Assembly: GCF_000300005.1 (NCBI RefSeq)
Contig: NC_018691.1
Location: 1,054,001 to 1,118,000 of the forward strand
Direction of reading: 5' to 3'
Source of the DNA: Alloalcanivorax dieselolei B5
GTDB taxonomy: Bacteria > Pseudomonadota > Gammaproteobacteria > Pseudomonadales > Alcanivoracaceae
Length of the DNA stretch: 64,000 nt
The notes beneath the pieces are model-generated. The model made no database searches. It was not told the DNA's origin and saw only the letters and a list, made by a program, of their open reading frames with translations. Of this stretch, positions 1 to 64,000 are shown one piece after another (the first letter of the stretch is position 1; each line of letters opens with the position of its first letter). The translations under genes were made by a program, and so were the position numbers.

Positions 1-912
1 GTGCAGGAACTCCAGCATGAAACCGTCGGTGACCTGTTTCTGATCATAGAGATCATTGAGCAGGGTGTAGTGCCAGAACGTGGCCCAACCCTCGTTCATG
101 ACCTTGGTTTGACGCTGCGGATAAAAGTACTGGGCCATCTTGCGCACGATGCGGATGACCTCCCGCTGCCAGGGTTCCAGCAGCGGTGCGTTCTTTTCAA
201 TGAAGTAGAGAATGTTTTCCTGGGGCTCCGGGGGAAAGCGCTCGTTCCTTTCGCGCCTTTGAGCCGCGGGCTGCAGATCCGGGAAAGTCCGCCACAGCTC
301 GGAGACCTGCTGCTGCAAGGCCGCTTCCCGTTCACGCAGGCGCCGCCGCTCCTCCTGGGCGGAAATCGGCGTCGGGCGTTTATAACGATCCACGCCGTAG
401 TTCATCAGGGCATGGCAGGAATCAAGGATATCCTCCACCGCGTTGACGCCATGGCGCTGCTCGCATTCGGCGATGTATTTACGGGCGAACACCAGATAGT
501 CGATGATCGCCGAAGCGTCGGTCCAGGATTTGAACAGGTAGTTGCCCTTGAAAAAGGAGTTATGACCGTAGCAGGCATGAGCGATCACCAGTGCCTGCAT
601 GGTGATGGTGTTCTCTTCCATCAGGTAGGCGATACAGGGGTTGGAGTTGATCACGATCTCGTAAGCCAGCCCCATTTGCCCACGACGATAGCGGTTTTCC
701 ACCTCCACGAATTGTTTGCCGAAGGACCAGTGATGGTAGCCCACCGGCATGCCCACGGAAGAATAGGCGTCCATCATTTGTTCCGAGGAAATGACCTCGA
801 TCTGGTTGGGGTAAGTGTCCAGAGCATACTTGCCGTGCGCCAGCTCGGAAATGGCCTCGTCATAGCGGGCAAGCAGGTTGAAGTCCCAGTCGGAGCCGGT
901 GGACAACAGCAT
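1..912 (-). CDS. SpoVR family protein (YcgB-like), 3' end cut by window edge
   Basis: The first 304 codons are present and the C-terminus lies beyond base 1. The translation starts [20 protein letters not shown] and continues with stretches typical of the SpoVR/YcgB family, such as PVGYHHWSFGKQF, YEIVINSNPCIAYLMEEN and HACYGHNSFFKGN. The ATG (912-910) overlaps the TGA of yeaH by one base (TGATG), so translation is probably coupled. The family is named after a Bacillus sporulation gene, but in gammaproteobacteria it accompanies prkA and yeaH and is linked to stationary-phase or nutrient-stress responses; its biochemical activity is not settled. Family identity is confident, function is inference from context. 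Confidence 0.93.
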   Translation of the reverse strand, partial: MLLSTGSDWDFNLLARYDEAISELAHGKYALDTYPNQIEVISSEQMMDAYSSVGMPVGYHHWSFGKQFVEVENRYRRGQMGLAYEIVINSNPCIAYLMEENTITMQALVIAHACYGHNSFFKGNYLFKSWTDASAIIDYLVFARKYIAECEQRHGVNAVEDILDSCHALMNYGVDRYKRPTPISAQEERRRLREREAALQQQVSELWRTFPDLQPAAQRRERNERFPPEPQENILYFIEKNAPLLEPWQREVIRIVRKMAQYFYPQRQTKVMNEGWATFWHYTLLNDLYDQKQVTDGFMLEFLH

Positions 913-2195
913 CAGGCGGCCTCCATGCGTTTATGGAATAGCTGGCGGAAAACCGGATAAATATCCGCCGGGTCGTCGATCTGCGCCATGGAGAAGACAT
1001 CCGGATGTCGGTCCATGATGCCCTCGTACTGGTCCCAGAGCGCCTGATGGGCACGGGGCATCACTTCCACGTAGGAAAAGTGCTGCATGCGGGGCAGCAA
1101 TTCCTTCTCCAGCAACTCGGCGCAGCCGGGGGAGTCGTCGTTCCAGTTATCGCCGTCCGAGGCCTGGGCCCCGTAGATGTTCCACTCTTCCACCGGGTAA
1201 CGTTCCTTGATGATGTCCCGGGCCAGCTTCAGTGCACTGGAAACGATGGTGCCGCCGGTTTCCCGGGAATAGAAGAATTCTTCCTCATCCACTTCCTTGG
1301 CACTGGTGTGGTGGCGTATGAACACCACCTCTGTATGCTGGTAGTTCCTTTGTAAAAACAAGTACAGCAGCAGGAAGAAACGCTTTGCCAGGTCCTTCAT
1401 GTCCTGATTCATGGAACCGGAGACATCCATGATGCAGAACATCACCGCCCGGCTCACCGGCACGGGGACCTTGATGTGGTGGTTGTAGCGCAGATCCACG
1501 GTATCGATGAAGGGGATCCGGTCGATACGCCGGCGCAGGCGCTCGATGTGCTCGTCCAGTTCCGCCAGACGGGCCTGGCGCTGAGGAGATTGGTCCTGTT
1601 GCAATAAGGTTTCCCGTTCCGCCTCCAATTCGCGCAGTTTGCGCCGGCTGGCCGCGGTCAGCGCGCGCCGGCGCATGGAGGCCTGGCGCATGGAGCGGAC
1701 GATGTTGATCTTGGCGGGCATACCGTGGCTGACGATGCCGCCGTGGCGGATCTGGAAGGTGCGGGTGCCCTCCAGATGGCGCTTGACCAGATTGGGTAAC
1801 GCCAGATCCTCGAACAGGAAGTTCAGGAACTCCTGTGGGTCGATTTCAAAGGCGAAATCATCCTCGCCTTCGCCACTGTCGCTGGCCTGGCCGGAGCCGC
1901 TGCCCTGGCCGCCACCGCCACTGGGGCGCTTGATGCGGTCGCCTTGCTGGAACTCCCGGTTGCCCGGGTGGACGATGTTGCGCTGCCCGCCGGGGCCATG
2001 ATGAAAGTTGGGCTCGGAAATGTCCTTGCGGGGAATGACGATGCGCTCGCCTTGTTCCATTTCCTTGATCGAGCGCTTCCCTACCGCATCATTGACCGCC
2101 TCGCGAATATGGCGTCGGTAGCGCTGCAGGAACCGTTGCCGATTGACTGCGCTCTTGTGCTTGCCGTTGAGACGCCGGTCGATGATATAGCTCAT
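912..2195 (-). CDS. yeaH: DUF444 / YeaH family protein, von Willebrand-like fold
   Basis: A 427-aa protein of the YeaH/YhbH family. The N-terminus [22 protein letters not shown] matches the family start closely. The frame stays open to a GTG at 2207, but the ATG at 2195 has a GGAGAG ribosome site just upstream and fits the family, so it is preferred. A basic, glycine-rich low-complexity stretch (residues about 90-110, [11 protein letters not shown]) precedes a region with [13 protein letters not shown], a MIDAS-type DxSxS metal site as in von Willebrand factor A domains. It sits between prkA and spoVR, the standard trio in which PrkA kinase works in starvation signalling. The partner or substrate cannot be read from sequence. 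Confidence 0.94.
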
Positions 2196-2244
2196 TAGGC
2201 TCTCCACACTCGGCCACTGTGGCAGTGGTTTTACAATGGCGTTT

Positions 2245-2319
2245 ATGCGCGGGCACGGCCTCTGAATTGACTTGGCGTCGTGCCGCGCGCTGTCAACTGT
2301 CCACTATCAACTGTCCACT
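2245..2319. repeat. Truncated (right-half) copy of the convergent-gene inverted-repeat element
   Basis: Positions 2288-2319 match the right terminal arm of the full elements at 29694-29847, 32115-32268 and 51928-52128 with about two differences. A degenerate piece of the central hairpin (GGGCACGGCCTCTGAA, 2251-2266) precedes it. The left arm is missing. Unlike the full copies, this one lies between two co-directional genes (prkA and yeaH), six bases beyond the prkA stop codon, and may partly insulate yeaH from prkA transcription. Confidence 0.75.
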
Positions 2320-2324
2320 GCCTT

Positions 2325-4247
2325 TCATTGCGCCTTGCGGACCCGCAGGTACCATTCGGAAAGCAGCCGAACCTGTTTCTCGGTGTAGCCGCGATCCATC
2401 ATGCGTTTGACGAAGTTATCGTGTTTGCGACGATCCTCTTCGCTGCCTTTCGGGTTGAAGGAAATAACCGGCAACAGCTCCTCGGTATTGGAGAACATTT
2501 TCTTTTCGATGACATCACGGAGCTTCTGATAGCTGAGCCAGCTCGGATTGCGGCCGCTGTTGTTGGCCCGCGCCCGCAGCACGAAGTTGACCACCTCGTT
2601 GCGGAAATCCTTCGGGTTGGAAATGCCCGCCGGCTTCTCGATTTTTTCCAGTTCCTCATTGAGTGACTGGCGATCGAAGATTTCGCCGGTATCCGGGTCA
2701 CGGAATTCTTGGTCCTGAATCCAGAAGTCGGCATAAGTGACATAACGATCGAAAATGTTTTGCCCATACTCGGAGTAGGATTCCAGATACGCGGTCTGGA
2801 TTTCCTTGCCGATGAATTCCACGTAGCGCGGAACCAGATATTCCTTGATGAAGCGGTGGAATTGCTCCTGGCGTTCCTGAGGGAATTGCTCCTGCTCGAT
2901 GCGCTGTTCGAGAACGTGGATCAGGTGCACCGGGTTGGCCGCTATCTCGGAATGATCGAAGTTGAACACCTTGGAGAGGATCTTGAAGGCAAAACGGGTG
3001 GACAGGCCGTCCATGCCTTCGTCGACGCCGGCCATATCCCGGTATTCCTGAATCGACTTGGCTCTCGGGTCCACGTCCTTCAGGTTCTCACCGTCGTAAA
3101 CGCGCACCTTGGAGTAAATGCTGGAATTCTCTGGTTCGCTGATCCGCGTTAACACCGAGAACTGAGCCAGCATGTGCAGCGTGTCCGGGGCGCACTGAGC
3201 GTCACGCAGACTGGAGTTGCGCAACAGCTTCTCGTAGATCATCTGTTCTTCGGTGACGCGCAGGCAGTAAGGCACCTTGACGATGTAGACACGGTCGATG
3301 AACGCCTCGTTGTTCTTGTTGTTCTTGAAGGTGTGCCACTCGGCTTCGTTGGAGTGAGCCAGCACGATGCCGTCGAAGGGGATCGCGCCCATGTGCTCGG
3401 TACCGTTGTAGTTGCCCTCCTGGGTGGCGGTGAGCAGAGGATGCAGCACCTTGATCGGCGCCTTGAACATCTCGACGAATTCCATCAGGCCCTGATTGGC
3501 CCGGCACAGGCCGCCGGAGAAGGCGTAGGAATCCGGGTCGTCCTGGGAGAAATCCTCCAGTTTGCGAATGTCCACCTTGCCCACCAGAGCGGAGATGTCC
3601 TGATTGTTTTCGTCGCCGGGTTCGGTTTTCGATATGGCGATCTGATCCAGTATGGAGGGGTAGCATTTCACCACCCGGAACTGGCTGATATCGCCGCCGT
3701 ATTCGTGCAAACGCTTGACCGCCCAGGGCGACATGATGGTGCGCACGTAACGGCGTGGGATGCCATATTCTTCCTCGAGAATAGGGCCGTCCTCGTCAGC
3801 GTCGAACACGGACAAGGGGGACTCGTTCACCGGCGACCCCTTGATGGCGTAGAACGGCACCTTTTGCATCAACGCCTTGAGCTTCTCCGCCAGGGAGGAT
3901 TTGCCGCCGCCAACCGGGCCCAGCAGGTAGAGAATCTGTTTCTTTTCTTCCAGCCCCTGGGCGGCGTGGCGGAAGTAGCTGACGATATTCTCGATGACCT
4001 CTTCGAGGCCGTAGAACTCGTCGAAGGCGGGATAGCGACGAATGATTTTGTTGGAAAAGATCCGGGAAAGCCGTGGATCCTTGGAGGTGTCCACCAGTTC
4101 AGGCTCACCGATTGCCATGAGCATGCGCTCGGGAGCGCTGGCGTAGGCGCTGGGGTCGCTCTTGCAGAGCGCCAGATACTCCTCCAGGGATAACTCCTCC
4201 TGCTGAGTGGCGTCAAACCGGGCCTGATAATGGCTGATAATGCTCAT
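2325..4247 (-). CDS. prkA: PrkA serine protein kinase (YeaG)
   Basis: 640 aa, full length for the family. The N-terminal half is an AAA+-type domain with a Walker A motif (GPVGGGKS, residues about 110-117); the C-terminal half is the PrkA domain. PrkA/YeaG is known as a serine/threonine kinase and ATPase acting in the cytoplasm in nutrient-stress adaptation, and it is usually encoded with yeaH and spoVR as here. The start has a strong ribosome site (GGAGGGAGTGAGG) directly upstream. The 268-bp gap to apaH contains a perfect 15-base dyad at 4344-4358 that may belong to its promoter. Identity is secure from length and motifs; phosphorylation targets are unknown. Confidence 0.97.
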   Translation of the reverse strand: MSIISHYQARFDATQQEELSLEEYLALCKSDPSAYASAPERMLMAIGEPELVDTSKDPRLSRIFSNKIIRRYPAFDEFYGLEEVIENIVSYFRHAAQGLEEKKQILYLLGPVGGGKSSLAEKLKALMQKVPFYAIKGSPVNESPLSVFDADEDGPILEEEYGIPRRYVRTIMSPWAVKRLHEYGGDISQFRVVKCYPSILDQIAISKTEPGDENNQDISALVGKVDIRKLEDFSQDDPDSYAFSGGLCRANQGLMEFVEMFKAPIKVLHPLLTATQEGNYNGTEHMGAIPFDGIVLAHSNEAEWHTFKNNKNNEAFIDRVYIVKVPYCLRVTEEQMIYEKLLRNSSLRDAQCAPDTLHMLAQFSVLTRISEPENSSIYSKVRVYDGENLKDVDPRAKSIQEYRDMAGVDEGMDGLSTRFAFKILSKVFNFDHSEIAANPVHLIHVLEQRIEQEQFPQERQEQFHRFIKEYLVPRYVEFIGKEIQTAYLESYSEYGQNIFDRYVTYADFWIQDQEFRDPDTGEIFDRQSLNEELEKIEKPAGISNPKDFRNEVVNFVLRARANNSGRNPSWLSYQKLRDVIEKKMFSNTEELLPVISFNPKGSEEDRRKHDNFVKRMMDRGYTEKQVRLLSEWYLRVRKAQ

Positions 4248-4343
4248 TCCTCACTCCCTCCTGGCGGCGCTTGAATGTCAAGCCGTCACTTTCTACATGA
4301 AAATAAACCCTTAACGAAATGGATGCGGCGCAAAGATCAGGGA

Positions 4344-4358
4344 ATCCCGTCACGGGAT
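4344..4358. promoter_or_regulatory. Perfect dyad upstream of prkA, possible operator
   Basis: ATCCCGT-C-ACGGGAT is a perfect inverted repeat with a one-base centre, about 97 bp upstream of the prkA start codon and the most symmetrical sequence in the 4248-4515 gap. It could be a repressor or activator site, or part of a small hairpin in the leader. No factor can be assigned from the sequence. Confidence 0.35.
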
Positions 4359-4456
4359 GTCGGTGACCGGCCTTGTCTTTAGCATGGCGCCAAAACAAAG
4401 TCTGAGTCAAAGCCAAGCGGGAAAAAAAATTTGTTTTTTTGCAGCGAGAGAATGAA

Positions 4457-4485
4457 CCGGCGGCGTTGAATTCGGTCACCGCCGG
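4457..4485 (-). terminator. Hairpin downstream of apaH, possible terminator
   Basis: CCGGCGG and CCGCCGG form a 7-bp stem with a 15-base loop, 31 bp beyond the apaH stop codon on the minus strand. The sequence that follows is pyrimidine-rich (TTCATTCTCTC) rather than a clean T run, so termination here is plausible but not certain. Confidence 0.4.
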
Positions 4486-4515
4486 AACATTATGAAAAGA
4501 GGGGAGGAAGGAGAC

Positions 4516-5328
4516 TCAGCGGCACTCGCAGGCGATACGGTGGCCGTCTTCCAGGCGCAGCGCGGTGAGCTGGCCGCCCCATACGCAGCCGGTGTCCAGG
4601 GGTTCCACGTCACTGGCGCTGGCCCGACCTTCCAGGGCCGCCCAGTGACCAAACAGGATGCGACGGCCCAGGTTGCGCCGACGAGGATGTTCAAACCAGG
4701 GCATATAGCCCTCGGGGGGCTGATCCGCCTCGCCTTTGCTGCCCAGATCCAGTTCACCGGCATCGTTGACGAAGCGCATGCGGGTGAAATGGTTGGTGAT
4801 CACTCGCCACCGCTCCGGACCTTGCAGATCATCACGCCATCCCGCGGGTTCGTTGCCGTACATGTGCGCGAAAAAGGTTTCCGCCCGGTCGCCATCGGCG
4901 AGCACCGCGGTGATTTCCCCGGCCCGTTCCCGGGCCTGTTCCAGGCTCCACAGAGGCGGCATGCCGGCGTGGGCCATCACCGCGTTGAATTCGGGCAGGT
5001 CGATCAGCAGCGGTTGGCGCTGCAGCCAGTCCAGCAGGGGGCCCCGGTCCTCCGCCTCAAGGATCTCCGCCAGGGTATCCTTGCTCCTGGCGTGTGTCTG
5101 GCCGTGGGCCACCGCCAGCAGGTGCAGATCATGATTGCCCAGTACGGTGAGGACATTGTCCCGCAAATCATGGATTCGGCGCAGGGTGCCGAGCGAGTCC
5201 GGGCCGCGATTGACCAGGTCCCCGGCCAGGACCAGTTGATCGCGGTCCGCATTGAAGCGAATCCGCTCCAGCAGAGCCTCGAAGGGGGCCAGGCAGCCCT
5301 GGATGTCGCCGATGGCGTAGGTGCTCAT
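4516..5328 (-). CDS. apaH: Symmetrical bis(5'-nucleosyl)-tetraphosphatase ApaH
   Basis: 270 aa, normal length. The N-terminus MSTYAIGDIQGC and the blocks AGDLVNRGPDS and LGNHDLHLL are the metallophosphoesterase motifs GDxxG, GDxxxRG and GNH that bind two divalent metals. ApaH hydrolyses Ap4A to two ADP, limiting dinucleoside tetraphosphates and the NpnN caps they leave on RNA. It is the last gene of the lptD-surA-pdxA-rsmA-apaG-apaH run, the same order as in E. coli. There is a 72-bp gap after apaG. The ribosome site upstream of ATG 5328 is weak. Confidence 0.97.
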   Translation of the reverse strand: MSTYAIGDIQGCLAPFEALLERIRFNADRDQLVLAGDLVNRGPDSLGTLRRIHDLRDNVLTVLGNHDLHLLAVAHGQTHARSKDTLAEILEAEDRGPLLDWLQRQPLLIDLPEFNAVMAHAGMPPLWSLEQARERAGEITAVLADGDRAETFFAHMYGNEPAGWRDDLQGPERWRVITNHFTRMRFVNDAGELDLGSKGEADQPPEGYMPWFEHPRRRNLGRRILFGHWAALEGRASASDVEPLDTGCVWGGQLTALRLEDGHRIACECR

Positions 5329-5400
5329 GGAAAAAATCCGTCAGGCTCGCTATGGGGGGTTATCCGGAGTCGGTCAGGGTGCCGTTTCCGCCGCCGGGGT

Positions 5401-5790
5401 TCAATGCAGGGCCCGATCGGCGGCCAGGGTGAAAGCCGGGATCGGCGCATTGAAGCAGGTGCCGTCCTCGGACAGCATCTGATAGTTGCCGCGCATGCTG
5501 CCGACGGCGGTTTCCAGGATGGCGCCGCTGGAATACTGGAACTCCTGGCCCGGCGCCAGCTCCGGCTGCTGGCCGAGAACGCCTTCGCCGTGGACTTCCT
5601 GTACGCGCTGGTCGCCGTCGGTGATGATCCAGTGCCGGGTCAGCAGGCGCGCGCCCCGGCTGCCGCGGTTGATGATGCGGATGTGGTAGGCGAACGCCCA
5701 GCGCTTCTGGTCGGCGTCGCTTTGCTCCGGCAGGTACTCGCTTTCCGCGAACACCTCGATGCGGTAGGCATCGTTGTCACTGTCGCTCAT
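5401..5790 (-). CDS. apaG: ApaG protein, Co2+/Mg2+ efflux-associated family
   Basis: 129 aa; the ApaG immunoglobulin-like fold is recognisable from FAYHIRIINRGSRGARLLTRHWIITDG, VQEVHGEGVLGQQPEL and the FQYSSGA...MRGNYQML block. It starts at ATG 5790 with an AGAGGGA ribosome site. ApaG is small and cytoplasmic; it has been linked to cobalt/magnesium phenotypes and resembles the ApaG domain of FBXO3, but its molecular activity in bacteria is unclear. The position between rsmA and apaH is the conserved one. Confidence 0.95.
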   Translation of the reverse strand: MSDSDNDAYRIEVFAESEYLPEQSDADQKRWAFAYHIRIINRGSRGARLLTRHWIITDGDQRVQEVHGEGVLGQQPELAPGQEFQYSSGAILETAVGSMRGNYQMLSEDGTCFNAPIPAFTLAADRALH

Positions 5791-5838
5791 GATTCCCTCT
5801 TGCGGGGTCGAAAACCCGGTGGGTGACGTTCCCCGCCG

Positions 5839-6612
5839 TCAGCCGGTGGCGTTGGCCAGCGCGACGTAATCCGCCACCGAAAGATGGTCGGGGCGCAAGC
5901 CGGGGTCGATGCCCAGGGCATCGAAAATGTCCGGTTCCACCAGGGTCTTCAGCGCATTGCGCACCGCCTTGCGGCGTTGGGTGAAGGCCTGATTGACCAA
6001 TTTGCCAAGATAGACCGGATCCCGGGCCGGCCAGGGCACGGTGGCGTGCGGGGTCAGTCTGACCACGGCGGAATCCACCTTGGGCGGCGGCTGGAACGCG
6101 CCCGGGGGCACGAAGAACAGATAATCCGCCTGACAGTGGTATTGCACCATCACCGACAGCCGGCCGTAATCGCTCGTGCCCGGCGCCGCGGTGAGCCGGT
6201 CCACCACCTCCTTTTGCAACATGAATGTCATGTCGCCGATCACTTCCGCCTGCTCCAGCAGGTGGAAGATCAAGGGGGTTGAAATATTGTACGGCAAATT
6301 GCCCACCACCCGCAGCTTGAGGTCGCCGGCCAGGGGGCGAAAGTCGAAACGCAGGGCGTCCGCCTGATGGATGGTCAGACGTTCTTCCGGTACCGCCTCG
6401 CGCAGTAAATGGATCAGGTCGCGGTCCAGTTCCACCACGTCCAGATGCGCCACCTGCTCCAGTAATGGATAGGTGAGCGCGCCGCGTCCGGGGCCGATTT
6501 CCACCAGCTTCTGGCCGGCCATGGGGGCCACCGTGCGGACCAGGCGATCAATGATGCCCGGGTCATGCAGAAAGTGCTGCCCGAAGCGTTTGCGGGCGCG
6601 GTGTTCGGTCAT
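5839..6612 (-). CDS. rsmA: 16S rRNA (adenine1518-N6/adenine1519-N6)-dimethyltransferase RsmA (KsgA)
   Basis: 257 aa. It opens with RARKRFGQHFLHDPGII, the conserved N-terminal block, followed by the SAM-binding motif VEIGPGRGALTYPL (about residues 37-50) and the catalytic NLPYNISTPL motif (N-L-P-Y) characteristic of KsgA/Erm enzymes. It dimethylates two adjacent adenines in the helix 45 loop of 16S rRNA during late 30S assembly, using SAM. Its ATG overlaps the pdxA stop (ATGA), implying translational coupling. The C-terminal block AFTQRRKAVRNALK is also typical. No anomalies. Confidence 0.98.
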   Translation of the reverse strand: MTEHRARKRFGQHFLHDPGIIDRLVRTVAPMAGQKLVEIGPGRGALTYPLLEQVAHLDVVELDRDLIHLLREAVPEERLTIHQADALRFDFRPLAGDLKLRVVGNLPYNISTPLIFHLLEQAEVIGDMTFMLQKEVVDRLTAAPGTSDYGRLSVMVQYHCQADYLFFVPPGAFQPPPKVDSAVVRLTPHATVPWPARDPVYLGKLVNQAFTQRRKAVRNALKTLVEPDIFDALGIDPGLRPDHLSVADYVALANATG

Positions 6613-7586
6613 GAGGAACGTTTCTCCACCAGTTCCAGAGCCAGGTCGATGGCGGCGTGCAAACTGCCGGCCCGGATACGCCCGCTGCCGGCCAGATCGA
6701 AGGCGGTGCCGTGGTCCACCGAAGTGCGGATGAACGGCAGCCCCAGGGTGATATTCACGGCTTCGCCGAAGCCGGCGTACTTGAGCACCGGCAGGCCTTG
6801 ATCATGATACATGGCCAACACCGCGTCGTGTTGCGCCAGCAGCGCCGGTTGGAAGGCGGTGTCGGCGGGTACCGGCCCGGTGAGCCGCAGGCCTTGCCGG
6901 CGCAGCTTCTCCAGCGCCGGCTCGATGATCTCAAGCTCTTCCCGCCCCAGATGGCCGCCTTCGCCAGCGTGGGGGTTCAGCCCCAGCACCAGAATACGAG
7001 GCGAGTCGATGGCGAACTTGTCGCGCAAATCCTGGCACAGGATCCGCAGGGTGGCTTCCAGGGCGGGCCCGGTGATCGCCGCCGCCACCTGGGACAGGGG
7101 TAAATGGGTGGTGGCGAGGGCCACGCGCAGGGTCTTGGCGGCCAGCATCATCACCACCTGATCCACGCCGGCCTGCTCGGCGAAGAATTCGGTGTGCCCG
7201 GTAAACGCGGGATCGGCGCCTTCACGGATGATGCTTTTGGCCACCGGTGCCGTGACCAGGGCGGCGAAATGGCCGTCCAGACAGCCCCGGGCGGCCCGGC
7301 CGAGCATCGTCAGGGTGCCGTTGCCGGTGGCCGGGTCCGGCTGTCCGGCGGTGACGGGGGCTCCGGCGGGGCAGTGCCAAAGGACCGGGCCGGTGGGCGG
7401 GGCGTCGCCGGGTTGCCATTGCGGCCAGGTCGCCTGGACACCCAGCAGCCGGGCGCGATCATGCAATACCTGCCGATCCGCCAGCACGACAAGGGCGGTG
7501 TCGGCATAGCGGCTGGGCAGATCCAGCATCAGATCCGGGCCGATACCCGCCGGGTCGCCGCTGGTGATGACAATCGGCGCGGTCAT
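6609..7586 (-). CDS. pdxA: 4-hydroxythreonine-4-phosphate dehydrogenase PdxA
   Basis: 325 aa, normal length. Motifs include ITSGDPAGIGPDL at the N-terminus, TGHTEFFAEQAG and the metal/substrate region GLNPHAGEGGHLGREE. PdxA oxidises 4-phosphohydroxy-L-threonine with NAD+ in the DXP-dependent pyridoxal 5'-phosphate pathway, as a Zn-dependent dimer in the cytoplasm. ATGA-type overlaps with surA upstream and rsmA downstream place it firmly in the operon. Confidence 0.97.
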   Translation of the reverse strand: MTAPIVITSGDPAGIGPDLMLDLPSRYADTALVVLADRQVLHDRARLLGVQATWPQWQPGDAPPTGPVLWHCPAGAPVTAGQPDPATGNGTLTMLGRAARGCLDGHFAALVTAPVAKSIIREGADPAFTGHTEFFAEQAGVDQVVMMLAAKTLRVALATTHLPLSQVAAAITGPALEATLRILCQDLRDKFAIDSPRILVLGLNPHAGEGGHLGREELEIIEPALEKLRRQGLRLTGPVPADTAFQPALLAQHDAVLAMYHDQGLPVLKYAGFGEAVNITLGLPFIRTSVDHGTAFDLAGSGRIRAGSLHAAIDLALELVEKRSS

Positions 7587-8881
7587 TGATCCAGTCGGAT
7601 ATCGACGTAGGCTTCCGCCCGCTTTTCCTGCAGCCAGGTTTGCAGTTCTTCGTCGAACCGTTGTTTTTGCAGGGCCTGGCGGGCGCGCATCTGGCGGAAT
7701 TCGTCACTCATGTCCGCCTCCCGTTGTTCCTCCACCAGCAGGAAGTGGTAACCGAACTGGGTCTGGAACACCGGAGACACCTGGCCCACCGGAGTGGATT
7801 CCATCATTTGCTCGAACTCCGGCACCATCTGACCGGGGGTGACCCAGCCCAGCTCGCCACCCTGATTGCGGCTACCGGGATCATCGGAATGCTCACGGGC
7901 CGCATCGGCCAGGCTGACGCTGCCGTTGACCACTTGCTGATGCAGGCGCTGGGCTTCGGTCCGGGCCTGATCCTGGGTGGTCAGCGCGTCCGACTGGATC
8001 AGCACGTGCCGTACCCGATACTGGGTGACCACGTGCTCGCCGCCGCCACCGCGACGCTCAATCATTTTCAGAATGTGATAACCGGCGCCGGAGCGCAGCG
8101 GCTCGGAGATTTCGCCTGCTTGCATGTCGATGGCGGTCTCGGCGAACAGGGTTGGCCATTGGGCCGCCGGCCGCCAGCCGAGGTCGCCGCCTTCCAGTGC
8201 TTGCGGGCCGTCGGATTGTTCCACCGCGGTTTCGGCGAAGTCGGCGCCGCCGCGCAGGCGCTGAACGATGCCGTTGGCTTTGTTCCGGGCCTGTTCAAGC
8301 TGCTCGGGAGAGGCGCCGCTGGGGACTTGCACCAGAATATGGCCAAGATGGAAGTCGGCGGCGAACATGCGTCGGCCCAGGTCGGAATTGAGGAAGCGGT
8401 CCACTTCCCGGTCGGTGATGCGTACCCGGGAGGAAACGGAACGCTGCTGCAGGCGGGAAATCACCATATCGTCGCGCACCTGCTCGCGGAACTCGGCCCA
8501 GGAGTAGCCGTCGCCGCGGACCATGCTGGCGAATTGTTCCAGTGTCATGTTGTTCTGCCGGGCGATGCCCGTCAGCGCCTGATTGAGACTGCCGTCATCC
8601 ACGCGGATACCACCGCGCTCCGCCAGTTGCAGTTGAATGCGCTCGATGATCATGCGGTCGAGTACCTGCTCGCGCAGCACCTGGGCCGGGGGCAGGGGGC
8701 GATTGTCCGCCTCGAACTGACCAACGATGGCGGCAACCCGGGACTGCAGCTCACTTTCCATGATGGCGCCGTCGTTGACCACCGCGACGATGCGGTCAAG
8801 GATCCGCACCTGAGCCTGGGCATTGACTGCCAGGCCCAGACACAGACAGAAGGTCAGTAACGTCGACAAAGCCCTATTCAT
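7583..8881 (-). CDS. surA: Periplasmic chaperone / peptidyl-prolyl isomerase SurA
   Basis: 432 aa from the ATG at 8881, which has a GGAGAG ribosome site and yields a proper signal peptide (MNRALSTLLTFCLCLGLAVNAQA, then QVRILDRIVAVVNDG). The frame is open further upstream, but that extension lies inside lptD and carries no signal sequence. The mature protein has a SurA N-terminal chaperone domain and two parvulin-type rotamase domains (about residues 175-275 and 285-385; FAADFHLGHILVQVP and YRVRHVLIQSD begin them). SurA escorts outer-membrane proteins, including LptD encoded immediately upstream, through the periplasm. The start overlaps the lptD end by 8 bp. Confidence 0.97.
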   Translation of the reverse strand: MNRALSTLLTFCLCLGLAVNAQAQVRILDRIVAVVNDGAIMESELQSRVAAIVGQFEADNRPLPPAQVLREQVLDRMIIERIQLQLAERGGIRVDDGSLNQALTGIARQNNMTLEQFASMVRGDGYSWAEFREQVRDDMVISRLQQRSVSSRVRITDREVDRFLNSDLGRRMFAADFHLGHILVQVPSGASPEQLEQARNKANGIVQRLRGGADFAETAVEQSDGPQALEGGDLGWRPAAQWPTLFAETAIDMQAGEISEPLRSGAGYHILKMIERRGGGGEHVVTQYRVRHVLIQSDALTTQDQARTEAQRLHQQVVNGSVSLADAAREHSDDPGSRNQGGELGWVTPGQMVPEFEQMMESTPVGQVSPVFQTQFGYHFLLVEEQREADMSDEFRQMRARQALQKQRFDEELQTWLQEKRAEAYVDIRLDQ

Positions 8882-11147
8882 ATTCTCTCCTGTATCCGGA
8901 AATGCTGCGCTCCAGCAGTGAATCCACTCGCCCGCCAAAGCCGCCCAGTCCGGTCATTTCAATCTGCAACATCACGGTGGAGTCCGGCTCAAGGGTGCCG
9001 TCCCCATTATCGTCGTAGAGTTCCCGCTGGCTCACCAGCCGTACCCGCCAGCAGCAGTTTCGGTATTCCGCGCCCGCCAGGGTTTCCTGGGTGCGGTGGT
9101 TTTCCACGTCGTACATCCAGCGGCCGATCAGCCGCCAATTGCGATGGATCGGCCAGATCGCCGCCACTTCCGATTGCCGCAGATTATCCTCCGGACGGTC
9201 GTGGAAGCCCAGGTTGAAAATCCGCCGCTCGCGGTCGTTGTAGCCGAGCCGCAGGGTGGAACGCTGGCGCTGGCCGCCGGAGGTATCCCATTGGCCTTCG
9301 GAGTAGAGGTACCAATCGCGGCCAAAGTTCCATCGCATGTCGGCCACCGCCGGTGTCTGGTCGGCGGTGTCTTCCCCGGTGCCGTCCAGTTGCACCCTGC
9401 GGTCGTCCAGGTAGTAGCCCTGGCCGACACGCAGGCGTAGTTGTTCGCGGCCATCGTCGTCGCGCAGGAAACGGCTGGTCAAGCCCACCGCGATTTTCTC
9501 TTCGTCGCCGATGCGGTCGTAGCCGATGTAGCGGTTTTCCCGGAACAGGGTGTTATAGGAGAAGGTCAGCTCACCGGCATCGAAATCCGGCAGGTCATCC
9601 TGGTACTCGTAAGCCACCTTGTTGACGAACACCCGCGGTTCCAGGGTCTGGGTGTAGCCGCGGCCGAACAGGTTGGTGGAACGCTCGAAGAACATGCCGG
9701 CGTCGAGGCTGGCGCCCCAGGTGTTGAGGGAGGGCTCGCTGCCACTGGGGCCGCCGTCATCCAGTTGATAACGGGTATGGTACAGGCGTGCCCTGGGCTC
9801 CACATAACCCCAGTTGTTTTCCAGCCGCGCCGACAGCGCGGGCTGCGCGTGCATGCGCACACCGGTGGGGTTGTTGCTGGTGTCCTTGTCGCTGCGGTCG
9901 AAGGCGGTAACGTCGCTGAGCCATAACAATCGCAGAGGACCGGCCAGATGCGGTCTGCCGGTCAGTTGCAGCTGTGGCAGCCGGCGATAGGGATGCAGGT
10001 CATCCGACAAGGTGGGATCGATGGTCTGCCAGGCCTGGAGCCGGCCCAGCGCCTGCCAGGTCTGGCCGTAATAGCGCAACTCCCCGACCCGCGGCAGGTG
10101 GGTCTGCGAGCTCACCTGCAGACCGGTATCCAGATCCTTGAAGTAGAAGTCGTCGGACACATAATTCATGTCCACGTGCAGGCCCCAGCGGCCGATGGAG
10201 CCGTCGTGGCGCCAAGCCGCCAGCTCGCGGTCCTGATCGTCGAACTCACGATCCTGGAACAGCACGCCGTAGCTGACCTGGCCCTGGCCATAGGGGGTCA
10301 GATAGCGGAACTCGGTTTCCAGACCGACGCCGCGGCCGTCCACATAGCGCGGGGCGACGGTGGCGTCCATCTGCGGGTGCAAGTTCAGGTAGATCGGCTG
10401 GGAGAAATCCAGGCCACCACTGTCGCTGGTGCTGATGGTCGGAAACAGCAACCCGGATTTGCGCCGGTCATCAATGGGGAAAGTGATCCAGGGCAAATAG
10501 AATAGCGGCACGTCCCTGACCCGTAACACCACGTTGCGCGCCTCACCCCAGCCCTTGTCACGGTCCAGCAGGATCTGCTCGCCGGAGAGGCGCCAGCCGT
10601 TGGAGCCGGGCGGACAGGTGGTGTAGGTGCCATTGAACACCGAGGTCAGGTTGCTGACCTGATCGATATACTCGGCGGAGCCATGGGCGCCGGGGCCGAA
10701 CAGCGAATAGCGGGCATTGCCCAGGCTGACCTGGCGGCTGCTGGTCTGGCCGCTCATGGAGTCGGCGAGAAAGGTGAATTGATTGGACTCCAGGCGCAGC
10801 GGGGTGTCCACTTCAAACTTGCCGCTGCTGCGGTCGAACAGGGCGGAATTGGTGACCACCCGGGAACCGGGCTGCTCAATCAGGACATCGCCGCTCATTT
10901 CGATCAGACCGTCCTCGGACGCGCTGGTCTGATCGGCGGTAATGATGGTGTCGCTGGTTTCCGCCCGCGGGCCGACCCGGGGGTTGTAATAGATGCCGCC
11001 GCACCACACCGGAATGGGGCGTTGCAGCACCTCGGGAAGCTCCTTCATTGCCTCACGGTCAACCCAGTTCAGATCGTCCTTGGCTGCCGCGGTGGTGGCG
11101 AAACCCAGCACCAGGCAGGAAAACATCAGTCGTGAGTGCAGTGGCAT
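8874..11147 (-). CDS. lptD: LPS-assembly outer-membrane protein LptD
   Basis: 757 aa with a signal peptide (MPLHSRLMFSCLVLGFATTAAA). After it come the periplasmic OstA-type beta-jellyroll (about residues 65-200) and the 26-strand beta-barrel region. Four cysteines lie at about 49, 178, 698 and 699, matching the two N-terminal and paired C-terminal cysteines whose long-range disulfides are needed for LptD assembly. LptD, with LptE, inserts lipopolysaccharide into the outer leaflet. Head of the surA-pdxA-rsmA-apaGH operon and divergent from amgK, with which it shares the 11148-11321 promoter gap. Confidence 0.98.
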   Translation of the reverse strand: MPLHSRLMFSCLVLGFATTAAAKDDLNWVDREAMKELPEVLQRPIPVWCGGIYYNPRVGPRAETSDTIITADQTSASEDGLIEMSGDVLIEQPGSRVVTNSALFDRSSGKFEVDTPLRLESNQFTFLADSMSGQTSSRQVSLGNARYSLFGPGAHGSAEYIDQVSNLTSVFNGTYTTCPPGSNGWRLSGEQILLDRDKGWGEARNVVLRVRDVPLFYLPWITFPIDDRRKSGLLFPTISTSDSGGLDFSQPIYLNLHPQMDATVAPRYVDGRGVGLETEFRYLTPYGQGQVSYGVLFQDREFDDQDRELAAWRHDGSIGRWGLHVDMNYVSDDFYFKDLDTGLQVSSQTHLPRVGELRYYGQTWQALGRLQAWQTIDPTLSDDLHPYRRLPQLQLTGRPHLAGPLRLLWLSDVTAFDRSDKDTSNNPTGVRMHAQPALSARLENNWGYVEPRARLYHTRYQLDDGGPSGSEPSLNTWGASLDAGMFFERSTNLFGRGYTQTLEPRVFVNKVAYEYQDDLPDFDAGELTFSYNTLFRENRYIGYDRIGDEEKIAVGLTSRFLRDDDGREQLRLRVGQGYYLDDRRVQLDGTGEDTADQTPAVADMRWNFGRDWYLYSEGQWDTSGGQRQRSTLRLGYNDRERRIFNLGFHDRPEDNLRQSEVAAIWPIHRNWRLIGRWMYDVENHRTQETLAGAEYRNCCWRVRLVSQRELYDDNGDGTLEPDSTVMLQIEMTGLGGFGGRVDSLLERSISGYRREYE

Positions 11148-11321
11148 CGGCTGCTCAGAACAGGTAAAAAGGCCGTTTTAAACCGCTGGACGCCCCCCTT
11201 GGCCGGGATTTGTCCCGGTGTTTCCCGATGCCGGCGCTCGGGTCGGGGCACCTCGGGGCAGGAAACAGGGCGACACGGTAGTCTTCGTCAATCGCCGCAG
11301 TGTAAACGAATGGGATGGGCA

Positions 11322-12973
<1,652 letters not shown>

Positions 12974-13005
12974 GCCCGCGGGCCCGGGCAGTGCTGGAGA
13001 ACTTG

Positions 13006-13680
13006 ATGGGTAAGCAAGCCCCCTGGATCGCGCCTTCTATCCTGGCGGCGGATTTCGCCCGGTTGGGAGAGGAATGCGAGGCGGTACTGGCCGCCGGCGC
13101 CGACGTGATTCATTTCGACGTCATGGACAACCACTATGTGCCGAATCTGACCATCGGTCCGATGGTGTGCCAGGCGCTGCGCAAACATGGCATCGAAGCG
13201 CCCATCGACGTGCACCTGATGGTGTCGCCGGTGGACGATCTGATCGGCATGTTCGCCGACGCCGGCGCCTCCATGATCACCTTCCATCCGGAAGCGTCCC
13301 GCCACGTGGACCGCTCCCTGCAACTGATCCGGGACGCCGGCTGCCAGGCCGGGCTGGTGTTGAATCCGGCGACCACGCCGGAGTGCCTGGAATACGTCAT
13401 GGACAAGCTCGACATGATTCTGCTGATGAGCGTGAATCCGGGCTTCGGCGGGCAGACGTTCATTCCCGGCACCCTGAAGAAGATCGAGCAGGTGCGCGCC
13501 TTGATCGACCGGCAGGAACGGCCGATCCGTCTGGAAGTCGATGGCGGTGTGTCGGAGAAAAATATCCGCGACGTGGCCGCCGCCGGCGCCGATACCTTTG
13601 TCGCCGGGTCCGCCATTTTCGGCAAGGCCGACTATGGCGCGGTGATCGAACAGATGCGTGCCGAACTGGCCCTGGCCTGA
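13006..13680 (+). CDS. rpe: Ribulose-phosphate 3-epimerase
   Basis: 224 aa from ATG 13006, which has a GGAG ribosome site. It is a TIM-barrel enzyme: [16 protein letters not shown] at the start, the metal-binding [30 protein letters not shown] and LEVDGGV motifs are all present. It interconverts ribulose-5-phosphate and xylulose-5-phosphate in the pentose phosphate pathway. It follows murU by 32 bp and is immediately followed by the transporter gene with no gap, so it belongs to a loosely assembled operon. The open frame upstream of 13006 overlaps murU and is not used. Confidence 0.97.
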
Positions 13681-14475
13681 ATGAGCGGCATCCGCACCCG
13701 TGCCGCCGGGCATGGCGAAATGCTGGTGTGGTCGTTGCTGATCGGGACCTCCTTTCCCACCGCGGAATATCTGGTGCGGGATGCGCACCCGTTGCCGCTG
13801 ACCGGCGTACGGTTTCTGATCGCCGCGCTGTTATTGGCTCCGGTGGCCACCCGGGTGGCGATCAATCCGCGCCGTTTAATTATCTGGGCGATCCTCGGCG
13901 CGCTGCTGGCGGTGTTTTTCTGGGCACAGTTCCAGGCTTTGCGAACTGTTGGCAGCATCGAGTTGTCTCTGTTGTACCTGTTGTCGCCGCCGGGTACCGC
14001 GATTCTGGCCTGGTACGCCAACCGGGAGTATCTGCACCCGGTGCCGCTGGTTGTGTTCGCCTTGGTGTTGTATCTGGTGATCCAGTATTGGATCCTGCCG
14101 GCGCCCACCGACCTGGTGGCGCTGTTGGCGCGGCCGGGTAGCCAGGTCTATTTGCTCGGTTGCGCGGCGGTGATCGGCTACGCGGTGTTATCCCGTGGGG
14201 CTATTTTGCGGAACTGGCTGCCCGCCGCGGCGGCCACCACCACGTTCTGGAGCCTGCTGTTCGCCGGCGTGTTGCTGTGCCTGGTGGGCGTGACTCGGTT
14301 ACCGGAAGTGGCGCAGTGGCATTGGGATCATTGGTGGCGGCTGGTTTACTTGGCGGTGTTCACCAGCATCCTTTCCTATTGGTTGATGCAGCGGGCGTTG
14401 CAGAAGCTGCACCCGGCCATCGTCGTTGCCTACGGCGCGGTGGTGCCGTTATGGGTGGCGCTGCTACCCTTTTGA
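13681..14475 (+). CDS. DMT/EamA-type membrane transporter, apparently lacking its last helix
   Basis: 264 aa. Hydrophobic segments and the GTSFPTAEYLV, PLPLTGVRFLIAALLL and YLLSPPGTAILAW stretches fit the drug/metabolite transporter superfamily (ten-helix EamA type). The protein stops at PLWVALLPF, roughly where the ninth helix ends in typical members (about 290-300 aa), so the final helix seems missing. No remnant of it lies in the 22 bp before the next gene. The ATG directly abuts the rpe stop. Substrate unknown. It may be a real nine-helix variant or a C-terminally truncated gene. Confidence 0.75.
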   Translation: MSGIRTRAAGHGEMLVWSLLIGTSFPTAEYLVRDAHPLPLTGVRFLIAALLLAPVATRVAINPRRLIIWAILGALLAVFFWAQFQALRTVGSIELSLLYLLSPPGTAILAWYANREYLHPVPLVVFALVLYLVIQYWILPAPTDLVALLARPGSQVYLLGCAAVIGYAVLSRGAILRNWLPAAAATTTFWSLLFAGVLLCLVGVTRLPEVAQWHWDHWWRLVYLAVFTSILSYWLMQRALQKLHPAIVVAYGAVVPLWVALLPF

Positions 14476-14497
14476 CAAGGAAGAAGCGGACTATCGA

Positions 14498-15037
14498 ATG
14501 CGCCTGGTAAGCGGAGTGATTTTGTCGTGCCTGCTGCTGGCCGGCTGTGCCAGCCGGCCGGTGGTGGTGGAGGATCGGAACGAGCCGGAAGCGGGCAGCC
14601 ACGCCGACCCGGAGCAGACCGTGTCGATGGAGGATTACTCCGTGGATATGGCCAATCCGGGGATGGTGCACGCTTTGCTCAGCGCGCAACTGCGAGAATG
14701 GGAAGGCACGCCTTACCGGCTGGGCGGGATGACCCGCAAGGGCGTTGATTGTTCCGGCTTCGTGTTTCTCACCTTCCATGACCGTCTGGGGGTGCGCCTG
14801 CCACGTACCACGGACCAGCAGGCGAGAGTGGGGGAGAAAGTGGCCAAGGATCAGTTGCAGACCGGCGATCTGGTGTTCTTTCGCACCGGCCGGGGTGTTC
14901 GCCATGTGGGGATCTATATGAACCGAGGCCGCTTCATGCACGCTTCCACCAGCCGTGGGGTGATGGTCTCGTCGCTGGACAATGTCTACTGGCGTTCTCA
15001 TTACTGGACCGCCCGTCGTATCGAAACGCGCTTCTGA
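14498..15037 (+). CDS. NlpC/P60 family lipoprotein, Spr/MepS-like peptidoglycan endopeptidase
   Basis: 179 aa. MRLVSGVILSCLLLAGC is a lipoprotein signal with lipobox LAGC (Cys17). The C-terminal NlpC/P60 domain (about 65-179) has catalytic Cys in RKGVDCSGFVF, His in GVRHVGIYM and a second His in RFMHAS. Such enzymes cut D,L-endopeptide bonds in peptidoglycan, often MepS-type meso-DAP/D-Ala crosslinks. The longer open frame to 14426 has no signal peptide in frame with its start and is not preferred. Its stop (15035-15037) abuts the stop of the convergent HxlR gene with no spacer. Confidence 0.92.
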   Translation: MRLVSGVILSCLLLAGCASRPVVVEDRNEPEAGSHADPEQTVSMEDYSVDMANPGMVHALLSAQLREWEGTPYRLGGMTRKGVDCSGFVFLTFHDRLGVRLPRTTDQQARVGEKVAKDQLQTGDLVFFRTGRGVRHVGIYMNRGRFMHASTSRGVMVSSLDNVYWRSHYWTARRIETRF

Positions 15038-15499
15038 TCAGGTGTCCGTCGCCAGACGTCCGACCCTGGTGTTCTCGAAACGCACATCGCGGACGGTCAG
15101 GGGCTGGCCGTCACCGCCTTCCACATGGAGCTGGCGGATCGGGTGTCCGCTGATCCGGTCCACCAGCCGCAGATCGTCGCGGTTGCCGTTCCAGCGTTCG
15201 CTCCATTGCCGCAGCGCGGTGATCACCGTGAACAGGTCACGGCCCTTGTCGGTGAGCCGGTACTCGTAGCGGGTACCGTGCTCGCCGGCATCCACCTTGC
15301 TCATCACACCGTTGTCCACCAGCCGGTTGAGGCGGTTGCAAAGGATATTCTTGGCGATCCCCAGCCGCTGCTGAAAGTCGACGAAACGGCGGGTACCCAG
15401 CATGGCTTCCTTGACCACCAGCAGTGACCACCAGTCGCCCACTTGATCCAGGGCGCAGGCCACGGAGCAGTCCAGGTCGTCAAAGCGTTTTCGGGTCAC
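15038..15499 (-). CDS. HxlR-family winged-helix transcriptional regulator
   Basis: 153 aa; GTG start at 15499. The pattern DLDCSVACALDQVGDWWSLLVVKEAMLGTRRF, NILCNRLNRLVDNGVM and YRLTDKGRDLF is the HxlR (DUF24) winged helix. The C-terminal 45 residues extend beyond the usual 100-120 aa. Two cysteines near the N-terminus (11 and 15) lie where the thiol sensors of YodB/HypR-type members are. It is divergent from an old-yellow-enzyme gene and the shared gap has dyads, suggesting it controls that gene in response to electrophiles or quinones; this is inference. Confidence 0.92.
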   Translation of the reverse strand: MTRKRFDDLDCSVACALDQVGDWWSLLVVKEAMLGTRRFVDFQQRLGIAKNILCNRLNRLVDNGVMSKVDAGEHGTRYEYRLTDKGRDLFTVITALRQWSERWNGNRDDLRLVDRISGHPIRQLHVEGGDGQPLTVRDVRFENTRVGRLATDT

Positions 15500-15569
15500 G
15501 GGTGGAGCCCTCCAAGGGATTCGGCATAGGTAAGAGCGTTTTCAGTCTATCCAAAACGGTTGCATGATA

Positions 15570-15603
15570 AAACCATCCTGGTTTACGGTTGCGATCTGCA
15601 ACC
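15570..15603. promoter_or_regulatory. Two dyads in the HxlR/OYE gap, candidate HxlR operator
   Basis: AAACC-N5-GGTTT (15570-15584) and GGTTGC-N5-GCAACC (15587-15603) lie side by side with equal 5-base spacers, about 45-80 bp upstream of the oxidoreductase start. A further GGTTGC occurs at 15558. HxlR proteins bind such short inverted repeats as dimers, so these are the likely control sites for the divergent genes. Confidence 0.5.
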
Positions 15604-15648
15604 AAATTGGATGGCGGCCGGGGCCGCCACGACTCGGGAGAACTGGCT

Positions 15649-16761
15649 ATGAGTACCTCGCTGGGCGCGTTGTTGCGTCCGTTTGAACACAAGTCCCTGA
15701 AACTGCGTAACCGCGTGGCCATGGCGCCGATGACGCGTAATTTTTCCCCGGACTACATTCCCAATGAGGATGTGGCCGCTTACTACCGCCGCCGCGCCGA
15801 AGGCGAGGTGGGGCTGATCATTACCGAGGGCACCACCGTGGGCCATGTGGCGGCCAACGGTTACGAACGAGTGCCGGCGTTTCATGGTGAACTGGCATTG
15901 GCTGGCTGGAAGCGGGTGGTGGACCAGGTCCACCAGGCCGGTGGCGCCATTATTCCCCAGCTTTGGCACGTCGGGGCGGTGCGCCGGCCCGGTATCGGCC
16001 CGGACAAGGATGTGCCCGGTTATTCCCCTTCCGGCCTGTTCAAGCCGGGCAAGGAGAGCGGCCATGCCATGACCCTGGACGATATCGACGACGTCATCCG
16101 GGCTTTCGCCGAATCCGCCCGTAACGCCCGTGATCTGGGGTTCGATGGTGTGGAAATCCACGGTGCTCACGGCTACCTGCTTGATCAGTTCTTCTGGGAA
16201 GGCACCAACCAGCGTGATGACCAGTACGGCGGCAACATGGACAACCGCGGGCGTTTCGTGGCGGACATCGTGCGCGCGGTGCGTGAGGCGGTGGGCGAGG
16301 ACTTCGCCATCGTGCTGCGGTATTCCCAGTGGAAACAGCAGGATTATGAGGCCCGGCTGGCCACCACCCCGCAGGAACTGGAGCGCTTCCTGACGCCGCT
16401 GGTGGACGCCGGCGTCGATCTGTTCCATGCCTCCACCCGCCGCTTCTGGGTGCCGGAATTCGAGGGTTCCGACCTCAACCTGGCTGGCTGGACCCGCAAG
16501 CTGACCGGCAAGCCGACGCTGTCCGTGGGCAGTGTGGGCCTGGATGACGATTTCATCGGCCATAACAACCAGGGCATGGGCGGTACCGCCAATCCGGTGA
16601 GTATCGACGAACTGGAACGGCGTATGGCCAACGACGAATTCGATCTGATCGCGGTGGGACGGGCTTTGTTGCAGGACCCGAACTGGCTGATCAAGATGCG
16701 GGAAGGTCGTGAGGAGGAGATCGAGATCTTCACCAAGAAAGCCCTGGGTTCGCTCAGCTGA
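15649..16761 (+). CDS. NADH:flavin oxidoreductase, old yellow enzyme family
   Basis: 370 aa from ATG 15649, with GGGAG upstream; the frame is open to 15589 but that part is not family-like. An FMN-binding TIM barrel: LRNRVAMAPMTRNF, GLIITEGTTV, IIPQLWHVG, GFDGVEIHGAHGYLLDQF (catalytic/substrate-binding H...H) and DLIAVGRALLQDPNW (phosphate grip). Such enzymes reduce activated alkenes and other electrophiles with NAD(P)H. The absent YGG-rich C-terminal Fe-S region rules out 2,4-dienoyl-CoA reductase. The divergent HxlR gene suggests inducible detoxification. Confidence 0.93.
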   Translation: MSTSLGALLRPFEHKSLKLRNRVAMAPMTRNFSPDYIPNEDVAAYYRRRAEGEVGLIITEGTTVGHVAANGYERVPAFHGELALAGWKRVVDQVHQAGGAIIPQLWHVGAVRRPGIGPDKDVPGYSPSGLFKPGKESGHAMTLDDIDDVIRAFAESARNARDLGFDGVEIHGAHGYLLDQFFWEGTNQRDDQYGGNMDNRGRFVADIVRAVREAVGEDFAIVLRYSQWKQQDYEARLATTPQELERFLTPLVDAGVDLFHASTRRFWVPEFEGSDLNLAGWTRKLTGKPTLSVGSVGLDDDFIGHNNQGMGGTANPVSIDELERRMANDEFDLIAVGRALLQDPNWLIKMREGREEEIEIFTKKALGSLS

Positions 16762-16787
16762 GCGAAGCGGGGACGTCCAGGTAGAAA

Positions 16788-16826
16788 ACAAGCCAGCTGT
16801 CCCACAGTTGTGGGACGCTGGCTTGT
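16788..16826. terminator. Strong bidirectional hairpin after the oxidoreductase gene
   Basis: ACAAGCCAGC pairs perfectly with GCTGGCTTGT (10 bp) and, after a single bulged T, GTCCCAC pairs with GTGGGAC around an AGTT loop, a 17-bp stem. It sits 27 bp after the OYE stop in the gap between convergent genes. No long T run follows, so it may end transcription with help or protect 3' ends. Confidence 0.65.
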
Positions 16827-17062
16827 GCGTCATTCGCTGCTAAAGCAGAGTGTGCTTCCCACAGACCGGACTACGAAGCCGCTGTAGGAGCTTGCCCTGC
16901 AAGCGAATTCTTTGGAACACAGCGCAATTCGCTTGCAGGGCAAGCTCCTACAGCGGCCTTGTGGCGACCTCTGAAAAGGCTGGCAAGCAAGTATTGGGCC
17001 TGGCGTGCCAGCGAATTGTGGGACAGCTCGAGCCCATGGTCCGCGATGTTTTCGTTCGTTTC
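16827..17062. repeat. Convergent intergenic tract with a perfect REPIN-like inverted repeat
   Basis: Arms at 16879-16909 and 16926-16956 are perfect 31-bp inverted repeats separated by 16 bases; each contains TGTAGGAGCTTGCCCTGCAA. This resembles the REP doublets (REPINs) of pseudomonads, which start GTRGGAGC and form a long hairpin. Further right, AGCGAATTGTGGGACAGC (about 17008-17025) matches another part of the single-arm copy near 25300. No gene is visible here; the tract probably forms transcript 3' structure. Confidence 0.75.
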
Positions 17063-18379
17063 TTAACTCGCTTCCAGTGACTTGTTGATGCGCAGCGCCA
17101 GCAGCGTGCAAACCACCCCGGACAGCAGGTAAACGCTGACGTAAGCCAGGCCGAATTTGGCTGACAGCCCCAGTGCCACCAGCGGTGCGAAGGCGGCGCC
17201 GAACAGCCAGGCAAAGTCGGAGGTCAACGCTGCTCCGGTATAACGGAAGCGGCGCTGGAAGTTGGCGGTGACGGTGCCGGAAGCCTGGCCGTAGGACAGA
17301 CCCAGCAAAACGAAGCCGACCAGAATGAAGATATCCTGCTGTACCGCGTTACCGTCCATCAGCAGCGGTGTGAACAGACTGAAGATCCCGATCAGCACGG
17401 CCAGCGAGCCGACGGTGTTGCGTTTGCCGATCCGTTCCGCGATCCAGCCGGAGGCAATGGTGCCGAAAATCGCCAGGATCGCCCCGATGGCCTGCACGAT
17501 CAGCACATCCGGCACGTTCTGGGAGCCGTTCAGTACGATCCAGGACAGCGGGAAGATGGTCACCAGATGGAACAGGGCATAGCTGGCCAGGGCAGCGAAG
17601 GCGCCAATGAAGATGTTGTAGCCCTGCTCTTGCAACATTTTGCGTGTGCTTAGCGGTTCCAGGTCACTCTCTTCCAGTGCCGCGGTGTACTCATGGGTCA
17701 ACACCAGCCGCAGGCGGGCGAACAGGGCCACCACGTTGATGGCGAACGCCACGAAGAACGGATAGCGCCAGCCCCAGCCGAGGAAATCCTCGGTGGACAG
17801 GCTCATATACAGAAACAGGAACAGGACGCTGGCCACCAGGAAACCGATAGGGGCGCCCAGTTGGCCGATCATGGCGAAGCGGGAGCGGCGGTTTTTCGGC
17901 GTGTTCAGCGCCAACAAGGAGGGCAGGCCGTCCCAGGAGCCGCCCAGGGCGAGCCCCTGCAGAATACGCAGCAGCGACAACACCAGGATGGCGTAGCCGC
18001 CCAATACCGCGTGGCCGGGCAGGAAGGCGATACCCGCGGTGGCGGTGCCGAGCAGGAACAAGGCGGCGGTCAGTTTAACGCTGCGGCCCCAGTGGCGCTG
18101 GATGGTCATGAACAGCGCGGTACCGAAGGGGCGGGCGATAAAGGCGAAGGAAAAGATGGTGAAGGCGTACAGCAAACCCTCCAGGCGGCCGGCGAACGGA
18201 AAAAACACCGACGGAAATACCAGAACCGAGGCTATTCCATAAACGAAGAAGTCGAAGTACTCTGAGGTGCGTCCGATCACCACGCCCACGGCGATCTCGT
18301 TCGGTGCCACGGCCTGATGGGCCTCCGGGGCGGAAGAGTAGGAGGGCACGGCGGTGGCGGAGTCGTTAGTTGTTATCAT
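17063..18379 (-). CDS. MFS transporter, metabolite:H+ symporter (MHS) type
   Basis: 438 aa with about 12 hydrophobic segments. The opening helix motif GRTSEYFDFFVYGIASVLVFPSVFFP is the MHS pattern (GTTIEWYDFF-like), followed by FIARPFGTALF and LRILQGLALGGSWDG, the family loops. Members import small carboxylates, aromatic acids, betaine or proline with protons; the substrate here cannot be told. ATG 18379 has a GAGGT ribosome site. It is divergent from cyoA across a 106-bp gap that contains two perfect palindromes. Confidence 0.9.
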   Translation of the reverse strand: MITTNDSATAVPSYSSAPEAHQAVAPNEIAVGVVIGRTSEYFDFFVYGIASVLVFPSVFFPFAGRLEGLLYAFTIFSFAFIARPFGTALFMTIQRHWGRSVKLTAALFLLGTATAGIAFLPGHAVLGGYAILVLSLLRILQGLALGGSWDGLPSLLALNTPKNRRSRFAMIGQLGAPIGFLVASVLFLFLYMSLSTEDFLGWGWRYPFFVAFAINVVALFARLRLVLTHEYTAALEESDLEPLSTRKMLQEQGYNIFIGAFAALASYALFHLVTIFPLSWIVLNGSQNVPDVLIVQAIGAILAIFGTIASGWIAERIGKRNTVGSLAVLIGIFSLFTPLLMDGNAVQQDIFILVGFVLLGLSYGQASGTVTANFQRRFRYTGAALTSDFAWLFGAAFAPLVALGLSAKFGLAYVSVYLLSGVVCTLLALRINKSLEAS

Positions 18380-18422
18380 TGCTGTACCTCACGAAATCAA
18401 GTCCAACCGATCATAATCACTT

Positions 18423-18459
18423 TCACGATATCGTGACACCATTGGACAAAATGTCCAAT
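18423..18459. promoter_or_regulatory. Two perfect palindromes between the transporter and cyoA
   Basis: TCACGATATCGTGA (18423-18436) is a perfect 14-bp palindrome, and ATTGGACAAAATGTCCAAT (18441-18459) is a perfect 8+8 inverted repeat with a 3-base centre. They lie 27-63 bp before the cyoA start and 44-80 bp before the transporter start, so they probably bind regulators of one or both genes. The nearby RegA-type regulator is one candidate; this is inference. Confidence 0.55.
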
Positions 18460-18485
18460 TCAACATTCCGGGCTGGAGGCGTACA

Positions 18486-19517
18486 GTGCGCGGCACCCTG
18501 GACTACTTACAATACTCGGCAATGCCAATTCTCAAGCTAGTACGCGGGCTGTCACTGGCCGCCGCCGTCGCTTTACTGGCGGGGTGTGATGCAGTGGTCA
18601 TGTCGCCATCCGGTGATGTGGCCGCCCAACAACGTGACCTGATCGTCTGGGCCACGGTGTTGATGCTTCTGGTGATCGTGCCCGTCATCATCCTTACTCT
18701 GTTGTTCGCCTGGCGCTACCGTTCGTCCAACAAGGACGCTACCTACACGCCGGATTGGGACCATTCCACGGTGTTGGAACTGGTGATCTGGGGCGTGCCT
18801 CTGTTGATCATTATCGCCCTGGGGGCGATGACCTACGTCAGCACCCATAAACTGGACCCCTATCGCCCGCTGGATCGCATCGCGCCGGGCAAACCGGTAC
18901 CTGCGGACATGGAACCGCTGGTGGTGGAGGTGGTCTCCCTGGACTGGAAATGGCTGTTCTTCTATCCGGAACAGGGCATCGCCACGGTCAATGAGCTGGC
19001 GGCGCCGGTGGATCGCCCGATCCGGTTCAAGATCACCTCCTCGTCCACCATGAACTCCTTCTTCATCCCGGCGCTGGCCGGCCAGATCTACGCCATGGCG
19101 GGCATGGAAACCAAGCTGCATGGGGTGATCAATGAAGAGGGCGTCTACGACGGTTTCTCCGCCAACTACAGCGGCGCCGGTTTCTCGCACATGCGCTTTA
19201 AATTCCACGGCATGAGCGAAGCCGGCTTCGAGCAGTGGGTGGCGAAAGTGACCGCCGAGGGCGACACCCTGGATCGCGACGTTTATCGGGAGCTGGAACA
19301 GCCGAGCGAGCGCGAGCCCGTACACTATTATGCCGAGGTGGATCCCACACTCTACGACGCGATTCTGAATCTCTGCGTGGAGCCCGGCACGATGTGTATG
19401 AAAGACATGATGATGTTTGGTCATGGTGGTCATGGCGGCGGCAAGGCCGACAAGGAAGAAAGCCATGATGGTCATGGTGACCATGCCGCCGGCCACGGGC
19501 ACGAACAGCATCAGTGA
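18486..19517 (+). CDS. cyoA: Ubiquinol oxidase subunit II (CyoA), lipoprotein with His-rich tail
   Basis: 343 aa from GTG 18486, chosen because GGAGG lies six bases upstream; an ATG at 18522 would give a neater signal peptide but lacks a ribosome site. Lipobox LLAGC (Cys34), two transmembrane helices (about 50-75 and 95-115) and a cupredoxin domain follow. The two cysteines and other ligands of the CuA site are absent, so this is a quinol rather than cytochrome c oxidase subunit. The C-terminal 40 residues are unusually rich in His and Gly (GHGGHGGGK, HDGHGDHAAGHGHEQH) and may bind metal. First gene of cyoABCD. Confidence 0.96.
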   Translation: MRGTLDYLQYSAMPILKLVRGLSLAAAVALLAGCDAVVMSPSGDVAAQQRDLIVWATVLMLLVIVPVIILTLLFAWRYRSSNKDATYTPDWDHSTVLELVIWGVPLLIIIALGAMTYVSTHKLDPYRPLDRIAPGKPVPADMEPLVVEVVSLDWKWLFFYPEQGIATVNELAAPVDRPIRFKITSSSTMNSFFIPALAGQIYAMAGMETKLHGVINEEGVYDGFSANYSGAGFSHMRFKFHGMSEAGFEQWVAKVTAEGDTLDRDVYRELEQPSEREPVHYYAEVDPTLYDAILNLCVEPGTMCMKDMMMFGHGGHGGGKADKEESHDGHGDHAAGHGHEQHQ

Positions 19518-19585
19518 TGGAATGACACGGTCTTCCATCGTTCCGATACACCTTTCATGAAGCGCCTTGGGCGTTGGTGTGCAAA

Positions 19586-21589
19586 ATGTTTGATCAAATC
19601 GACCTGACCAAGCTCATTTTCGGTCGCCTCACCTGGGAGGCGATTCCCTATCATGAGCCGATCCTGATCGCCACGTTCGCCGCGGTGGTCCTCGGTGGTA
19701 TCGCAATGCTGGGCGCGCTGACCTATTTCCGCCTCTGGGGTTACCTGTGGCGGGAATGGTTCACCAGCATCGATCACAAGAAGATCGGTATCATGTATAT
19801 CATTCTGGCTCTGGTGATGCTGCTGCGCGGTTTTGCCGATGCCATCATGATGCGCATCCAGCAGGCATGGGCCTTCGGTGATGCCACCGGCTACCTGCCG
19901 CCGGAACACTACGATCAGATCTTCACCGCCCACGGTGTGATCATGATCTTCTTCGTCGCCATGCCTCTGGTGACCGGTATCATGAACTACGTGGTGCCGT
20001 TGCAGATCGGGGCCCGCGACGTGGCCTTCCCGTTCCTGAACAACTTCTCCTTCTGGATGACCACCTCCGGTGCCGTACTGGTCATGGTGTCCCTGTTCAT
20101 TGGTGAATTCGCCAAGACCGGCTGGTTGGCCTACCCACCCCTTGCGGGCATAGACAAGAGTCCCGGCGTCGGGGTGGACTACTATATATGGGCCTTGCAG
20201 ATCGCTGGTGTCGGTACTCTCCTATCGGGCGTGAACCTGTTGGTGACCATCGTCAAGATGCGGGCGCCGGGTATGACCATGATGAAAATGCCGGTGTTCA
20301 CCTGGACTGCTCTTTGCACCAACGTGCTCATCGTGGCCGCTTTCCCGGTGCTGACCGCCGTGCTGGCGATGCTGACCCTGGACCGCTATCTCGGTACCAA
20401 CTTTTTTACCGAAGATGGGGGTGGCAACGCCATGATGTACATCAATCTTATCTGGATTTGGGGTCACCCCGAGGTGTACATCCTGATCCTGCCGGCGTTT
20501 GGTGTGTTCTCCGAAATCGTTTCCACCTACTCCGGCAAGCGCCTGTTCGGCTACGCCTCCATGGTGTACGCCACCGTGGTGATCACCGTGCTGTCCTACC
20601 TGGTATGGCTGCACCACTTCTTCACCATGGGGTCGGGGGCCAGTGTGAACTCGTTCTTCGGGATCACCACGATGATCATCTCGATCCCCACCGGGGCCAA
20701 GGTGTTCAACTGGCTGTTCACCATGTACCGCGGCCGTATCCGCTTCGACGTGCCGATGCTGTGGACCGTGGGCTTCATGGTTACCTTTGTCATCGGTGGC
20801 ATGACCGGGGTACTGCTGGCGGTGCCGCCGGCGGACTTCGTGCTGCATAACAGCCTGTTCCTGATCGCCCACTTCCATAACGTGATCATTGGCGGTGTGT
20901 TGTTCGGTATGCTGGCGGCGATCACCTATTGGTTCCCGAAAGCCTTCGGCTTCAAGCTGGACCCGTTCTGGGGCAAGGTCTCGTTCTGGTTCTGGCTGAC
21001 CGGCTTCTACTTCGCCTTCATGCCGCTGTATGTGTTGGGCCTGATGGGCGTGACCCGCCGCATGAGCCAATTCGATGATCCGTCCCTGCAGATCTGGTTC
21101 CAGGTGGCCGCGTTCGGCGCCGTGCTGATCGCCATCGGTATCGCCGCCTTCCTGATCCAGTTGGTGGTGAGCTTCATGCGCCGGGAATCCTTGCGTGATG
21201 AGACCGGTGATCCCTGGGATGGCCGTACCCTTGAGTGGTCCACGTCTTCTCCGCCGCCGGCTTACAACTTCGCGTTCACCCCGCGTGTGCACGATCTGGA
21301 TGCCTGGTGGCAGATGAAGCAGCATGGCTACAAGCGTCCGGAGAGTGGTTTCCTGCCGATCCACATGCCCAAGAATACCGGGGCCGGGATCATTCTGGCG
21401 GGTATCAGCACGGTGTTGGGCTTCGCGCTGATCTGGCATATGTGGCTGCTGGCCGGTGTGTCCTTCCTGGGGCTGCTGGTGGTGGCCATCGGTCACACCT
21501 TCAACTACAACCGCGACTACCATATTCCGGTGGAAGAGGTAGTGCGTGTGGAAGCGGAACGGACACGGGTACTGGCGAACCATGGTTGA
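19586..21589 (+). CDS. cyoB: Ubiquinol oxidase subunit I (CyoB)
   Basis: 667 aa, the heme-copper catalytic subunit. ATG 19586 is preferred over an upstream [16 protein letters not shown] carries a low-spin heme His; [17 protein letters not shown] has the CuB His and the cross-linked Tyr; WLHHFFTMG has two more CuB His; [11 protein letters not shown] carries the heme ligands. With CyoA, C and D it forms cytochrome bo3, reducing O2 to water with ubiquinol and pumping protons across the inner membrane. The end overlaps cyoC by 8 bp. Confidence 0.98.
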
Positions 21590-22211
21590 TACGACTCAAA
21601 CTCAACAAGCGCAAGGGCAGCCGCTGCAGTTCTACGAGACCGAGGAGCATCACCCGCAGACGGGCACGATGCTGGGTTTCTGGCTGTATCTGATGAGCGA
21701 CTGTCTGATCTTCGCTTCTCTGTTCGCCACTTACGGGGTTCTGGGCCGCAGCTACGCCGGCGGCCCCACCGGCGCCGAGCTGTTCGATCTGCCGCTGGTG
21801 GCGATGAACACCGCGCTGCTGCTGCTGTCCTCCATCACGTATGGCTTCGCCATGTTGGAGATGCAGAAGAACCGGGTGCGCGGCACCATCGGCTGGCTGC
21901 TGATCACCGGCTTGTTCGGTATCGGCTTCCTGAGCCTGGAACTGTATGAGTTCGCGCATCTGATCCACGAAGGCGCGGGCCCGCAAACCAGTGCCTTCCT
22001 GACCTCGTTCTTTGCTCTGGTGGGCACCCACGGTCTGCACGTGTTCTTCGGTATCGTCTGGCTGGTTACCCTGTGCTTCCAATTGCGCAAGCATGGCCTG
22101 ATTCCGGAGAACAAACGTCGCGTGGCCTGTCTGTCCATGTTCTGGCACTTCCTGGATGTGGTCTGGATCGGTGTGTTCACCTTCGTCTATCTGATGGGAG
22201 TGCTGGTATGA
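21582..22211 (+). CDS. cyoC: Ubiquinol oxidase subunit III (CyoC)
   Basis: 209 aa from ATG 21582, inside the end of cyoB. Five hydrophobic segments and motifs [41 protein letters not shown] and [19 protein letters not shown] are those of heme-copper oxidase subunit III. It stabilises the enzyme and lipids in the complex; it has no redox centre. The downstream ATGA overlap couples it to cyoD. Confidence 0.97.
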
Positions 22212-22597
22212 GCGAGCATCACGATAACGTCCATGAGCATCATGCCCACGAACATCATGGCGACGAGCTGCCGCACGCCGACCTCAAGAGCTACATGATC
22301 GGCTTCATCCTGTCGGTGATCCTCACCGCGATCCCGTTCTGGGTCGTGATGGGGGGCGTGTTCGAGACCTCCAGCACCACCGCTCTGGTGATTCTGGGGT
22401 TCGCCGCGGTGCAGATCGTGGTGCACATGATTTACTTCCTGCACATGAACTTCCAATCCGAAGGCGGTTGGAACATGTTGGCGCTGATCTTCACCGCGGT
22501 GATGGTGTTCATCACCCTGGCGGGGTCGTTGTGGGTGATGTACCACCTTAACGTCAACATGATGCCCGGCCTGATGGAAGCGGTGCACGGACAGTGA
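22208..22597 (+). CDS. cyoD: Ubiquinol oxidase subunit IV (CyoD), His-rich N-terminus
   Basis: 129 aa with three helices; KSYMIGFILSVILTAIPFWVVM and AAVQIVVHMIYFLHMNF are typical of CyoD. The first 24 residues are packed with histidine ([20 protein letters not shown]), more than usual. Its start overlaps the cyoC stop (ATGA) and its stop overlaps the GTG of the next gene. It probably helps assembly of the CuB site in the complex. Confidence 0.96.
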   Translation: MSEHHDNVHEHHAHEHHGDELPHADLKSYMIGFILSVILTAIPFWVVMGGVFETSSTTALVILGFAAVQIVVHMIYFLHMNFQSEGGWNMLALIFTAVMVFITLAGSLWVMYHLNVNMMPGLMEAVHGQ

Positions 22598-23349
22598 ACC
22601 GACCCTCGCGCCCACGGCCCGCCGTGAGCCGCCTGCGCCGGGCGGCGCGGCTGGCGTGGGTGCTGGTGGCGGTGGCCGCGTTCATCGGGCTGGTGTTCCT
22701 GGGTAACTGGCAGGTGGAACGCCGGGCCTGGAAGCTGGATCTGATCGAACGCGTCTCCAGCCGCGTGGACGCTCCGGCGGAACCCGCCCCGGGCCCCGCC
22801 GAGTGGCCGCGAATCAGCCGTGAACAGCACGAATATCGACACGTTCAGCTTAGCGGCACTTTCCTTTCCGATCGCATCTCCCTGGTTCAGGCCAGCACCG
22901 AGCTGGGCAGTGGTTACTGGGTGATGACCCCGCTGAAACGGGACGATGGCACCGTGGTGCTGATCAATCGCGGTTATGTTCCCCAGGAACAGCGCGACCG
23001 GGCCGCCGCTGGCGCCTGGACCCCGGAAGGTAAGGTGCGGGTCAGTGGCCTGCTGCGCCTGAGTGAACCCGCCGGCGGCTTTTTGCGGGACAATGTCCCC
23101 GCGGAGAACCGTTGGTACTCCCGGGACGTGGCCGCCATTGCCCGGACCCATGACCTGACCCGGGTGGCGCCGTACTTCGTCGATGCGGACGCCGGACCGG
23201 CGCCGGCCGAGGGACCGGTGGGCGGGTTGACCGTGGTCTCTTTTCACAACAATCACCTGGTTTATGCGATCACCTGGTATACCCTTGCCTTGATGGTGGC
23301 CGCTGGCGCCGTGTTCGTGCTGCGTGAGGAACGGCGGTCACGGCGCTAA
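22594..23349 (+). CDS. SURF1 family oxidase assembly protein
   Basis: 251 aa, GTG start overlapping the cyoD stop (GTGA). Two membrane helices at the ends (about 20-40 and 225-243) flank a periplasmic domain; FLGNWQVERRAWKLDLI and YWVMTPLKRDDGTVVLINRGYVP are the SURF1 signatures. SURF1 (Shy1) helps heme delivery to subunit I of heme-copper oxidases. Its place directly after cyoD, where E. coli has cyoE (heme O synthase), is notable; a heme O synthase must be encoded elsewhere. Confidence 0.94.
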   Translation: MNRPSRPRPAVSRLRRAARLAWVLVAVAAFIGLVFLGNWQVERRAWKLDLIERVSSRVDAPAEPAPGPAEWPRISREQHEYRHVQLSGTFLSDRISLVQASTELGSGYWVMTPLKRDDGTVVLINRGYVPQEQRDRAAAGAWTPEGKVRVSGLLRLSEPAGGFLRDNVPAENRWYSRDVAAIARTHDLTRVAPYFVDADAGPAPAEGPVGGLTVVSFHNNHLVYAITWYTLALMVAAGAVFVLREERRSRR

Positions 23350-23369
23350 CCTCTCTGGAGAAGGTGACG

Positions 23370-24725
23370 ATGACAGCCACGAAGGGGGCTGCGGCGGTCG
23401 TGCAAAGCCCTCAGCCGATTCCGGCGCAACACGAGACCGACGACGGTGACGCCACCGGGCGTAAGAACATGCAGCAGTTGATCCAACTGCGCTGGATCGC
23501 CGTGCTGGGTCAGATCGGCACCATACTGCTGGTGCGCTACGGTTTCGATATTTCGTTGCCGATGGCGTTCATGCTGGCGGTGCTGGCGGGGTTGATCGGT
23601 TTCAACCTGCTCAGCATGTTGCGGCTGCGGTGGTCGCGCCGGGATGTCAGCAACGGCGAGCTGTTCCTGGCACTGCTGGTGGATGTGGCGATGCTGACGA
23701 TGCAGCTTTACGCCAGTGGTGGCGCCACCAACCCCTTTATTTTCCTTTATCTGCTGCAAGTGGTGCTGGCCGCGGTGCTGCTGGAGGCGTGGTCCACCTG
23801 GACCATTCTGCTGGTGACCGCGGGCTGTTTCGTCTGGCTGGAGTTCGCCGGACTTCCCCTGGTGATGCCGCCGGATTACGAGCGGGGCCCGCTGAGCCTG
23901 TATATCCAGGGGATGCTGATCTGCTTTGTCCTGAACGCCGTGCTGCTGGTGATTTTCATCAGCCGTATCACCCGCAACCGGCGCGAGCGGGACGCGCGGC
24001 TGGCCGATTTGCGTCAGCGCGCCGCCGAGGGCGAACACATCGTCCGCATGGGGCTGCTGGCGTCCGGCGCCGCCCACGAACTGGGTACGCCGCTGGCGAC
24101 ACTGTCGGTGATCCTGGGGGACTGGCGGCATATGCCGGTGTTCAAATCCGATCCGGATCTGCTCGACGAGATCACCGAAATGCAGACCCAGGTGCTGCGC
24201 TGTAAGTCCATCGTCAGCGGTATTTTGCTTTCCGCCGGTGAAGCGCGGGGTGAGTCCTCGGAAGAAACCACCGTGCACGCTTTCCTGGACGAGCTGGTGG
24301 AAGAGTGGCGGGCCACCCGTCCGGTGACCGGATTCGATTACCACAACGCCTTTGGCGAGGATATGGACATCGTTTCCGATTCGGCGCTCAAGCAAAGCCT
24401 GTGCAATGTATTGGATAATGCCCTGGAGGCCTCCCGCGACTGGGTGGGCCTGCAGGTGAGCCGTGACGGCGAATCCCTGATACTGACCGTTCTGGACCGG
24501 GGGCCGGGCTTCAGCGAGGACATGCTTGGCCGTATCGGCCGGCCCTATCAATCCACCAAGGGGCGGCCCGGCAGCGGTTTGGGGCTGTTCCTGGTGGTCA
24601 ATGTAGCGCGTACGCTGGGGGGTAACCTCACCGCCCGTAACCGGCCGCACAAAGGTGCCGAAGTAACGCTGACGTTGCCGCTATCGGCGATTACCCTGGA
24701 GGAAGAGCATGGTGAACGAGCATAA
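23370..24725 (+). CDS. RegB/PrrB/RoxS-type redox sensor histidine kinase
   Basis: 451 aa from ATG 23370; a GTG at 23364 is too close to the GGAG site. Six hydrophobic segments (about 40-200) include SGGATNPFIFLYLL, matching the GGxxNPF quinone-binding motif of RegB. The H-box is ASGAAHELGTPLATLSVI (His236) and Cys278 (VLRCKSIV) lies near where RegB has its redox-active cysteine. N-box CNVLDNALEAS and G-boxes DRGPGFSED, GSGLGLFLV are intact. It follows the cyo operon by 20 bp and likely reports respiratory redox state to the next gene. Confidence 0.93.
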   Translation: MTATKGAAAVVQSPQPIPAQHETDDGDATGRKNMQQLIQLRWIAVLGQIGTILLVRYGFDISLPMAFMLAVLAGLIGFNLLSMLRLRWSRRDVSNGELFLALLVDVAMLTMQLYASGGATNPFIFLYLLQVVLAAVLLEAWSTWTILLVTAGCFVWLEFAGLPLVMPPDYERGPLSLYIQGMLICFVLNAVLLVIFISRITRNRRERDARLADLRQRAAEGEHIVRMGLLASGAAHELGTPLATLSVILGDWRHMPVFKSDPDLLDEITEMQTQVLRCKSIVSGILLSAGEARGESSEETTVHAFLDELVEEWRATRPVTGFDYHNAFGEDMDIVSDSALKQSLCNVLDNALEASRDWVGLQVSRDGESLILTVLDRGPGFSEDMLGRIGRPYQSTKGRPGSGLGLFLVVNVARTLGGNLTARNRPHKGAEVTLTLPLSAITLEEEHGERA

Positions 24726-25269
24726 CCAGCATGACGACAGCGCGGACACCCTGTTGATTGTCGAGGATGATGCCCCGTTCGCCCGCACCCTGGCCCGCTC
24801 TTTCGAGCGCCGCGGGTACGCGGTGATCAGTGCCGATGGCATGGAATCGATGATGGTCCTGCTGGAGACCCATTCGCCCCGCTACGCGGTGGTGGACCTC
24901 AAGCTGAAAGGGGAGGCCACCGGCCTGTCCTGCGTCCAGACCTTGCACGCCCACGACGAGGACATGCTGATTGTGGTGCTCACCGGCTACGCCAGCATCG
25001 CCACCGCGGTGGAAGCGGTGAAGCTGGGCGCCTGCCACTATCTCGCCAAGCCGTCCAATACCGACGATATCGAAGCCGCGTTTCATCGTGCCGACGGCAG
25101 CACCGAGGTGGAAGTGGTGGGACGTCCGACCTCGATCAAGACCCTCGAGTGGGAGCGCATCCACGAAACCCTGGCGGAAACCGGTTTCAACATTTCCGAA
25201 ACCGCGCGCCGGCTCGGCATGCATCGCCGCACCCTGGCCCGCAAGCTGGGCAAACAGCAGGTGAAGTGA
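24709..25269 (+). CDS. RegA/PrrA/RoxR-type response regulator
   Basis: 186 aa; starts inside the end of the kinase gene (17-bp overlap). The receiver domain has acidic EDD at 20-22, phospho-acceptor Asp63 in YAVVDLKLKG, and Lys in YLAKPS. A proline-poor linker leads to a Fis-type helix-turn-helix, NISETARRLGMHRRTLARKL, highly typical of RegA. RegA proteins activate or repress respiratory, electron-transport and carbon-fixation genes according to redox. Linkage to cyoABCD suggests control of the terminal oxidase. Confidence 0.95.
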   Translation: MVNEHNQHDDSADTLLIVEDDAPFARTLARSFERRGYAVISADGMESMMVLLETHSPRYAVVDLKLKGEATGLSCVQTLHAHDEDMLIVVLTGYASIATAVEAVKLGACHYLAKPSNTDDIEAAFHRADGSTEVEVVGRPTSIKTLEWERIHETLAETGFNISETARRLGMHRRTLARKLGKQQVK

Positions 25270-25317
25270 AGGGCGGGCGCGGGAAGAATCGCGGTCCGTG
25301 GACGATTGGTGTCCCAC

Positions 25318-25357
25318 AATTCGCTTGCAGGCAAGCTCCCACAGCGGCTTCGTAGTC
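25318..25357. repeat. Single-arm REPIN-like repeat
   Basis: This matches the right-hand type arm of the repeat at 16870-16956, including CAAGCTCCCACAGCGGCTTC and the flank CGTAGTCC. The upstream part (GTCCCACAATTCGCTTGC, about 25311-25328) also matches the sequence at 17008-17025. It lies in the 380-bp regA-trpE gap. There is no second arm, so no long hairpin. Confidence 0.65.
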
Positions 25358-25386
25358 CCCCATGGGAAGCGGCTTTAGCCGCGAAT

Positions 25387-25435
25387 AGCGTGTTAGCGTG
25401 CCGGCGTGTTGCGTGTAAGCGGGCTGCGTGTTGCG
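25387..25435. repeat. Copy of the GCGTGTTGCGTG dispersed repeat family
   Basis: It contains AGCGTGTTAGCGTG, GGCGTGTTGCGTGTAAGC and TGCGTGTTGCG. The same words recur at 40894-40919 and 48594-48626 and in inverted form at 40828-40860 and 48487-48508. The right end supplies the -35 region proposed for the trp promoter. Confidence 0.6.
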
Positions 25436-25459
25436 CCCCGGCCCGTCACGCCCTAGAAT
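25431..25459 (+). promoter_or_regulatory. Candidate sigma-70 promoter of the trp operon
   Basis: TTGCGC (25431-25436) and TAGAAT (25454-25459) are separated by 17 bp. Transcription would begin near 25466, leaving about 26 bases before the leader peptide GTG, the short distance expected for an attenuator-controlled operon. The -10 is a good match, the -35 weaker. Confidence 0.5.
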
Positions 25460-25491
25460 CCAGACTCAACGAAAAAGCCGAAGGAAAGCCG

Positions 25492-25554
25492 GTGAACCGC
25501 ACCGACCTCCAAATCAAGTTCCTGCCCCGCTCCGTCGCCGCCTGGCGATGGTGA
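25492..25554 (+). CDS. trpL: Candidate trp leader peptide ending Trp-Arg-Trp
   Basis: A 20-codon frame, GTG start with AGGAAAG upstream, ending TGG CGA TGG TGA, so two of the last three residues are tryptophan. Trp codons are rare elsewhere at random, and the position between a promoter and trpE is exactly that of trpL. The RNA around the Trp codons can form a 7-bp stem (CGTCGCC with GGCGATG, one G-U pair), a hairpin TGCCGC/GCGGCA follows, then a T-rich stretch. The Trp codons are interrupted by Arg, and the antiterminator pairing is not clear. Probable, not proven. Confidence 0.55.
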   Translation: MNRTDLQIKFLPRSVAAWRW

Positions 25555-25565
25555 CGCTCTTCGCT

Positions 25566-25608
25566 TGCCGCTTCTTCTGCCGATAGCGGCACCCCTCGCG
25601 TTTTATTT
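25566..25608 (+). terminator. Possible trp attenuator hairpin
   Basis: TGCCGC (25566-25571) can pair with GCGGCA (25586-25591), or TGCCG (25578) with CGGCA (25587). A T-rich run GTTTTATTT (25600-25608) follows nine bases later. The stem is short and the T run distant, so it is a weak intrinsic terminator; its position just after the leader peptide is the main support. Confidence 0.35.
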
Positions 25609-25649
25609 CCGTCTACAATCTGTCGTCTGTATCAAGACCGGGGACCACC

Positions 25650-27140
25650 ATGTCACCACGAAATCTGGATGAGTATGCCCGCCAGGGTTACACCCGCGTA
25701 CCGGTGGTACGTGAAGTGCTGGCGGATCTGGACACGCCGCTGTCCGCCTATCGCAAACTGGCCGCCGGGCCCTACAGCTACCTGTTCGAGTCCGTGCAGG
25801 GCGGGGAGCGCTGGGGGCGCTACTCCATGATCGGCCTGCCGGCGGCGGAGGTGATCCGCATCCACGGCCAGCGCATTCTGATTACCGATGCCGACGGCGA
25901 GCGCCAGTTGGACGTGCCGGATCCGATCGCCTGGATCGAGGCCTACCGGCAGGAATACAACACCCCGGAGATCCCCGGCCTGCCCCGTTTCAACGGTGGT
26001 CTGGTGGGCTACTTCGGCTACGACAGCGTGCGCTACTTCGAGCCGCGTCTGGGACCGGCGCCGGGGGAGGATGTGCTCGGCGTACCGGATATCCTGCTGA
26101 TGCGCTCCGAGGAAGTGGTGGTGTTCGATAACCTGCGCGGCAGCCTGTTCCTGATCGTGCAGGTGGATCCGGCGGACAGCCACGCCGAGGGGCGGGCGTT
26201 GCGCCGTCTGGACGAGCTGGAGGCGAAGCTGCGGGCGCCGTTGCCCGAGCCCGGCCACCATCGCTATGGCGAACCGGTGGGGGAAGAGGATTTCGTCTCC
26301 GAATTTCCCCGCGACCGGCATGGCCAGGCGGTGGATACGATCCGTGAGTACATCCTGGCGGGGGATGTGATGCAGGTGGTGCCGGCCCAGCGCATGAGCT
26401 GTGAATTCCCGGCGCCGGCCATGGACCTGTACCGCGCCTTGCGCTATCTCAATCCTTCCCCGTACATGTTCTATCTGGACCTGGAAGACTTCCACATCGC
26501 CGGCTCCTCGCCGGAAATTCTCACCCGGGTCGAGGGCGACACCGTCACCGTGCGCCCCATAGCGGGTACCCGTAAACGCGGTGAAACGCCGGAGCGGGAC
26601 CAGGAACTGGAAGAGGAACTGCTGGCGGATCCAAAGGAGTTGGCTGAACACCTGATGCTGATCGATCTGGGCCGCAACGATGTTGGCCGGGTGGCCAGGC
26701 CGGGGGAAGTAAAGCTGACCGAGAAAATGGCGGTGGAGCGCTATTCCCACGTGATGCATATCGTCTCCAATGTGGAAGGCAAACTGCGGCCGGAACTGGG
26801 GCCTTTGGACGTGCTGCGGGCCACTTTTCCCGCCGGCACCCTGAGTGGCGCGCCGAAGATCCGTGCCATGGAAATCATCGACGAACTGGAACCCACCAAG
26901 CGCGGAGTCTACGGCGGCGCGGTGGGTTATATCGGCTTCGACGGCGACATGGACATGGCGATCGCCATTCGCACCGCGGTGGTCAAGGATGGCCGGCTTT
27001 ACGTGCAGGCCGGTGGCGGTGTGGTGGCGGATTCCCAGCCCGATCTGGAATGGAAAGAGACCATGAACAAGGCCCGCGCCGTATTCCGTGCGGTGAACAT
27101 GGCCCTGGGCGGGCTTAATCTGGACGAGGGGGAACGCTGA
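25650..27140 (+). CDS. trpE: Anthranilate synthase component I
   Basis: 496 aa. Chorismate-utilising enzyme: N-terminal feedback region ([26 protein letters not shown], with the allosteric LLES-like LFES), and catalytic C-terminal blocks [78 protein letters not shown]. With TrpG it converts chorismate and glutamine to anthranilate, the first step of tryptophan synthesis. The stop overlaps the trpG ATG by one base. Preceded by the leader region described separately. Confidence 0.98.
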
Positions 27141-27730
27141 TGCGGGTCTTGATGATCGATAACTACGACAGCTTCACCTATAACCTGGTGCAATACCTGC
27201 AGGAGCTGGGGGCCGAGGTGCTGGTGCATCGTAATGACCAGATTGATCTGGCCGGTATGGAGGCGGTGGGCGCCGATCGGCTGATGATCTCGCCGGGGCC
27301 CTGCTCGCCCAACGAGGCCGGTATTTCCGTGGAGGCGATTCGTCATTTCGCCGGCAAGTTGCCGATTCTCGGGGTTTGTCTGGGGCATCAGTCCCTGGGG
27401 CAGGCGTTCGGTGGCGAGGTGGTGCGGGCCGGGCACGTGATGCACGGCAAGACCTCTTCGGTGCACCATACCGGTCAGGGTGTATTCGCGGGGTTGCCCA
27501 GCCCGTTCACCGCCACTCGTTATCATTCCCTGGTGGTGGCCCGGGAAACGCTGCCCGAGTGTTTTGAAATCACCGCCTGGACCGAGAATCAGCAGGGCGA
27601 AATGGAAGAAATCATGGGCATGCGGCATAAGGAGCTGCCTCTGGAAGGGGTGCAGTTCCATCCAGAGTCAATTCTGACCGAGCATGGCCACGCCATGTTG
27701 AAGAACTTTCTCAAGCACGGGGGGCAATGA
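27140..27730 (+). CDS. trpG: Anthranilate synthase component II (glutamine amidotransferase)
   Basis: 196 aa, class-I amidotransferase with nucleophile Cys in [16 protein letters not shown] (about residue 79), and His/Glu in the FHPESIL block. Starts [16 protein letters not shown], the family opening. It supplies ammonia from glutamine to TrpE; it may also serve as the PabA partner, since many gammaproteobacteria share one subunit. Overlaps trpE and trpD by 1 and 4 bases. Confidence 0.97.
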
Positions 27731-28776
27731 GCATGAATATTCAGGACGCGCTGGCGCGGGTGGTGGACCACATCGATCTGTCCACCGAGGAAATGCGGGA
27801 TGTGATGCGCGAGATCATGACCGGCGGCGCCACCGACGCTCAGATCGGCGGCTTCCTGGTGGGGTTGCGGATGAAGAGCGAATCCCTGGACGAGATCACC
27901 GGTGCCGCCATGGTGATGCGCGAGCTGGTGAAACCGGTGACCATCGAGAACCGCCGCCATCTGGTGGATATCGTCGGCACCGGGGGTGACGGCGCCAATC
28001 TGTTCAACGTTTCCTCCGCCAGTGCCTTCGTTGCCGCCGCCGCCGGCTGCCGGGTGGCCAAGCATGGCGGCCGTTCGGTCAGTTCCAAAAGTGGCTCCGC
28101 GGACCTGCTGGAGGCCGCCGGTGTGGATCTGGACCTGACCCCGGAGCAGGTGGCCCAGTGTGTGGACACAGTGGGGGTGGGGTTCATGTTCGCGCCCGGC
28201 CATCACAGCGCCATGAAATACGCCATCGGCCCGCGCAAGGAATTGGGCATGCGCACGCTGTTCAATATTCTCGGCCCGATGACCAATCCCGCCGCCGTCC
28301 AGCGGCTGGTGGTCGGCGTCTTCTCCGACCGGCTTTGCCGGCCCATGGCCGAAGTCATGGGGCGCCTGGGCGCGGAGCACGTCATGGTGGTGCATGGCCA
28401 CGACGGCCTGGACGAGATTACCCTGGCGGGGCGCACTCACGTGGCGGAATTCCGGGATGGTGAGGTACGGGAGTTCCAGATTACGCCGGAAGACGTGGGC
28501 ATCGAGTCCGATTCCCTGGTGGGGCTGGACGTGACGGATCCCAAGGCGTCACTGGCGTTGATCCGCGATGCGTTCGGCAAACGTGCCGGGTCGGTGGCGG
28601 CCAAGGCCGCGGACATGGTGGCCCTGAACGCCGGCGCGGCGATCTATGTGTCCGGGGTAACCCGCACACTGGCGGAAGGCGTGCGGATGGCGGATGATTT
28701 GATTCATAACGGCGAGGCCGCCGAACGCATGCGGGAATTGGCCCAGTTTTGCCGGGCCTTGAAAGCGGCGGATTGA
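27727..28776 (+). CDS. trpD: Anthranilate phosphoribosyltransferase
   Basis: 349 aa, full length and separate from trp[25 protein letters not shown] is the PRPP-binding glycine loop, and [48 protein letters not shown] complete the family pattern. It transfers phosphoribosyl from PRPP to anthranilate. Start ATG 27727 overlaps trpG (ATGA); an ATG two codons later is possible. A 124-bp gap precedes trpC. Confidence 0.97.
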
Positions 28777-28851
28777 ACAGGATTTAACAGTCGGCTCTTT
28801 GAACATCCCCCGCCGGAAGCGTTCTAATGAGAGTGGATTCACCACCCTTGA

Positions 28852-28878
28852 TAAAGAAAACGGGCCGGCGGACGGCCC
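28852..28878 (-). terminator. Reverse-oriented terminator-like hairpin between trpD and trpC
   Basis: GGGCCG-GCGGA-CGGCCC (28862-28878) is preceded on the plus strand by AAAGAAAA, which on the minus strand is a hairpin followed by TTTTCTTT. It would stop antisense transcription entering from trpC. It may alternatively be incidental secondary structure in the trpDC mRNA. Confidence 0.35.
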
Positions 28879-28900
28879 ACGCAGACAGCCAGGAGCGCCC

Positions 28901-29695
28901 ATGAGCAACGGCACCATTCTTGATCGTATCATCGAACGTAAAGAGCAGGAGATCGCCGACGGCAAGCGCCGTTACAGCATGGGGGATCTGCGGGCGCTGG
29001 CGGAGAATCAGCGGCGGGCGAGAGGTTTCCATCGAAAGCTGTATGATCGCGTGGCCGAGGGCAAGCCGGCGGTGATCGCGGAGATCAAGAAAGCCTCTCC
29101 CAGCAAAGGGGTCATTCGTGAGGACTTCGACCCGGTGGATATCGCCCGGCGCTATGAGGAAAACGGCGCCGCCTGCCTGTCCGTGCTCACCGATCAGGAG
29201 TTCTTCCAGGGGCATGAAGACTATCTGCGCGCCGCCCGTAACGCGGTGTCGCTGCCGGTGCTGCGCAAGGATTTCATCGTTGATCCCTGGCAGGTGTTCG
29301 AAACCCGGGCCATGGGGGCGGACGCCATTCTGCTGATCGTGGCGGCGCTGTCCGATGCGCAGATGGATGAGCTCTACCACGCCGCCCAGCAGGCCGGCTG
29401 TGATGTGCTGGTGGAAGTGCACTCCGCCGAGGAGCTGGAACGGGCGATGAAGCTGAACGTGGAGGTGGTGGGCATCAACAACCGCGATCTGCGCACCTTC
29501 GAAACCCGCCTGGACACCACTCTGGAACTGGCGCCGCAAGTGCCCGCCGATCACCTGGTGGTCACCGAGAGCGGCATCCACACCCGCGCCGACGTGCGCC
29601 TGATGCGTGACAACGGCATCCACGGCTTCCTGGTCGGCGAGGCCTTCATGCGCGAGGAAGACCCCGGCGCGGCGCTGAAGAAACTGTTCTTTTAG
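28901..29695 (+). CDS. trpC: Indole-3-glycerol phosphate synthase
   Basis: 264 aa from ATG 28901, with an AGGAG ribosome site; the frame extends upstream but without family similarity. TIM-barrel motifs include AVIAEIKKASPSKGVIREDFDPV (catalytic Glu and Lys), CLSVLTDQEFFQG, LRKDFIVDPWQ, GINNRDLRTFE and ESGIHTRADV. It closes the indole ring of CdRP. Monofunctional, without the TrpF domain of E. coli. The stop codon overlaps the first bases of the inverted-repeat element. Confidence 0.98.
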   Translation: MSNGTILDRIIERKEQEIADGKRRYSMGDLRALAENQRRARGFHRKLYDRVAEGKPAVIAEIKKASPSKGVIREDFDPVDIARRYEENGAACLSVLTDQEFFQGHEDYLRAARNAVSLPVLRKDFIVDPWQVFETRAMGADAILLIVAALSDAQMDELYHAAQQAGCDVLVEVHSAEELERAMKLNVEVVGINNRDLRTFETRLDTTLELAPQVPADHLVVTESGIHTRADVRLMRDNGIHGFLVGEAFMREEDPGAALKKLFF

Positions 29696-29847
29696 TTGAC
29701 AGTGGATAGTTGACAGTTGACAGCGAAAACCTGAAAACAGACCAAAAACAAAAGGCCGCACCCAACACTGGGACGCGGCCTCTTTCGTTGCTGCTCACGC
29801 GGATCTGATCCGCGCCGCTGTCAACTGTCCACTATCAACTGTCAACT
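29694..29847. repeat. 154-bp inverted-repeat element, copy A, between trpC and crp
   Basis: Terminal 32-bp arms (29694-29725 and 29816-29847) match each other at about 30 of 32 positions and contain the word AGTTGACAG repeatedly. The middle (about 29750-29785) is a G+C-rich hairpin, AGGCCGC...GCGGCCT, flanked by A and T runs. The element begins within the trpC stop codon and ends 10 bp before the crp stop, so it fills the convergent gap. It is homologous, in opposite orientation, to copy B. It likely acts as a two-way terminator. Confidence 0.85.
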
Positions 29848-29857
29848 TGGCACGCGT

Positions 29858-30487
29858 TCAGCGCGTGCCATACACCACCATGGTCTTGCCCTTCACGGAT
29901 ACCAGGCCCTGCTCTTCCAGATTCTTCAGGACCCGGCCGACCATCTCGCGGGAGCAGCCGACGATACGGCCGATCTCCTGGCGGGTGACCTTGATCTGCA
30001 TGCCATCGGGGTGGGTCATGGCGTCGGGCTGCTTGCACAGGTCCAGCAGGGTGCCGGCGACCCGGCCGGTGACGTCAAGGAACGCCAGGTCGCCCACCTT
30101 GCGGGTGGTGGCGCGCAGACGGCCGGCCAGTTGCGCCGATACGGCGAACAGAATGTCGGCGTCTTCCCGGGTCAACTGACGGAATTTGGCGTAGCTCACC
30201 TCGGCCACTTCGCACTCGGTTTTCGCTTTCACCCAGGCGGAACGGGAAGGGTCGCTCTCGAACAGGCCCATTTCACCGAAGAAGTCTCCTTCGTTGAGGT
30301 AGGCCATGATCATTTCGCGACCGTCGTCGTCCTCGATCATCACCGTGACCGAGCCACGGAGAATGTAATAAAGGGCGTCGGACTCATCGCCAGCGTAAAT
30401 AATGGTGCTCTTCGCCGGATACCGCCGACGGTGGCAGTTGGCCAGAAAGTGGTCCAGATTGGGAATAATCTTGTTGCCGTCGCTCAT
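29858..30487 (-). CDS. crp: cAMP-binding global regulator Crp/Vfr
   Basis: 209 aa. Cyclic-nucleotide domain with [24 protein letters not shown] (phosphate-binding cassette with Glu and Arg), C-helix region, and a winged helix with recognition helix [24 protein letters not shown] that closely fits Crp/Vfr. It binds cAMP and activates promoters for carbon use and, in pseudomonads (Vfr), virulence and motility. The placement next to trpC and opposite osmC/speD/coq7 is the vfr synteny of Pseudomonas. Confidence 0.96.
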
Positions 30488-30736
30488 GGGGTCTCTGCTT
30501 AAGCCAGAAGAATGTCTTAGCCGATTAAGCTCAAGGATATTGCCTGTTTTTCACATCGCTGCCAAGGGCGGGAGCCCGCGAGAGCGCAAAGGGGTGACGC
30601 CGGTCCGCTGTCGGGGCGCCCCGGAGGCGGCAAACCAGGCTCTAAGGGTATGGTCGCGGGGCCGCTCTGTGGTAATCTGCGCGCCCATTTGGGGGCGGGC
30701 CCGGCGGGCCGCTCCGGTGCCGAGCAGGAGTAGGTG

Positions 30737-31156
30737 ATGAAAGCTGTGGTTGAATGGCAGGGCGAAGCCTGTTTCCAGGCGGAATCCGGTTCCGGTCACA
30801 CCATCCTTATGGACGGTCCGCCCGATCATGGCGGCCAGAATCGCGGTGCGCGCCCGATGGAAACCCTGCTGATGAGCGTTGGCGGCTGTTCCGCGTTCGA
30901 TGTGGTGCATATTCTGCGCAAATCCCGTCAGAACGTGACAGGCTGCCGCTGTGAGCTGAGCGCGGAGCGGGCGGAGGACGAAGTTCCCGCCGTATTCACC
31001 AAAATTCATTTGCACTTCGTGGTATCCGGCGAGGATCTCAAGGAGGCGCAGGTGAAACGGGCAGTGTCATTGTCGGCGGAGAAGTACTGCTCCGCGTCGA
31101 TCATGCTCACCCGTGGTGGTGTGGAAGTCACCCACAGCTATACCATCGAAGCCTGA
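30737..31156 (+). CDS. OsmC/Ohr family protein (YhfA-like)
   Basis: 139 aa from ATG 30737, AGGAG six bases upstream; a GTG at 30734 is not favoured. The OsmC fold is seen in NRGARPMETLLMSVGGCSAFDVVHILRKSRQ (first Cys) and SAEKYCSASIML (second Cys), the redox pair of peroxide-reducing OsmC/Ohr proteins. The YhfA subgroup sits next to crp in many gammaproteobacteria and its true substrate is uncertain. Confidence 0.93.
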   Translation: MKAVVEWQGEACFQAESGSGHTILMDGPPDHGGQNRGARPMETLLMSVGGCSAFDVVHILRKSRQNVTGCRCELSAERAEDEVPAVFTKIHLHFVVSGEDLKEAQVKRAVSLSAEKYCSASIMLTRGGVEVTHSYTIEA

Positions 31157-31301
31157 GCGGATACCCTTCGCCAAGGCGGCGAGGTGCCGGCCGGACCTGG
31201 GCCGGCACCAAAAAACCTGCGGATTCCCGGTGCGGTCAACCGTATCCGGGGTTGAGTGAGAGTTAACCACGGGCGGTGACGACCGCCAACGGGGAAATGC
31301 G

Positions 31302-32105
31302 GTGGTAAAAGATCCCAATCCCAAGATTTCGGTGCATGGTTTCAATAACCTGACCAAGTCGCTCAGCTTCAATATTTTCGACATCGCCTACGCGAAGACC
31401 GAGCAGCACCGCAAGGAGTACATCGAGTACATCGATGAGCTTTACAATGCAGAGCGGTTGACTGAAATCCTCACCAACGTGACGCGCATCATTGGCGCCA
31501 ACGTCCTCAACGTGGCCCGCCAGGACTACGATCCGCAGGGTGCCAGTGTGACCATGCTGATCGCGGAACACGAAACCCCGCCGAGCGGCACCGACTGGGA
31601 CGAAGAAGCGCCCGGTCCGCTGCCGGACACGGTGGTGGCGCACCTGGACAAGAGCCATGTGACCGTTCACACCTATCCGGAATCCCATCCGGACAACGGT
31701 ATTTCCACCTTCCGGGTGGATGTGGATGTGTCCACCTGTGGCGTGATCTCGCCGCTGAGGGCGCTGAACTACCTGATCCACAGCTTCGACTCCGATATCG
31801 TCACCATCGATTATCGGGTCCGCGGCATGACCCGGGACCTGGACGGCACCAAGCATTACATCGATCACGACATCACCTCGATCCAGAACTTCCTGGTCGA
31901 GGACACGCAGAACGCCTACCAGATGATCGACGTCAACGTGTACCAGGAGAACATCTTCCACACCAAGATGCTGCTCAAGGACTTTGACATCGAAAACTAC
32001 CTGTTCGGCGCCGGCAGCGACGAATTCGACGACGCCGAACTGGTGGAGATCAAGGAACGCCTGCAGACCGAAATGCTGGAGATTTTCTACAGCCGGAACA
32101 TGTAA
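31302..32105 (+). CDS. speD: S-adenosylmethionine decarboxylase proenzyme
   Basis: 267 aa of the E. coli type (264 aa). GTG start 31302 with GGGGA upstream; the nearby ATG 31297 opens only a 3-codon frame. [12 protein letters not shown]-type sequence ([23 protein letters not shown]) contains the Lys-Ser self-cleavage site that creates the pyruvoyl group; [17 protein letters not shown] and [15 protein letters not shown] are also conserved. It makes decarboxylated SAM for spermidine synthesis. Downstream is repeat copy B. Confidence 0.97.
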
Positions 32106-32114
32106 GAAAAGGGC

Positions 32115-32268
32115 AGTTGACAGTTGATAGTGGACAGTTGACGGCGCCGCGGACCAGGTCTGCGTGAACGGAAACGAAAGAGGCCGCGTCCAGGTGTTGG
32201 GCGCGGCCTCTTTGCTTTTGGTCTGCTTTTAGTTTTCGCTGTCAACTGTCCACTATCAACTGTCAACT
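32115..32268. repeat. 154-bp inverted-repeat element, copy B, between speD and coq7
   Basis: Arms at 32115-32146 and 32237-32268 (32 bp each, about two mismatches) enclose a hairpin at about 32177-32213 with AGAGGCCGCG paired with CGCGGCCTCT and A/T runs on both sides. The whole is the same length as copy A and aligns with its reverse complement. It begins 9 bp after the speD stop and ends 7 bp before the coq7 stop. Both directions have a T run after the hairpin, as a bidirectional terminator should. Confidence 0.88.
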
Positions 32269-32275
32269 GTATTCA

Positions 32276-32944
32276 CTAGATCCTGTAGGTGGTGAATGTC
32301 ATCACCTTGCTCATCAGGGTCATGGCGCGGCGGATTGGGGAGGGGAGGGGGGCGCCGCCGGCGTCCTCGGCGGTGACGGCGTGTTTCAGTTCGTCCTCGC
32401 GCATCTGCTCGAGAATGGCGCGGGTGCGGTGATCACCGGCGGGCAGTTCGGACAGATGCCGCTCCAGATGGCGTACCACCTGATGCTCGGTTTCCGAGAC
32501 AAAGCCCAGGCTCCAGCGGTCTCCGGCCAGCCCTGCGCCGGCGCCGAGGGTGTAGCTCATGGCATAGAACAGCGGATTCAAACGGCTGGGCACGCTGCCC
32601 AGTTCACGGATACGGTCCTCGCACCAGGCCAGATGGTCTTCTTCCTCCCGGGCGGCTTCTTCCATGGCATGGCGTACGTGGGGCAAGGTGGCGGTGCTGG
32701 CCTGGCCCTGGTACAGCGCCTGGGCGCAGACCTCGCCGGTGTGGTTGATGCGCATCAGGCCGGCGATATGGCGCTGCTGCCGGGCGTCCAGGAGGGCGCT
32801 CCGGTTCTTGATGGCGGCTTCGTCGTCGCCGGGTTGGGCGGCGGGCTGCCGGGAGGCCCGGGTGGACCCGGGAGTGAGGGTACGCAGCGCGTTGTCCACG
32901 CGGCTGAGCAATTGGTCCACTGGCGTCAGGTGACGACCCGTCAT
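32276..32944 (-). CDS. coq7: 3-demethoxyubiquinol 3-hydroxylase (Coq7/CatA)
   Basis: 222 aa from ATG 32944, GGAGAAG upstream; the open frame continues to 33046 but its N-terminal extension is Arg/Pro-rich and unlike the family. Di-iron ferritin-like motifs: [41 protein letters not shown] and [13 protein letters not shown] supply the Glu and His iron ligands. It performs the last hydroxylation in ubiquinone synthesis, consistent with the aerobic, quinol-oxidase lifestyle. The N-terminal 35 residues are a flexible extension. Confidence 0.95.
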
Positions 32945-33079
32945 CACGACTTCTCCACGATGCTCACGGGGCGGATGGTAAGCCGGCCCTGCCGATGTCC
33001 GTGGCGGACGCCGGTATGGCCGGGCCGATAGTGTAGCAGGCAACACTCGCCATCGTCGCGGCGGCCCGCCTTGAGTGGG

Positions 33080-35869
33080 TCAGGATTCTTCCCCGGACTC
33101 CTCGACCTGGCCGCGCCGGGTAAACCGGATCAGCACGTCACGAAGCACATTCAGTTCCACCGGTTTGGGAATGTGGGCGTTCATGCCGGAGGCCAGGCTG
33201 CGTTCCCGGTGTTCGCGCAGGATATGGGCGGTAAGGGCGACGATGGGCACCGCCACCAAACCGTTTTCCCGCTCGTGGGCACGAATCCGCCGGGTGGCCT
33301 CGAACCCGTCCAGCTCCGGCATTTCGCAATCCATCAGGATCAGGTCATAACGCTTCTGGGTGGCGCGGTTGAGGGCTTCCAGGCCGTTGGCGGCCATCTC
33401 CGGAGTAATGCCCAGTTTGTTGAGCATGCCGCGGATGACTTTCTGGCTCAGCTTGTGGTCCTCGACCACCAGCACCTGCAGCCCGGGGTCCGGGCTCTCG
33501 TTGCGCTGGCGGGGCGCCGAGGGCCGCTGCAAGCCCAGTTCCTCGCTCAGTACCTGTTTGAGGCGCGGCGCCGACACCGGTTTGGTCAGCACCCGGTGAA
33601 TACTGACGTTACGTGCGTCCACATCGGTGGGGGAACTGCTGATGCCGGTGAGCATGATCAACACCGGCGAGTGGGTGATGACCGGATCCTCGTGGATCCG
33701 TGCCGCCAACTGCACTCCGGTCATGCCGGGCATCTGGTGATCCAGCAGCACCACATCGTAGGGCTCGTTGATATTGGCCTGAGTGCGCAACGAGGCCAGG
33801 GCTTCGCGTGGATCGTTGCTGGCGGTGACGCGCATGCCCCAGCTCAGGGCCAGATGGCGGATCACCCGGGTCACGGTGGTGGAATCATCCACCACCAGCA
33901 TGCTGCGACCCAGCAGGGGGACCCGGTCCGCCGGGTTGTCGGGGGCCGGATTATCCAGCGCCGACAACGGCACGATGAACCAGTAGGCCGGGTCCTGGTT
34001 GTGCCCATCGCGGTGGCCACAGCGGCCACTCATGGCTTCCACCAGTTGCTCGGCGATGGCCAGGTTCAGCGTGCTGCTGTCCTGGCGGGCACCGTTTTCC
34101 CGCAGATCGTGCAGGGTGCCGGCGCGCAGAGCGGTACCGGAGAATTCAAAGCGCACCTGACCGGCCTGGCCGGTGGGTTCCAGCGACACATCGATGATCA
34201 GTTCGCCGTGCTGGGCCTGGCGGATGAAAGCGCCAATCAGGTTGGTCAGCACCTGGCGCAGGCGTCCGGGATCCCCCTCCATGCGCGCCGGCACATTGGT
34301 GTGCACGTGGGTGATCAGTTCCACCTGCTTTTCCTCGGCCCGTTCGCGGAACAGGTCCACGGCGTCCACCAGCAGCTCGTGTACATCCAGGGCCTCATGG
34401 CTGATCTCGGCGCCGGATGTCGACAACTGGGAGTACTCCAGCACATCGTTGATGATCTTCAACAGGCTTTCGCCGGCGTTGTGGATGGCGCTGACGCATT
34501 CCTTCTGGTTGGGCGTTAGCGGGGTATCGTCAAGCAGTTCCGCCATGCCGAGAATGCCGCTGAGCGGGGTGCGGGCATCATGCCCCATGCGCGCCAGGGT
34601 TTCGCGCCGGGTGGTTTCGACGGTCTCGGCGACGGCTTGATTGCGCAGCTGCTCCGCCTTGAGACGCTGGCGGCGCTGATGCTGCAGACGCAAACCGGCG
34701 GTCTGCAACGTGCCCGCCACGGTGAACACCAGAAGGAGGGTCAGGGGCACGTCCAGGCCGGTATGCAGCAGGCCCAGGGTGACCAGGCACAAAATGGCCA
34801 CCGGTACCCCCACCAGGATGCTGGTGAAGAAGAACAGGGCGCCGGCGGGGACTTCCCGATGCCAGGCCTGATAGCCGAGCGCGACCAGACAGGGGACGGT
34901 GAGCAGCACAAGTATGCAACACAGTCCCATCGCCGCGGGTGATGGCAGTATCAGCAGCAAAGGGATCTGAACCAGGGCCAGAGCGCCCAGCACCAGCAGG
35001 ATGTAATGCAGGGCCGGGCTGTGCTGGCGGCTGTCGACGAAGGTGCGCCCGGCGCCGCAGGCGGCGAACAGAGCCCCGGAAAGCAGGGTCAGGCGCAGCG
35101 GGTGATCCCAACTGCTGAGATCGTCCAGATGGCCCAGGAAGCCGCTGCCGATGATGATCAGGCCGATGACACAGAATCCGAACAGGGCATGGTAGCCGTG
35201 GCTGGTGGCGGAACGCATGAACGCCAGGGCCAGATGGTAAAGGGACATGGCCAGCAACATACCGATCAACAACCAGTAGACGCCGTACAGCGGGTTGTCT
35301 CCGAGCGCCTTCTGCATGGTGGTGAGCGTCAATGCATAGACCAGTTCACCATGAGGATTCACCCGCCAATAGAACACTTGGGGCTGGCCCAGCGGCAGGT
35401 CGAGCACCTGGATCGGGTAGCGGTGAACAAAGGACTCATCCGGCAGTGGCGTACGATAACGGGTGGTGCCGGGTGGGCCATCGGGAAGGTAGAACTGGCT
35501 GTCCTGGTAGGCGCGAGGGGCCATCACCAGCGCGAAACGCTGCTGGTCGGACAGCTCATTGTGGATGGAAATGCGAATCCACCAGTCGTGGTTGCTCAGC
35601 CCGAGCCGTTCGACGAAACGGGATGCCGGCTGGAAACGGTGGTCCAGGCCGCCGCTGGCCACGTCCTCCAGGGAATAGACGTTGTCCGGGTCGGGCAGGT
35701 ATTCGGAATAGATGGTGATGCGGGCGTCGTCCGGCTCACTGTTGATCACGAACGGCGGCGGGGGAGCCGCCCAGGCGCGACCGGCGACCAACCAGAGCAG
35801 GCCGAAGATCAGCGGCAGCCACCGCGCTGGTGTGTTATTCCGTGGCCAAAACGTCCTTGGTGGCATCAT
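33080..35869 (-). CDS. RetS-like hybrid sensor kinase (7TMR-DISM, HK, two REC domains)
   Basis: About 929 aa. Signal peptide, a DISMED2 periplasmic domain (about 45-185), seven transmembrane helices (about 195-390), an H-box ARMGHDARTPLSGILGMAEL (His430), and receiver domains with Asp710 (VVLLDHQMPG) and Asp847 (LILMDCEMPE). This is the RetS order and length. The ATP-binding region is degenerate: N-box LTNLIGAFIRQAQ lacks the usual Asn, and no DxGxG or GxGLG boxes are seen. So it may signal without its own kinase activity, as RetS does by contacting GacS. Start uncertain; ATG 35869 chosen, overlapping the upstream gene by 35 bp. Confidence 0.88.
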   Translation of the reverse strand: MMPPRTFWPRNNTPARWLPLIFGLLWLVAGRAWAAPPPPFVINSEPDDARITIYSEYLPDPDNVYSLEDVASGGLDHRFQPASRFVERLGLSNHDWWIRISIHNELSDQQRFALVMAPRAYQDSQFYLPDGPPGTTRYRTPLPDESFVHRYPIQVLDLPLGQPQVFYWRVNPHGELVYALTLTTMQKALGDNPLYGVYWLLIGMLLAMSLYHLALAFMRSATSHGYHALFGFCVIGLIIIGSGFLGHLDDLSSWDHPLRLTLLSGALFAACGAGRTFVDSRQHSPALHYILLVLGALALVQIPLLLILPSPAAMGLCCILVLLTVPCLVALGYQAWHREVPAGALFFFTSILVGVPVAILCLVTLGLLHTGLDVPLTLLLVFTVAGTLQTAGLRLQHQRRQRLKAEQLRNQAVAETVETTRRETLARMGHDARTPLSGILGMAELLDDTPLTPNQKECVSAIHNAGESLLKIINDVLEYSQLSTSGAEISHEALDVHELLVDAVDLFRERAEEKQVELITHVHTNVPARMEGDPGRLRQVLTNLIGAFIRQAQHGELIIDVSLEPTGQAGQVRFEFSGTALRAGTLHDLRENGARQDSSTLNLAIAEQLVEAMSGRCGHRDGHNQDPAYWFIVPLSALDNPAPDNPADRVPLLGRSMLVVDDSTTVTRVIRHLALSWGMRVTASNDPREALASLRTQANINEPYDVVLLDHQMPGMTGVQLAARIHEDPVITHSPVLIMLTGISSSPTDVDARNVSIHRVLTKPVSAPRLKQVLSEELGLQRPSAPRQRNESPDPGLQVLVVEDHKLSQKVIRGMLNKLGITPEMAANGLEALNRATQKRYDLILMDCEMPELDGFEATRRIRAHERENGLVAVPIVALTAHILREHRERSLASGMNAHIPKPVELNVLRDVLIRFTRRGQVEESGEES

Positions 35870-36893
35870 CCGTCGTCGTTTCCCGATCCAGCACATACGC
35901 ATCCAGGCCGGCTTCGGAAAGGATATAGGCTCCCAACTCGCTGCGTCGACCGGCGGAACACAGTATATAAGTGAAATCCCGCTCCAGGGCGGGGGCTTTT
36001 TGTCTCAGTTCGCCCAATGGAATGTTGCGGGCTCCGGGTGTCCGGTCGTGCCGGAACTCCGCCGCCAGCCGCACATCGAGCAAAATACAGGCGTGATCAC
36101 CGTCGCGAACCATCTCGTTGAGGGTATCCTCATTCAAATGGCGGATCACCGAGGCCTGCAGAATTTCCTGGAAATCATCCTGCCCCAGGCACATCAATAC
36201 GCCATCGCTGGTCATGGTGACGGTGGCGTTGCGCGGCTGGTCGCTGATCAGCGCATCTTCGCCGAAAAAACGGCCCGGTCCCAGTGTGGCCAGGGTCTCG
36301 GCGCCGCGCCCCTGGCCGCGGGTGACCATGGCCTGGCCCTGCTTGAGTACATAGAAGGTGTCGCCGGCATCCCCTTCGCGGACCACGGTGGTGCCCATCT
36401 CCACCTCCCGGGGCTGGAACTTCATGAACAGCGTATGCAGTGTGGCCGGCGCGATGCGGGCGAACAGGCCGGAAGCCAGCAGCGCGTCGGTCCAGTCCCG
36501 TTGCTCGTCCTGTCCTGGCGGCGGTAGCAAATCAACCGCACCGGTCCAGGCCATCAACAAATCCAGCTTGTCCCGATCCAGGGTGTAAAGGGTGGCGTCG
36601 GTACGGGTGATGGCGTTGACGGTGTGAGGCGCGTAGTTGTCCAGGGCAAGATAGTTTTCGTCATCGGTGGCGCAGAAGGGCCGCACGCTGAAACCGGCAT
36701 CGATCAGATCCAGCTCACCATCCACCAGGAAGTAGGCCTTGTCACTGTGCTGACCCCGTTTGAACACCATCCGGCCGGGCGGCAGGTTCAGCACTGCCAA
36801 CTGGCCCTGGATGGCGTGCAGGTGGGTATGGCCGAGGCTGTCGAACGGAATAAACTCGGCGAGCCGGGACGGATCCGGCGTGGCGATGGACAT
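35835..36893 (-). CDS. Protein with two cyclic-nucleotide-binding domains and a rhodanese domain
   Basis: 352 aa. Domain 1 (about 20-125) is a divergent CNB fold. Domain 2 (about 145-245) has the full cassette, GRFFGEDALISDQPRNATVTM, with Glu and Arg. The C-terminal rhodanese (about 255-345) carries the active loop CSAGRRS, matching CxxGxR with catalytic Cys, so sulfur transfer or a Cys-based reaction is plausible. The ribosome site GGGGGAAG is strong. Its end overlaps the start of the hybrid kinase gene by 35 bp, suggesting joint function in nucleotide/redox signalling. Confidence 0.88.
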   Translation of the reverse strand: MSIATPDPSRLAEFIPFDSLGHTHLHAIQGQLAVLNLPPGRMVFKRGQHSDKAYFLVDGELDLIDAGFSVRPFCATDDENYLALDNYAPHTVNAITRTDATLYTLDRDKLDLLMAWTGAVDLLPPPGQDEQRDWTDALLASGLFARIAPATLHTLFMKFQPREVEMGTTVVREGDAGDTFYVLKQGQAMVTRGQGRGAETLATLGPGRFFGEDALISDQPRNATVTMTSDGVLMCLGQDDFQEILQASVIRHLNEDTLNEMVRDGDHACILLDVRLAAEFRHDRTPGARNIPLGELRQKAPALERDFTYILCSAGRRSELGAYILSEAGLDAYVLDRETTTDDATKDVLATE

Positions 36894-37097
36894 ACTTCCC
36901 CCTTGAACAAATGCACGGCATCAAAGGCGGCCGTGGACGGAACACCGGGCGACGATCATTGTGATTTTGGCGAGACGGTGGGGCGCCTCGAAGCGTCGCG
37001 CGTTTCAACGGATGATAGCGGCTACTCCAAGTATTTTCCCGCCGTGCCGCACGGTGGGCCGCGGTTTTGTGATAAGGGTCCTTCGGCAGGCAGCGGG

Positions 37098-37847
37098 TCA
37101 GGCGGTCAGTGCCATCAACAGGGTGCCGCCGCCGGACAGCATCAGCAAGACAAAGATGCCGCGACGCAGGGTGCGCTCACTGACCGGCGGCGGGAAGCGG
37201 TTGCCGACCCAGGCCATCACCGCCACCACCGGCAGCGACAGCAGGCCGATCTTGACCACATCCAGGGTCAGATCGCCGTGCAGTCCGACCACCACCAGGC
37301 GCCCCAGTGAAGCCAGCGAGAACAGGGTCAGCAGGGTGATGCGGATGGTCTGGACCGGGATCGGCTGGCGATAGAGCTGATAGACGATGGGCGGACCGCT
37401 GACGCTGAACAGGCCGCCAAAGAACCCGCCCAGGAAGCCGGTGCCGACAAAGGCGGCCGGCGAGGAACGCCGTGGCAGCGGATCGGGGCGGCACACCAGC
37501 ACCAGGCCGGCGGCGATGATGACGGCGCCGAGCAGGGCCTTGAGCAGGTTCTGGGCGTTGCTGTTGAGATAGCCGAGCAGCAGCACGCCGATGACCATGG
37601 CCGGCACCAGGCCGATCAGGCTCTGCGCGACGATACGGCCATCCGCCTTTCTGAGCTGGGGCACCACCACCACCGCGCCCAGGGCCAGATTCATGATGTT
37701 CAGCGCGGTGGCGGTGGCGGGGATCGAGCCAAGATGGAGCAGGGTCACGGCGGCCAGCAAGAAGATGCCGAGAGCAAAACCGGTGACGGCCTGAATATAG
37801 GTACCGATGGCAACGGCCAGCAGAAACAACGGCAGCGATTCAGGCAT
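37098..37847 (-). CDS. TSUP family (TauE/SafE) membrane transporter
   Basis: 249 aa with seven to eight hydrophobic segments. The repeated pattern TGFALGIFLLAAVTLL and GTGFLGGFFGGLFSVSGPPIVYQLY matches the TSUP/TauE-SafE fold, which exports or imports sulfonates and other sulfur or carboxylate anions. Substrate unknown. Possible association with the rhodanese gene upstream is only positional; the 204-bp gap (36894-37097) shows no clear promoter. Confidence 0.88.
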   Translation of the reverse strand: MPESLPLFLLAVAIGTYIQAVTGFALGIFLLAAVTLLHLGSIPATATALNIMNLALGAVVVVPQLRKADGRIVAQSLIGLVPAMVIGVLLLGYLNSNAQNLLKALLGAVIIAAGLVLVCRPDPLPRRSSPAAFVGTGFLGGFFGGLFSVSGPPIVYQLYRQPIPVQTIRITLLTLFSLASLGRLVVVGLHGDLTLDVVKIGLLSLPVVAVMAWVGNRFPPPVSERTLRRGIFVLLMLSGGGTLLMALTA

Positions 37848-37907
37848 GGAACTCCCTGCGTGGACTGACGGCGGCCGGTCAGGCCGCCGGGGTAATCGGC
37901 AGGGAAG

Positions 37908-39194
37908 CTAGCTCTGTTCCCGCGCCACGGCGCGATAGCCGATATCAGTACGATGGTAGGCGTCTTTCCAGGAAATCCTGGCCACGCCCTGGTAAGCGTT
38001 GCGTTGCGCCTCGGCCACGCTGTCGCCCAGGGCGGTGACGCAGAGTACCCGCCCACCGTTGGTGACCACCTGGCCGTCCTGCTCGCGGGTGCCGGCGTGG
38101 AACACTTTGACCAGATCGGAATCGGCCTGGTCCAGTCCCTCGATGGCGTCCCCTTTGCCGTAGTCGTCCGGGTAGCCGCCGGCGGCCAGCACCACGCCGA
38201 GCGCCGGGCGCGGATCCCATTGGGCTTCCACCTGATCCAGACGGCGATCCAGAGCCGCCTGGCAGAGCCCGGCCAGGTCCGATTGCAGACGCATCATGAT
38301 CGGCTGGGTTTCCGGGTCGCCAAAACGGCAGTTGTACTCGATCACCTTGGGCTGGCCGGCGGCGTCGATCATCAAGCCGGCATACAGGAAGCCGGTATAG
38401 GGCATGCCTTCCGCGGCCATGCCGGCCACGGTGGGGCGGATCACCTGATCCATGATGCGCTGGTGCACGTCGTCGCTGACCACCGGCGCCGGTGAATAAG
38501 CGCCCATGCCGCCGGTATTGGGGCCGGTGTCGCCGTCGCCCACCCGTTTGTGGTCCTGGCTGGTGGCCATGGGCAGGATGTGCTCGCCGTCGGCCATGAC
38601 GATGAAGCTGGCTTCCTCGCCGTCGAGGAACTCTTCCACCACCACGCGGTGGCCGGCGTCACCGAAACGGTTGCCAGCGAGCATGTCGCGTACCGCGTCT
38701 TCCGCCTCTTGCAGCGTCATGGCGACGATCACGCCTTTACCGGCGGCCAGGCCGTCGGCCTTGATCACGATCGGCGCGCCCTGCTCGCGAACGTAAGCCA
38801 GGGCTTCGTCCACATCGGTGAAGTTGCCGTAAGCGGCGGTGGGGATCTGGTGGCGGGCGAGGAAATCCTTGGTGAAGGCCTTGGAGCCTTCCAACTGGGC
38901 CGCGGCCTTGCCCGGGCCGAAGCAGCGCAGGCCGCGCTCCTGGAAGTAATCCACCACGCCTTCCACCAGCGGTGCTTCCGGACCGACGATGGTCAGAGCC
39001 ACCTGCTCGCGCTCGGCCAGGTCAGCCAGGGCTGGCAGATCGAGCACGTCCACCGCCACGTTTTCCAGCTTGGCTTCGCGGGCGGTGCCGGCATTGCCTG
39101 GCGCCACCAGCACTTTTTCCACGTGCTCCGCCTGGGCCACTTTCCAGGCCAGGGCGTGTTCGCGGCCGCCGGAACCGATGATCAGAACTTTCAT
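37908..39194 (-). CDS. purD: Phosphoribosylamine-glycine ligase
   Basis: 428 aa ATP-grasp enzyme. MKVLIIGSGGREHALAWKVAQ opens it; KAAAQLEGSKAFTKDFLARH, IVIKADGLAAGKGVIVA, NTGGMGAYSPAP, EYNCRFGDPETQ are the GAR synthetase motifs. It joins phosphoribosylamine and glycine in the second purine step. Follows purH by 24 bp, a standard pair. Confidence 0.98.
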   Translation of the reverse strand: MKVLIIGSGGREHALAWKVAQAEHVEKVLVAPGNAGTAREAKLENVAVDVLDLPALADLAEREQVALTIVGPEAPLVEGVVDYFQERGLRCFGPGKAAAQLEGSKAFTKDFLARHQIPTAAYGNFTDVDEALAYVREQGAPIVIKADGLAAGKGVIVAMTLQEAEDAVRDMLAGNRFGDAGHRVVVEEFLDGEEASFIVMADGEHILPMATSQDHKRVGDGDTGPNTGGMGAYSPAPVVSDDVHQRIMDQVIRPTVAGMAAEGMPYTGFLYAGLMIDAAGQPKVIEYNCRFGDPETQPIMMRLQSDLAGLCQAALDRRLDQVEAQWDPRPALGVVLAAGGYPDDYGKGDAIEGLDQADSDLVKVFHAGTREQDGQVVTNGGRVLCVTALGDSVAEAQRNAYQGVARISWKDAYHRTDIGYRAVAREQS

Positions 39195-39218
39195 CCGTGT
39201 GTCTCCGTTGCTGGCCGG

Positions 39219-40808
39219 TTAATGGCGGAAGTGGCGCATGCCGGTGAAGACCATGGCCATGTCCGCCTCGTCGGCGGCGGCGATGACTTCCTCGTCGCGG
39301 ATCGATCCGCCCGGCTGAATCACACAGCGGATACCGTTCTCGGCGGCGTTGTCGATGCCGTCGCGGAACGGGAAGAAGGCGTCGGACGCCATCACCGAGC
39401 CTTTCACTTCCAGGCCGGCGTGTTCGGCCTTGATGGCGGCGATGCGGGCGGAGTTGACCCGGCTCATCTGGCCGGCGCCAACGCCCACGGTTTGCCGGTC
39501 CTTGGCGTAGACGATGGCGTTGGATTTGACGAACTTGGCCACCTTCCAGGCGAAGATCAGGTCGTGCATCTCGGCTTCCGTCGGCGCCCGCTTGGTGACC
39601 ACTTTCAGATCGCCCTCGGTGATCATGCCGACGTCCCGGTCCTGCACCAGCAGGCCACCGTTGACCCGCTTGTAGTCCAGTCCGGCGAGAGCGCCCGTGG
39701 CGGGGTTGTTAAGAGCTCCGCTGATCTCGCCGCATTCCAGCACGCGAACGTTTTTCTTGGCGCCGGTGACCGCCAGGGCTTCCTGGCTGACCTTCGGTGC
39801 GATGATCACTTCCACGAACTGACGGTCGACGATCGCCCTGGCGGTGTCCGCGTCCAGTTCACGGTTGAACGCGATGATGCCGCCGAAGGCGGATTCCGGA
39901 TCGGTCTGGAACGCCAGCTCATAAGCCTTGCCAATGCCGTCCAGGCTCACCGACACGCCGCACGGGTTGGCGTGCTTGACGATCACGCAGGCCGGCTTGG
40001 TGAACGACTTGACGCATTCCAGCGCGGCATCGGTATCGGCGATGTTGTTGTAGCTCAGTTCCTTGCCCTGCAACTGGCGAGAGGTGGCCACGGACGCCTG
40101 GGCAGGTTGCCGCTCGGTGTAGAACGCCGCCTTCTGATGGGGGTTCTCGCCGTAGCGCATTTCCTGGGCCTTGACGAAATTCAGATTGATGGTGCGCGGG
40201 AAGTCCGCGCTGCCGTTGCCGACCCGGCGGCCAAAGTAGTTGGCGATGGCGCTGTCGTAGGCGGCGGTGTGCTCGAACGCCTTGATCGCCAGATCGAAGC
40301 GCAATTCATCGGACAGGGCGCCATTGTTGGCGCTCATGTCTTCCAGGACCCGCCCATAGTCGCCGGCGTCGGTGACGATGCCCACATGGGCATTGTTCTT
40401 GGCCGCGGAGCGCACCATGGTGGGGCCGCCGATATCGATGTTCTCGATGGCGTCTTCCAGGCTGCAATCCGGGTCGGCGACGGTCTGCTCGAAGGGGTAG
40501 AGGTTCACCACCACCAGATCAATGGGCTGGATGTCGTTATCCGCCATGACCTGATCATCCTGGCCGCGCCGGCCAAGGATGCCACCGTGCACTTTGGGGT
40601 GCAGGGTCTTCACCCGTCCGTCCATCATTTCCGGGAAGCCGGTGTAATCGGATACTTCGCGAACGGCGATGCCGGCCTCCTGGATGGCACGGAAAGTGCC
40701 GCCCGTGGAGAGCAGTTCCACGCCCCGGTCGGCCAGGGCCCGGGCGAAGTCGACAATACCGGTTTTATCGGAAACGCTGATCAGCGCGCGTTCTACCACC
40801 TTGCTCAT
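39219..40808 (-). CDS. purH: Bifunctional AICAR formyltransferase/IMP cyclohydrolase
   Basis: 529 aa. N-terminal IMP cyclohydrolase (MGS-like, [31 protein letters not shown]) and C-terminal AICAR transformylase with [26 protein letters not shown] (catalytic Lys-His) and [12 protein letters not shown]. These are the last two purine steps. Head of purHD; 163 bp separate it from fis, a gap filled by the GCGTG-repeat copy and the fis terminator. Confidence 0.98.
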
Positions 40809-40827
40809 GGGAGAGTCACCTTTGGTG

Positions 40828-40919
40828 ACGCTTGCACGCCGACACGCTACACGCTTGCACGCCTGGTGTGGAGCGGAGCGGGGGTTGTCAGTTGCGTGCC
40901 AGCGTGTTGCGTGTTAGCG
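40828..40919. repeat. Inverted pair of GCGTG-family repeats upstream of purH
   Basis: ACGCTTGCACGCC...ACACGCTACACGCTTGCAC (40828-40860) faces GCGTGCCAGCGTGTTGCGTG (40894-40913) across about 33 bases, so the two can form a stem. The same words occur at 25387-25435 and 48463-48626. It lies 20 bp before the purH start and within the purH promoter region. Confidence 0.6.
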
Positions 40920-40928
40920 ATACTCAAT

Positions 40929-40952
40929 AAAAAAGGGCAGTCTGAACTGCCC
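40929..40952 (-). terminator. Rho-independent terminator of dusB-fis
   Basis: On the minus strand the stem GGGCAG/CTGCCC (40935-40940, 40947-40952) with a 6-base loop is followed at once by six T residues. It is 19 bp beyond the fis stop. Textbook terminator geometry though the stem is short. Confidence 0.85.
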
Positions 40953-40971
40953 TCGGCATTCTGGGTTATCC

Positions 40972-41301
40972 TTACAGCAAACCGTACTGCTTGAGTTTCT
41001 TACGCAGCGTCCCGCGGTTCAGGCCCAGTAGCTCAGCGGCCTTGGTCTGGTTGCCACGGGTGTATTCCAGGACTTTTTCCAGCAGCGGGATTTCCATCTC
41101 CGCCAGCACCATCTGGTACAGGTCGCTGACCGCTTCCCCATCCAGCTGATTGAAATAGTCGGTGATGGACCGTCGCACGCAGTTACGCAGTGTATCGTGG
41201 GTTTCGCTGCGGGCGAGAGTCAGATGCGGTTTACGCGATTCAGCGGTGTTCATTTCTGTCAGTGTCCGTGCAGTGACTGTCTTCATGGAAGAAAGGGTCA
41301 T
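40972..41301 (-). CDS. fis: DNA-binding nucleoid protein Fis
   Basis: 109 aa from ATG 41301, which overlaps the dusB stop (ATGA); starts at 41286 and 41253 are alternatives. The C-terminal 40 residues, [33 protein letters not shown], are nearly the E. coli Fis helix-turn-helix. Fis bends DNA and controls rRNA, recombination and growth-phase genes. Order dusB-fis is conserved. Terminator follows. Confidence 0.96.
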
Positions 41302-42338
41302 GCGGCCAATGCTCCGTCTTTGTTCCGGGCAGACACCCCGCCATAGCAACCGATGCGCAACCGGTCACTGCTGGCGCTGATCTGTTGGAAAAACTGCTTG
41401 ATGGCCCGCCGTTGGTCGGTGGCCTTTTCCAGGTTGTTGAATCCGCGCCGGAAATGCTCCCCGCCCGGCAGATTCTGGGTGTACCAGCCCAGATGTTTGC
41501 GAGCGATGCGCACACCGGAATACGTGCCGTAGAAGTCATGCAAGTCACTCAAATGAGCGAGCACGCGAGCGCGTACTTCTTCCACCGATGGCGCCGGGGC
41601 TAAACGACCGTGCTCCAGGTAATGCACCGTATCCTGGAATATCCAGGGGTTACCCTGAGCAGCGCGGCCGATCATGATACCACCGGCACCAGTGCTTTGC
41701 AGTATCCGTTGCGCTTTTTGTGGGGAATCGATATCACCGTTGGCGATAACCGGGATCTCCACGGAGCGTGCCACCTCGCCAATAGTTTCGAATTCCGCTT
41801 CGCCATTGAAGCGGTCGGCGCGGGTGCGGCCGTGGATGGCCAGCGCCTGAATGCCGGACTGTTCGGCGATGCGGGCGATCAGTACCGCGTTGCGGTTGTC
41901 GCGGGTGGGGCCGGTGCGGATTTTCAGAGTGACCGGTACCGGCACGGCGGCCACCACCGATTGGAGAATCCGTGCCACCAGTTCCGGCTCGGACAGCAAA
42001 GCGGAACCGGCGGCCCGTTTGCAGACCTTTTTCGCCGGACAGCCCATATTGATGTCGATGATCTGGGCGCCCAGGTCCACATTGGCGCGGGCGGCTTCCG
42101 CCATCATGCGCGGATCGGCGCCGGCGATCTGCACCGAGATCGGGCCGGGCTCGCCGCTGTGATCAAGACGGCGCGACGATTTGGCCGACTGCCAGAGGCG
42201 GGTGTCCGAGGTCACCATTTCCGACACCACCAGACCGGCGCCCAGTTCCCGGCACAGCCGCCGGAACGGACGGTCCGTGACGCCGGCCATGGGGGCCAGG
42301 ATCACCGGGTTGGGCAGGGCGTGGGGGCCGATGCGCAT
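41298..42338 (-). CDS. dusB: tRNA-dihydrouridine synthase B
   Basis: 346 aa FMN-dependent TIM barrel. [50 protein letters not shown] (catalytic Cys) and [22 protein letters not shown] are the Dus signatures. It reduces uridine (U17 in E. coli) in the tRNA D-loop. The residue GPTRDNRN and length favour DusB. Encodes upstream of fis in the same operon. Confidence 0.96.
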
Positions 42339-42406
42339 GATTGTCCTCGGTTGGACGCAGCAGGTTCACCGGGTGGAGACTCCGGCATGGGGGCGCCAAT
42401 CATAGA

Positions 42407-42437
42407 GGCACCGGCGCCGGGAGAAAAGGCCGGTGCC
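42407..42437 (-). terminator. Hairpin after the DUF3426 gene
   Basis: GGCACCGGC and GCCGGTGCC form a 9-bp perfect stem with a 13-base loop, 13 bp past the DUF3426 stop and before dusB. No clear T run follows on the minus strand, so it may be a pause or mRNA-stability element rather than an efficient terminator. Confidence 0.4.
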
Positions 42438-42450
42438 GGGGTTCTGCGGG

Positions 42451-43536
42451 TCAGTGGGCATCGGAAAGCCGCGCCGCCGGTGTTTCCGCCGCCGGCAGCA
42501 GCCGCAGATGGTAGCTGACCGCCTTGCTCCCCGGGTCGACGATTTCCAGGGAAACGTGTACCGGTGTGCGGATCGGCATGGTCTCGGCGCCGGCCAGTTC
42601 CCCGCGCAGGTACTCGTCGGTATGGAAGCGCCGCCGGGCCACCGGTTTGCCTTGCAGGTCAATAAAGGTCAGTTCCAGCTCCGGAAACGGCTGCGGCCAG
42701 GACGCCTCATTGAACAGCAGAGCGTCCACCACCAGGGCATTGTCGAACCGTGGATGACTGCGCACTACCAGATTGGTGCCGCGCAGGCGGTTGGCATCCA
42801 CCCTTGGCGGCAGGGTGCAACCGGCCACCGCACAGGCTTCGGCAAAAGCAGGACGCCAGCGCGGGTCCCGGCTCAGGGTGTCGAAATGGAAAATCAGATA
42901 CTGGCCGGCCAGCACCGCCAGGGCCACCAGTGAAGCAGTTGCCCAACCGAGCAGCGCCAGCGGACCACGGCGGGGAGGGGTATCCCGTTCGCGGCGCGCC
43001 GCCGAACGGGCGGTGGCCGGGCCGTTGAGAAAGTCAAAGGCGTCGTCCATGGCCGCTTCCGCCTCGGCGCGGTCGGGTTCCGGCGTTGCGGGTGCGGCGT
43101 CGGCGGCTACTGGCTCCGGCTTCGGCTCGGGATCCGATTCCAGCTCCCGCAGCAGGGCCTCGGCCCAGGATTCATCGGTTTGTTCATGGGGATGGTTGCC
43201 CAACTCCAGATCCAGATCAGGGACCGGGTCTTCCTTTTCCAGGGACAGGAAGCTGTCGCTCAGTTGCAATTGGCCGCTGTCTTCCGCGCGGGCGTGAGCA
43301 TGGTCATCAACGGCCGGAGCCGGTGCTTCCTCGGGCAGTGCCGCTGACCAGTCCGCCGCTGGTGGCCGCGTTTCTTCCCGCACCAGCGGCGGGCCTTCCA
43401 GAAAATGCTCAGTGGCTTGAAAGACCCGCAAGCAGGAGCCGCACCGCACCGCACCCTTGGCCTGGGCCAGATGCTCGTCGCTGATCTTGAATTGCGCCTC
43501 ACAGTGTGGGCAGCGGGTCTTGTAAGGGCCGGTCAT
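42451..43536 (-). CDS. Zinc-ribbon DUF3426 membrane protein
   Basis: 361 aa. N-terminal MJ0042-type zinc ribbon CPHCEAQF...CGSCLRVF (four Cys, residues about 9-35), an acidic low-complexity linker (80-175), one transmembrane helix (about 198-220, WATASLVALAVLAGQYLIFHF) and a periplasmic beta-rich DUF3426 domain (225-340). Found beside prmA and dusB-fis in many gammaproteobacteria. Function not established; the cytosolic ribbon with periplasmic domain suggests a signalling or assembly role, which is inference. Confidence 0.88.
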   Translation of the reverse strand: MTGPYKTRCPHCEAQFKISDEHLAQAKGAVRCGSCLRVFQATEHFLEGPPLVREETRPPAADWSAALPEEAPAPAVDDHAHARAEDSGQLQLSDSFLSLEKEDPVPDLDLELGNHPHEQTDESWAEALLRELESDPEPKPEPVAADAAPATPEPDRAEAEAAMDDAFDFLNGPATARSAARRERDTPPRRGPLALLGWATASLVALAVLAGQYLIFHFDTLSRDPRWRPAFAEACAVAGCTLPPRVDANRLRGTNLVVRSHPRFDNALVVDALLFNEASWPQPFPELELTFIDLQGKPVARRRFHTDEYLRGELAGAETMPIRTPVHVSLEIVDPGSKAVSYHLRLLPAAETPAARLSDAH

Positions 43537-43618
43537 GCGCTGGCGATCCGTGGGTCGGATTTTTCGTGTAGTGACTGTGTAGGGAGTTTTACCGAATCAT
43601 GGTGCCTCGCCGCAACTG

Positions 43619-44503
43619 TTATGCGGACAGCTTGCGAACCCCGTCCACTCTTACCCAGTCTCCGCGCTGCTCGATCGGCGACAGATCAAACCAGGGCCGA
43701 TAGGCCCGCGCCACGGATTGGGCCTGCTCGGCGAGGATGCCCGATAACGCCAGCAGCGCCCCCGGTTTGCAATAGCTGGCCAGTGTCGGTGCCAACTCGA
43801 TCAACGGTGCCGCCAGAATGTTGGCGACCAGAACGTCGCACTGGAAACCCGCCGGCACGGCGTCCGCCGGACACAGATCGAGCCGGTCGGCCACCCGGTT
43901 GGCTTCAGCGTTGGTGCGGCTGGCCAGCAGGGCTTGTTCATCGATGTCATTGCCCAGGGCCTGCCCGGCGCCAAGCAGCAACGCGGCGATGGACAGTACG
44001 CCGGAACCGCAGCCCACATCCAACACGCGTTTGCCGGCCAGCGGCGCCGCTTCCAGCCATTCCAGGCATAGCGCGGTGGTTTCATGGGTGCCGGTACCAA
44101 AGGCCAGGCCCGGATCCAGACGCAGGTTGACCGCCTCCGGATCCGGCGGCTCACACCAGGTGGGCACAATCCATAGCCGTTCACCGAAGCGCATCGGGGC
44201 AAAGTCGTCCATCCAGGCCCGCTCCCAGACCTGATCCTCAAGCCGCTCGATACGGTGATCCTGGGGCGTCAGGCCCAGCGCATCCAGACGTTGGAGAACT
44301 TTTTCCAGGTCGTCCTGGTCCGAGAACAGGGCGGTGACCACGGTGGCCCGCCACAGCGGCCGTGCGCCGGGCGGCGGTTCGAATACCGGTTGGTCGGCGC
44401 CGTCGGTCAGGGTCACCGCCACCGCGCCCAGGGTTTCCAATGCGTCTTGCAGGGCGTCCGCCTGTTGCGAGTCGGAAGCCAGATGTAGTTGTTGCCAGGT
44501 CAT
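43619..44503 (-). CDS. prmA: Ribosomal protein L11 methyltransferase
   Basis: 294 aa. SAM motif RVLDVGCGSGVLSIAALLLGA (about residues 162-182), DPGLAFGTGTHETTALCLEWLE and NILAAPLIELAP are PrmA hallmarks. It trimethylates amino groups in L11. Divergent from the ICMT-like gene. Confidence 0.96.
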   Translation of the reverse strand: MTWQQLHLASDSQQADALQDALETLGAVAVTLTDGADQPVFEPPPGARPLWRATVVTALFSDQDDLEKVLQRLDALGLTPQDHRIERLEDQVWERAWMDDFAPMRFGERLWIVPTWCEPPDPEAVNLRLDPGLAFGTGTHETTALCLEWLEAAPLAGKRVLDVGCGSGVLSIAALLLGAGQALGNDIDEQALLASRTNAEANRVADRLDLCPADAVPAGFQCDVLVANILAAPLIELAPTLASYCKPGALLALSGILAEQAQSVARAYRPWFDLSPIEQRGDWVRVDGVRKLSA

Positions 44504-44635
44504 GACACCTCCATGGAGAAGCGGCAGTATAACGGCGCCGGGATAAAGTTTCTCCGTGACGGGCGTGAGCGTGACGGTTTTTCCACCGGCCGTTAAGGGG
44601 TACTATCCGGATTCGTCTATCGGACTGACTTGCCT

Positions 44636-45202
44636 ATGACTGAAGATGCCGCCGAGTTGATATTGGTGCTGATGGTAATCGCCAGTGCCTTGCTGTATCA
44701 GTTCGCGATGCCGCGTTTGCGGCGTCCGCGTGCGCTGACGCGCCCCTCGCCGGATCTCGAGCAAATCATTCTGATCGGCATGATGTTCTGCACCATGGTG
44801 GTGATCCCTTTCCTGGATATGATGGTGCCCTGGTTCGAGTTCGCCGACATCGTGTTCATGGATGAGATGGCCTGGCTGGGGCTGCTGCTTGGCAGCGCCG
44901 CGGTCTGGCTGTTCTGGCGCGCCAAGGAGGATCTGGCCCGCTGCTCTCGACGGCCGGTGGAAAGCGGTGTTTATCGCTATCTACGCCATCCCGCCTGCGC
45001 CGCCATGCTGCTCTGGTCCCTGGCGCAATTGCTGCTGTTACAGAATTGGCTGGCTGGCCCCGCCGCGGCCTTGACCTTTACAATGGTTTACTTGCTGCAG
45101 TTGCCCAGGGAAGAGCAACGTATGCTGGAGCGATACGGCCATCGCTATCTGGATTATATGGCGCGCACTCCGGCGATTCTGCCGCACTTCTTTCGCAAAT
45201 AA
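44636..45202 (+). CDS. Isoprenylcysteine methyltransferase-like membrane protein
   Basis: 188 aa from ATG 44636 (a TTG at 44630 is in frame). Four to five hydrophobic segments; RPVESGVYRYLRHPACAAMLLWSL and EEQRMLERYGHRYLDYM match the C-terminal ICMT/PEMT fold (RHPxY...E..L...F/YGxxY..Y). Members methylate lipids or small molecules with SAM; the substrate is unknown. The last codon and stop lie inside a 13-bp tandem duplication (45197-45222). Confidence 0.85.
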   Translation: MTEDAAELILVLMVIASALLYQFAMPRLRRPRALTRPSPDLEQIILIGMMFCTMVVIPFLDMMVPWFEFADIVFMDEMAWLGLLLGSAAVWLFWRAKEDLARCSRRPVESGVYRYLRHPACAAMLLWSLAQLLLLQNWLAGPAAALTFTMVYLLQLPREEQRMLERYGHRYLDYMARTPAILPHFFRK

Positions 45203-45251
45203 GGCTCGTAAATAAGGCTCGTAGGTGATCGCAAATAATCGTTCGCGATCA
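45197..45251. repeat. 13-bp tandem duplication and hairpin after the ICMT-like gene
   Basis: AAATAAGGCTCGT occurs twice head to tail (45197-45209, 45210-45222); the first copy contains the stop codon. TGATCGC (45226-45232) pairs with GCGATCA (45245-45251) in a 7-bp stem. Possible terminator without a T run, and a candidate replication-slippage site. Confidence 0.5.
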
Positions 45252-45319
45252 TTGATTTCCCATATTTGCGCCCCCATTAGCGGTGGTCGCCTTTAAAGCG
45301 GTTCAGGAGCCGTTTTCCC

Positions 45320-45982
45320 ATGATTCGGATTCATCCCCTCCGTCGTCAGCAGTTGGAGGACGTGATCAGCCATTCAGAAGTGGTCGAGCGCGACGGGCAC
45401 GGCATCAAGGTGCTGCGTCTGCGCGACGGTCGCTACCTGAAATACTTCCGGCGCAAGCGTTTCTTCAATCGCGAATTGTTGTCCCCGGCGGCGGTACGTT
45501 TCGCCCGCCATGCCCGGCAACTGGCGCAACTGCGCATCCCCACCCTGGAGGTGGAAAGCCTGCACCGCATTCTCGGTGAGCCGCATACGGTGGCGGTGTA
45601 CCAGCCGATGCCGGGCCTGACGCTGCGTCAGATGCTGGCTCGCGGGCAGGTGGACACCCAACTGATGTACCGGGTGGGCGTGTTTATCGCCCGGCTGCAC
45701 CGGCTGGGTGTGTTTTTCCGTTCCGTGCATCCGGGCAACATCGTCATCGACGGTCTGCGCATTGGCCTGATCGATGTACTGGATATGAGGGTGCGGCCCT
45801 GGTCCATGTCTCGTTGGGCCCGGCGCCGTAACTGGCTGCACTTTCTGCGTTGCGAGGAAGATCGTCCGCATCTGCGCGATGATCTGGTGGAGGCGTTACT
45901 GGTGGGCTACCGGGATGCCGCCGACCTGCCGTCCCATGAGATCGGCGAGGTGGCGGAGCGGGTCCGGCATTTGCTGGGCTGA
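45320..45982 (+). CDS. Small kinase-fold protein (toluene-tolerance Ttg8-like)
   Basis: 220 aa. DGHGIKVLRLRDGRYLKYFRRKRFFNRELLSPAAVRFARHARQLAQLRIP, FIARLHRLGVFFRSVHPGNIVI, GLIDVLDMRV and RRRNWLHFLR match the RIO/lipopolysaccharide-kinase-like family annotated as 'toluene tolerance protein' in pseudomonads. FRSVHPGNIVI resembles the HxDxxxxN catalytic loop, with HPGN replacing HxDxxxxN, and IDVLDMRV resembles the metal DFG-like Asp. Kinase activity is plausible but not shown; a role with cell-envelope sugars is guessed from the family. Confidence 0.75.
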   Translation: MIRIHPLRRQQLEDVISHSEVVERDGHGIKVLRLRDGRYLKYFRRKRFFNRELLSPAAVRFARHARQLAQLRIPTLEVESLHRILGEPHTVAVYQPMPGLTLRQMLARGQVDTQLMYRVGVFIARLHRLGVFFRSVHPGNIVIDGLRIGLIDVLDMRVRPWSMSRWARRRNWLHFLRCEEDRPHLRDDLVEALLVGYRDAADLPSHEIGEVAERVRHLLG

Positions 45983-45984
45983 GG

Positions 45985-46022
45985 CATCGCGGCCCTTTCC
46001 ATACAAAGAAAGGACCGCGATG
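45985..46022. terminator. Convergent hairpin between the kinase-like gene and accC
   Basis: CATCGCGG-C-CCTTTC pairs with GAAAGG-A-CCGCGATG (8 + 6 bp, one mismatch), with an 8-base loop. It fills the 42-bp space between the two stop codons and is the expected two-way terminator. Confidence 0.7.
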
Positions 46023-46024
46023 TC

Positions 46025-47371
46025 TTAATGATTACCCAGTTTCTTTTCCAGGTGGTGGATATCCACGCCGCCTTCCTTGAACGCGGTGTCGCGGAAGATC
46101 TTGTCCCGGTGCAGGGCCACGTTGGTCTTGATGCCTTCCACCACGATCTCGTCCAGAGCGTTACGCATGCGGGCAAACGCCACGTCGCGGTTCTCGCCCC
46201 AGGTGATGATCTTGCCGATCAGTGAGTCGTAGTAGGGCGGTACGGTATAGCCGCCATAGACGTGAGAGTCCACCCGCACCCCATTGCCGCCCGGTGCATG
46301 GAAGTAGCTGATCTTGCCGGGGCTCGGGACGAAGGTGTTGGGATCCTCGGCATTGATCCGCACCTCGATGGCGTGACCGAGGAAGGTGATGTCTTCCTGC
46401 TGCAATGTCAGGCCTTCGCCGCCGGCGATACGCAACTGTTCCTTGACGATATCGACGCCGGTGATCATCTCACTGACCGGATGTTCCACCTGCACGCGGG
46501 TGTTCATCTCGATGAAGTAGAAGCCTTCGTTCTCGTACAGGAACTCAAAGGTCCCGGCGCCCCGGTAATTGATCTCCTTGCAGGCGTTGACGCAGCGTTG
46601 GGCCACTTCTTCCTTCAGGTGAGCCGGAATGTCGGGGGCCGGAGCCTCTTCCACCACCTTCTGGTGACGGCGCTGCAAGGAGCAGTCCCGGTCGCCGAGG
46701 TGTATGGCGTGGCCGGCGCCGTCGGAGAGCACCTGAATCTCCACATGGCGTGGCTTCTGCAGGAATTTCTCCATGTACACGGTGGCATCGCCGAAAGCGT
46801 TTTTCGCTTCGGAACGGGTCAGGGTCACCGCATTGAGCAATTGATCCGCATGTTCCACCACGCGCATGCCACGCCCGCCACCGCCGGCGGCGGCCTTGAT
46901 GATGACCGGATAGCCAATCTGCTCGGCCATGGCCTGGGTGGCTTCCGGGTCATCACCCACCGGACCATTGGAGCCGGGGACGGTGGGGACGCCGGCTTTT
47001 TTCATCGCCTCGATGGCGGACACCTTGTTGCCCATCAGGCGGATGGTATCAGCGCGCGGTCCGATGAAGGTGAAGCCGGAACGTTCCACGCTTTCGGCGA
47101 AGTCGGCGTTTTCCGCCAGGAAGCCGTAACCGGGGTGAATGGCATCCGCGTCGGTCACTTCCGCCGCGCTGATGATGGCGGGGATGTTCAAATAGGAATC
47201 GGTGGACGGCGCCGGGCCGATACACACCGCTTCATCGGCGAGACGCACGTGCATCAGATCGCGGTCCGCCTTGGAGTACACCGCCACGGTACGGATGCCC
47301 ATTTCCTTGCACGCGCGCAGCACGCGCAGGGCGATCTCGCCGCGGTTGGCAATGACGACTTTTTCCAGCAT
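46025..47371 (-). CDS. accC: Acetyl-CoA carboxylase, biotin carboxylase subunit
   Basis: 448 aa. [63 protein letters not shown] (ATP-grasp glycine loop), [18 protein letters not shown] (Glu and Asn metal site) mark biotin carboxylase. It carboxylates biotin on AccB with ATP and bicarbonate for malonyl-CoA synthesis. Follows accB by 11 bp. Confidence 0.98.
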
Positions 47372-47382
47372 TTCGACCTCCG

Positions 47383-47823
47383 TTAAACGATGGAGAACAA
47401 CGGCTGGTCGAATTCCACCGGTTCGCCGTCCTCGACCAGGATGGCATCAATAGTGCCGGATTTGTCCGCTTCGATCTGATTCATCATTTTCATCGCTTCG
47501 ACGATGCACAGCACGTCGCCGGCGTTGACCTTCTGGCCCACCTGGGCAAATGGGGTGGCGCCGGGAGAGGAGGCCCGGTAGAACGTGCCCACCATGGGAG
47601 AACGCACCAGATGGCCGGCCGGGGAGGCCGGTTCCGGCTCGGCCGCCGGAGTGGCTTGCGGGGCTGCCGGAGCGGCCGCCACCGGGGCGACGGGGGCCGG
47701 CGCGGCGTTGCGCCAGCCGCCCCGGGTGATGCGTACGGATTCTTCGTTCTCGTGAATTTCCAGTTCTTCGATTCCGGATTCTTCCAGCAGCTCGATCAAT
47801 TTCTTGATTTTTCGAATATCCAT
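47383..47823 (-). CDS. accB: Acetyl-CoA carboxylase, biotin carboxyl carrier protein
   Basis: 146 aa. N-terminal [25 protein letters not shown], a Pro/Ala-rich linker (about 43-70), and the lipoyl/biotinyl domain with EAMKMMNQI (the Lys is biotinylated). Between aroQ and accC, a widely conserved trio. Confidence 0.98.
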
Positions 47824-47858
47824 GTCCAGTCCTGTTGGGAGCTGTTGATGTTAAAAGG

Positions 47859-48311
47859 TCAGATGTCGTCGTCGGTGCCCAGACGGCGGATGGTCGCGTC
47901 CAGCGCCAATTGGTAACCGTCGGCGCCGAGACCACAGATCACTCCCTCGGCGATGTCCGAGAAATAAGAGTGATGGCGAAAGGTTTCGCGCCGGTGAATA
48001 TTGGAAAGGTGCACCTCGATAAACGGGATGCTCACCGCCAGCAGAGCGTCTCTCAGCGCCACGCTGGTGTGAGTGAAGGCGGCCGGGTTGATCAGAATGA
48101 AGTCGACGCCTTCCCCGCGGGCGGCATGGATGCGCTCAATCAACTCGTATTCCGCATTGCTTTGCATATGCTGCAGATGATGGCCGGCCTTCCGGGCCCG
48201 GATCTGCAGGGCCTGGTCGATTTCCGCCAAATTAGTGGCACCGTATTTGTCCGGCTCGCGCTGGCCGAGCAGATTCAGGTTGGGTCCGTGCAGAACCAGA
48301 ATGGTGGCCAA
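47859..48311 (-). CDS. aroQ: Type II 3-dehydroquinate dehydratase
   Basis: 150 aa. TTG start at 48311, with AGGGG upstream and no in-frame ATG nearby. [21 protein letters not shown] (catalytic Tyr later in [20 protein letters not shown] region), [18 protein letters not shown] are the AroQ signatures. It dehydrates 3-dehydroquinate in the shikimate pathway. 35 bp precede accB, implying an operon aroQ-accB-accC. Confidence 0.95.
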
Positions 48312-48462
48312 GATGGATACCCCTGAATGTGTCGTTATCTGCGGTGAACAGGAGGGAAAAACGGCATCAGGCCGGGGCTTTTCCCGAAGTTTGCAGTCTA
48401 GGGGGAATCGCCCGGCGAAAAAAGAACTTTACACTATTCGTTACATGTACCGATTCGCTTGT

Positions 48463-48626
48463 ACGCAATCACGCAATCACGCAATCACGCAACACGCTTG
48501 CACGCTAAACCCGAAGTTTGATCGCCGGATCCAGCGATGACTACCTTCCCGAGCAATCCAACCTTTCCGTTTCACACCAGCCTGGCAAACATGGCGTGCA
48601 AGCGTGCCTGCGTGTTGCGTGCCAGC
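48463..48626. repeat. 8-bp tandem array and inverted GCGTG-family repeats
   Basis: ACGCAATC is repeated three times (48463-48486) and runs into ACGCAACACGCTTGCACGC (48487-48505). About 86 bp later GCGTGCAAGCGTGCCTGCGT... (48594-48626) reads as its inverse. This covers half of the 330-bp gap between aroQ and dsbD; no gene is visible in the gap. The array of three units is too short to be a CRISPR. Confidence 0.6.
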
Positions 48627-48641
48627 ATCCGGGGCCCCGGA

Positions 48642-50552
48642 TCAGCCCGATGTGACCGGCAAAACGGTCTGTTCCAGATGGCGGATGAAGCGCTCCGGTC
48701 TCATCTCGCCGAGCACGCGGGATTCCGGGACTTCCTCGCCAGCGGGGCTGAAGAACACCAGACTGGGCAGACCGAAGATGTTGTATTCGGTCATGATCGC
48801 CTGGTTTTCGCTGTTGATGTCGGTGATATCCACCCGATAAAGATCGAATCCCTTCATGGTGGTCAGCACATCCGGATGGCTCAGCGTGGTTTCTTCCAGC
48901 ACCTTGCAGGCCACGCACCACTCGGCGAAGAAGTCCACCAGCACCGGCCGGCCGGCCCGGGAGGACTCCGCCAGGGCCTGACGCAGCGCCGCCTGACCGG
49001 TGAGGGTGCGCCAGGGGCCGTGGTCTTCCGTGGTCGCGGCGGGTTGCGCCGTGCCGGAAGTGGCGGTGGCCGGTGCCGCCGGTTGCTGCCAGTGGGCCAG
49101 CGGTTGCCATGGGTCGCGGGCGCCGGAGGCGGCGCCGATCAGCAAAATCACCCCGTACAGCGTCAGCACCAGGGCAAGGCCCCGTCGCAGACGGGAGCCG
49201 CCTTCTTTCACCGGTTCCAGGGCGCCCAGCTGGACGCCGTAAATGGCCAGCAACAGGCCGTACAGGGCCAGGGTCACCGGCGCCGGCACGATGCGGTCCA
49301 GCAGCCAAATGGCGACGCCGAGCATGACCACGCCGAAGAAGCGTTTGATCTCTTCCATCCACAGGCCGGCCCGGGGCAGCAAATGGCCGCCACCGGTGCC
49401 GAACAGAATCAACGGCACACCCATGCCAATGGACAGTGCGAACAGGCTGGCGGCACCGGTCAGGGCGTCGCCGCTGCCGGCCACATAGATCAGGGCGCCG
49501 GCGAGGATCGGGGTGACGCAGGGTGACACCACCAGGGCGGAGATCATGCCGAGCAGGGCGGCGCCGGCCAGCCCCTTGCGCTTCGGACCGGTCTGGTTGA
49601 GCCGGTCGCGCAGGGCCGCCGGTAATTGCAACTCGTAAAGGCCGAACATGGCCAGTGCCAGCAGTACGAAGATCACCACACTGGTGATGATCGCGGCCGG
49701 CTGTTGCAGCAGGAACTGAAGATTCAGTCCGGCCCCGAACAGGGCCACCAGCAGCCCCGCCAGGGTGTAGGGCACCGCCACGCCGAGCACGTAGGCGCTG
49801 CTGAGCAGGAAGCCACGGCGGGCGCTGGGGTGTTGCTCACCGGCGATGATACCGGAGAGGATCGGAATCATCGGGAACACACAGGGCGTGAACGCCAGCA
49901 GCAGACCGCCGGCGAAGAACAGCCCGATCACCAGCCCCAGGCTCTGGCCGGAGATCCAGCGATTAAAGGCGTTGGCGTCCTCTGAAAACAACGTCTCCAG
50001 AAAGCCCTCGTCGCTTGCGGAGGCGGTTGGCGCGGTGGCCGGCGCGGCAGCGTTCAGCGCCGTGGCGGGCTTGCCGGGACGGGGCTCCTCGAAGGCGAAG
50101 GTCTTGCTGGCCGGTGGGTAGCACAGCAAATCCTCGATGCAGCCCTGATAACGCACTTCCAACTCGGTATCGGCCAGTGGCACGCTGCGCAACGGCAACG
50201 TCACTTCCAGCCGCTGGTAGAACACCTCGACGTCACCGAATATGGGGTCCACCTTCGGTTTGCCCGCGGGCATCTGGAACGCGGAAAAGTCATCGAGAAC
50301 GTTGCCGTTGGTGTCGCGGAGAATGAACTCAAAGCGCTGGCGGTACAGATAGACGTCGTCGAGCAGTTCAAAGCCCACCAGCACCGTCTGCTTGTCCCAA
50401 TCGGCATCCGCCATTACCTGGATCGCTTCGTCCACCGTGGGCGGCTGGTCGTTGCCCAATCCGCCGCTGCCGCCCAGAGACAGCGCAAGCGCGGGACCGG
50501 CGAGCAGCCCCAGCACAAAAAGGGATAATAGTGAACGCAAGCGTTGTGTCAT
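48642..50552 (-). CDS. dsbD: Thiol:disulfide interchange protein DsbD
   Basis: 636 aa from ATG 50552 (the frame continues to 50603). Signal peptide, N-terminal alpha domain with YQGCIEDLLCYPP (redox Cys pair), an eight-helix membrane domain with TPCVFPMIPILSG and VSPCVTPILAG Cys, and a C-terminal thioredoxin domain with FAEWCVACKVLEE (WCVAC). It moves electrons from cytoplasmic thioredoxin to periplasmic DsbC and cytochrome maturation. Separated from DUF2333 by a divergent 375-bp gap. Confidence 0.96.
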   Translation of the reverse strand: MTQRLRSLLSLFVLGLLAGPALALSLGGSGGLGNDQPPTVDEAIQVMADADWDKQTVLVGFELLDDVYLYRQRFEFILRDTNGNVLDDFSAFQMPAGKPKVDPIFGDVEVFYQRLEVTLPLRSVPLADTELEVRYQGCIEDLLCYPPASKTFAFEEPRPGKPATALNAAAPATAPTASASDEGFLETLFSEDANAFNRWISGQSLGLVIGLFFAGGLLLAFTPCVFPMIPILSGIIAGEQHPSARRGFLLSSAYVLGVAVPYTLAGLLVALFGAGLNLQFLLQQPAAIITSVVIFVLLALAMFGLYELQLPAALRDRLNQTGPKRKGLAGAALLGMISALVVSPCVTPILAGALIYVAGSGDALTGAASLFALSIGMGVPLILFGTGGGHLLPRAGLWMEEIKRFFGVVMLGVAIWLLDRIVPAPVTLALYGLLLAIYGVQLGALEPVKEGGSRLRRGLALVLTLYGVILLIGAASGARDPWQPLAHWQQPAAPATATSGTAQPAATTEDHGPWRTLTGQAALRQALAESSRAGRPVLVDFFAEWCVACKVLEETTLSHPDVLTTMKGFDLYRVDITDINSENQAIMTEYNIFGLPSLVFFSPAGEEVPESRVLGEMRPERFIRHLEQTVLPVTSG

Positions 50553-50927
50553 CGATTTCTCCAGATAACCGGTTTTGTCCCTGGCCCGGTTTCCCCCAAA
50601 CATAAAGAGCGGGGCCCCGACCTGCCGGCGGCGGCCCTGGCGCTATCCATTTTCTGTATACCCCGGGTAGATATAGAGGCCGCCGGCGCGGATCGGTTCC
50701 CAGTCTGCGCCTTGCGGATTAAAGGGGCTTTAAGAGCGGCGGCGAAGAACGCATTGTGCCCCCATGCCGAAATGGACGCAAAGACCGCTGCCGCCGGCGG
50801 CACGGGCCCTGTCGTTGGCGACAAAGGCTGCTATATTGGCGCACAATGCCGTGGAGTCCCGAGCCCGGGCTCCGACATGATGGAAAAGGCCGCTGCCGGC
50901 CTGACAGGACGCGAGTGGGGATCACCG
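50553..50927. other. Divergent intergenic region between dsbD and DUF2333
   Basis: 375 bp, G+C rich, with no gene that I can support. TATATT at 50832-50837 could be a -10 for the rightward gene but its -35 match is poor. CTATAT and TATACA in the opposite strand (about 50657-50676) are possible dsbD -10 elements. Open frames here lack coding character. Confidence 0.4.
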
Positions 50928-51920
50928 ATGAGTAATGAAAAGTTCTCCCAGAAGATGGGCGACCGGTTGCTGGATCCGGCCAATAACCGGATATGGAAAG
51001 GCGCCCTGTGGTTGATCGTGATCCTGCTTCTGGTGGATGTACTGCTCGGCTGGTACTGGAGCTGGGAGCCGGATCTCCAGGAAGTGCGGGCGCTCGCCGA
51101 TGCGAAAACCGGAGAGGTCACGACCCAGGAAGTGATCAATGTGGCCAGTACCCTGCTGGACAAGCCGGGCGGCTACCTGAGCAACGATGTTCTGCCGCAT
51201 CGCCTGTGGCTGGATAACATGCCGTCCTGGGAGTTCGGGGTGCTGGTGCAGTTACGGGATATGGTGCGGGTGATGCGCCGTGATATGAGCCGCTCCCAAT
51301 CCCAGAGTCAGGAAGACCGTAATCTGGCGATTGCCGAACCGCAGTTCAACTTCGACTCCCAAAGCTGGGCCATGCCCGCCACGGAAAGCGAATACCGCCG
51401 AGGTATCCGTGCGCTGGAGCGTTATCTGGAAAGCCTGCGTAGCGGCGATGGCCGATTCTACGCCCGCGCCGACAACCTGAATTCCTGGCTCAATGAAGTA
51501 CAGAACCGGCTTGGCGCCCTCAGCCAGGATCTCAGCCGCAGCGTCGGGCGCACCACTCTGGATACCGAGGACGATACCCCGGTGACGCAGTTGGACAGCA
51601 AGGAACGGATGGTGAAAACCCCGTGGCTGAAAATCGATAATGTTTTCTATGAAGCGAGAGGGGCGTCCTGGGCGCTGGTGCAACTGATGCGCGCGCTGGA
51701 AGTGGATTTCGCCGATGTGCTGCGCAAGAAGAACGCCACGGTCAGCTTCCGGCAGATGGTACGTGAGCTGGAAGCCACCCAGGAAACCCTGTGGAGCCCG
51801 ATGGTTCTGAACGGCTCCGGCTTCGGCATCTTCGCCAACCATTCCCTGGTCATGGCCAACTACCTGTCCCGCGCCAACGCTTCCCTGATTGATTTGAGGA
51901 AGCTGCTGCAAGAGGGATAG
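50928..51920 (+). CDS. DUF2333 family protein
   Basis: 330 aa from ATG 50928, with GGGGA six bases before it; an open frame continues to 50544 without family character. One helix near the N-terminus (about 26-46, LWLIVILLLVDVLLGWYW) anchors a mainly helical soluble domain containing TTQEVINVASTLLDKPGGYLSND and LLVKTPWLKIDNVFYEARG-type stretches known only as DUF2333 in gammaproteobacteria. Likely inner-membrane with a periplasmic domain. Function unknown. Repeat copy C follows. Confidence 0.88.
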   Translation: MSNEKFSQKMGDRLLDPANNRIWKGALWLIVILLLVDVLLGWYWSWEPDLQEVRALADAKTGEVTTQEVINVASTLLDKPGGYLSNDVLPHRLWLDNMPSWEFGVLVQLRDMVRVMRRDMSRSQSQSQEDRNLAIAEPQFNFDSQSWAMPATESEYRRGIRALERYLESLRSGDGRFYARADNLNSWLNEVQNRLGALSQDLSRSVGRTTLDTEDDTPVTQLDSKERMVKTPWLKIDNVFYEARGASWALVQLMRALEVDFADVLRKKNATVSFRQMVRELEATQETLWSPMVLNGSGFGIFANHSLVMANYLSRANASLIDLRKLLQEG

Positions 51921-51927
51921 AAAAAGC

Positions 51928-52128
51928 AGTTGACAGTTGATAGTGGACAGTTGACAGCGGCGCGAGACACGACCTGTTGATCCGAAAGCAAAGAGGCCGC
52001 GCCCAAAACTTGAGTGCGGCCTCTCTACTCCTAAACATTAATTCTCTGCTCTTTGCTGATACGCAAACAAACTTTGCATCACCGCATTTTTCTTTTCGCT
52101 GTCAACTGTCCACTATCAACTGTCAATT
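51928..52128. repeat. 201-bp inverted-repeat element, copy C, between DUF2333 and hydrolase genes
   Basis: Arms at 51928-51959 and 52097-52128 match copies A and B almost perfectly (one terminal change). The core hairpin lies at about 51990-52026. Relative to A and B, about 47 extra A+T-rich bases sit between the hairpin and the right arm. The element starts 7 bp after the DUF2333 stop and ends 4 bp before the stop of the convergent gene. Confidence 0.88.
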
Positions 52129-52132
52129 GCCT

Positions 52133-52993
52133 TTACGCCACCGAACTGACCGCCGGCTCCGGCAGGGTGTCCCGCCATTGCGCCACCAGATCGGTGTTGT
52201 CGTCGTCCCAGGGATGGAAGCGCGGGCTCAGATAGCGGAACCAGGCCGGTACGGTGGAGCTGATCACGCCACGGTAACCGAACAGACGCCACAGCCCCTT
52301 GGCCAGCGTCAGTGGTTGCCGGTGGACACCATCGTGCTTGAGGAACTGCCAGGTGAAATAGCTGGTGAAGGTGATCAGATAGGCGGTGCTGATCAGGAAG
52401 GCGCGCTGGCGCTGCCAGTAGTCGCCGTCCACATCCTGGTACAGCTCGAAGGCCACGGCCTTGTGCTCGGTTTCCTCGATGGCGTGCCAGACCCACAAGG
52501 GGCGCACGGAGGGATCCATGTTTTCGATCACGTCCTTGTGGCCGAGAATGGTGTCGGCGAGGATCGCGGTGATGTGTTCCAGGCCGGCGGTGGCGGCCAA
52601 TTGCCGCTCCGGCGGTAAATGCTTGCGGGCGCCGGCCAGCAGCTTCTGTGTCACGTTCAGGGCGCGTTCGACCAGCACATCGTAACCCTGTCCCGCCACC
52701 AGATCGTTGAAGGCCTTGTGCTCCAGGGAATGCATGGCCTCCTGGCCAATGAAGCCGGAGATGTCCTTCTGCCGTTGCGGGTCGTCGACGCGGTCGCGGA
52801 AGGCGCGTACCGCGTCCACGAAAAAGCGCTCGCCGTCGGGGAAGGTGATGGAGAGGACGTTCAAAAGATGGGTGGCCACCGGATCGTCGCCATACCAATA
52901 GCCGGCTTTCTCCAGACCTTTGAAATCGAAGTTCATGCGCCGCACCTTGATCGGCTGGCGTGATGCGGTACGTCGACGGGAAAACAATCGCAT
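52133..52993 (-). CDS. Metal-dependent hydrolase family protein (PF10118-like)
   Basis: 286 aa from ATG 52993, AGGAGA upstream; the open frame to 53341 is not used. Helical sequence with metal-ligand candidates: GQEAMHSLEHKAFND, LEHITAILADTIL and WHAIEETEHKAVAFELY (repeated E/H pairs), a di-iron/ferritin-like pattern typical of the family named 'predicted metal-dependent hydrolase'. Substrate unknown. Divergent from an AraC regulator, which probably controls it. Confidence 0.85.
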   Translation of the reverse strand: MRLFSRRRTASRQPIKVRRMNFDFKGLEKAGYWYGDDPVATHLLNVLSITFPDGERFFVDAVRAFRDRVDDPQRQKDISGFIGQEAMHSLEHKAFNDLVAGQGYDVLVERALNVTQKLLAGARKHLPPERQLAATAGLEHITAILADTILGHKDVIENMDPSVRPLWVWHAIEETEHKAVAFELYQDVDGDYWQRQRAFLISTAYLITFTSYFTWQFLKHDGVHRQPLTLAKGLWRLFGYRGVISSTVPAWFRYLSPRFHPWDDDNTDLVAQWRDTLPEPAVSSVA

Positions 52994-53083
52994 CGGGCTC
53001 TCCTGGCGATTCTGCCAATGTGGGTTGTCCGTCAATATGCTCCAGTAGCGGTGACGGGTCTTGTCGTGGAGGGCCAACCTGTG

Positions 53084-54112
53084 GTGACTTTGGGCCGTGC
53101 CTGGTTTGATGCCGGTATCCCCGGCATTTATGTGGTGCTGTTGTGTGATGTGATGAAAGGGCTGGGCAAGGACCCTGCCGCTTTGCTGGGCGGTGTGGGC
53201 GAAAGCCGTGAACAGCTGCTGGCGCCGCAGAGCCGGGTGCCGCTGGAGCAGGCCCAGCGTTGCGCCGAACAGGCCCTGGATATGGCCGGCTCCGCCGGTC
53301 TGGGATTCCGCTATGCCCGGGCCATGCGCATTACCCTGCATGGTCCGGTGGGGTTGCTGGCGCTGTCCAGTGCCACTCTCGGTGATGGCCTCGATGCCGC
53401 GCGGCGCTACCTGGGGCTGCGGGCGCCGTTATGGCACATGGACCGGCGCGAGGAGGGGGGGCGGGTGATTTTCCCGCTGGTGGCCAATGCCGACCCGGGA
53501 CGGATCCATGCCTTCGTGGTGGAAGCCATGCTGGTGGGGTTCATCCACATGCTGGAACAGCTGCTGGAAGCGGTGCCGGAGGGGGCGGAGCTGCACTTCC
53601 GGCAACCGCCACCACCCCATGCCATGGCGTTGAGGGGAGAAGTGCCGGTGCCGGTACGCTTCAATCAGGATGAGGACGCACTGGTTTTGCCGCAAGCGCT
53701 GCTGTCGGTGGCGCCGCTGTTGGCGGATCCGCAGACCGCGGCACTGGCGCGGGAACAATGCGAGGCCGAGATCAACCGCTGGCGATCGGAACAGGAAGGG
53801 CCCCTGGCCGAGCGGGTGAGGGTGGTGTTGCGTGATATGCCGGCGCCGTTACCGGACCTGACGGCCATGGCGGAACGCATGGCGGTATCGCCGCGGACAC
53901 TGAAACGGCATCTGCAGCAGGCGGGGGCAAGCTATCGGCAAGTCCAGGACGAAGTGCTTTACGAACGGGCGCGGGCGCTGCTCAGGGATCGCCATCAGCG
54001 GGTCAGTGATGTGGCCTATGCATTGGGCTACAACGACGTGGCGAACTTTTCCCGGGCGTTCCGGCGCTGGAGCGGGGAAACGCCAAAACAATTCCGGGAA
54101 CGGGGGTATTGA
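53084..54112 (+). CDS. AraC-family regulator with arabinose-binding-like N-domain
   Basis: About 342 aa from GTG 53084 (GGAGGG upstream); an ATG at 53018 would leave only 24 bp to the divergent hydrolase start, so the later start is preferred. The N-terminal 200 residues are the PF12625-type domain of OruR/ArgR-like members. The C-terminal HTH reads MAERMAVSPRTLKRHLQQAGASYRQVQDEV and VSDVAYALGYNDVANFSRAFRRWSGETPKQFR. Probably controls the divergent hydrolase; ligand unknown. Confidence 0.9.
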   Translation: MTLGRAWFDAGIPGIYVVLLCDVMKGLGKDPAALLGGVGESREQLLAPQSRVPLEQAQRCAEQALDMAGSAGLGFRYARAMRITLHGPVGLLALSSATLGDGLDAARRYLGLRAPLWHMDRREEGGRVIFPLVANADPGRIHAFVVEAMLVGFIHMLEQLLEAVPEGAELHFRQPPPPHAMALRGEVPVPVRFNQDEDALVLPQALLSVAPLLADPQTAALAREQCEAEINRWRSEQEGPLAERVRVVLRDMPAPLPDLTAMAERMAVSPRTLKRHLQQAGASYRQVQDEVLYERARALLRDRHQRVSDVAYALGYNDVANFSRAFRRWSGETPKQFRERGY

Positions 54113-54135
54113 GTGCCGGACAGAGGGACGGTGTG

Positions 54136-54158
54136 CCGCGACCGGGAACCGGCCGCGG
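54136..54158. terminator. Hairpin between the convergent AraC and ppa genes
   Basis: CCGCG-A-CCGG-GAA-CCGG-C-CGCGG forms two short stems separated by a mismatch. It is the main structure in the 57-bp gap. No T run; weak evidence for termination. Confidence 0.35.
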
Positions 54159-54169
54159 AATCCGGGTGC

Positions 54170-54700
54170 TTATTTCTTGTTGAAGGCGTCCACGGACTTG
54201 AGGATTTCCTTCTTGGCGGCTTCGGCGCCGTCCCAGCCGTCCACTTTCACCCACTTGCCCGCTTCCAGCTCCTTATAGTGCTCAAAGAAGTGCTTGATCT
54301 GGGCCAGCAGCAGTTCGGGCAGGTCATTGATGTCTTTGATGTTGTCGTACAGTTTGGTCAGCTTGCTGTGCGGCACCGCCACCAGTTTGGCGTCCTTACC
54401 GGCTTCGTCGGTCATGTTGAGAATGCCCACCGGACGGCAGCGGATCACGGAGCCGGGTACCACCGGGTACGGAGTCACCACCAGCACGTCCAGGGGATCG
54501 CCGTCCTCGGACAGGGTGTTGGGGATGTAGCCGTAGTTGGCCGGGTAGAACATCGGGGTGGCCATGAAACGGTCGACGAAGACGGCGTTGCTGTCCTTGT
54601 CGATCTCGTACTTGATCGGATCGGCATTGGCCGGGATTTCGATCGCCACGTAGATGTCTTCGGGAATCTCTTTCCCGGCGGGTACCTTGGTAAAATCCAT
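54170..54700 (-). CDS. ppa: Inorganic pyrophosphatase
   Basis: 176 aa, family I. The catalytic [16 protein letters not shown] (four Asp binding Mg2+) and NYGYIPNTL are clear. It hydrolyses PPi to drive biosynthesis. A perfect TATAAT on the minus strand lies 51 bp upstream. Confidence 0.97.
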
Positions 54701-54750
54701 GAATCGGTCCTTTCAGCGAGGTTTCGAGGTCAAATCAGCAATGGGCGCGG

Positions 54751-54756
54751 ATTATA
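54751..54756 (-). promoter_or_regulatory. Perfect -10 box for ppa
   Basis: TATAAT on the minus strand, preceded by GGTTGC. The -35 region 17 bp upstream (AGCCAG) is poor. Predicted start about 54744, 44 bp before the ppa ATG. Confidence 0.5.
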
Positions 54757-54940
54757 GCAACCGCGAAGTGGCGCTGGCTAATAGCTAAAAGTACCGACGT
54801 CATATCCGGTCAAAGTACCGGGCGAAAGGCGGAAAAGGCCGCCATTGCTGGTCTTGGGGTTTGTTCCACGGCGGCTAAGCGGACACAATAGCCGCTTATG
54901 TTGATCGTACCCAAAGCGCTGAAAACGGAGCCTCCATTCG

Positions 54941-55567
54941 ATGAGTGTGAAAGAAGTTGCCCATCCGCTGGTGAAACACAAGTTGGGACTGCTGCGGCAG
55001 CACAAACTGAGTACCCGCAGTTTCCGCCAGATCACCAGTGAATTGGCGGTCTTGCTGACCTATGAAGCCACCGCCGATATGGAATTGGAGCCGGCCATGG
55101 TGGAAGGCTGGTCCGGATCGGTGGAAGTGCAGCGCATCAAGGGCAAAAAAGTCACCGTGGTGCCGATTCTGCGTGCCGGGATCGGCATGCTCGACGGCGT
55201 GCTGGAACTGATCCCCAGCGCCAAGGTCAGCGTGGTGGGCCTGTATCGCAATGAGGAAACCCTGCAGCCGGTGGCCTATTTCGAGAAGCTGGCCCACGAC
55301 ATTCATGAGCGCACCGCCCTGATCATCGATCCGATGCTGGCCACTGGCGGCTCGCTGATGGCCACCATCGATATGCTGAAGGCGGCGGGCTGTGAACGGA
55401 TCCGCGCGCTGGTGTTGGTGGCGGCTCCGGAGGGTATTCAAAAGGTGGCGCGGGCCCACCCGGACGTGGATATCTATACCGCCTCGGTGGACGAGGGATT
55501 GAACCAGGACGGCTATATCGTGCCGGGCCTGGGCGATGCCGGGGACCGTATTTTCGGTACCCGCTAA
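54941..55567 (+). CDS. upp: Uracil phosphoribosyltransferase
   Basis: 208 aa. [23 protein letters not shown] and [21 protein letters not shown] (PRPP-binding) are specific to Upp. It makes UMP from uracil and PRPP in pyrimidine salvage. In front, AAAGTACCG occurs twice with a 24-bp period (54788, 54812), of unknown meaning. Followed 22 bp later by uraA. Confidence 0.97.
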
Positions 55568-55589
55568 CCGATCACGTCACGGAGCCTCC

Positions 55590-56891
55590 ATGTCCGCCAC
55601 TCCCGGTTTCCTTGCGCCGCGCACCGTTCTGGTGGGTGCGCAAATGTTGTTCGTTGCCTTCGGCGCACTGGTGTTGATGCCATTGCTCACCGGCCTGGAC
55701 CCGAGCGTGGCGCTGTTCACCGCCGGGGTTGGCACCTTGTTGTTCCAATGCATCACCGGCTTCTCGATGCCGGTGTTCCTGGCCTCCTCCTTTGTCTTCA
55801 TCGCGCCCATATCCCACGGCGTGCAGGCCTGGGGCCTGCCGGCCACCATGGGGGCGCTGATGGTCACCGCCGTGGTCTATGTGGTGCTGGCGGCGTTGGT
55901 GCGCTGGCGCGGACCGGGCTTTCTTCATGTACTGATGCCGCCGGTGGTGACCGGGCCGATCATCATGGTGATCGGCCTCAGTCTGGCGCCCACCGCGGTG
56001 AACATGGCCATGGGCATGGACGGCACCGGCCAGGAGACCTTGTTTCCGTATGGTCAGGCGCTGATGGTGTCGATGGTGTCGCTGGTCACCACCTTGCTGG
56101 TGGCCACCCTGGCAAAGGGCTTTTTCCGGCTGTTGCCGATCATGGTGGGGGTGCTGTGCGGCTATTCTTCCGCCCTGATGCTGGGCATGGTGGATTTCGC
56201 CGTGGTCACCGAGCGTGCCTGGCTGGCGCCGCCGGAGTTCGTGCTGCCGACTTTCGAATGGCAGGCGATCGTGTTCATGGTGCCGGTGGCATTGGCGCCG
56301 GCCATCGAACATGTCGGTGATGTGCTCGCCATCAGCAACGTCACCGGGCGCGATTATGTGCGCAAGCCCGGCTTGCATCGCACCCTGCTCGGCGACGGTG
56401 TCGCCAGCATGGGCGCCGCCATGGTCGGCGGGCCGCCCAATACCACCTATTCGGAAGTGACCGGGGCGGTGATGCTGACCCGGGTTTTCGATCCCCGGGT
56501 GATGGTGTGGGCCGCCGTTTTCGCCATTGCGTTGTCCTTCCTGTCCCGCTTCGGCGGGTTGTTGCAGAGCATCCCGGCGCCGGTGATGGGCGGCATCCTG
56601 ATTCTCATGTTCGGCTCCATCGCCAGTGTCGGCATGAACACCCTGATCAAGGCCAGGGTGGACCTGGCGCGCCAGCGCAACCTGGTGGTCGTGGCCACCA
56701 CCTTGGTGTTCGGCATCGGTGGCATGGTCATCAGCGGCGGCGGTTTCACGCTGCAGGGGATCAGCTTGTGTGGGGTGCTGGCGGTGGTGCTGAACCTGCT
56801 GTTGCCCGGCCGTGATCCGGTCGTCACCGATCTGCGCCAGGAGCAGGCGGTGGTGGATGATCTTATCGAGCATACCCGTTCCAAGGATTGA
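55590..56891 (+). CDS. uraA: Uracil permease (NCS2/UraA family)
   Basis: 433 aa from ATG 55590, GGAG upstream. About 12-14 helices. APAIEHVGDVLAISNVTGRDY and GGPPNTTYSEVTGAVMLTRVFD contain the NCS2 signature and the substrate-binding Glu. Uracil/H+ symporter, which with upp forms a salvage operon. Confidence 0.93.
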   Translation: MSATPGFLAPRTVLVGAQMLFVAFGALVLMPLLTGLDPSVALFTAGVGTLLFQCITGFSMPVFLASSFVFIAPISHGVQAWGLPATMGALMVTAVVYVVLAALVRWRGPGFLHVLMPPVVTGPIIMVIGLSLAPTAVNMAMGMDGTGQETLFPYGQALMVSMVSLVTTLLVATLAKGFFRLLPIMVGVLCGYSSALMLGMVDFAVVTERAWLAPPEFVLPTFEWQAIVFMVPVALAPAIEHVGDVLAISNVTGRDYVRKPGLHRTLLGDGVASMGAAMVGGPPNTTYSEVTGAVMLTRVFDPRVMVWAAVFAIALSFLSRFGGLLQSIPAPVMGGILILMFGSIASVGMNTLIKARVDLARQRNLVVVATTLVFGIGGMVISGGGFTLQGISLCGVLAVVLNLLLPGRDPVVTDLRQEQAVVDDLIEHTRSKD

Positions 56892-56895
56892 GACC

Positions 56896-57594
56896 ATGCA
56901 AAGAGCGGAGCGGTTGATCGTATTGATCGACACTTTGCGCCGGCATCGCTGGCCGGTGACCGCCGGTGCTCTCAGCGAGCAGCTCGGGGTGTCCACCCGC
57001 ACCATCTATCGCGACATCCAGAGTCTGATCGGCCTGGGCGCGCCGATCGATGGTGAAGCCGGGGTCGGTTATCTGCTGCGCAAAGGGTTTTTCATGCCGC
57101 CGCTGATGTTCAGTCCGGTGGAGCTGGAGGCGCTGTTGCTTGGCGCCCGCTGGGTTGGACAGCAGGGCGACGAGGAACTGGCCGATGCCGCCAACAGCGC
57201 ACTGGAGAAGATCGCCACGGCGGTGCCGCCGGCGTTGCGCGAAGTGCTGGAGGACACCGGACTGTGGGCGGGCCCCTCCAGCGCCCCCCGGCGCGGTGAG
57301 CCGCTGTTCGTATTGCGCCGTGCATTGCGTGAGGAACTGAAGCTGCGAATCGTCTACCGGGATGTGGAGGGCCGGGAAACCGAGCGAACCGTCTGGCCTC
57401 TGACTTTGGCGTTTTTTGAAGGCGCCAGGATCCTGGCTGCCTGGTGCGAGCTGCGCGAGGATTTTCGTCATTTCCGTACCGATCGCATCGCCGATCTGCG
57501 GGTCATGGAAGAAAGCTATCCGGGGTCCCGCCGGTTATTGGCGCAGCGCTGGTTGCAGGCGGAGCGCCAGCGACGGTCCCGGAAAGAGTCGTAG
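56896..57594 (+). CDS. YafY-type HTH regulator with WYL domain
   Basis: 232 aa from ATG 56896. DeoR-like helix-turn-helix at the N-terminus (VTAGALSEQLGVSTRTIYRDIQSLIGLGAPIDGEAGVGYLL), then a WYL domain with LKLRIVYRDVEGRETERTVWPLTLAFFEGARILAAWCELREDFRHFRTDRI. WYL regulators sense DNA damage-type or nucleotide ligands; this one follows uraA by 4 bp and may sense pyrimidine-related states. Ligand is unknown. Confidence 0.9.
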   Translation: MQRAERLIVLIDTLRRHRWPVTAGALSEQLGVSTRTIYRDIQSLIGLGAPIDGEAGVGYLLRKGFFMPPLMFSPVELEALLLGARWVGQQGDEELADAANSALEKIATAVPPALREVLEDTGLWAGPSSAPRRGEPLFVLRRALREELKLRIVYRDVEGRETERTVWPLTLAFFEGARILAAWCELREDFRHFRTDRIADLRVMEESYPGSRRLLAQRWLQAERQRRSRKES

Positions 57595-57622
57595 CGCAGC
57601 TCAGTGTTCCCGATGGAGTCAC

Positions 57623-57645
57623 TCATCACTGTTCATTCGTGATGA
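57623..57645. terminator. Hairpin between the convergent WYL and porin genes
   Basis: TCATCAC and GTGATGA form a perfect 7-bp stem with a 9-base loop in the 76-bp gap. On the plus strand it is followed by AACCAAAAA and on the minus by GAGTGACTCC, so neither side has a strong T run. Confidence 0.4.
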
Positions 57646-57670
57646 ACCAAAAAGCGACTGGAAAAGCACC

Positions 57671-58945
57671 TCAGAACTTCACTCGGGCGCCGGTGGTCAC
57701 GATTTTGATGTCGTCGTATTCCGGGTTGTAGCAGGTGCGGCCCGAGCTGGTGCACCACTCGCCGCGCTCGAAGCTGTGAATCTTGGCGCCGGCGTAAAGA
57801 TCGAACATTTCAGTGGGACTCCACACATACCCCATGCCGATGACGCTGCCTTTTTCATCGTCCTTGTTGCGGTTGCGGGTTTCGCCGTAGTGAATGTCGA
57901 AAGCGTGATGGCGGCTGGGCCGGTAGCCGAGCTTGATATAGCGGAACTGGCCCAGTTCCGAACGGGTGGCGGTGAAGGTGCCGGTTTTTTCCTCGGTGGT
58001 GAGCTCTTCTTCGCGATTGATGGCGGCAAGGGTGACATTGAAGCCGGTGTCGTTATGGAAATAGGAGATCGAGCCGCCGTAGGTGGTGATGTCCGGATCG
58101 ACACTGGAATCAGGGTCGAAGCGTTGATCCAGTTCGTCGGCGTTGCGGGTGGCCACGGAGTAGCCCAGGCCGATCAGCATGCGGCCACCGGGTACGCGCA
58201 GACCGGATTTCAAGCCCGCTTGCAGGATCGATTCGTGGCCATCGGAGCCGCTGTCATGACCGGCGCTGGCCGATAGTGTTACCGGGCCCAGGCGGGGGCT
58301 GTCATAACGAATGCGGTCGTGGCGGCCTTCAAAGTTGTAATCGCGGATACTGCCGCTGATCGAGGTGCGATTGTTGTCGCCTTCCTGCAGGTCGAAGCTT
58401 TCGGTGCCGGTGAAGTTGCCGTCACGGTCGAACTTCCGTTTGTAGGAGGAAGCCTTCAGGGCATAGCTGAGGTTGCCGCCGATCAACGCCGGATTACGAA
58501 AGCTGATCACGCCGGTACCGGAATAGTCCAGGCGGCCGGTGTTATAGGCGGCCCCTTCACCATGGCCGACGGTGATCTTGCCGAACGGGCTGTCGATGAA
58601 GGCGTCGGTGATCCTCTCCTCCAGGTCGCCGTCCACGGATTTGTTGTCCGGATCGACGTCATTGGAGGAGTTGGAGTAGATGCCGACTTCCACCAGGGCG
58701 CCCGCCGTCCATCCTTCCATCAGCCGCTGAGTGCCGCCGACGTGAAAGCGTGTCGGGCTGTTGCGGTTATCCACGTGATAGAACTCGGTGCTCGAGCCCA
58801 CGCCCAGATAACCGGCGGCGTAGCCATCTTCCACGTACATTACCGCCCGGTTCACCTGACCGCCGACGTCGAATTCAGCGGCAAGCGCCGGTGCGGCGAT
58901 CAGACTCGAAACGGTGATCGCCAGGAGCGAGTTCGGGGATCCCAT
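57671..58945 (-). CDS. Outer-membrane porin (Gram-negative porin type)
   Basis: 424 aa. Signal peptide MGSPNSLLAITVSSLIAAPALA, then alternating beta-strand sequence ending in the aromatic VKF terminus that targets BAM. FDVGGQVNRAVMYVEDG and FIDSPFGKITVGHGEG (constriction-loop region) are general-porin style. A Cys pair near the C-terminus (EWCTSSGRTC) may form a disulfide loop. Divergent from LysR; the LysR box at 59114 suggests co-regulation with the peptide transporter. Confidence 0.88.
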   Translation of the reverse strand: MGSPNSLLAITVSSLIAAPALAAEFDVGGQVNRAVMYVEDGYAAGYLGVGSSTEFYHVDNRNSPTRFHVGGTQRLMEGWTAGALVEVGIYSNSSNDVDPDNKSVDGDLEERITDAFIDSPFGKITVGHGEGAAYNTGRLDYSGTGVISFRNPALIGGNLSYALKASSYKRKFDRDGNFTGTESFDLQEGDNNRTSISGSIRDYNFEGRHDRIRYDSPRLGPVTLSASAGHDSGSDGHESILQAGLKSGLRVPGGRMLIGLGYSVATRNADELDQRFDPDSSVDPDITTYGGSISYFHNDTGFNVTLAAINREEELTTEEKTGTFTATRSELGQFRYIKLGYRPSRHHAFDIHYGETRNRNKDDEKGSVIGMGYVWSPTEMFDLYAGAKIHSFERGEWCTSSGRTCYNPEYDDIKIVTTGARVKF

Positions 58946-59113
58946 AGTGCCTCCGGATGTTGTTGTTTTATCGTCGTTGGTCCGAGCTTTCAGTGTTGAA
59001 AAAGTCGACCCGCCCGAGTGTTGTCAGTCTTGGCGCCGGCTGTTGGCGCGATGTGGATTTACTTTATCGGTTATCGTTGATACTTATGTAAATTGAAAAC
59101 ATCGTATAGATAT

Positions 59114-59131
59114 ATGCGTTTTATGCATCTT
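59114..59131. promoter_or_regulatory. LysR-type box upstream of lysR and porin
   Basis: ATGCGTTTTATGCATCTT; the first 15 bases form ATGC-N7-GCAT, a T-N11-A dyad typical for LysR regulators. It lies 62 bp before the lysR ATG and 168 bp before the porin ATG. The identical 18 bases occur inverted at 60125-60142. Confidence 0.7.
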
Positions 59132-59192
59132 ATGGTTGCCACCATGGCGCTGAATGGGTGCGAACAGAGCGTGGCAGGCAAGGCGGGAAACG

Positions 59193-60107
59193 ATGAATAT
59201 CAAGAAACTGAAGTGCTTTCGCGCGGTGGTCATTCATGGCTCCCTGGTGTCCGCCGCGTCGGTGATGAACCTGAGTCAGCCGGCCACCAGCCGTTTGATT
59301 TCCACCCTGGAAGATGAACTCAAACTGAAGCTGTTCAAACGCGAGAAGCGCCGGCTGGTGCTGACGCCGGAGGGCAAACAGTTCTATCAGGAAGCGGAGA
59401 AAATCCTCGCCAATCTGGAGGATTTGCCGCGCATCGTGCAGGAGATCAAGGAAGGCGGACAACGCACGCTGCGCATAGTGGCCCTGGCGCGGCTGGCGGG
59501 CAGTCTGGTGTCGCCGGCGCTGGCCCGTTTCGCGCGGGAACATCCCGGGCAGCGATTCAGTGTCGATGTGCGTGGTCACCGCGATATCGAACAGTGGGTG
59601 GCCGGTCGCCATTACGACATCGCTGTGGCGTTGACCAAACCGTGTAATCACCCGTCGGTGATCCAGCGGCTGTTCTTCGACACCGACGCCATGGTGATGG
59701 TGCCCAAGGGGCATCCGCTGGAAGCCTTGCGCTCGGTGACGCCCGCGCAAATGGTCAAGCACGACATCATTGCCCTGGCGCCGGGTCTGCGGCCCCGCTT
59801 CCAGATGGAGGATATTTTCCAGAAGGCCGGTGTGGAGCTGAGCTGCAAGATCGAAACCACCTCCACGGCGCTGGCCTGCCAGATGGTGGTGGATGGGTTG
59901 GGTGTCACCATTATCGATCGGTTGGCGGCGCAGGCGGTGGACCCGAACCGTTTTTCCCTGCGGCCTCTGCGGCCGGCCTACCGTCTGGAATTCGTGCTGC
60001 TGTTCCCGCCGGGGTTCGAGGAAACGCCGGCCACCAGCGCTCTGGTGCAGTGCCTGCGTGCCCAGGTGGTGGCGTCGCTGGGGCGCCACGCCACTATGAC
60101 GGGGTGA
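59193..60107 (+). CDS. LysR-family transcriptional regulator
   Basis: 304 aa from ATG 59193. Winged helix MNIKKLKCFRAVVIHGSLVSAASVMNLSQPATSRLISTLEDELKLKLFKREKRRLVLTPEG, then a substrate-binding-like effector domain. The regulator lies between a porin and a peptide ABC transporter that carry the same box, so it probably senses an imported peptide or amino-acid-like compound. Ligand unknown. Confidence 0.94.
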   Translation: MNIKKLKCFRAVVIHGSLVSAASVMNLSQPATSRLISTLEDELKLKLFKREKRRLVLTPEGKQFYQEAEKILANLEDLPRIVQEIKEGGQRTLRIVALARLAGSLVSPALARFAREHPGQRFSVDVRGHRDIEQWVAGRHYDIAVALTKPCNHPSVIQRLFFDTDAMVMVPKGHPLEALRSVTPAQMVKHDIIALAPGLRPRFQMEDIFQKAGVELSCKIETTSTALACQMVVDGLGVTIIDRLAAQAVDPNRFSLRPLRPAYRLEFVLLFPPGFEETPATSALVQCLRAQVVASLGRHATMTG

Positions 60108-60124
60108 ACCATGGCCGCTTTTGA

Positions 60125-60142
60125 AAGATGCATAAAACGCAT
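60125..60142. promoter_or_regulatory. LysR-type box upstream of the ABC transporter operon
   Basis: Reverse complement of ATGCGTTTTATGCATCTT, including the ATGC-N7-GCAT dyad (60128-60142), about 106 bp before the substrate-binding gene. The adjacent A+T-rich stretch TTTAAATATGCCATATATTC may hold the promoter. Identity to the box at 59114 is the evidence for a shared regulator. Confidence 0.7.
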
Positions 60143-60248
60143 TTAAATATGCCATATATTCAATTTTAAGATGTATTGCCCCCGACTAGACTGACGCCAG
60201 TTCCTGATCTTCTGATCCGGTATTCGAATAACGATAACGGGAGGAGAA

Positions 60249-61781
60249 ATGAAGATTCGCTACCCGGTCCGGGTGCGCGCCTTCCTGGTCGGCATGATGG
60301 TGAGTTTGCTGCCACTGACCGCCAGCGCGGGGCCGAGCGACGATACCCTGGTGGTGGCCTTCTCCAAGGCACTGACCACCGTGGACCGCCTCTATTCGAT
60401 TCAGAGGGAAGGGCTGATTCTGTCCCGTCTCACCGACGACGGTCTGTTCTTCGTCGACCCCGACACCCTTGAGTTCGAGCCTTTGGCCGCCGCTTCCTAT
60501 ACATGGGCAACCGACACCCGTCTGGATATCACCTTGCGCGATAACGTCCGCTTTCACGATGGCAGCCGGCTGAGCGCGGACGACGTGGTGTACACCTTCC
60601 GCTGGGTGCTGAACAAGGATTCCGATACCAGCCGTGGCGCGGTGATTCGCGGCTGGCTCGACAGTGTCGAAAAACTTGGCCCCCTGCGGGTGCGCTTCAA
60701 TCTGAAGATGCCCTATCCAATGGCTCTGCGCGATATGGCGATCAGTATTCCGTTGCGCAAGAGCGGCACCTATGACGATCCGCGTGGCGGCGATCAGCCG
60801 CTCAATGGCATCGGCCCCTATCGCGTCAAGCAGTTCGATGTCGGGCGCAGGATCGTGCTGGAACGCTTCGAGGACTACTATCCGGACAGTCCGAAGGCCG
60901 GCGCCCGGATCAGGAACATGGTGTTCCGGGTGATTCCGGATGAGGGTACCCAGCAGGCGGAACTGCTCAGTGGCGGTATCGATTTGATGATGGACGTGCC
61001 GCCGGATGTGGCCGACAACGTCAGTGCCCTGCCGGGCGTCGAACGGTTGGAGGGCAATGATATCCGCATTGGCTATCTGACTCTGGACGCCGCCGGCTAT
61101 GCCGATCCCGATTCACCGATGACCCACCTGAAAGTGCGGCAGGCGATCAATCACGCCATCAATCGCGAGGCGATCTCCCGTTATCTGGTGCGTGGCAGTG
61201 CACGGGCGATTCCCTATGCCTGCCATCCCCGCCAGTTTGGCTGCCAGGCGGACGGACCGCGTTACCCCTACGATCCGGAAAAAGCCCGGCGGCTTCTGGC
61301 GGAAGCAGGTTACCCGGAGGGCTTTTCCCTCAAGCTGTGGGCCTACCGGGAAAAGATCATCGCCGAGGCGATCGTCAGCGATCTGAAAGCGGTGGGCCTG
61401 GATGTGGATCTGCGTTACGTGAAGCTGAACGTCTTCTCCAAGATGCGCAACGACCACCGGATGGGGGCGTTCTTCGCCTCTTATGGCAGTGGCGGCACGG
61501 CGGATGCGTCCGCGTCCACCGGCGTGCATTTCACCGCCAACTCCAACCGCAACTATTCAGGCGACGAATCGCTGTCGAAAACGGTCCTGGCGGCGGAACG
61601 CACCATCGATCCGGATGAGCGGCGCCGATTGTATCGCGAGGCACTGAATCGTATCGCCGAGCAGGCTTACTGGGTGCCCCTGTTTTCCTACAGCCAGAAC
61701 TACCTGCTCACGCCGGCGTTGTCGCTGCCGGTGTCCGAGGACGGTGTTCCGCGGCTCTGGCAAGCCGCCTGGAGGCAGTGA
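60249..61781 (+). CDS. ABC transporter substrate-binding protein, peptide/opine type (SBP_bac_5)
   Basis: 510 aa from ATG 60249 with GGGAGGAG upstream. Signal peptide MKIRYPVRVRAFLVGMMVSLLPLTASA. Family blocks: LEFEPLAAASYTWATDTRLDITLRDNVRFHDGSRLSADDVVYTFRWVL, YDDPRGGDQPLNGIGPYRVKQF, VRQAINHAINREAISRYLV and YPYDPEKARRLLAEAGYP. Periplasmic receptor for dipeptides, oligopeptides or similar. The stop overlaps the next gene's frame. Confidence 0.93.
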   Translation: MKIRYPVRVRAFLVGMMVSLLPLTASAGPSDDTLVVAFSKALTTVDRLYSIQREGLILSRLTDDGLFFVDPDTLEFEPLAAASYTWATDTRLDITLRDNVRFHDGSRLSADDVVYTFRWVLNKDSDTSRGAVIRGWLDSVEKLGPLRVRFNLKMPYPMALRDMAISIPLRKSGTYDDPRGGDQPLNGIGPYRVKQFDVGRRIVLERFEDYYPDSPKAGARIRNMVFRVIPDEGTQQAELLSGGIDLMMDVPPDVADNVSALPGVERLEGNDIRIGYLTLDAAGYADPDSPMTHLKVRQAINHAINREAISRYLVRGSARAIPYACHPRQFGCQADGPRYPYDPEKARRLLAEAGYPEGFSLKLWAYREKIIAEAIVSDLKAVGLDVDLRYVKLNVFSKMRNDHRMGAFFASYGSGGTADASASTGVHFTANSNRNYSGDESLSKTVLAAERTIDPDERRRLYREALNRIAEQAYWVPLFSYSQNYLLTPALSLPVSEDGVPRLWQAAWRQ

Positions 61782-61783
61782 TC

Positions 61784-62701
61784 ATGATCAACTATGTCCT
61801 GCGCAGAGCCCTGATGGCGTTGTTGGTGGCCCTGACCGTGTCGTTCGGTACTTTCGCGTTGTTCTACTTCGCCACCGACCCGGCGCAGACCATCGCCGGT
61901 GAGGACGCGCCCCAGGAAATGGTGGACGCGATCCGCGAGCAGTACGGGTTCGACCGGCCGGTCTCGGTGCAATACGTGGATTGGCTGGGCAGTGTGCTGC
62001 AAGGCGACTTCGGCCAGAGCTACTTCTGGAAGCAGCCGGTGGTGGAGCTGATCCAGGAGCATGCCAAGGTCACCATCATGCTGGCCTTGTTGGCGCTGGT
62101 GGTGACTGTGGTGATTGCTTTGCCCCTGGGGATCAGCGCCGCGCTCAGACCCAACAGCTGGGTCGACCGGTTTGCCCTGTCGACGGCGGTGTCGGCCCAG
62201 GCGATTCCCAACTTCTGGCTGGGGCTGATGCTGATCATCCTGTTCGCGGTGACCTTCCCGATCTTCCCCGTGTCCGGTGATTCGAGCTGGCGACACTATG
62301 TTTTGCCTGCCTTCGTACTGGGAACCAGTTCGGTGCCCGCGGTAATGCGGTTGACCCGTACCGGTTTGCTCGACGTGTTGGGCTCGGACTATATCCGCAC
62401 CGCCCGCGCCAAAGGGTTTACCGGCTATCGGTTGATCCTGCGCCAGGCGCTGCGTAATGCGCTGTTGCCCATCGTCAGCGTGCTCGCGGTACAGCTGGGA
62501 CACAAACTGGGCGGCTCCATCGTCACCGAATCGGTGTTCAGCATGAACGGTCTGGGCCGGCTGGCGGTGGAGTCCATTTTCAACTCCGACATACCGACCG
62601 TGCAGTCCTTGATCCTGCTGTTCGTACTGACCTTCGTGTTGCTCACGCTGGCGGCGGACCTGATCAACGCCTGGCTCGACCCTCGGATCAGGATGGGATG
62701 A
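61784..62701 (+). CDS. ABC transporter permease, DppB/OppB type
   Basis: 305 aa from ATG 61784, GGAGG at 8 bases; a GTG at 61778 is also open. Six helices; EQYGFDRPVSVQYVDWLGSVLQGDFGQSYFW and the EAA loop DYIRTARAKGFTGYRLILRQALRNALLPIVS mark the first permease of peptide importers. Its end overlaps the next gene (ATGA). Confidence 0.94.
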   Translation: MINYVLRRALMALLVALTVSFGTFALFYFATDPAQTIAGEDAPQEMVDAIREQYGFDRPVSVQYVDWLGSVLQGDFGQSYFWKQPVVELIQEHAKVTIMLALLALVVTVVIALPLGISAALRPNSWVDRFALSTAVSAQAIPNFWLGLMLIILFAVTFPIFPVSGDSSWRHYVLPAFVLGTSSVPAVMRLTRTGLLDVLGSDYIRTARAKGFTGYRLILRQALRNALLPIVSVLAVQLGHKLGGSIVTESVFSMNGLGRLAVESIFNSDIPTVQSLILLFVLTFVLLTLAADLINAWLDPRIRMG

Positions 62702-63633
62702 ACATGACAATAACGGAATCCGTTGGCGGCAACGAACTGACATCCGAGGCGGAGCGCGAACAGGCCCAGCTCGGGCTGACGCCAGGGCAAGTGGCGATCA
62801 AGCGCGCGCGCCGGCACCCGGGATTGCTGGTGGGCTTTGGCATTCTGCTGGTGATGGCGCTGTTCGCCGTGCTGGCACCCTGGCTGGCGCCTCACGATCC
62901 CTATCTGCAGAACCTGTCCTTGCGCCTGCTGCCACCGGCCTGGGTCGAGGGCGGGCAATGGAGCCATGTACTGGGCACCGACCACCTTGGCCGGGACTAC
63001 CTTAGCCGCATCATTTATGGCGCGCGTATTTCCATGATGATCGGCATCGGCGCCGCCACTATCGGCGCGATCATCGGTGTCACGCTCGGCGTGATCGCCG
63101 GTTACTTCGGCGGCTGGCTGGATCAGGCGGTGAACTTTCTGGTGACCTGTCAATTGGCGGTGCCCAGCCTGCTGCTGATCATGGCGCTGGTGTTCGTGAT
63201 CGGCCAATCGATCACGGTGGTGATCTTCGTGATAGGCGCCACTCACTGGGTGTTCTATCTGGTGGTGACGCGCTCCGCCACGTTACGTATTCGCGAGCTG
63301 GATTTCGTCGCCGCCGCCAGCGCCATGGGCTGTAGCCGGTTGCAGATCGCGGTTAAGGAAATCCTGCCCAACCTGCTCAACCAGATCCTGGTGATCTTCA
63401 CCCTGGAAGTGGCGGTGGCGATTCTCAATGAGGCGACGCTGTCGTTCCTGGGGCTGGGGGTGCCGTCACCGACCCCGTCCTGGGGGTTGATGATCGCCGA
63501 AGGCAAGACCGCCATGTTCTTCCAACCCTGGCTGGTGATCCTGCCCGGCATTGCTCTGTTCGTGCTGGTGATTGCCATCAACCTGCTTGGTGATGGCGTT
63601 CGCGATGTCACCGTGACCAACCGGAGAAGCTGA
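62698..63633 (+). CDS. ABC transporter permease, DppC/OppC type
   Basis: 311 aa. OppC N-domain with RHPGLLVGFGILLVMALFAVLAPWLAPHDPY, LGTDHLGRDYLSRIIYGARISM and the EAA loop ELDFVAAASAMGCSRLQIAVKEILPNL. Second membrane subunit. ATG 62698 overlaps the previous stop; ATG 62704 is an alternative. Confidence 0.94.
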   Translation: MNMTITESVGGNELTSEAEREQAQLGLTPGQVAIKRARRHPGLLVGFGILLVMALFAVLAPWLAPHDPYLQNLSLRLLPPAWVEGGQWSHVLGTDHLGRDYLSRIIYGARISMMIGIGAATIGAIIGVTLGVIAGYFGGWLDQAVNFLVTCQLAVPSLLLIMALVFVIGQSITVVIFVIGATHWVFYLVVTRSATLRIRELDFVAAASAMGCSRLQIAVKEILPNLLNQILVIFTLEVAVAILNEATLSFLGLGVPSPTPSWGLMIAEGKTAMFFQPWLVILPGIALFVLVIAINLLGDGVRDVTVTNRRS

Positions 63634-63634
63634 G

Positions 63635-64000
63635 ATGAGCACCGAATCCTTGTTGGAGATTCGCGATCTGTCGGTGGCGATTCCCACTGAGACCAGCACG
63701 CTCAGGGCGGTACGGGGAGTGGACCTGGAGCTGCGTCGGGGCGAAACCCTCGGCATTGTCGGAGAGTCCGGTTCCGGCAAATCGATGACGGCGCTGGCGC
63801 TGATGAACCTGCTGCCGCCGGCGGCGCGACGCTCGGCGGCGTGCGTCAACTTCGCCGGCACCGATCTGAGCACGGTCAGCGAAAAGGAACTGGCCGGACA
63901 GGTACGCGGCCGCAAGATCGGCATGATCTTTCAGGAGCCGATGACCAGCCTCAACCCGGTCTACTCCATCGGGCGCCAACTGACCGAGGCGATGACCCTG
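63635..64000 (+). CDS. ABC transporter ATP-binding protein (DppD/OppD type), 5' part
   Basis: The first 122 codons; cut by the right edge. Reads MSTESLLEIRDLSVAIPTE, with Walker A GESGSGKS and Q-loop FQEPMTSLNPVYSIGRQL, diagnostic of the peptide-importer ATPase. Follows the second permease directly. The stop and rest of the operon lie outside. Confidence 0.94.
   Translation, partial: MSTESLLEIRDLSVAIPTETSTLRAVRGVDLELRRGETLGIVGESGSGKSMTALALMNLLPPAARRSAACVNFAGTDLSTVSEKELAGQVRGRKIGMIFQEPMTSLNPVYSIGRQLTEAMTL

Follow-up and report, generated by a model that had tools for sequence, protein, structure and literature searches.

Three inverted-repeat copies in the genome of Alloalcanivorax dieselolei B5 are probably derivatives of an IVS/S23-type mobile element that lack its gene and have settled at gene ends. 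The coding form of this element appears, on balance, to be a PF05635 gene of ~110-120 codons placed between inverted arrays of 7-bp words and related to the intervening sequences (IVSs) of 23S rRNA. PF05635 is the four-helix-bundle family called "23S rRNA intervening-sequence protein" (S23p), in which, to our knowledge, no catalytic domain has been recognised. At the level of sequence, the fixed orientation of the arms, their start at stop codons, their provision of the stop itself in about a third of modelled cases, the interchangeable interior, and the period-7 arrays of PF05635 genes in six phyla are directly established. The gene-less copies would have descended from the coding form or been spread by it, and their mobility is suggested indirectly, by patchy presence in relatives and by a coding relative that carries these arms too.

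Copies between convergent genes

The analysed window is a 64,000-nucleotide stretch of the chromosome (NC_018691.1, positions 1,054,001 to 1,118,000). A first-pass annotation had described three full copies of an element with inverted terminal arms, each filling the gap of a convergent gene pair, and this description proved accurate: copy A spans 29694-29847 (154 bp), copy B 32115-32268 (154 bp), and copy C 51928-52128 (201 bp). Their inverted arms match over 32 nt (94%), 33 nt (97%), and 38 nt (95%), respectively, and the distance from the stop of each facing frame to the start of its arm ranges from -2 to +10 bp (Table 1). Copy A does begin inside the trpC stop codon, the first two arm letters, AG, being part of TAG. 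Of the proposed gene names, trpC/crp at A and speD/coq7 at B were recovered with NCBIfam, whereas the two genes at C, proposed as DUF2333/hydrolase, had no NCBIfam match.

Each arm is made of four tandem 7-bp words of the AGTTGAC type followed by AGCG. Copies A and B are mutually inverted (98 nt at 88%), and the second interior module of copy C contains TTTGCGTATCAGCAAAG on the minus strand. A strict period-7 scan of the window returned exactly the six arms of A, B, and C, while none of five Markov resamplings yielded an array at periods 4 to 12; besides the six arms, the real window holds one period-8 and one period-9 array. Folded as RNA, whole copies A and C reached -81 kcal/mol (z -10.7) and -92.8 kcal/mol (z -11.7). 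The complementary ends form a stem of ~28 bp, as expected of an IVS, yet the copies sit between protein genes rather than inside a 23S rRNA gene, and their interiors of 90-137 bp carry no S23p (PF05635) gene. As intergenic tandem 7-bp units they also fit the description of heptanucleotide (STRR-like) repeats. A comparison of the window with Rfam gave no hit at gathering score, and a reading of TTGACA as part of sigma-70 promoters was dropped, with zero promoter-like sites in 29600-32400.

Table 1. Coordinates of repeat features in the window (window positions)
Feature	Position	Strand	Remarks
Lone arm, partnerless	2288-2319	-	5 bp past stop of 640-codon frame
GCGTG words, second repeat family	25385-25420		period 7-8
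Copy A, left arm	29694-29725	+	four heptads + AGCG; start overlaps trpC stop TAG
Copy A, interior	29726-29815		terminator-like hairpin 29750-29785
Copy A, right arm	29816-29847	-	crp stop 10 bp before
Copy B, left arm	32115-32146	+	speD stop 9 bp before
Copy B, interior	32147-32236		terminator-like hairpin 32178-32213
Copy B, right arm	32237-32268	-	coq7 stop 7 bp before
GCGTG-word arrays, inverted pair	40828-40918		
GCGTG-word arrays, inverted pair	48463-48626		same words beside this genome's second PF05635 gene
Copy C, left arm	51928-51959	+	7 bp past stop of frame 50544-51920
Copy C, interior	51960-52096		GAGGCCGCG hairpin 51991-52026, then second module
Copy C, right arm	52097-52128	-	4 bp past stop of frame 52133-53341

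Arm placement across the chromosome

With up to 3 mismatches, the arm pattern had 86 forward and 96 reverse overlapping matches on the chromosome, against 47 forward and 61 reverse for the reversed pattern, a control that is itself partly self-matching. Placement was assessed on 91 arms, a set drawn by a 4-mismatch scan from regions fetched because they matched rather than by a whole-genome census. Within it, 77 of 91 arms begin -13 to +14 bp from the stop of a frame of at least 100 codons, compared with 1,191 of 20,000 random window places (6.0%) and one of 91 reversed arms; a looser rule using frames of at least 80 codons gave 71 of 91. Arms at stops point away from the adjoining frame. Gene ends and orientations called by a simple codon model agreed, with a gene end at -13 to +14 for 70 arms and at +15 to +60 for none, and in 24 of these 70 the TGA inside the arm is itself the gene's stop. 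The suggested preference of the element for 3' ends is thus borne out. At site 684939 R, one gene stops within the heptads in three species that use three different words, and a purine-rich, AAAGGC-like tip precedes arms irrespective of whether the stop lies before them.

According to the same codon model, 22 of 34 arm pairs lie between convergent genes, 11 between tandem genes, and one between divergent genes, the baseline in the same fetched regions being 45 convergent pairs among 242 adjacent gene pairs; 12 of the 34 thus lie elsewhere than between convergent genes. At four arms or pairs of this genome, an insertion sequence (IS) with an identical 321-codon frame lies either within or up against the repeat, so that these slots do collect insertions. 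An autonomous transposon bounded by distant arms was rejected, as the 1.3-1.4 kb cases contain an IS3-type element that has ends of its own. A DNA-uptake sequence was considered only, its copy number seeming too low.

Interiors and comparison with known repeat classes

Interiors are interchangeable, differing between places (40 of 86 candidates scored) and also between species at one place. The proposal that the copies act as bidirectional terminators fits A and B, which have a GC hairpin with a T-run on both strands, and C on one strand, but only four of 33 pairs passed a terminator test on both strands and 10 on at least one. Their supposed MITE-like character held in part: the ends are inverted and the elements dispersed, but target duplication above chance was absent (common k-mers of 4-8 in the flanks of 34 pairs did not exceed shuffles) and conservation does not lie in the interior, none of the conserved, transposon-derived sequence of a MITE being found there. 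Across 25 pairs, arms of the same element differed at 2.96 of 28 positions on average and arms of different elements at 3.56 (p 0.026), a complementarity so little above chance that the long stem was set aside as a selected feature.

REPIN-RAYT systems are short dispersed inverted elements dependent on a gene elsewhere. The present elements resemble them in being short, dispersed, inverted, and putatively dependent on a gene elsewhere. Unlike REPINs, however, they do not consist of two inverted REPs with a Y1 transposase: the arms are heptads, REP-like hairpins are confined to the interiors of some copies, where REP pairs form only an inner cargo, and PF05635 is not a Y1 transposase. This genome does have five Y1_Tnp matches, but RAYTs as movers were discarded, since they would account for REP interiors only.

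Same slots in related species

Related species keep the same slots but fill them with other 7-bp words. Twenty slots were queried in three genomes and mostly read by eye, with arms read at loci other than L153, L158, L175, L188, L192, and L193, of which L153 and L175 were read for ORFs only. Among 17 read in this way in relative G006, 15 carry an AGTKAAY word and two an AGTKGAY word, while relative G004 lacks arms in seven of 10 of these slots and also at slot B. Arm presence is patchy among relatives. AGTTRAA has 243 matches in G003, 208 in G004, and 275 in G001, and none in this genome.

PF05635 genes between inverted heptad arrays

Beyond the window, a PF05635 gene is enclosed by the arm pair at 869077-869538 of this genome. 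Period-7 arrays were found within 300 bp of 25 of 30 PF05635 loci from members of the host's family and order, on both sides in 17, the remaining five reaching no period-7 threshold. The same was seen on plasmids of five other phyla, with arrays at 23 of 24 loci and on both sides at 18 (24 of 25 records, one near-duplicate being skipped). Other periods from 4 to 12 occurred beside one of the 30 and two of the 24 loci, and control belts at 450-750 bp held period-7 arrays at none of the 30 and one of the 24. The flanking arrays are mutually inverted and tight on the PF05635 gene across six phyla and at least 20 different words; on plasmids, their adjacency to stops is weak (7 of 41 arrays, versus ~5% at random).

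Where tested, the word flanking a PF05635 gene is mostly the dispersed word of its genome. The PF05635 genes of G003 and G004 carry AGTTRAA, which is abundant in both, and the second PF05635 gene of this genome has GCGTG words on both sides and none in the 2,300 bp further out; AGTTRAA-rich G001, however, has two PF05635 genes with other words. All 17 genomes in which any of three words had more than 10 matches contain PF05635, as do four of the 40 others, a co-occurrence that partly reflects common descent.

Origin and spread of the elements

Three other accounts of these arrays were weighed. Selection by the host could have produced gene-end insulators, bidirectional terminators bearing a stop codon at each end, in which the repeats are incidental. 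The hairpin and T-run of A and B on both strands, the real stops supplied by arms, and the A-rich 20 nt after arms (10.2 A on average; background 18.6% A) all fit this reading, which we nevertheless consider unlikely: the few pairs that pass the terminator test, on both strands or on either, and the slots that G004 leaves without arms, B included, argue against it, as does a word common to many places that changes between species in step.

The order of events may also be reversed, with heptad arrays arising first and PF05635 elements inserting later, like the IS3-type elements here. While the IS at four arms or pairs provides a precedent, arrays that in six phyla, and with so many words, lie inverted to each other and close against the gene, together with an almost empty 450-750 bp belt, make this quite improbable. 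Even less probable is that the arrays formed locally, through polymerase slippage on 7-bp units, with template switching giving the inverted symmetry and no need for a mobile element. Slippage was proposed for bacterial heptamers by a 2007 study (cited in PMC4692102), and arrays of at least 15 identical heptads do exist; local processes, however, would neither put one word at ~90 unrelated sites nor yield the association with PF05635, beside which periods other than 7 are nearly absent.

Under the preferred reading of gene-less derivatives of a PF05635 element, the arm would close the upstream reading frame and the interior would often supply a hairpin, and copies may persist at gene ends because a frame-ending arm and a hairpin harm neither neighbour. 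In RNA, the two arms are predicted to pair as a ~30-bp stem, for which an RNase III cut would be expected as in rRNA IVSs. A more tentative idea, which we put forward with some doubt, is that each PF05635 protein works in trans on the 7-bp word that belongs to it and thereby spreads gene-less arms, as a transposase-free relative of REPIN-RAYT. On this idea, many intergenic heptamers of bacteria, among them those of cyanobacteria, Beggiatoaceae, and Geobacter, would be traces left by PF05635 elements, and rRNA IVSs would be a special case, elements that came to lie in rRNA. Such action would explain why heptamers are over-represented among bacterial repeats.

Relation to heptamer repeats and rRNA intervening sequences

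Two old puzzles meet here: heptamer repeats are over-represented in bacterial genomes with no agreed cause, and PF05635 (S23p/four-helix-bundle) genes are common and mobile-looking, with a puzzling function. One member with a solved structure is Xcc0516 of Xanthomonas campestris (PMC10053308, PMC4990558). If these genes generally lie between inverted heptad arrays, a candidate emerges for the maker of the repeats, and another for the target of the protein. Placement at stop codons also shows how such an element can live between genes harmlessly. In the literature searched, with most subscription journals outside the search, heptamers and S23p were joined only for a single rRNA IVS.

The available portions of published accounts allow the following comparisons. 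The 23S rRNA IVS of Coxiella burnetii shares with the elements described here a PF05635-type protein (S23p) in the coding form, inverted ends with a stem of about 28 bp, and tandem heptamers, there near the ORF start, but it lies in rRNA and is excised by RNase III, whereas our elements lie at stops between protein genes and the window copies lack the S23p gene (PMC4990558). The TAACTGA heptamers of Beggiatoaceae, Cyanobacteria, and Bacteroidetes are likewise tandem 7-bp words, patchy across phyla; they hold stop codons in all frames, their overlap with gene ends was already noted, and a repeat-binding protein was already suggested as a possible mobile element (PMC4679880). They differ in being nearly all direct and, in that genome, mostly just upstream of starts, and a link to PF05635 was not met in the part of that account available to us (PMC4679880). 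Heptamer and octamer sites of Geobacter metallireducens are tandem repeats paired on opposite strands at variable distance, although that study explains them as sites to which unknown global regulators bind (PMC2700814). The GGGAATC/GGGGATT heptamers of Xanthomonas and Nostoc, while treated as G-quadruplexes with no element named in the portion consulted, are intergenic and retained, though varying in sequence, between the same genes, and some form inverted pairs, as here (PMC4692102).

Anatomy and placement of the heptad elements

The three inverted-repeat elements A, B and C lie where the first-pass annotation had placed them, with inverted arms of 32–38 nt matching at 94–97%. A strict scan for period-7 arrays returned their six arms and no others at that period in the window, and five Markov resamplings of the window gave no arrays at periods 4–12. 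Each arm has four heptads in tandem, typically AGTTGAC, AGTTGAT, AGTGGAC and AGTTGAC; AGCG and a stretch rich in A follow (mean 10.2 A in the 20 nt beyond the arm; background 18.6% A). Regions fetched from the whole genome (G000), which are not a whole-genome census, held 91 arms, namely 34 inverted pairs (up to 460 bp) and 23 singles, and in all pairs the words face outward and AGCG inward. The interior is interchangeable, and sorting by eye gave several kinds of module, including a GAGGCCGCG hairpin, REP-like hairpin pairs (CTGTGGGAAGCTTGC) and a TTTGCGTATCAACAAAG module. REP-like hairpins (GCTGTAGGAGCTTGCC) and an AT-rich inverted repeat also occur in the window outside the heptad elements (Table), and G000 has five Y1_Tnp matches.

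Table. Coordinates of repeat elements and associated genes
Feature	Sequence	Position	Detail
Copy A	window	29694-29847	
Copy B	window	32115-32268	
Copy C	window	51928-52128	
Lone arm	window	2288-2319	
GCGTG words	window	25385-25420, 40828-40918, 48463-48626	period 7-8; partly upstream regions
REP-like hairpins	window	16873-16962, 25320-25358	outside heptad elements
AT-rich 52-nt inverted repeat	window	59080-59131 / 60125-60176	79% complementary; 993 bp between arms
Arm pair with PF05635 frame	G000	869077-869538	
Second PF05635 gene	G000:C1	265771-266046	
IS3-type IS, L062	G000	503191-504592	
IS3-type IS, L070	G000	1501770-1503251	
IS3-type IS, L086	G000	2939401-2940864	
IS3-type IS, L095	G000	from 4032332	

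The preference for gene 3' ends suggested in that annotation was supported: 77 of the 91 arms start at -13 to +14 bp of the stop codon that closes a reading frame of at least 100 codons on the arm's strand, vs 1,191 of 20,000 random window places and 1 of 91 reversed arms. With a codon-model gene list, a gene end was found at 70 arms and not at the other 21; the arms themselves supply stops, as the TGA of the first heptad in 12 of these 70 and of the second in another 12, while the gene ends at -2 to +14 in 46, and none ended at +15 to +60. Because the bases preceding the arm are purine-rich (AAAGGC-like) in every stop class, this tip seems to belong to the element. Pairs sit between convergent (22), tandem (11) or divergent (1) genes; among all neighbouring genes of these regions, the corresponding counts are 45, 148 and 49. 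The neighbours named for A (trpC/crp) and B (speD/coq7) were confirmed, but both neighbours of C lacked an NCBIfam match. The proposed role as bidirectional terminators fits A and B, which pass a terminator test on both strands, but C passes on one, and only 4 of 33 pairs pass on both strands and 10 of 33 on either.

Heptamers with internal stop codons that overlap gene ends have already been described for TAACTGA repeats (PMC4679880), as have paired tandem heptamers in Geobacter (PMC2700814) and, for one 23S rRNA intervening sequence (IVS), an S23p gene with adjoining heptamers (PMC4990558). Literature searches found no paper that connects PF05635 (S23p) genes generally with inverted arrays of heptads, and none that connects PF05635 with dispersed heptad elements.

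Association with PF05635 genes

One G000 arm pair contains a 118-residue frame matching PF05635 (E 9.9e-26) and TIGR02436, a four helix bundle (E 9.6e-29), whose closest solved chain is 2rld_A. PF05635 was found in 21 of 57 relatives. A period-7 array lies within 300 bp of the gene at 25 of 30 family/order loci (both sides, 17; other periods, 1). A plasmid search gave 25 records from Cyanobacteriota, Bacteroidota, Spirochaetota, Bacillota and Chloroflexota, and 23 of the 24 fetched loci had such an array (both sides, 18; other periods, 2), with an exact inverted repeat of at least 12 nt common to both flanks in 20. Control belts 450–750 bp out yielded 0/30 family/order and 1/24 plasmid loci, and a 1000–1300 bp belt 3/30. 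Arrays meeting a stop were far fewer in plasmid loci (7/41) than in family/order loci (26/42), which counts against a universal stop preference. In six plasmid loci (L429, L432, L438, L435, L436, L437), PF05635 genes adjoin or sit between defence genes, among them cas2/cas1, a DISARM helicase and DUF1156/Swt1 HEPN pairs.

As judged from sequence, flanking word and PF05635 gene go together, with exceptions. One of the two G000 genes has AGTTGAC words and the second has GCGTG words, the window's second repeat-word family, on both flanks, with no GCGTG 12-mers in the 2,300 bp beyond. AGTTRAA occurs at the PF05635 gene and genome-wide in relatives G003 and G004. In G001, one of two PF05635 genes has an ACGCCTG word also present in that genome's slot B (the site of copy B), but AGTTRAA, abundant in G001, is at neither gene. 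PF05635 is present in 17/17 genomes with >10 matches to any of three words and in 4/40 others (Fisher 4e-11, not corrected for kinship), and a phylogeny built from 54 PF05635 proteins places genes bearing AACTRTC/AATTATC words (AGTTGAY type) in one cluster with support 100/98.

Variation among relatives and wider occurrence

Across sites A and B and 20 queried slots in three relatives, coding flanks are kept up to the tip, and arms and interior vary. G006, with genes ~93% identical, has AGTKAAY in 15 of 17 slots read and AGTKGAY in 2; G008 slots are mixed, slot A having one arm of each kind; and of 10 G004 slots, 3 have other words (AGGATRC, AGTTRAA) and 7 lack arms, as does slot B in addition. 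Word abundance goes by genome, with forward/reverse AGTKAAY matches of 0/5 in G000, 75/69 in G006 and 199/218 in G033, and AGTTRAA matches of 0 in G000 and 130/113 in G003. The gene right of slot 684939 terminates inside heptads in G000, G006 and G004, with a different word in each; on this sequence comparison, the arm is at work as a protein end in three genomes. In G006 (L153) and G008 (L175), slot C contains ~2.5 kb and carries two additional genes, including a methyltransferase-like 248-codon frame whose coding-strand end is near arms.

Within the class, 5 of 369 genomes, including G000, matched a three-heptad pattern. In the collection of named genomes, the exact 30-base arm gave 106 stretches, of which 75 are Alcanivorax-type records, 6 belong to a single Pseudomonadales MAG and the other 25 come from Clostridia, Cyanobacteria, Anaerolineae and Bacteroidales; 9 of these 25 are at the stop of a frame of at least 100 codons (random, 3.3%; reversed, 0). 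Long arrays are common in cyanobacteria, one genome having 520 + 579 overlapping matches (reversed pattern, 194 + 196).

Possible origin and maintenance

Gene-less copies may descend from, or be served by, the PF05635-coding form, and would persist at places where an arm can terminate a frame. PF05635 has been likened to Avd, which serves diversity-generating retroelements as their accessory protein (PMC10053308), a likeness that might offer a lead on how copies arise. RNA folding of A and C paired the arms in a single long stem; since stems of this kind in rRNA IVSs are cut by RNase III (PMC4990558), such cutting would be expected here. Arms within one element are complementary barely above arms from other elements, however, which speaks against a simple stem role.

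An IS3-type insertion sequence lies inside or against arms at four G000 places, with the same 321-codon frame (rve, HTH_21) at each, and in two G006 elements the contigs break off where a similar IS ends.
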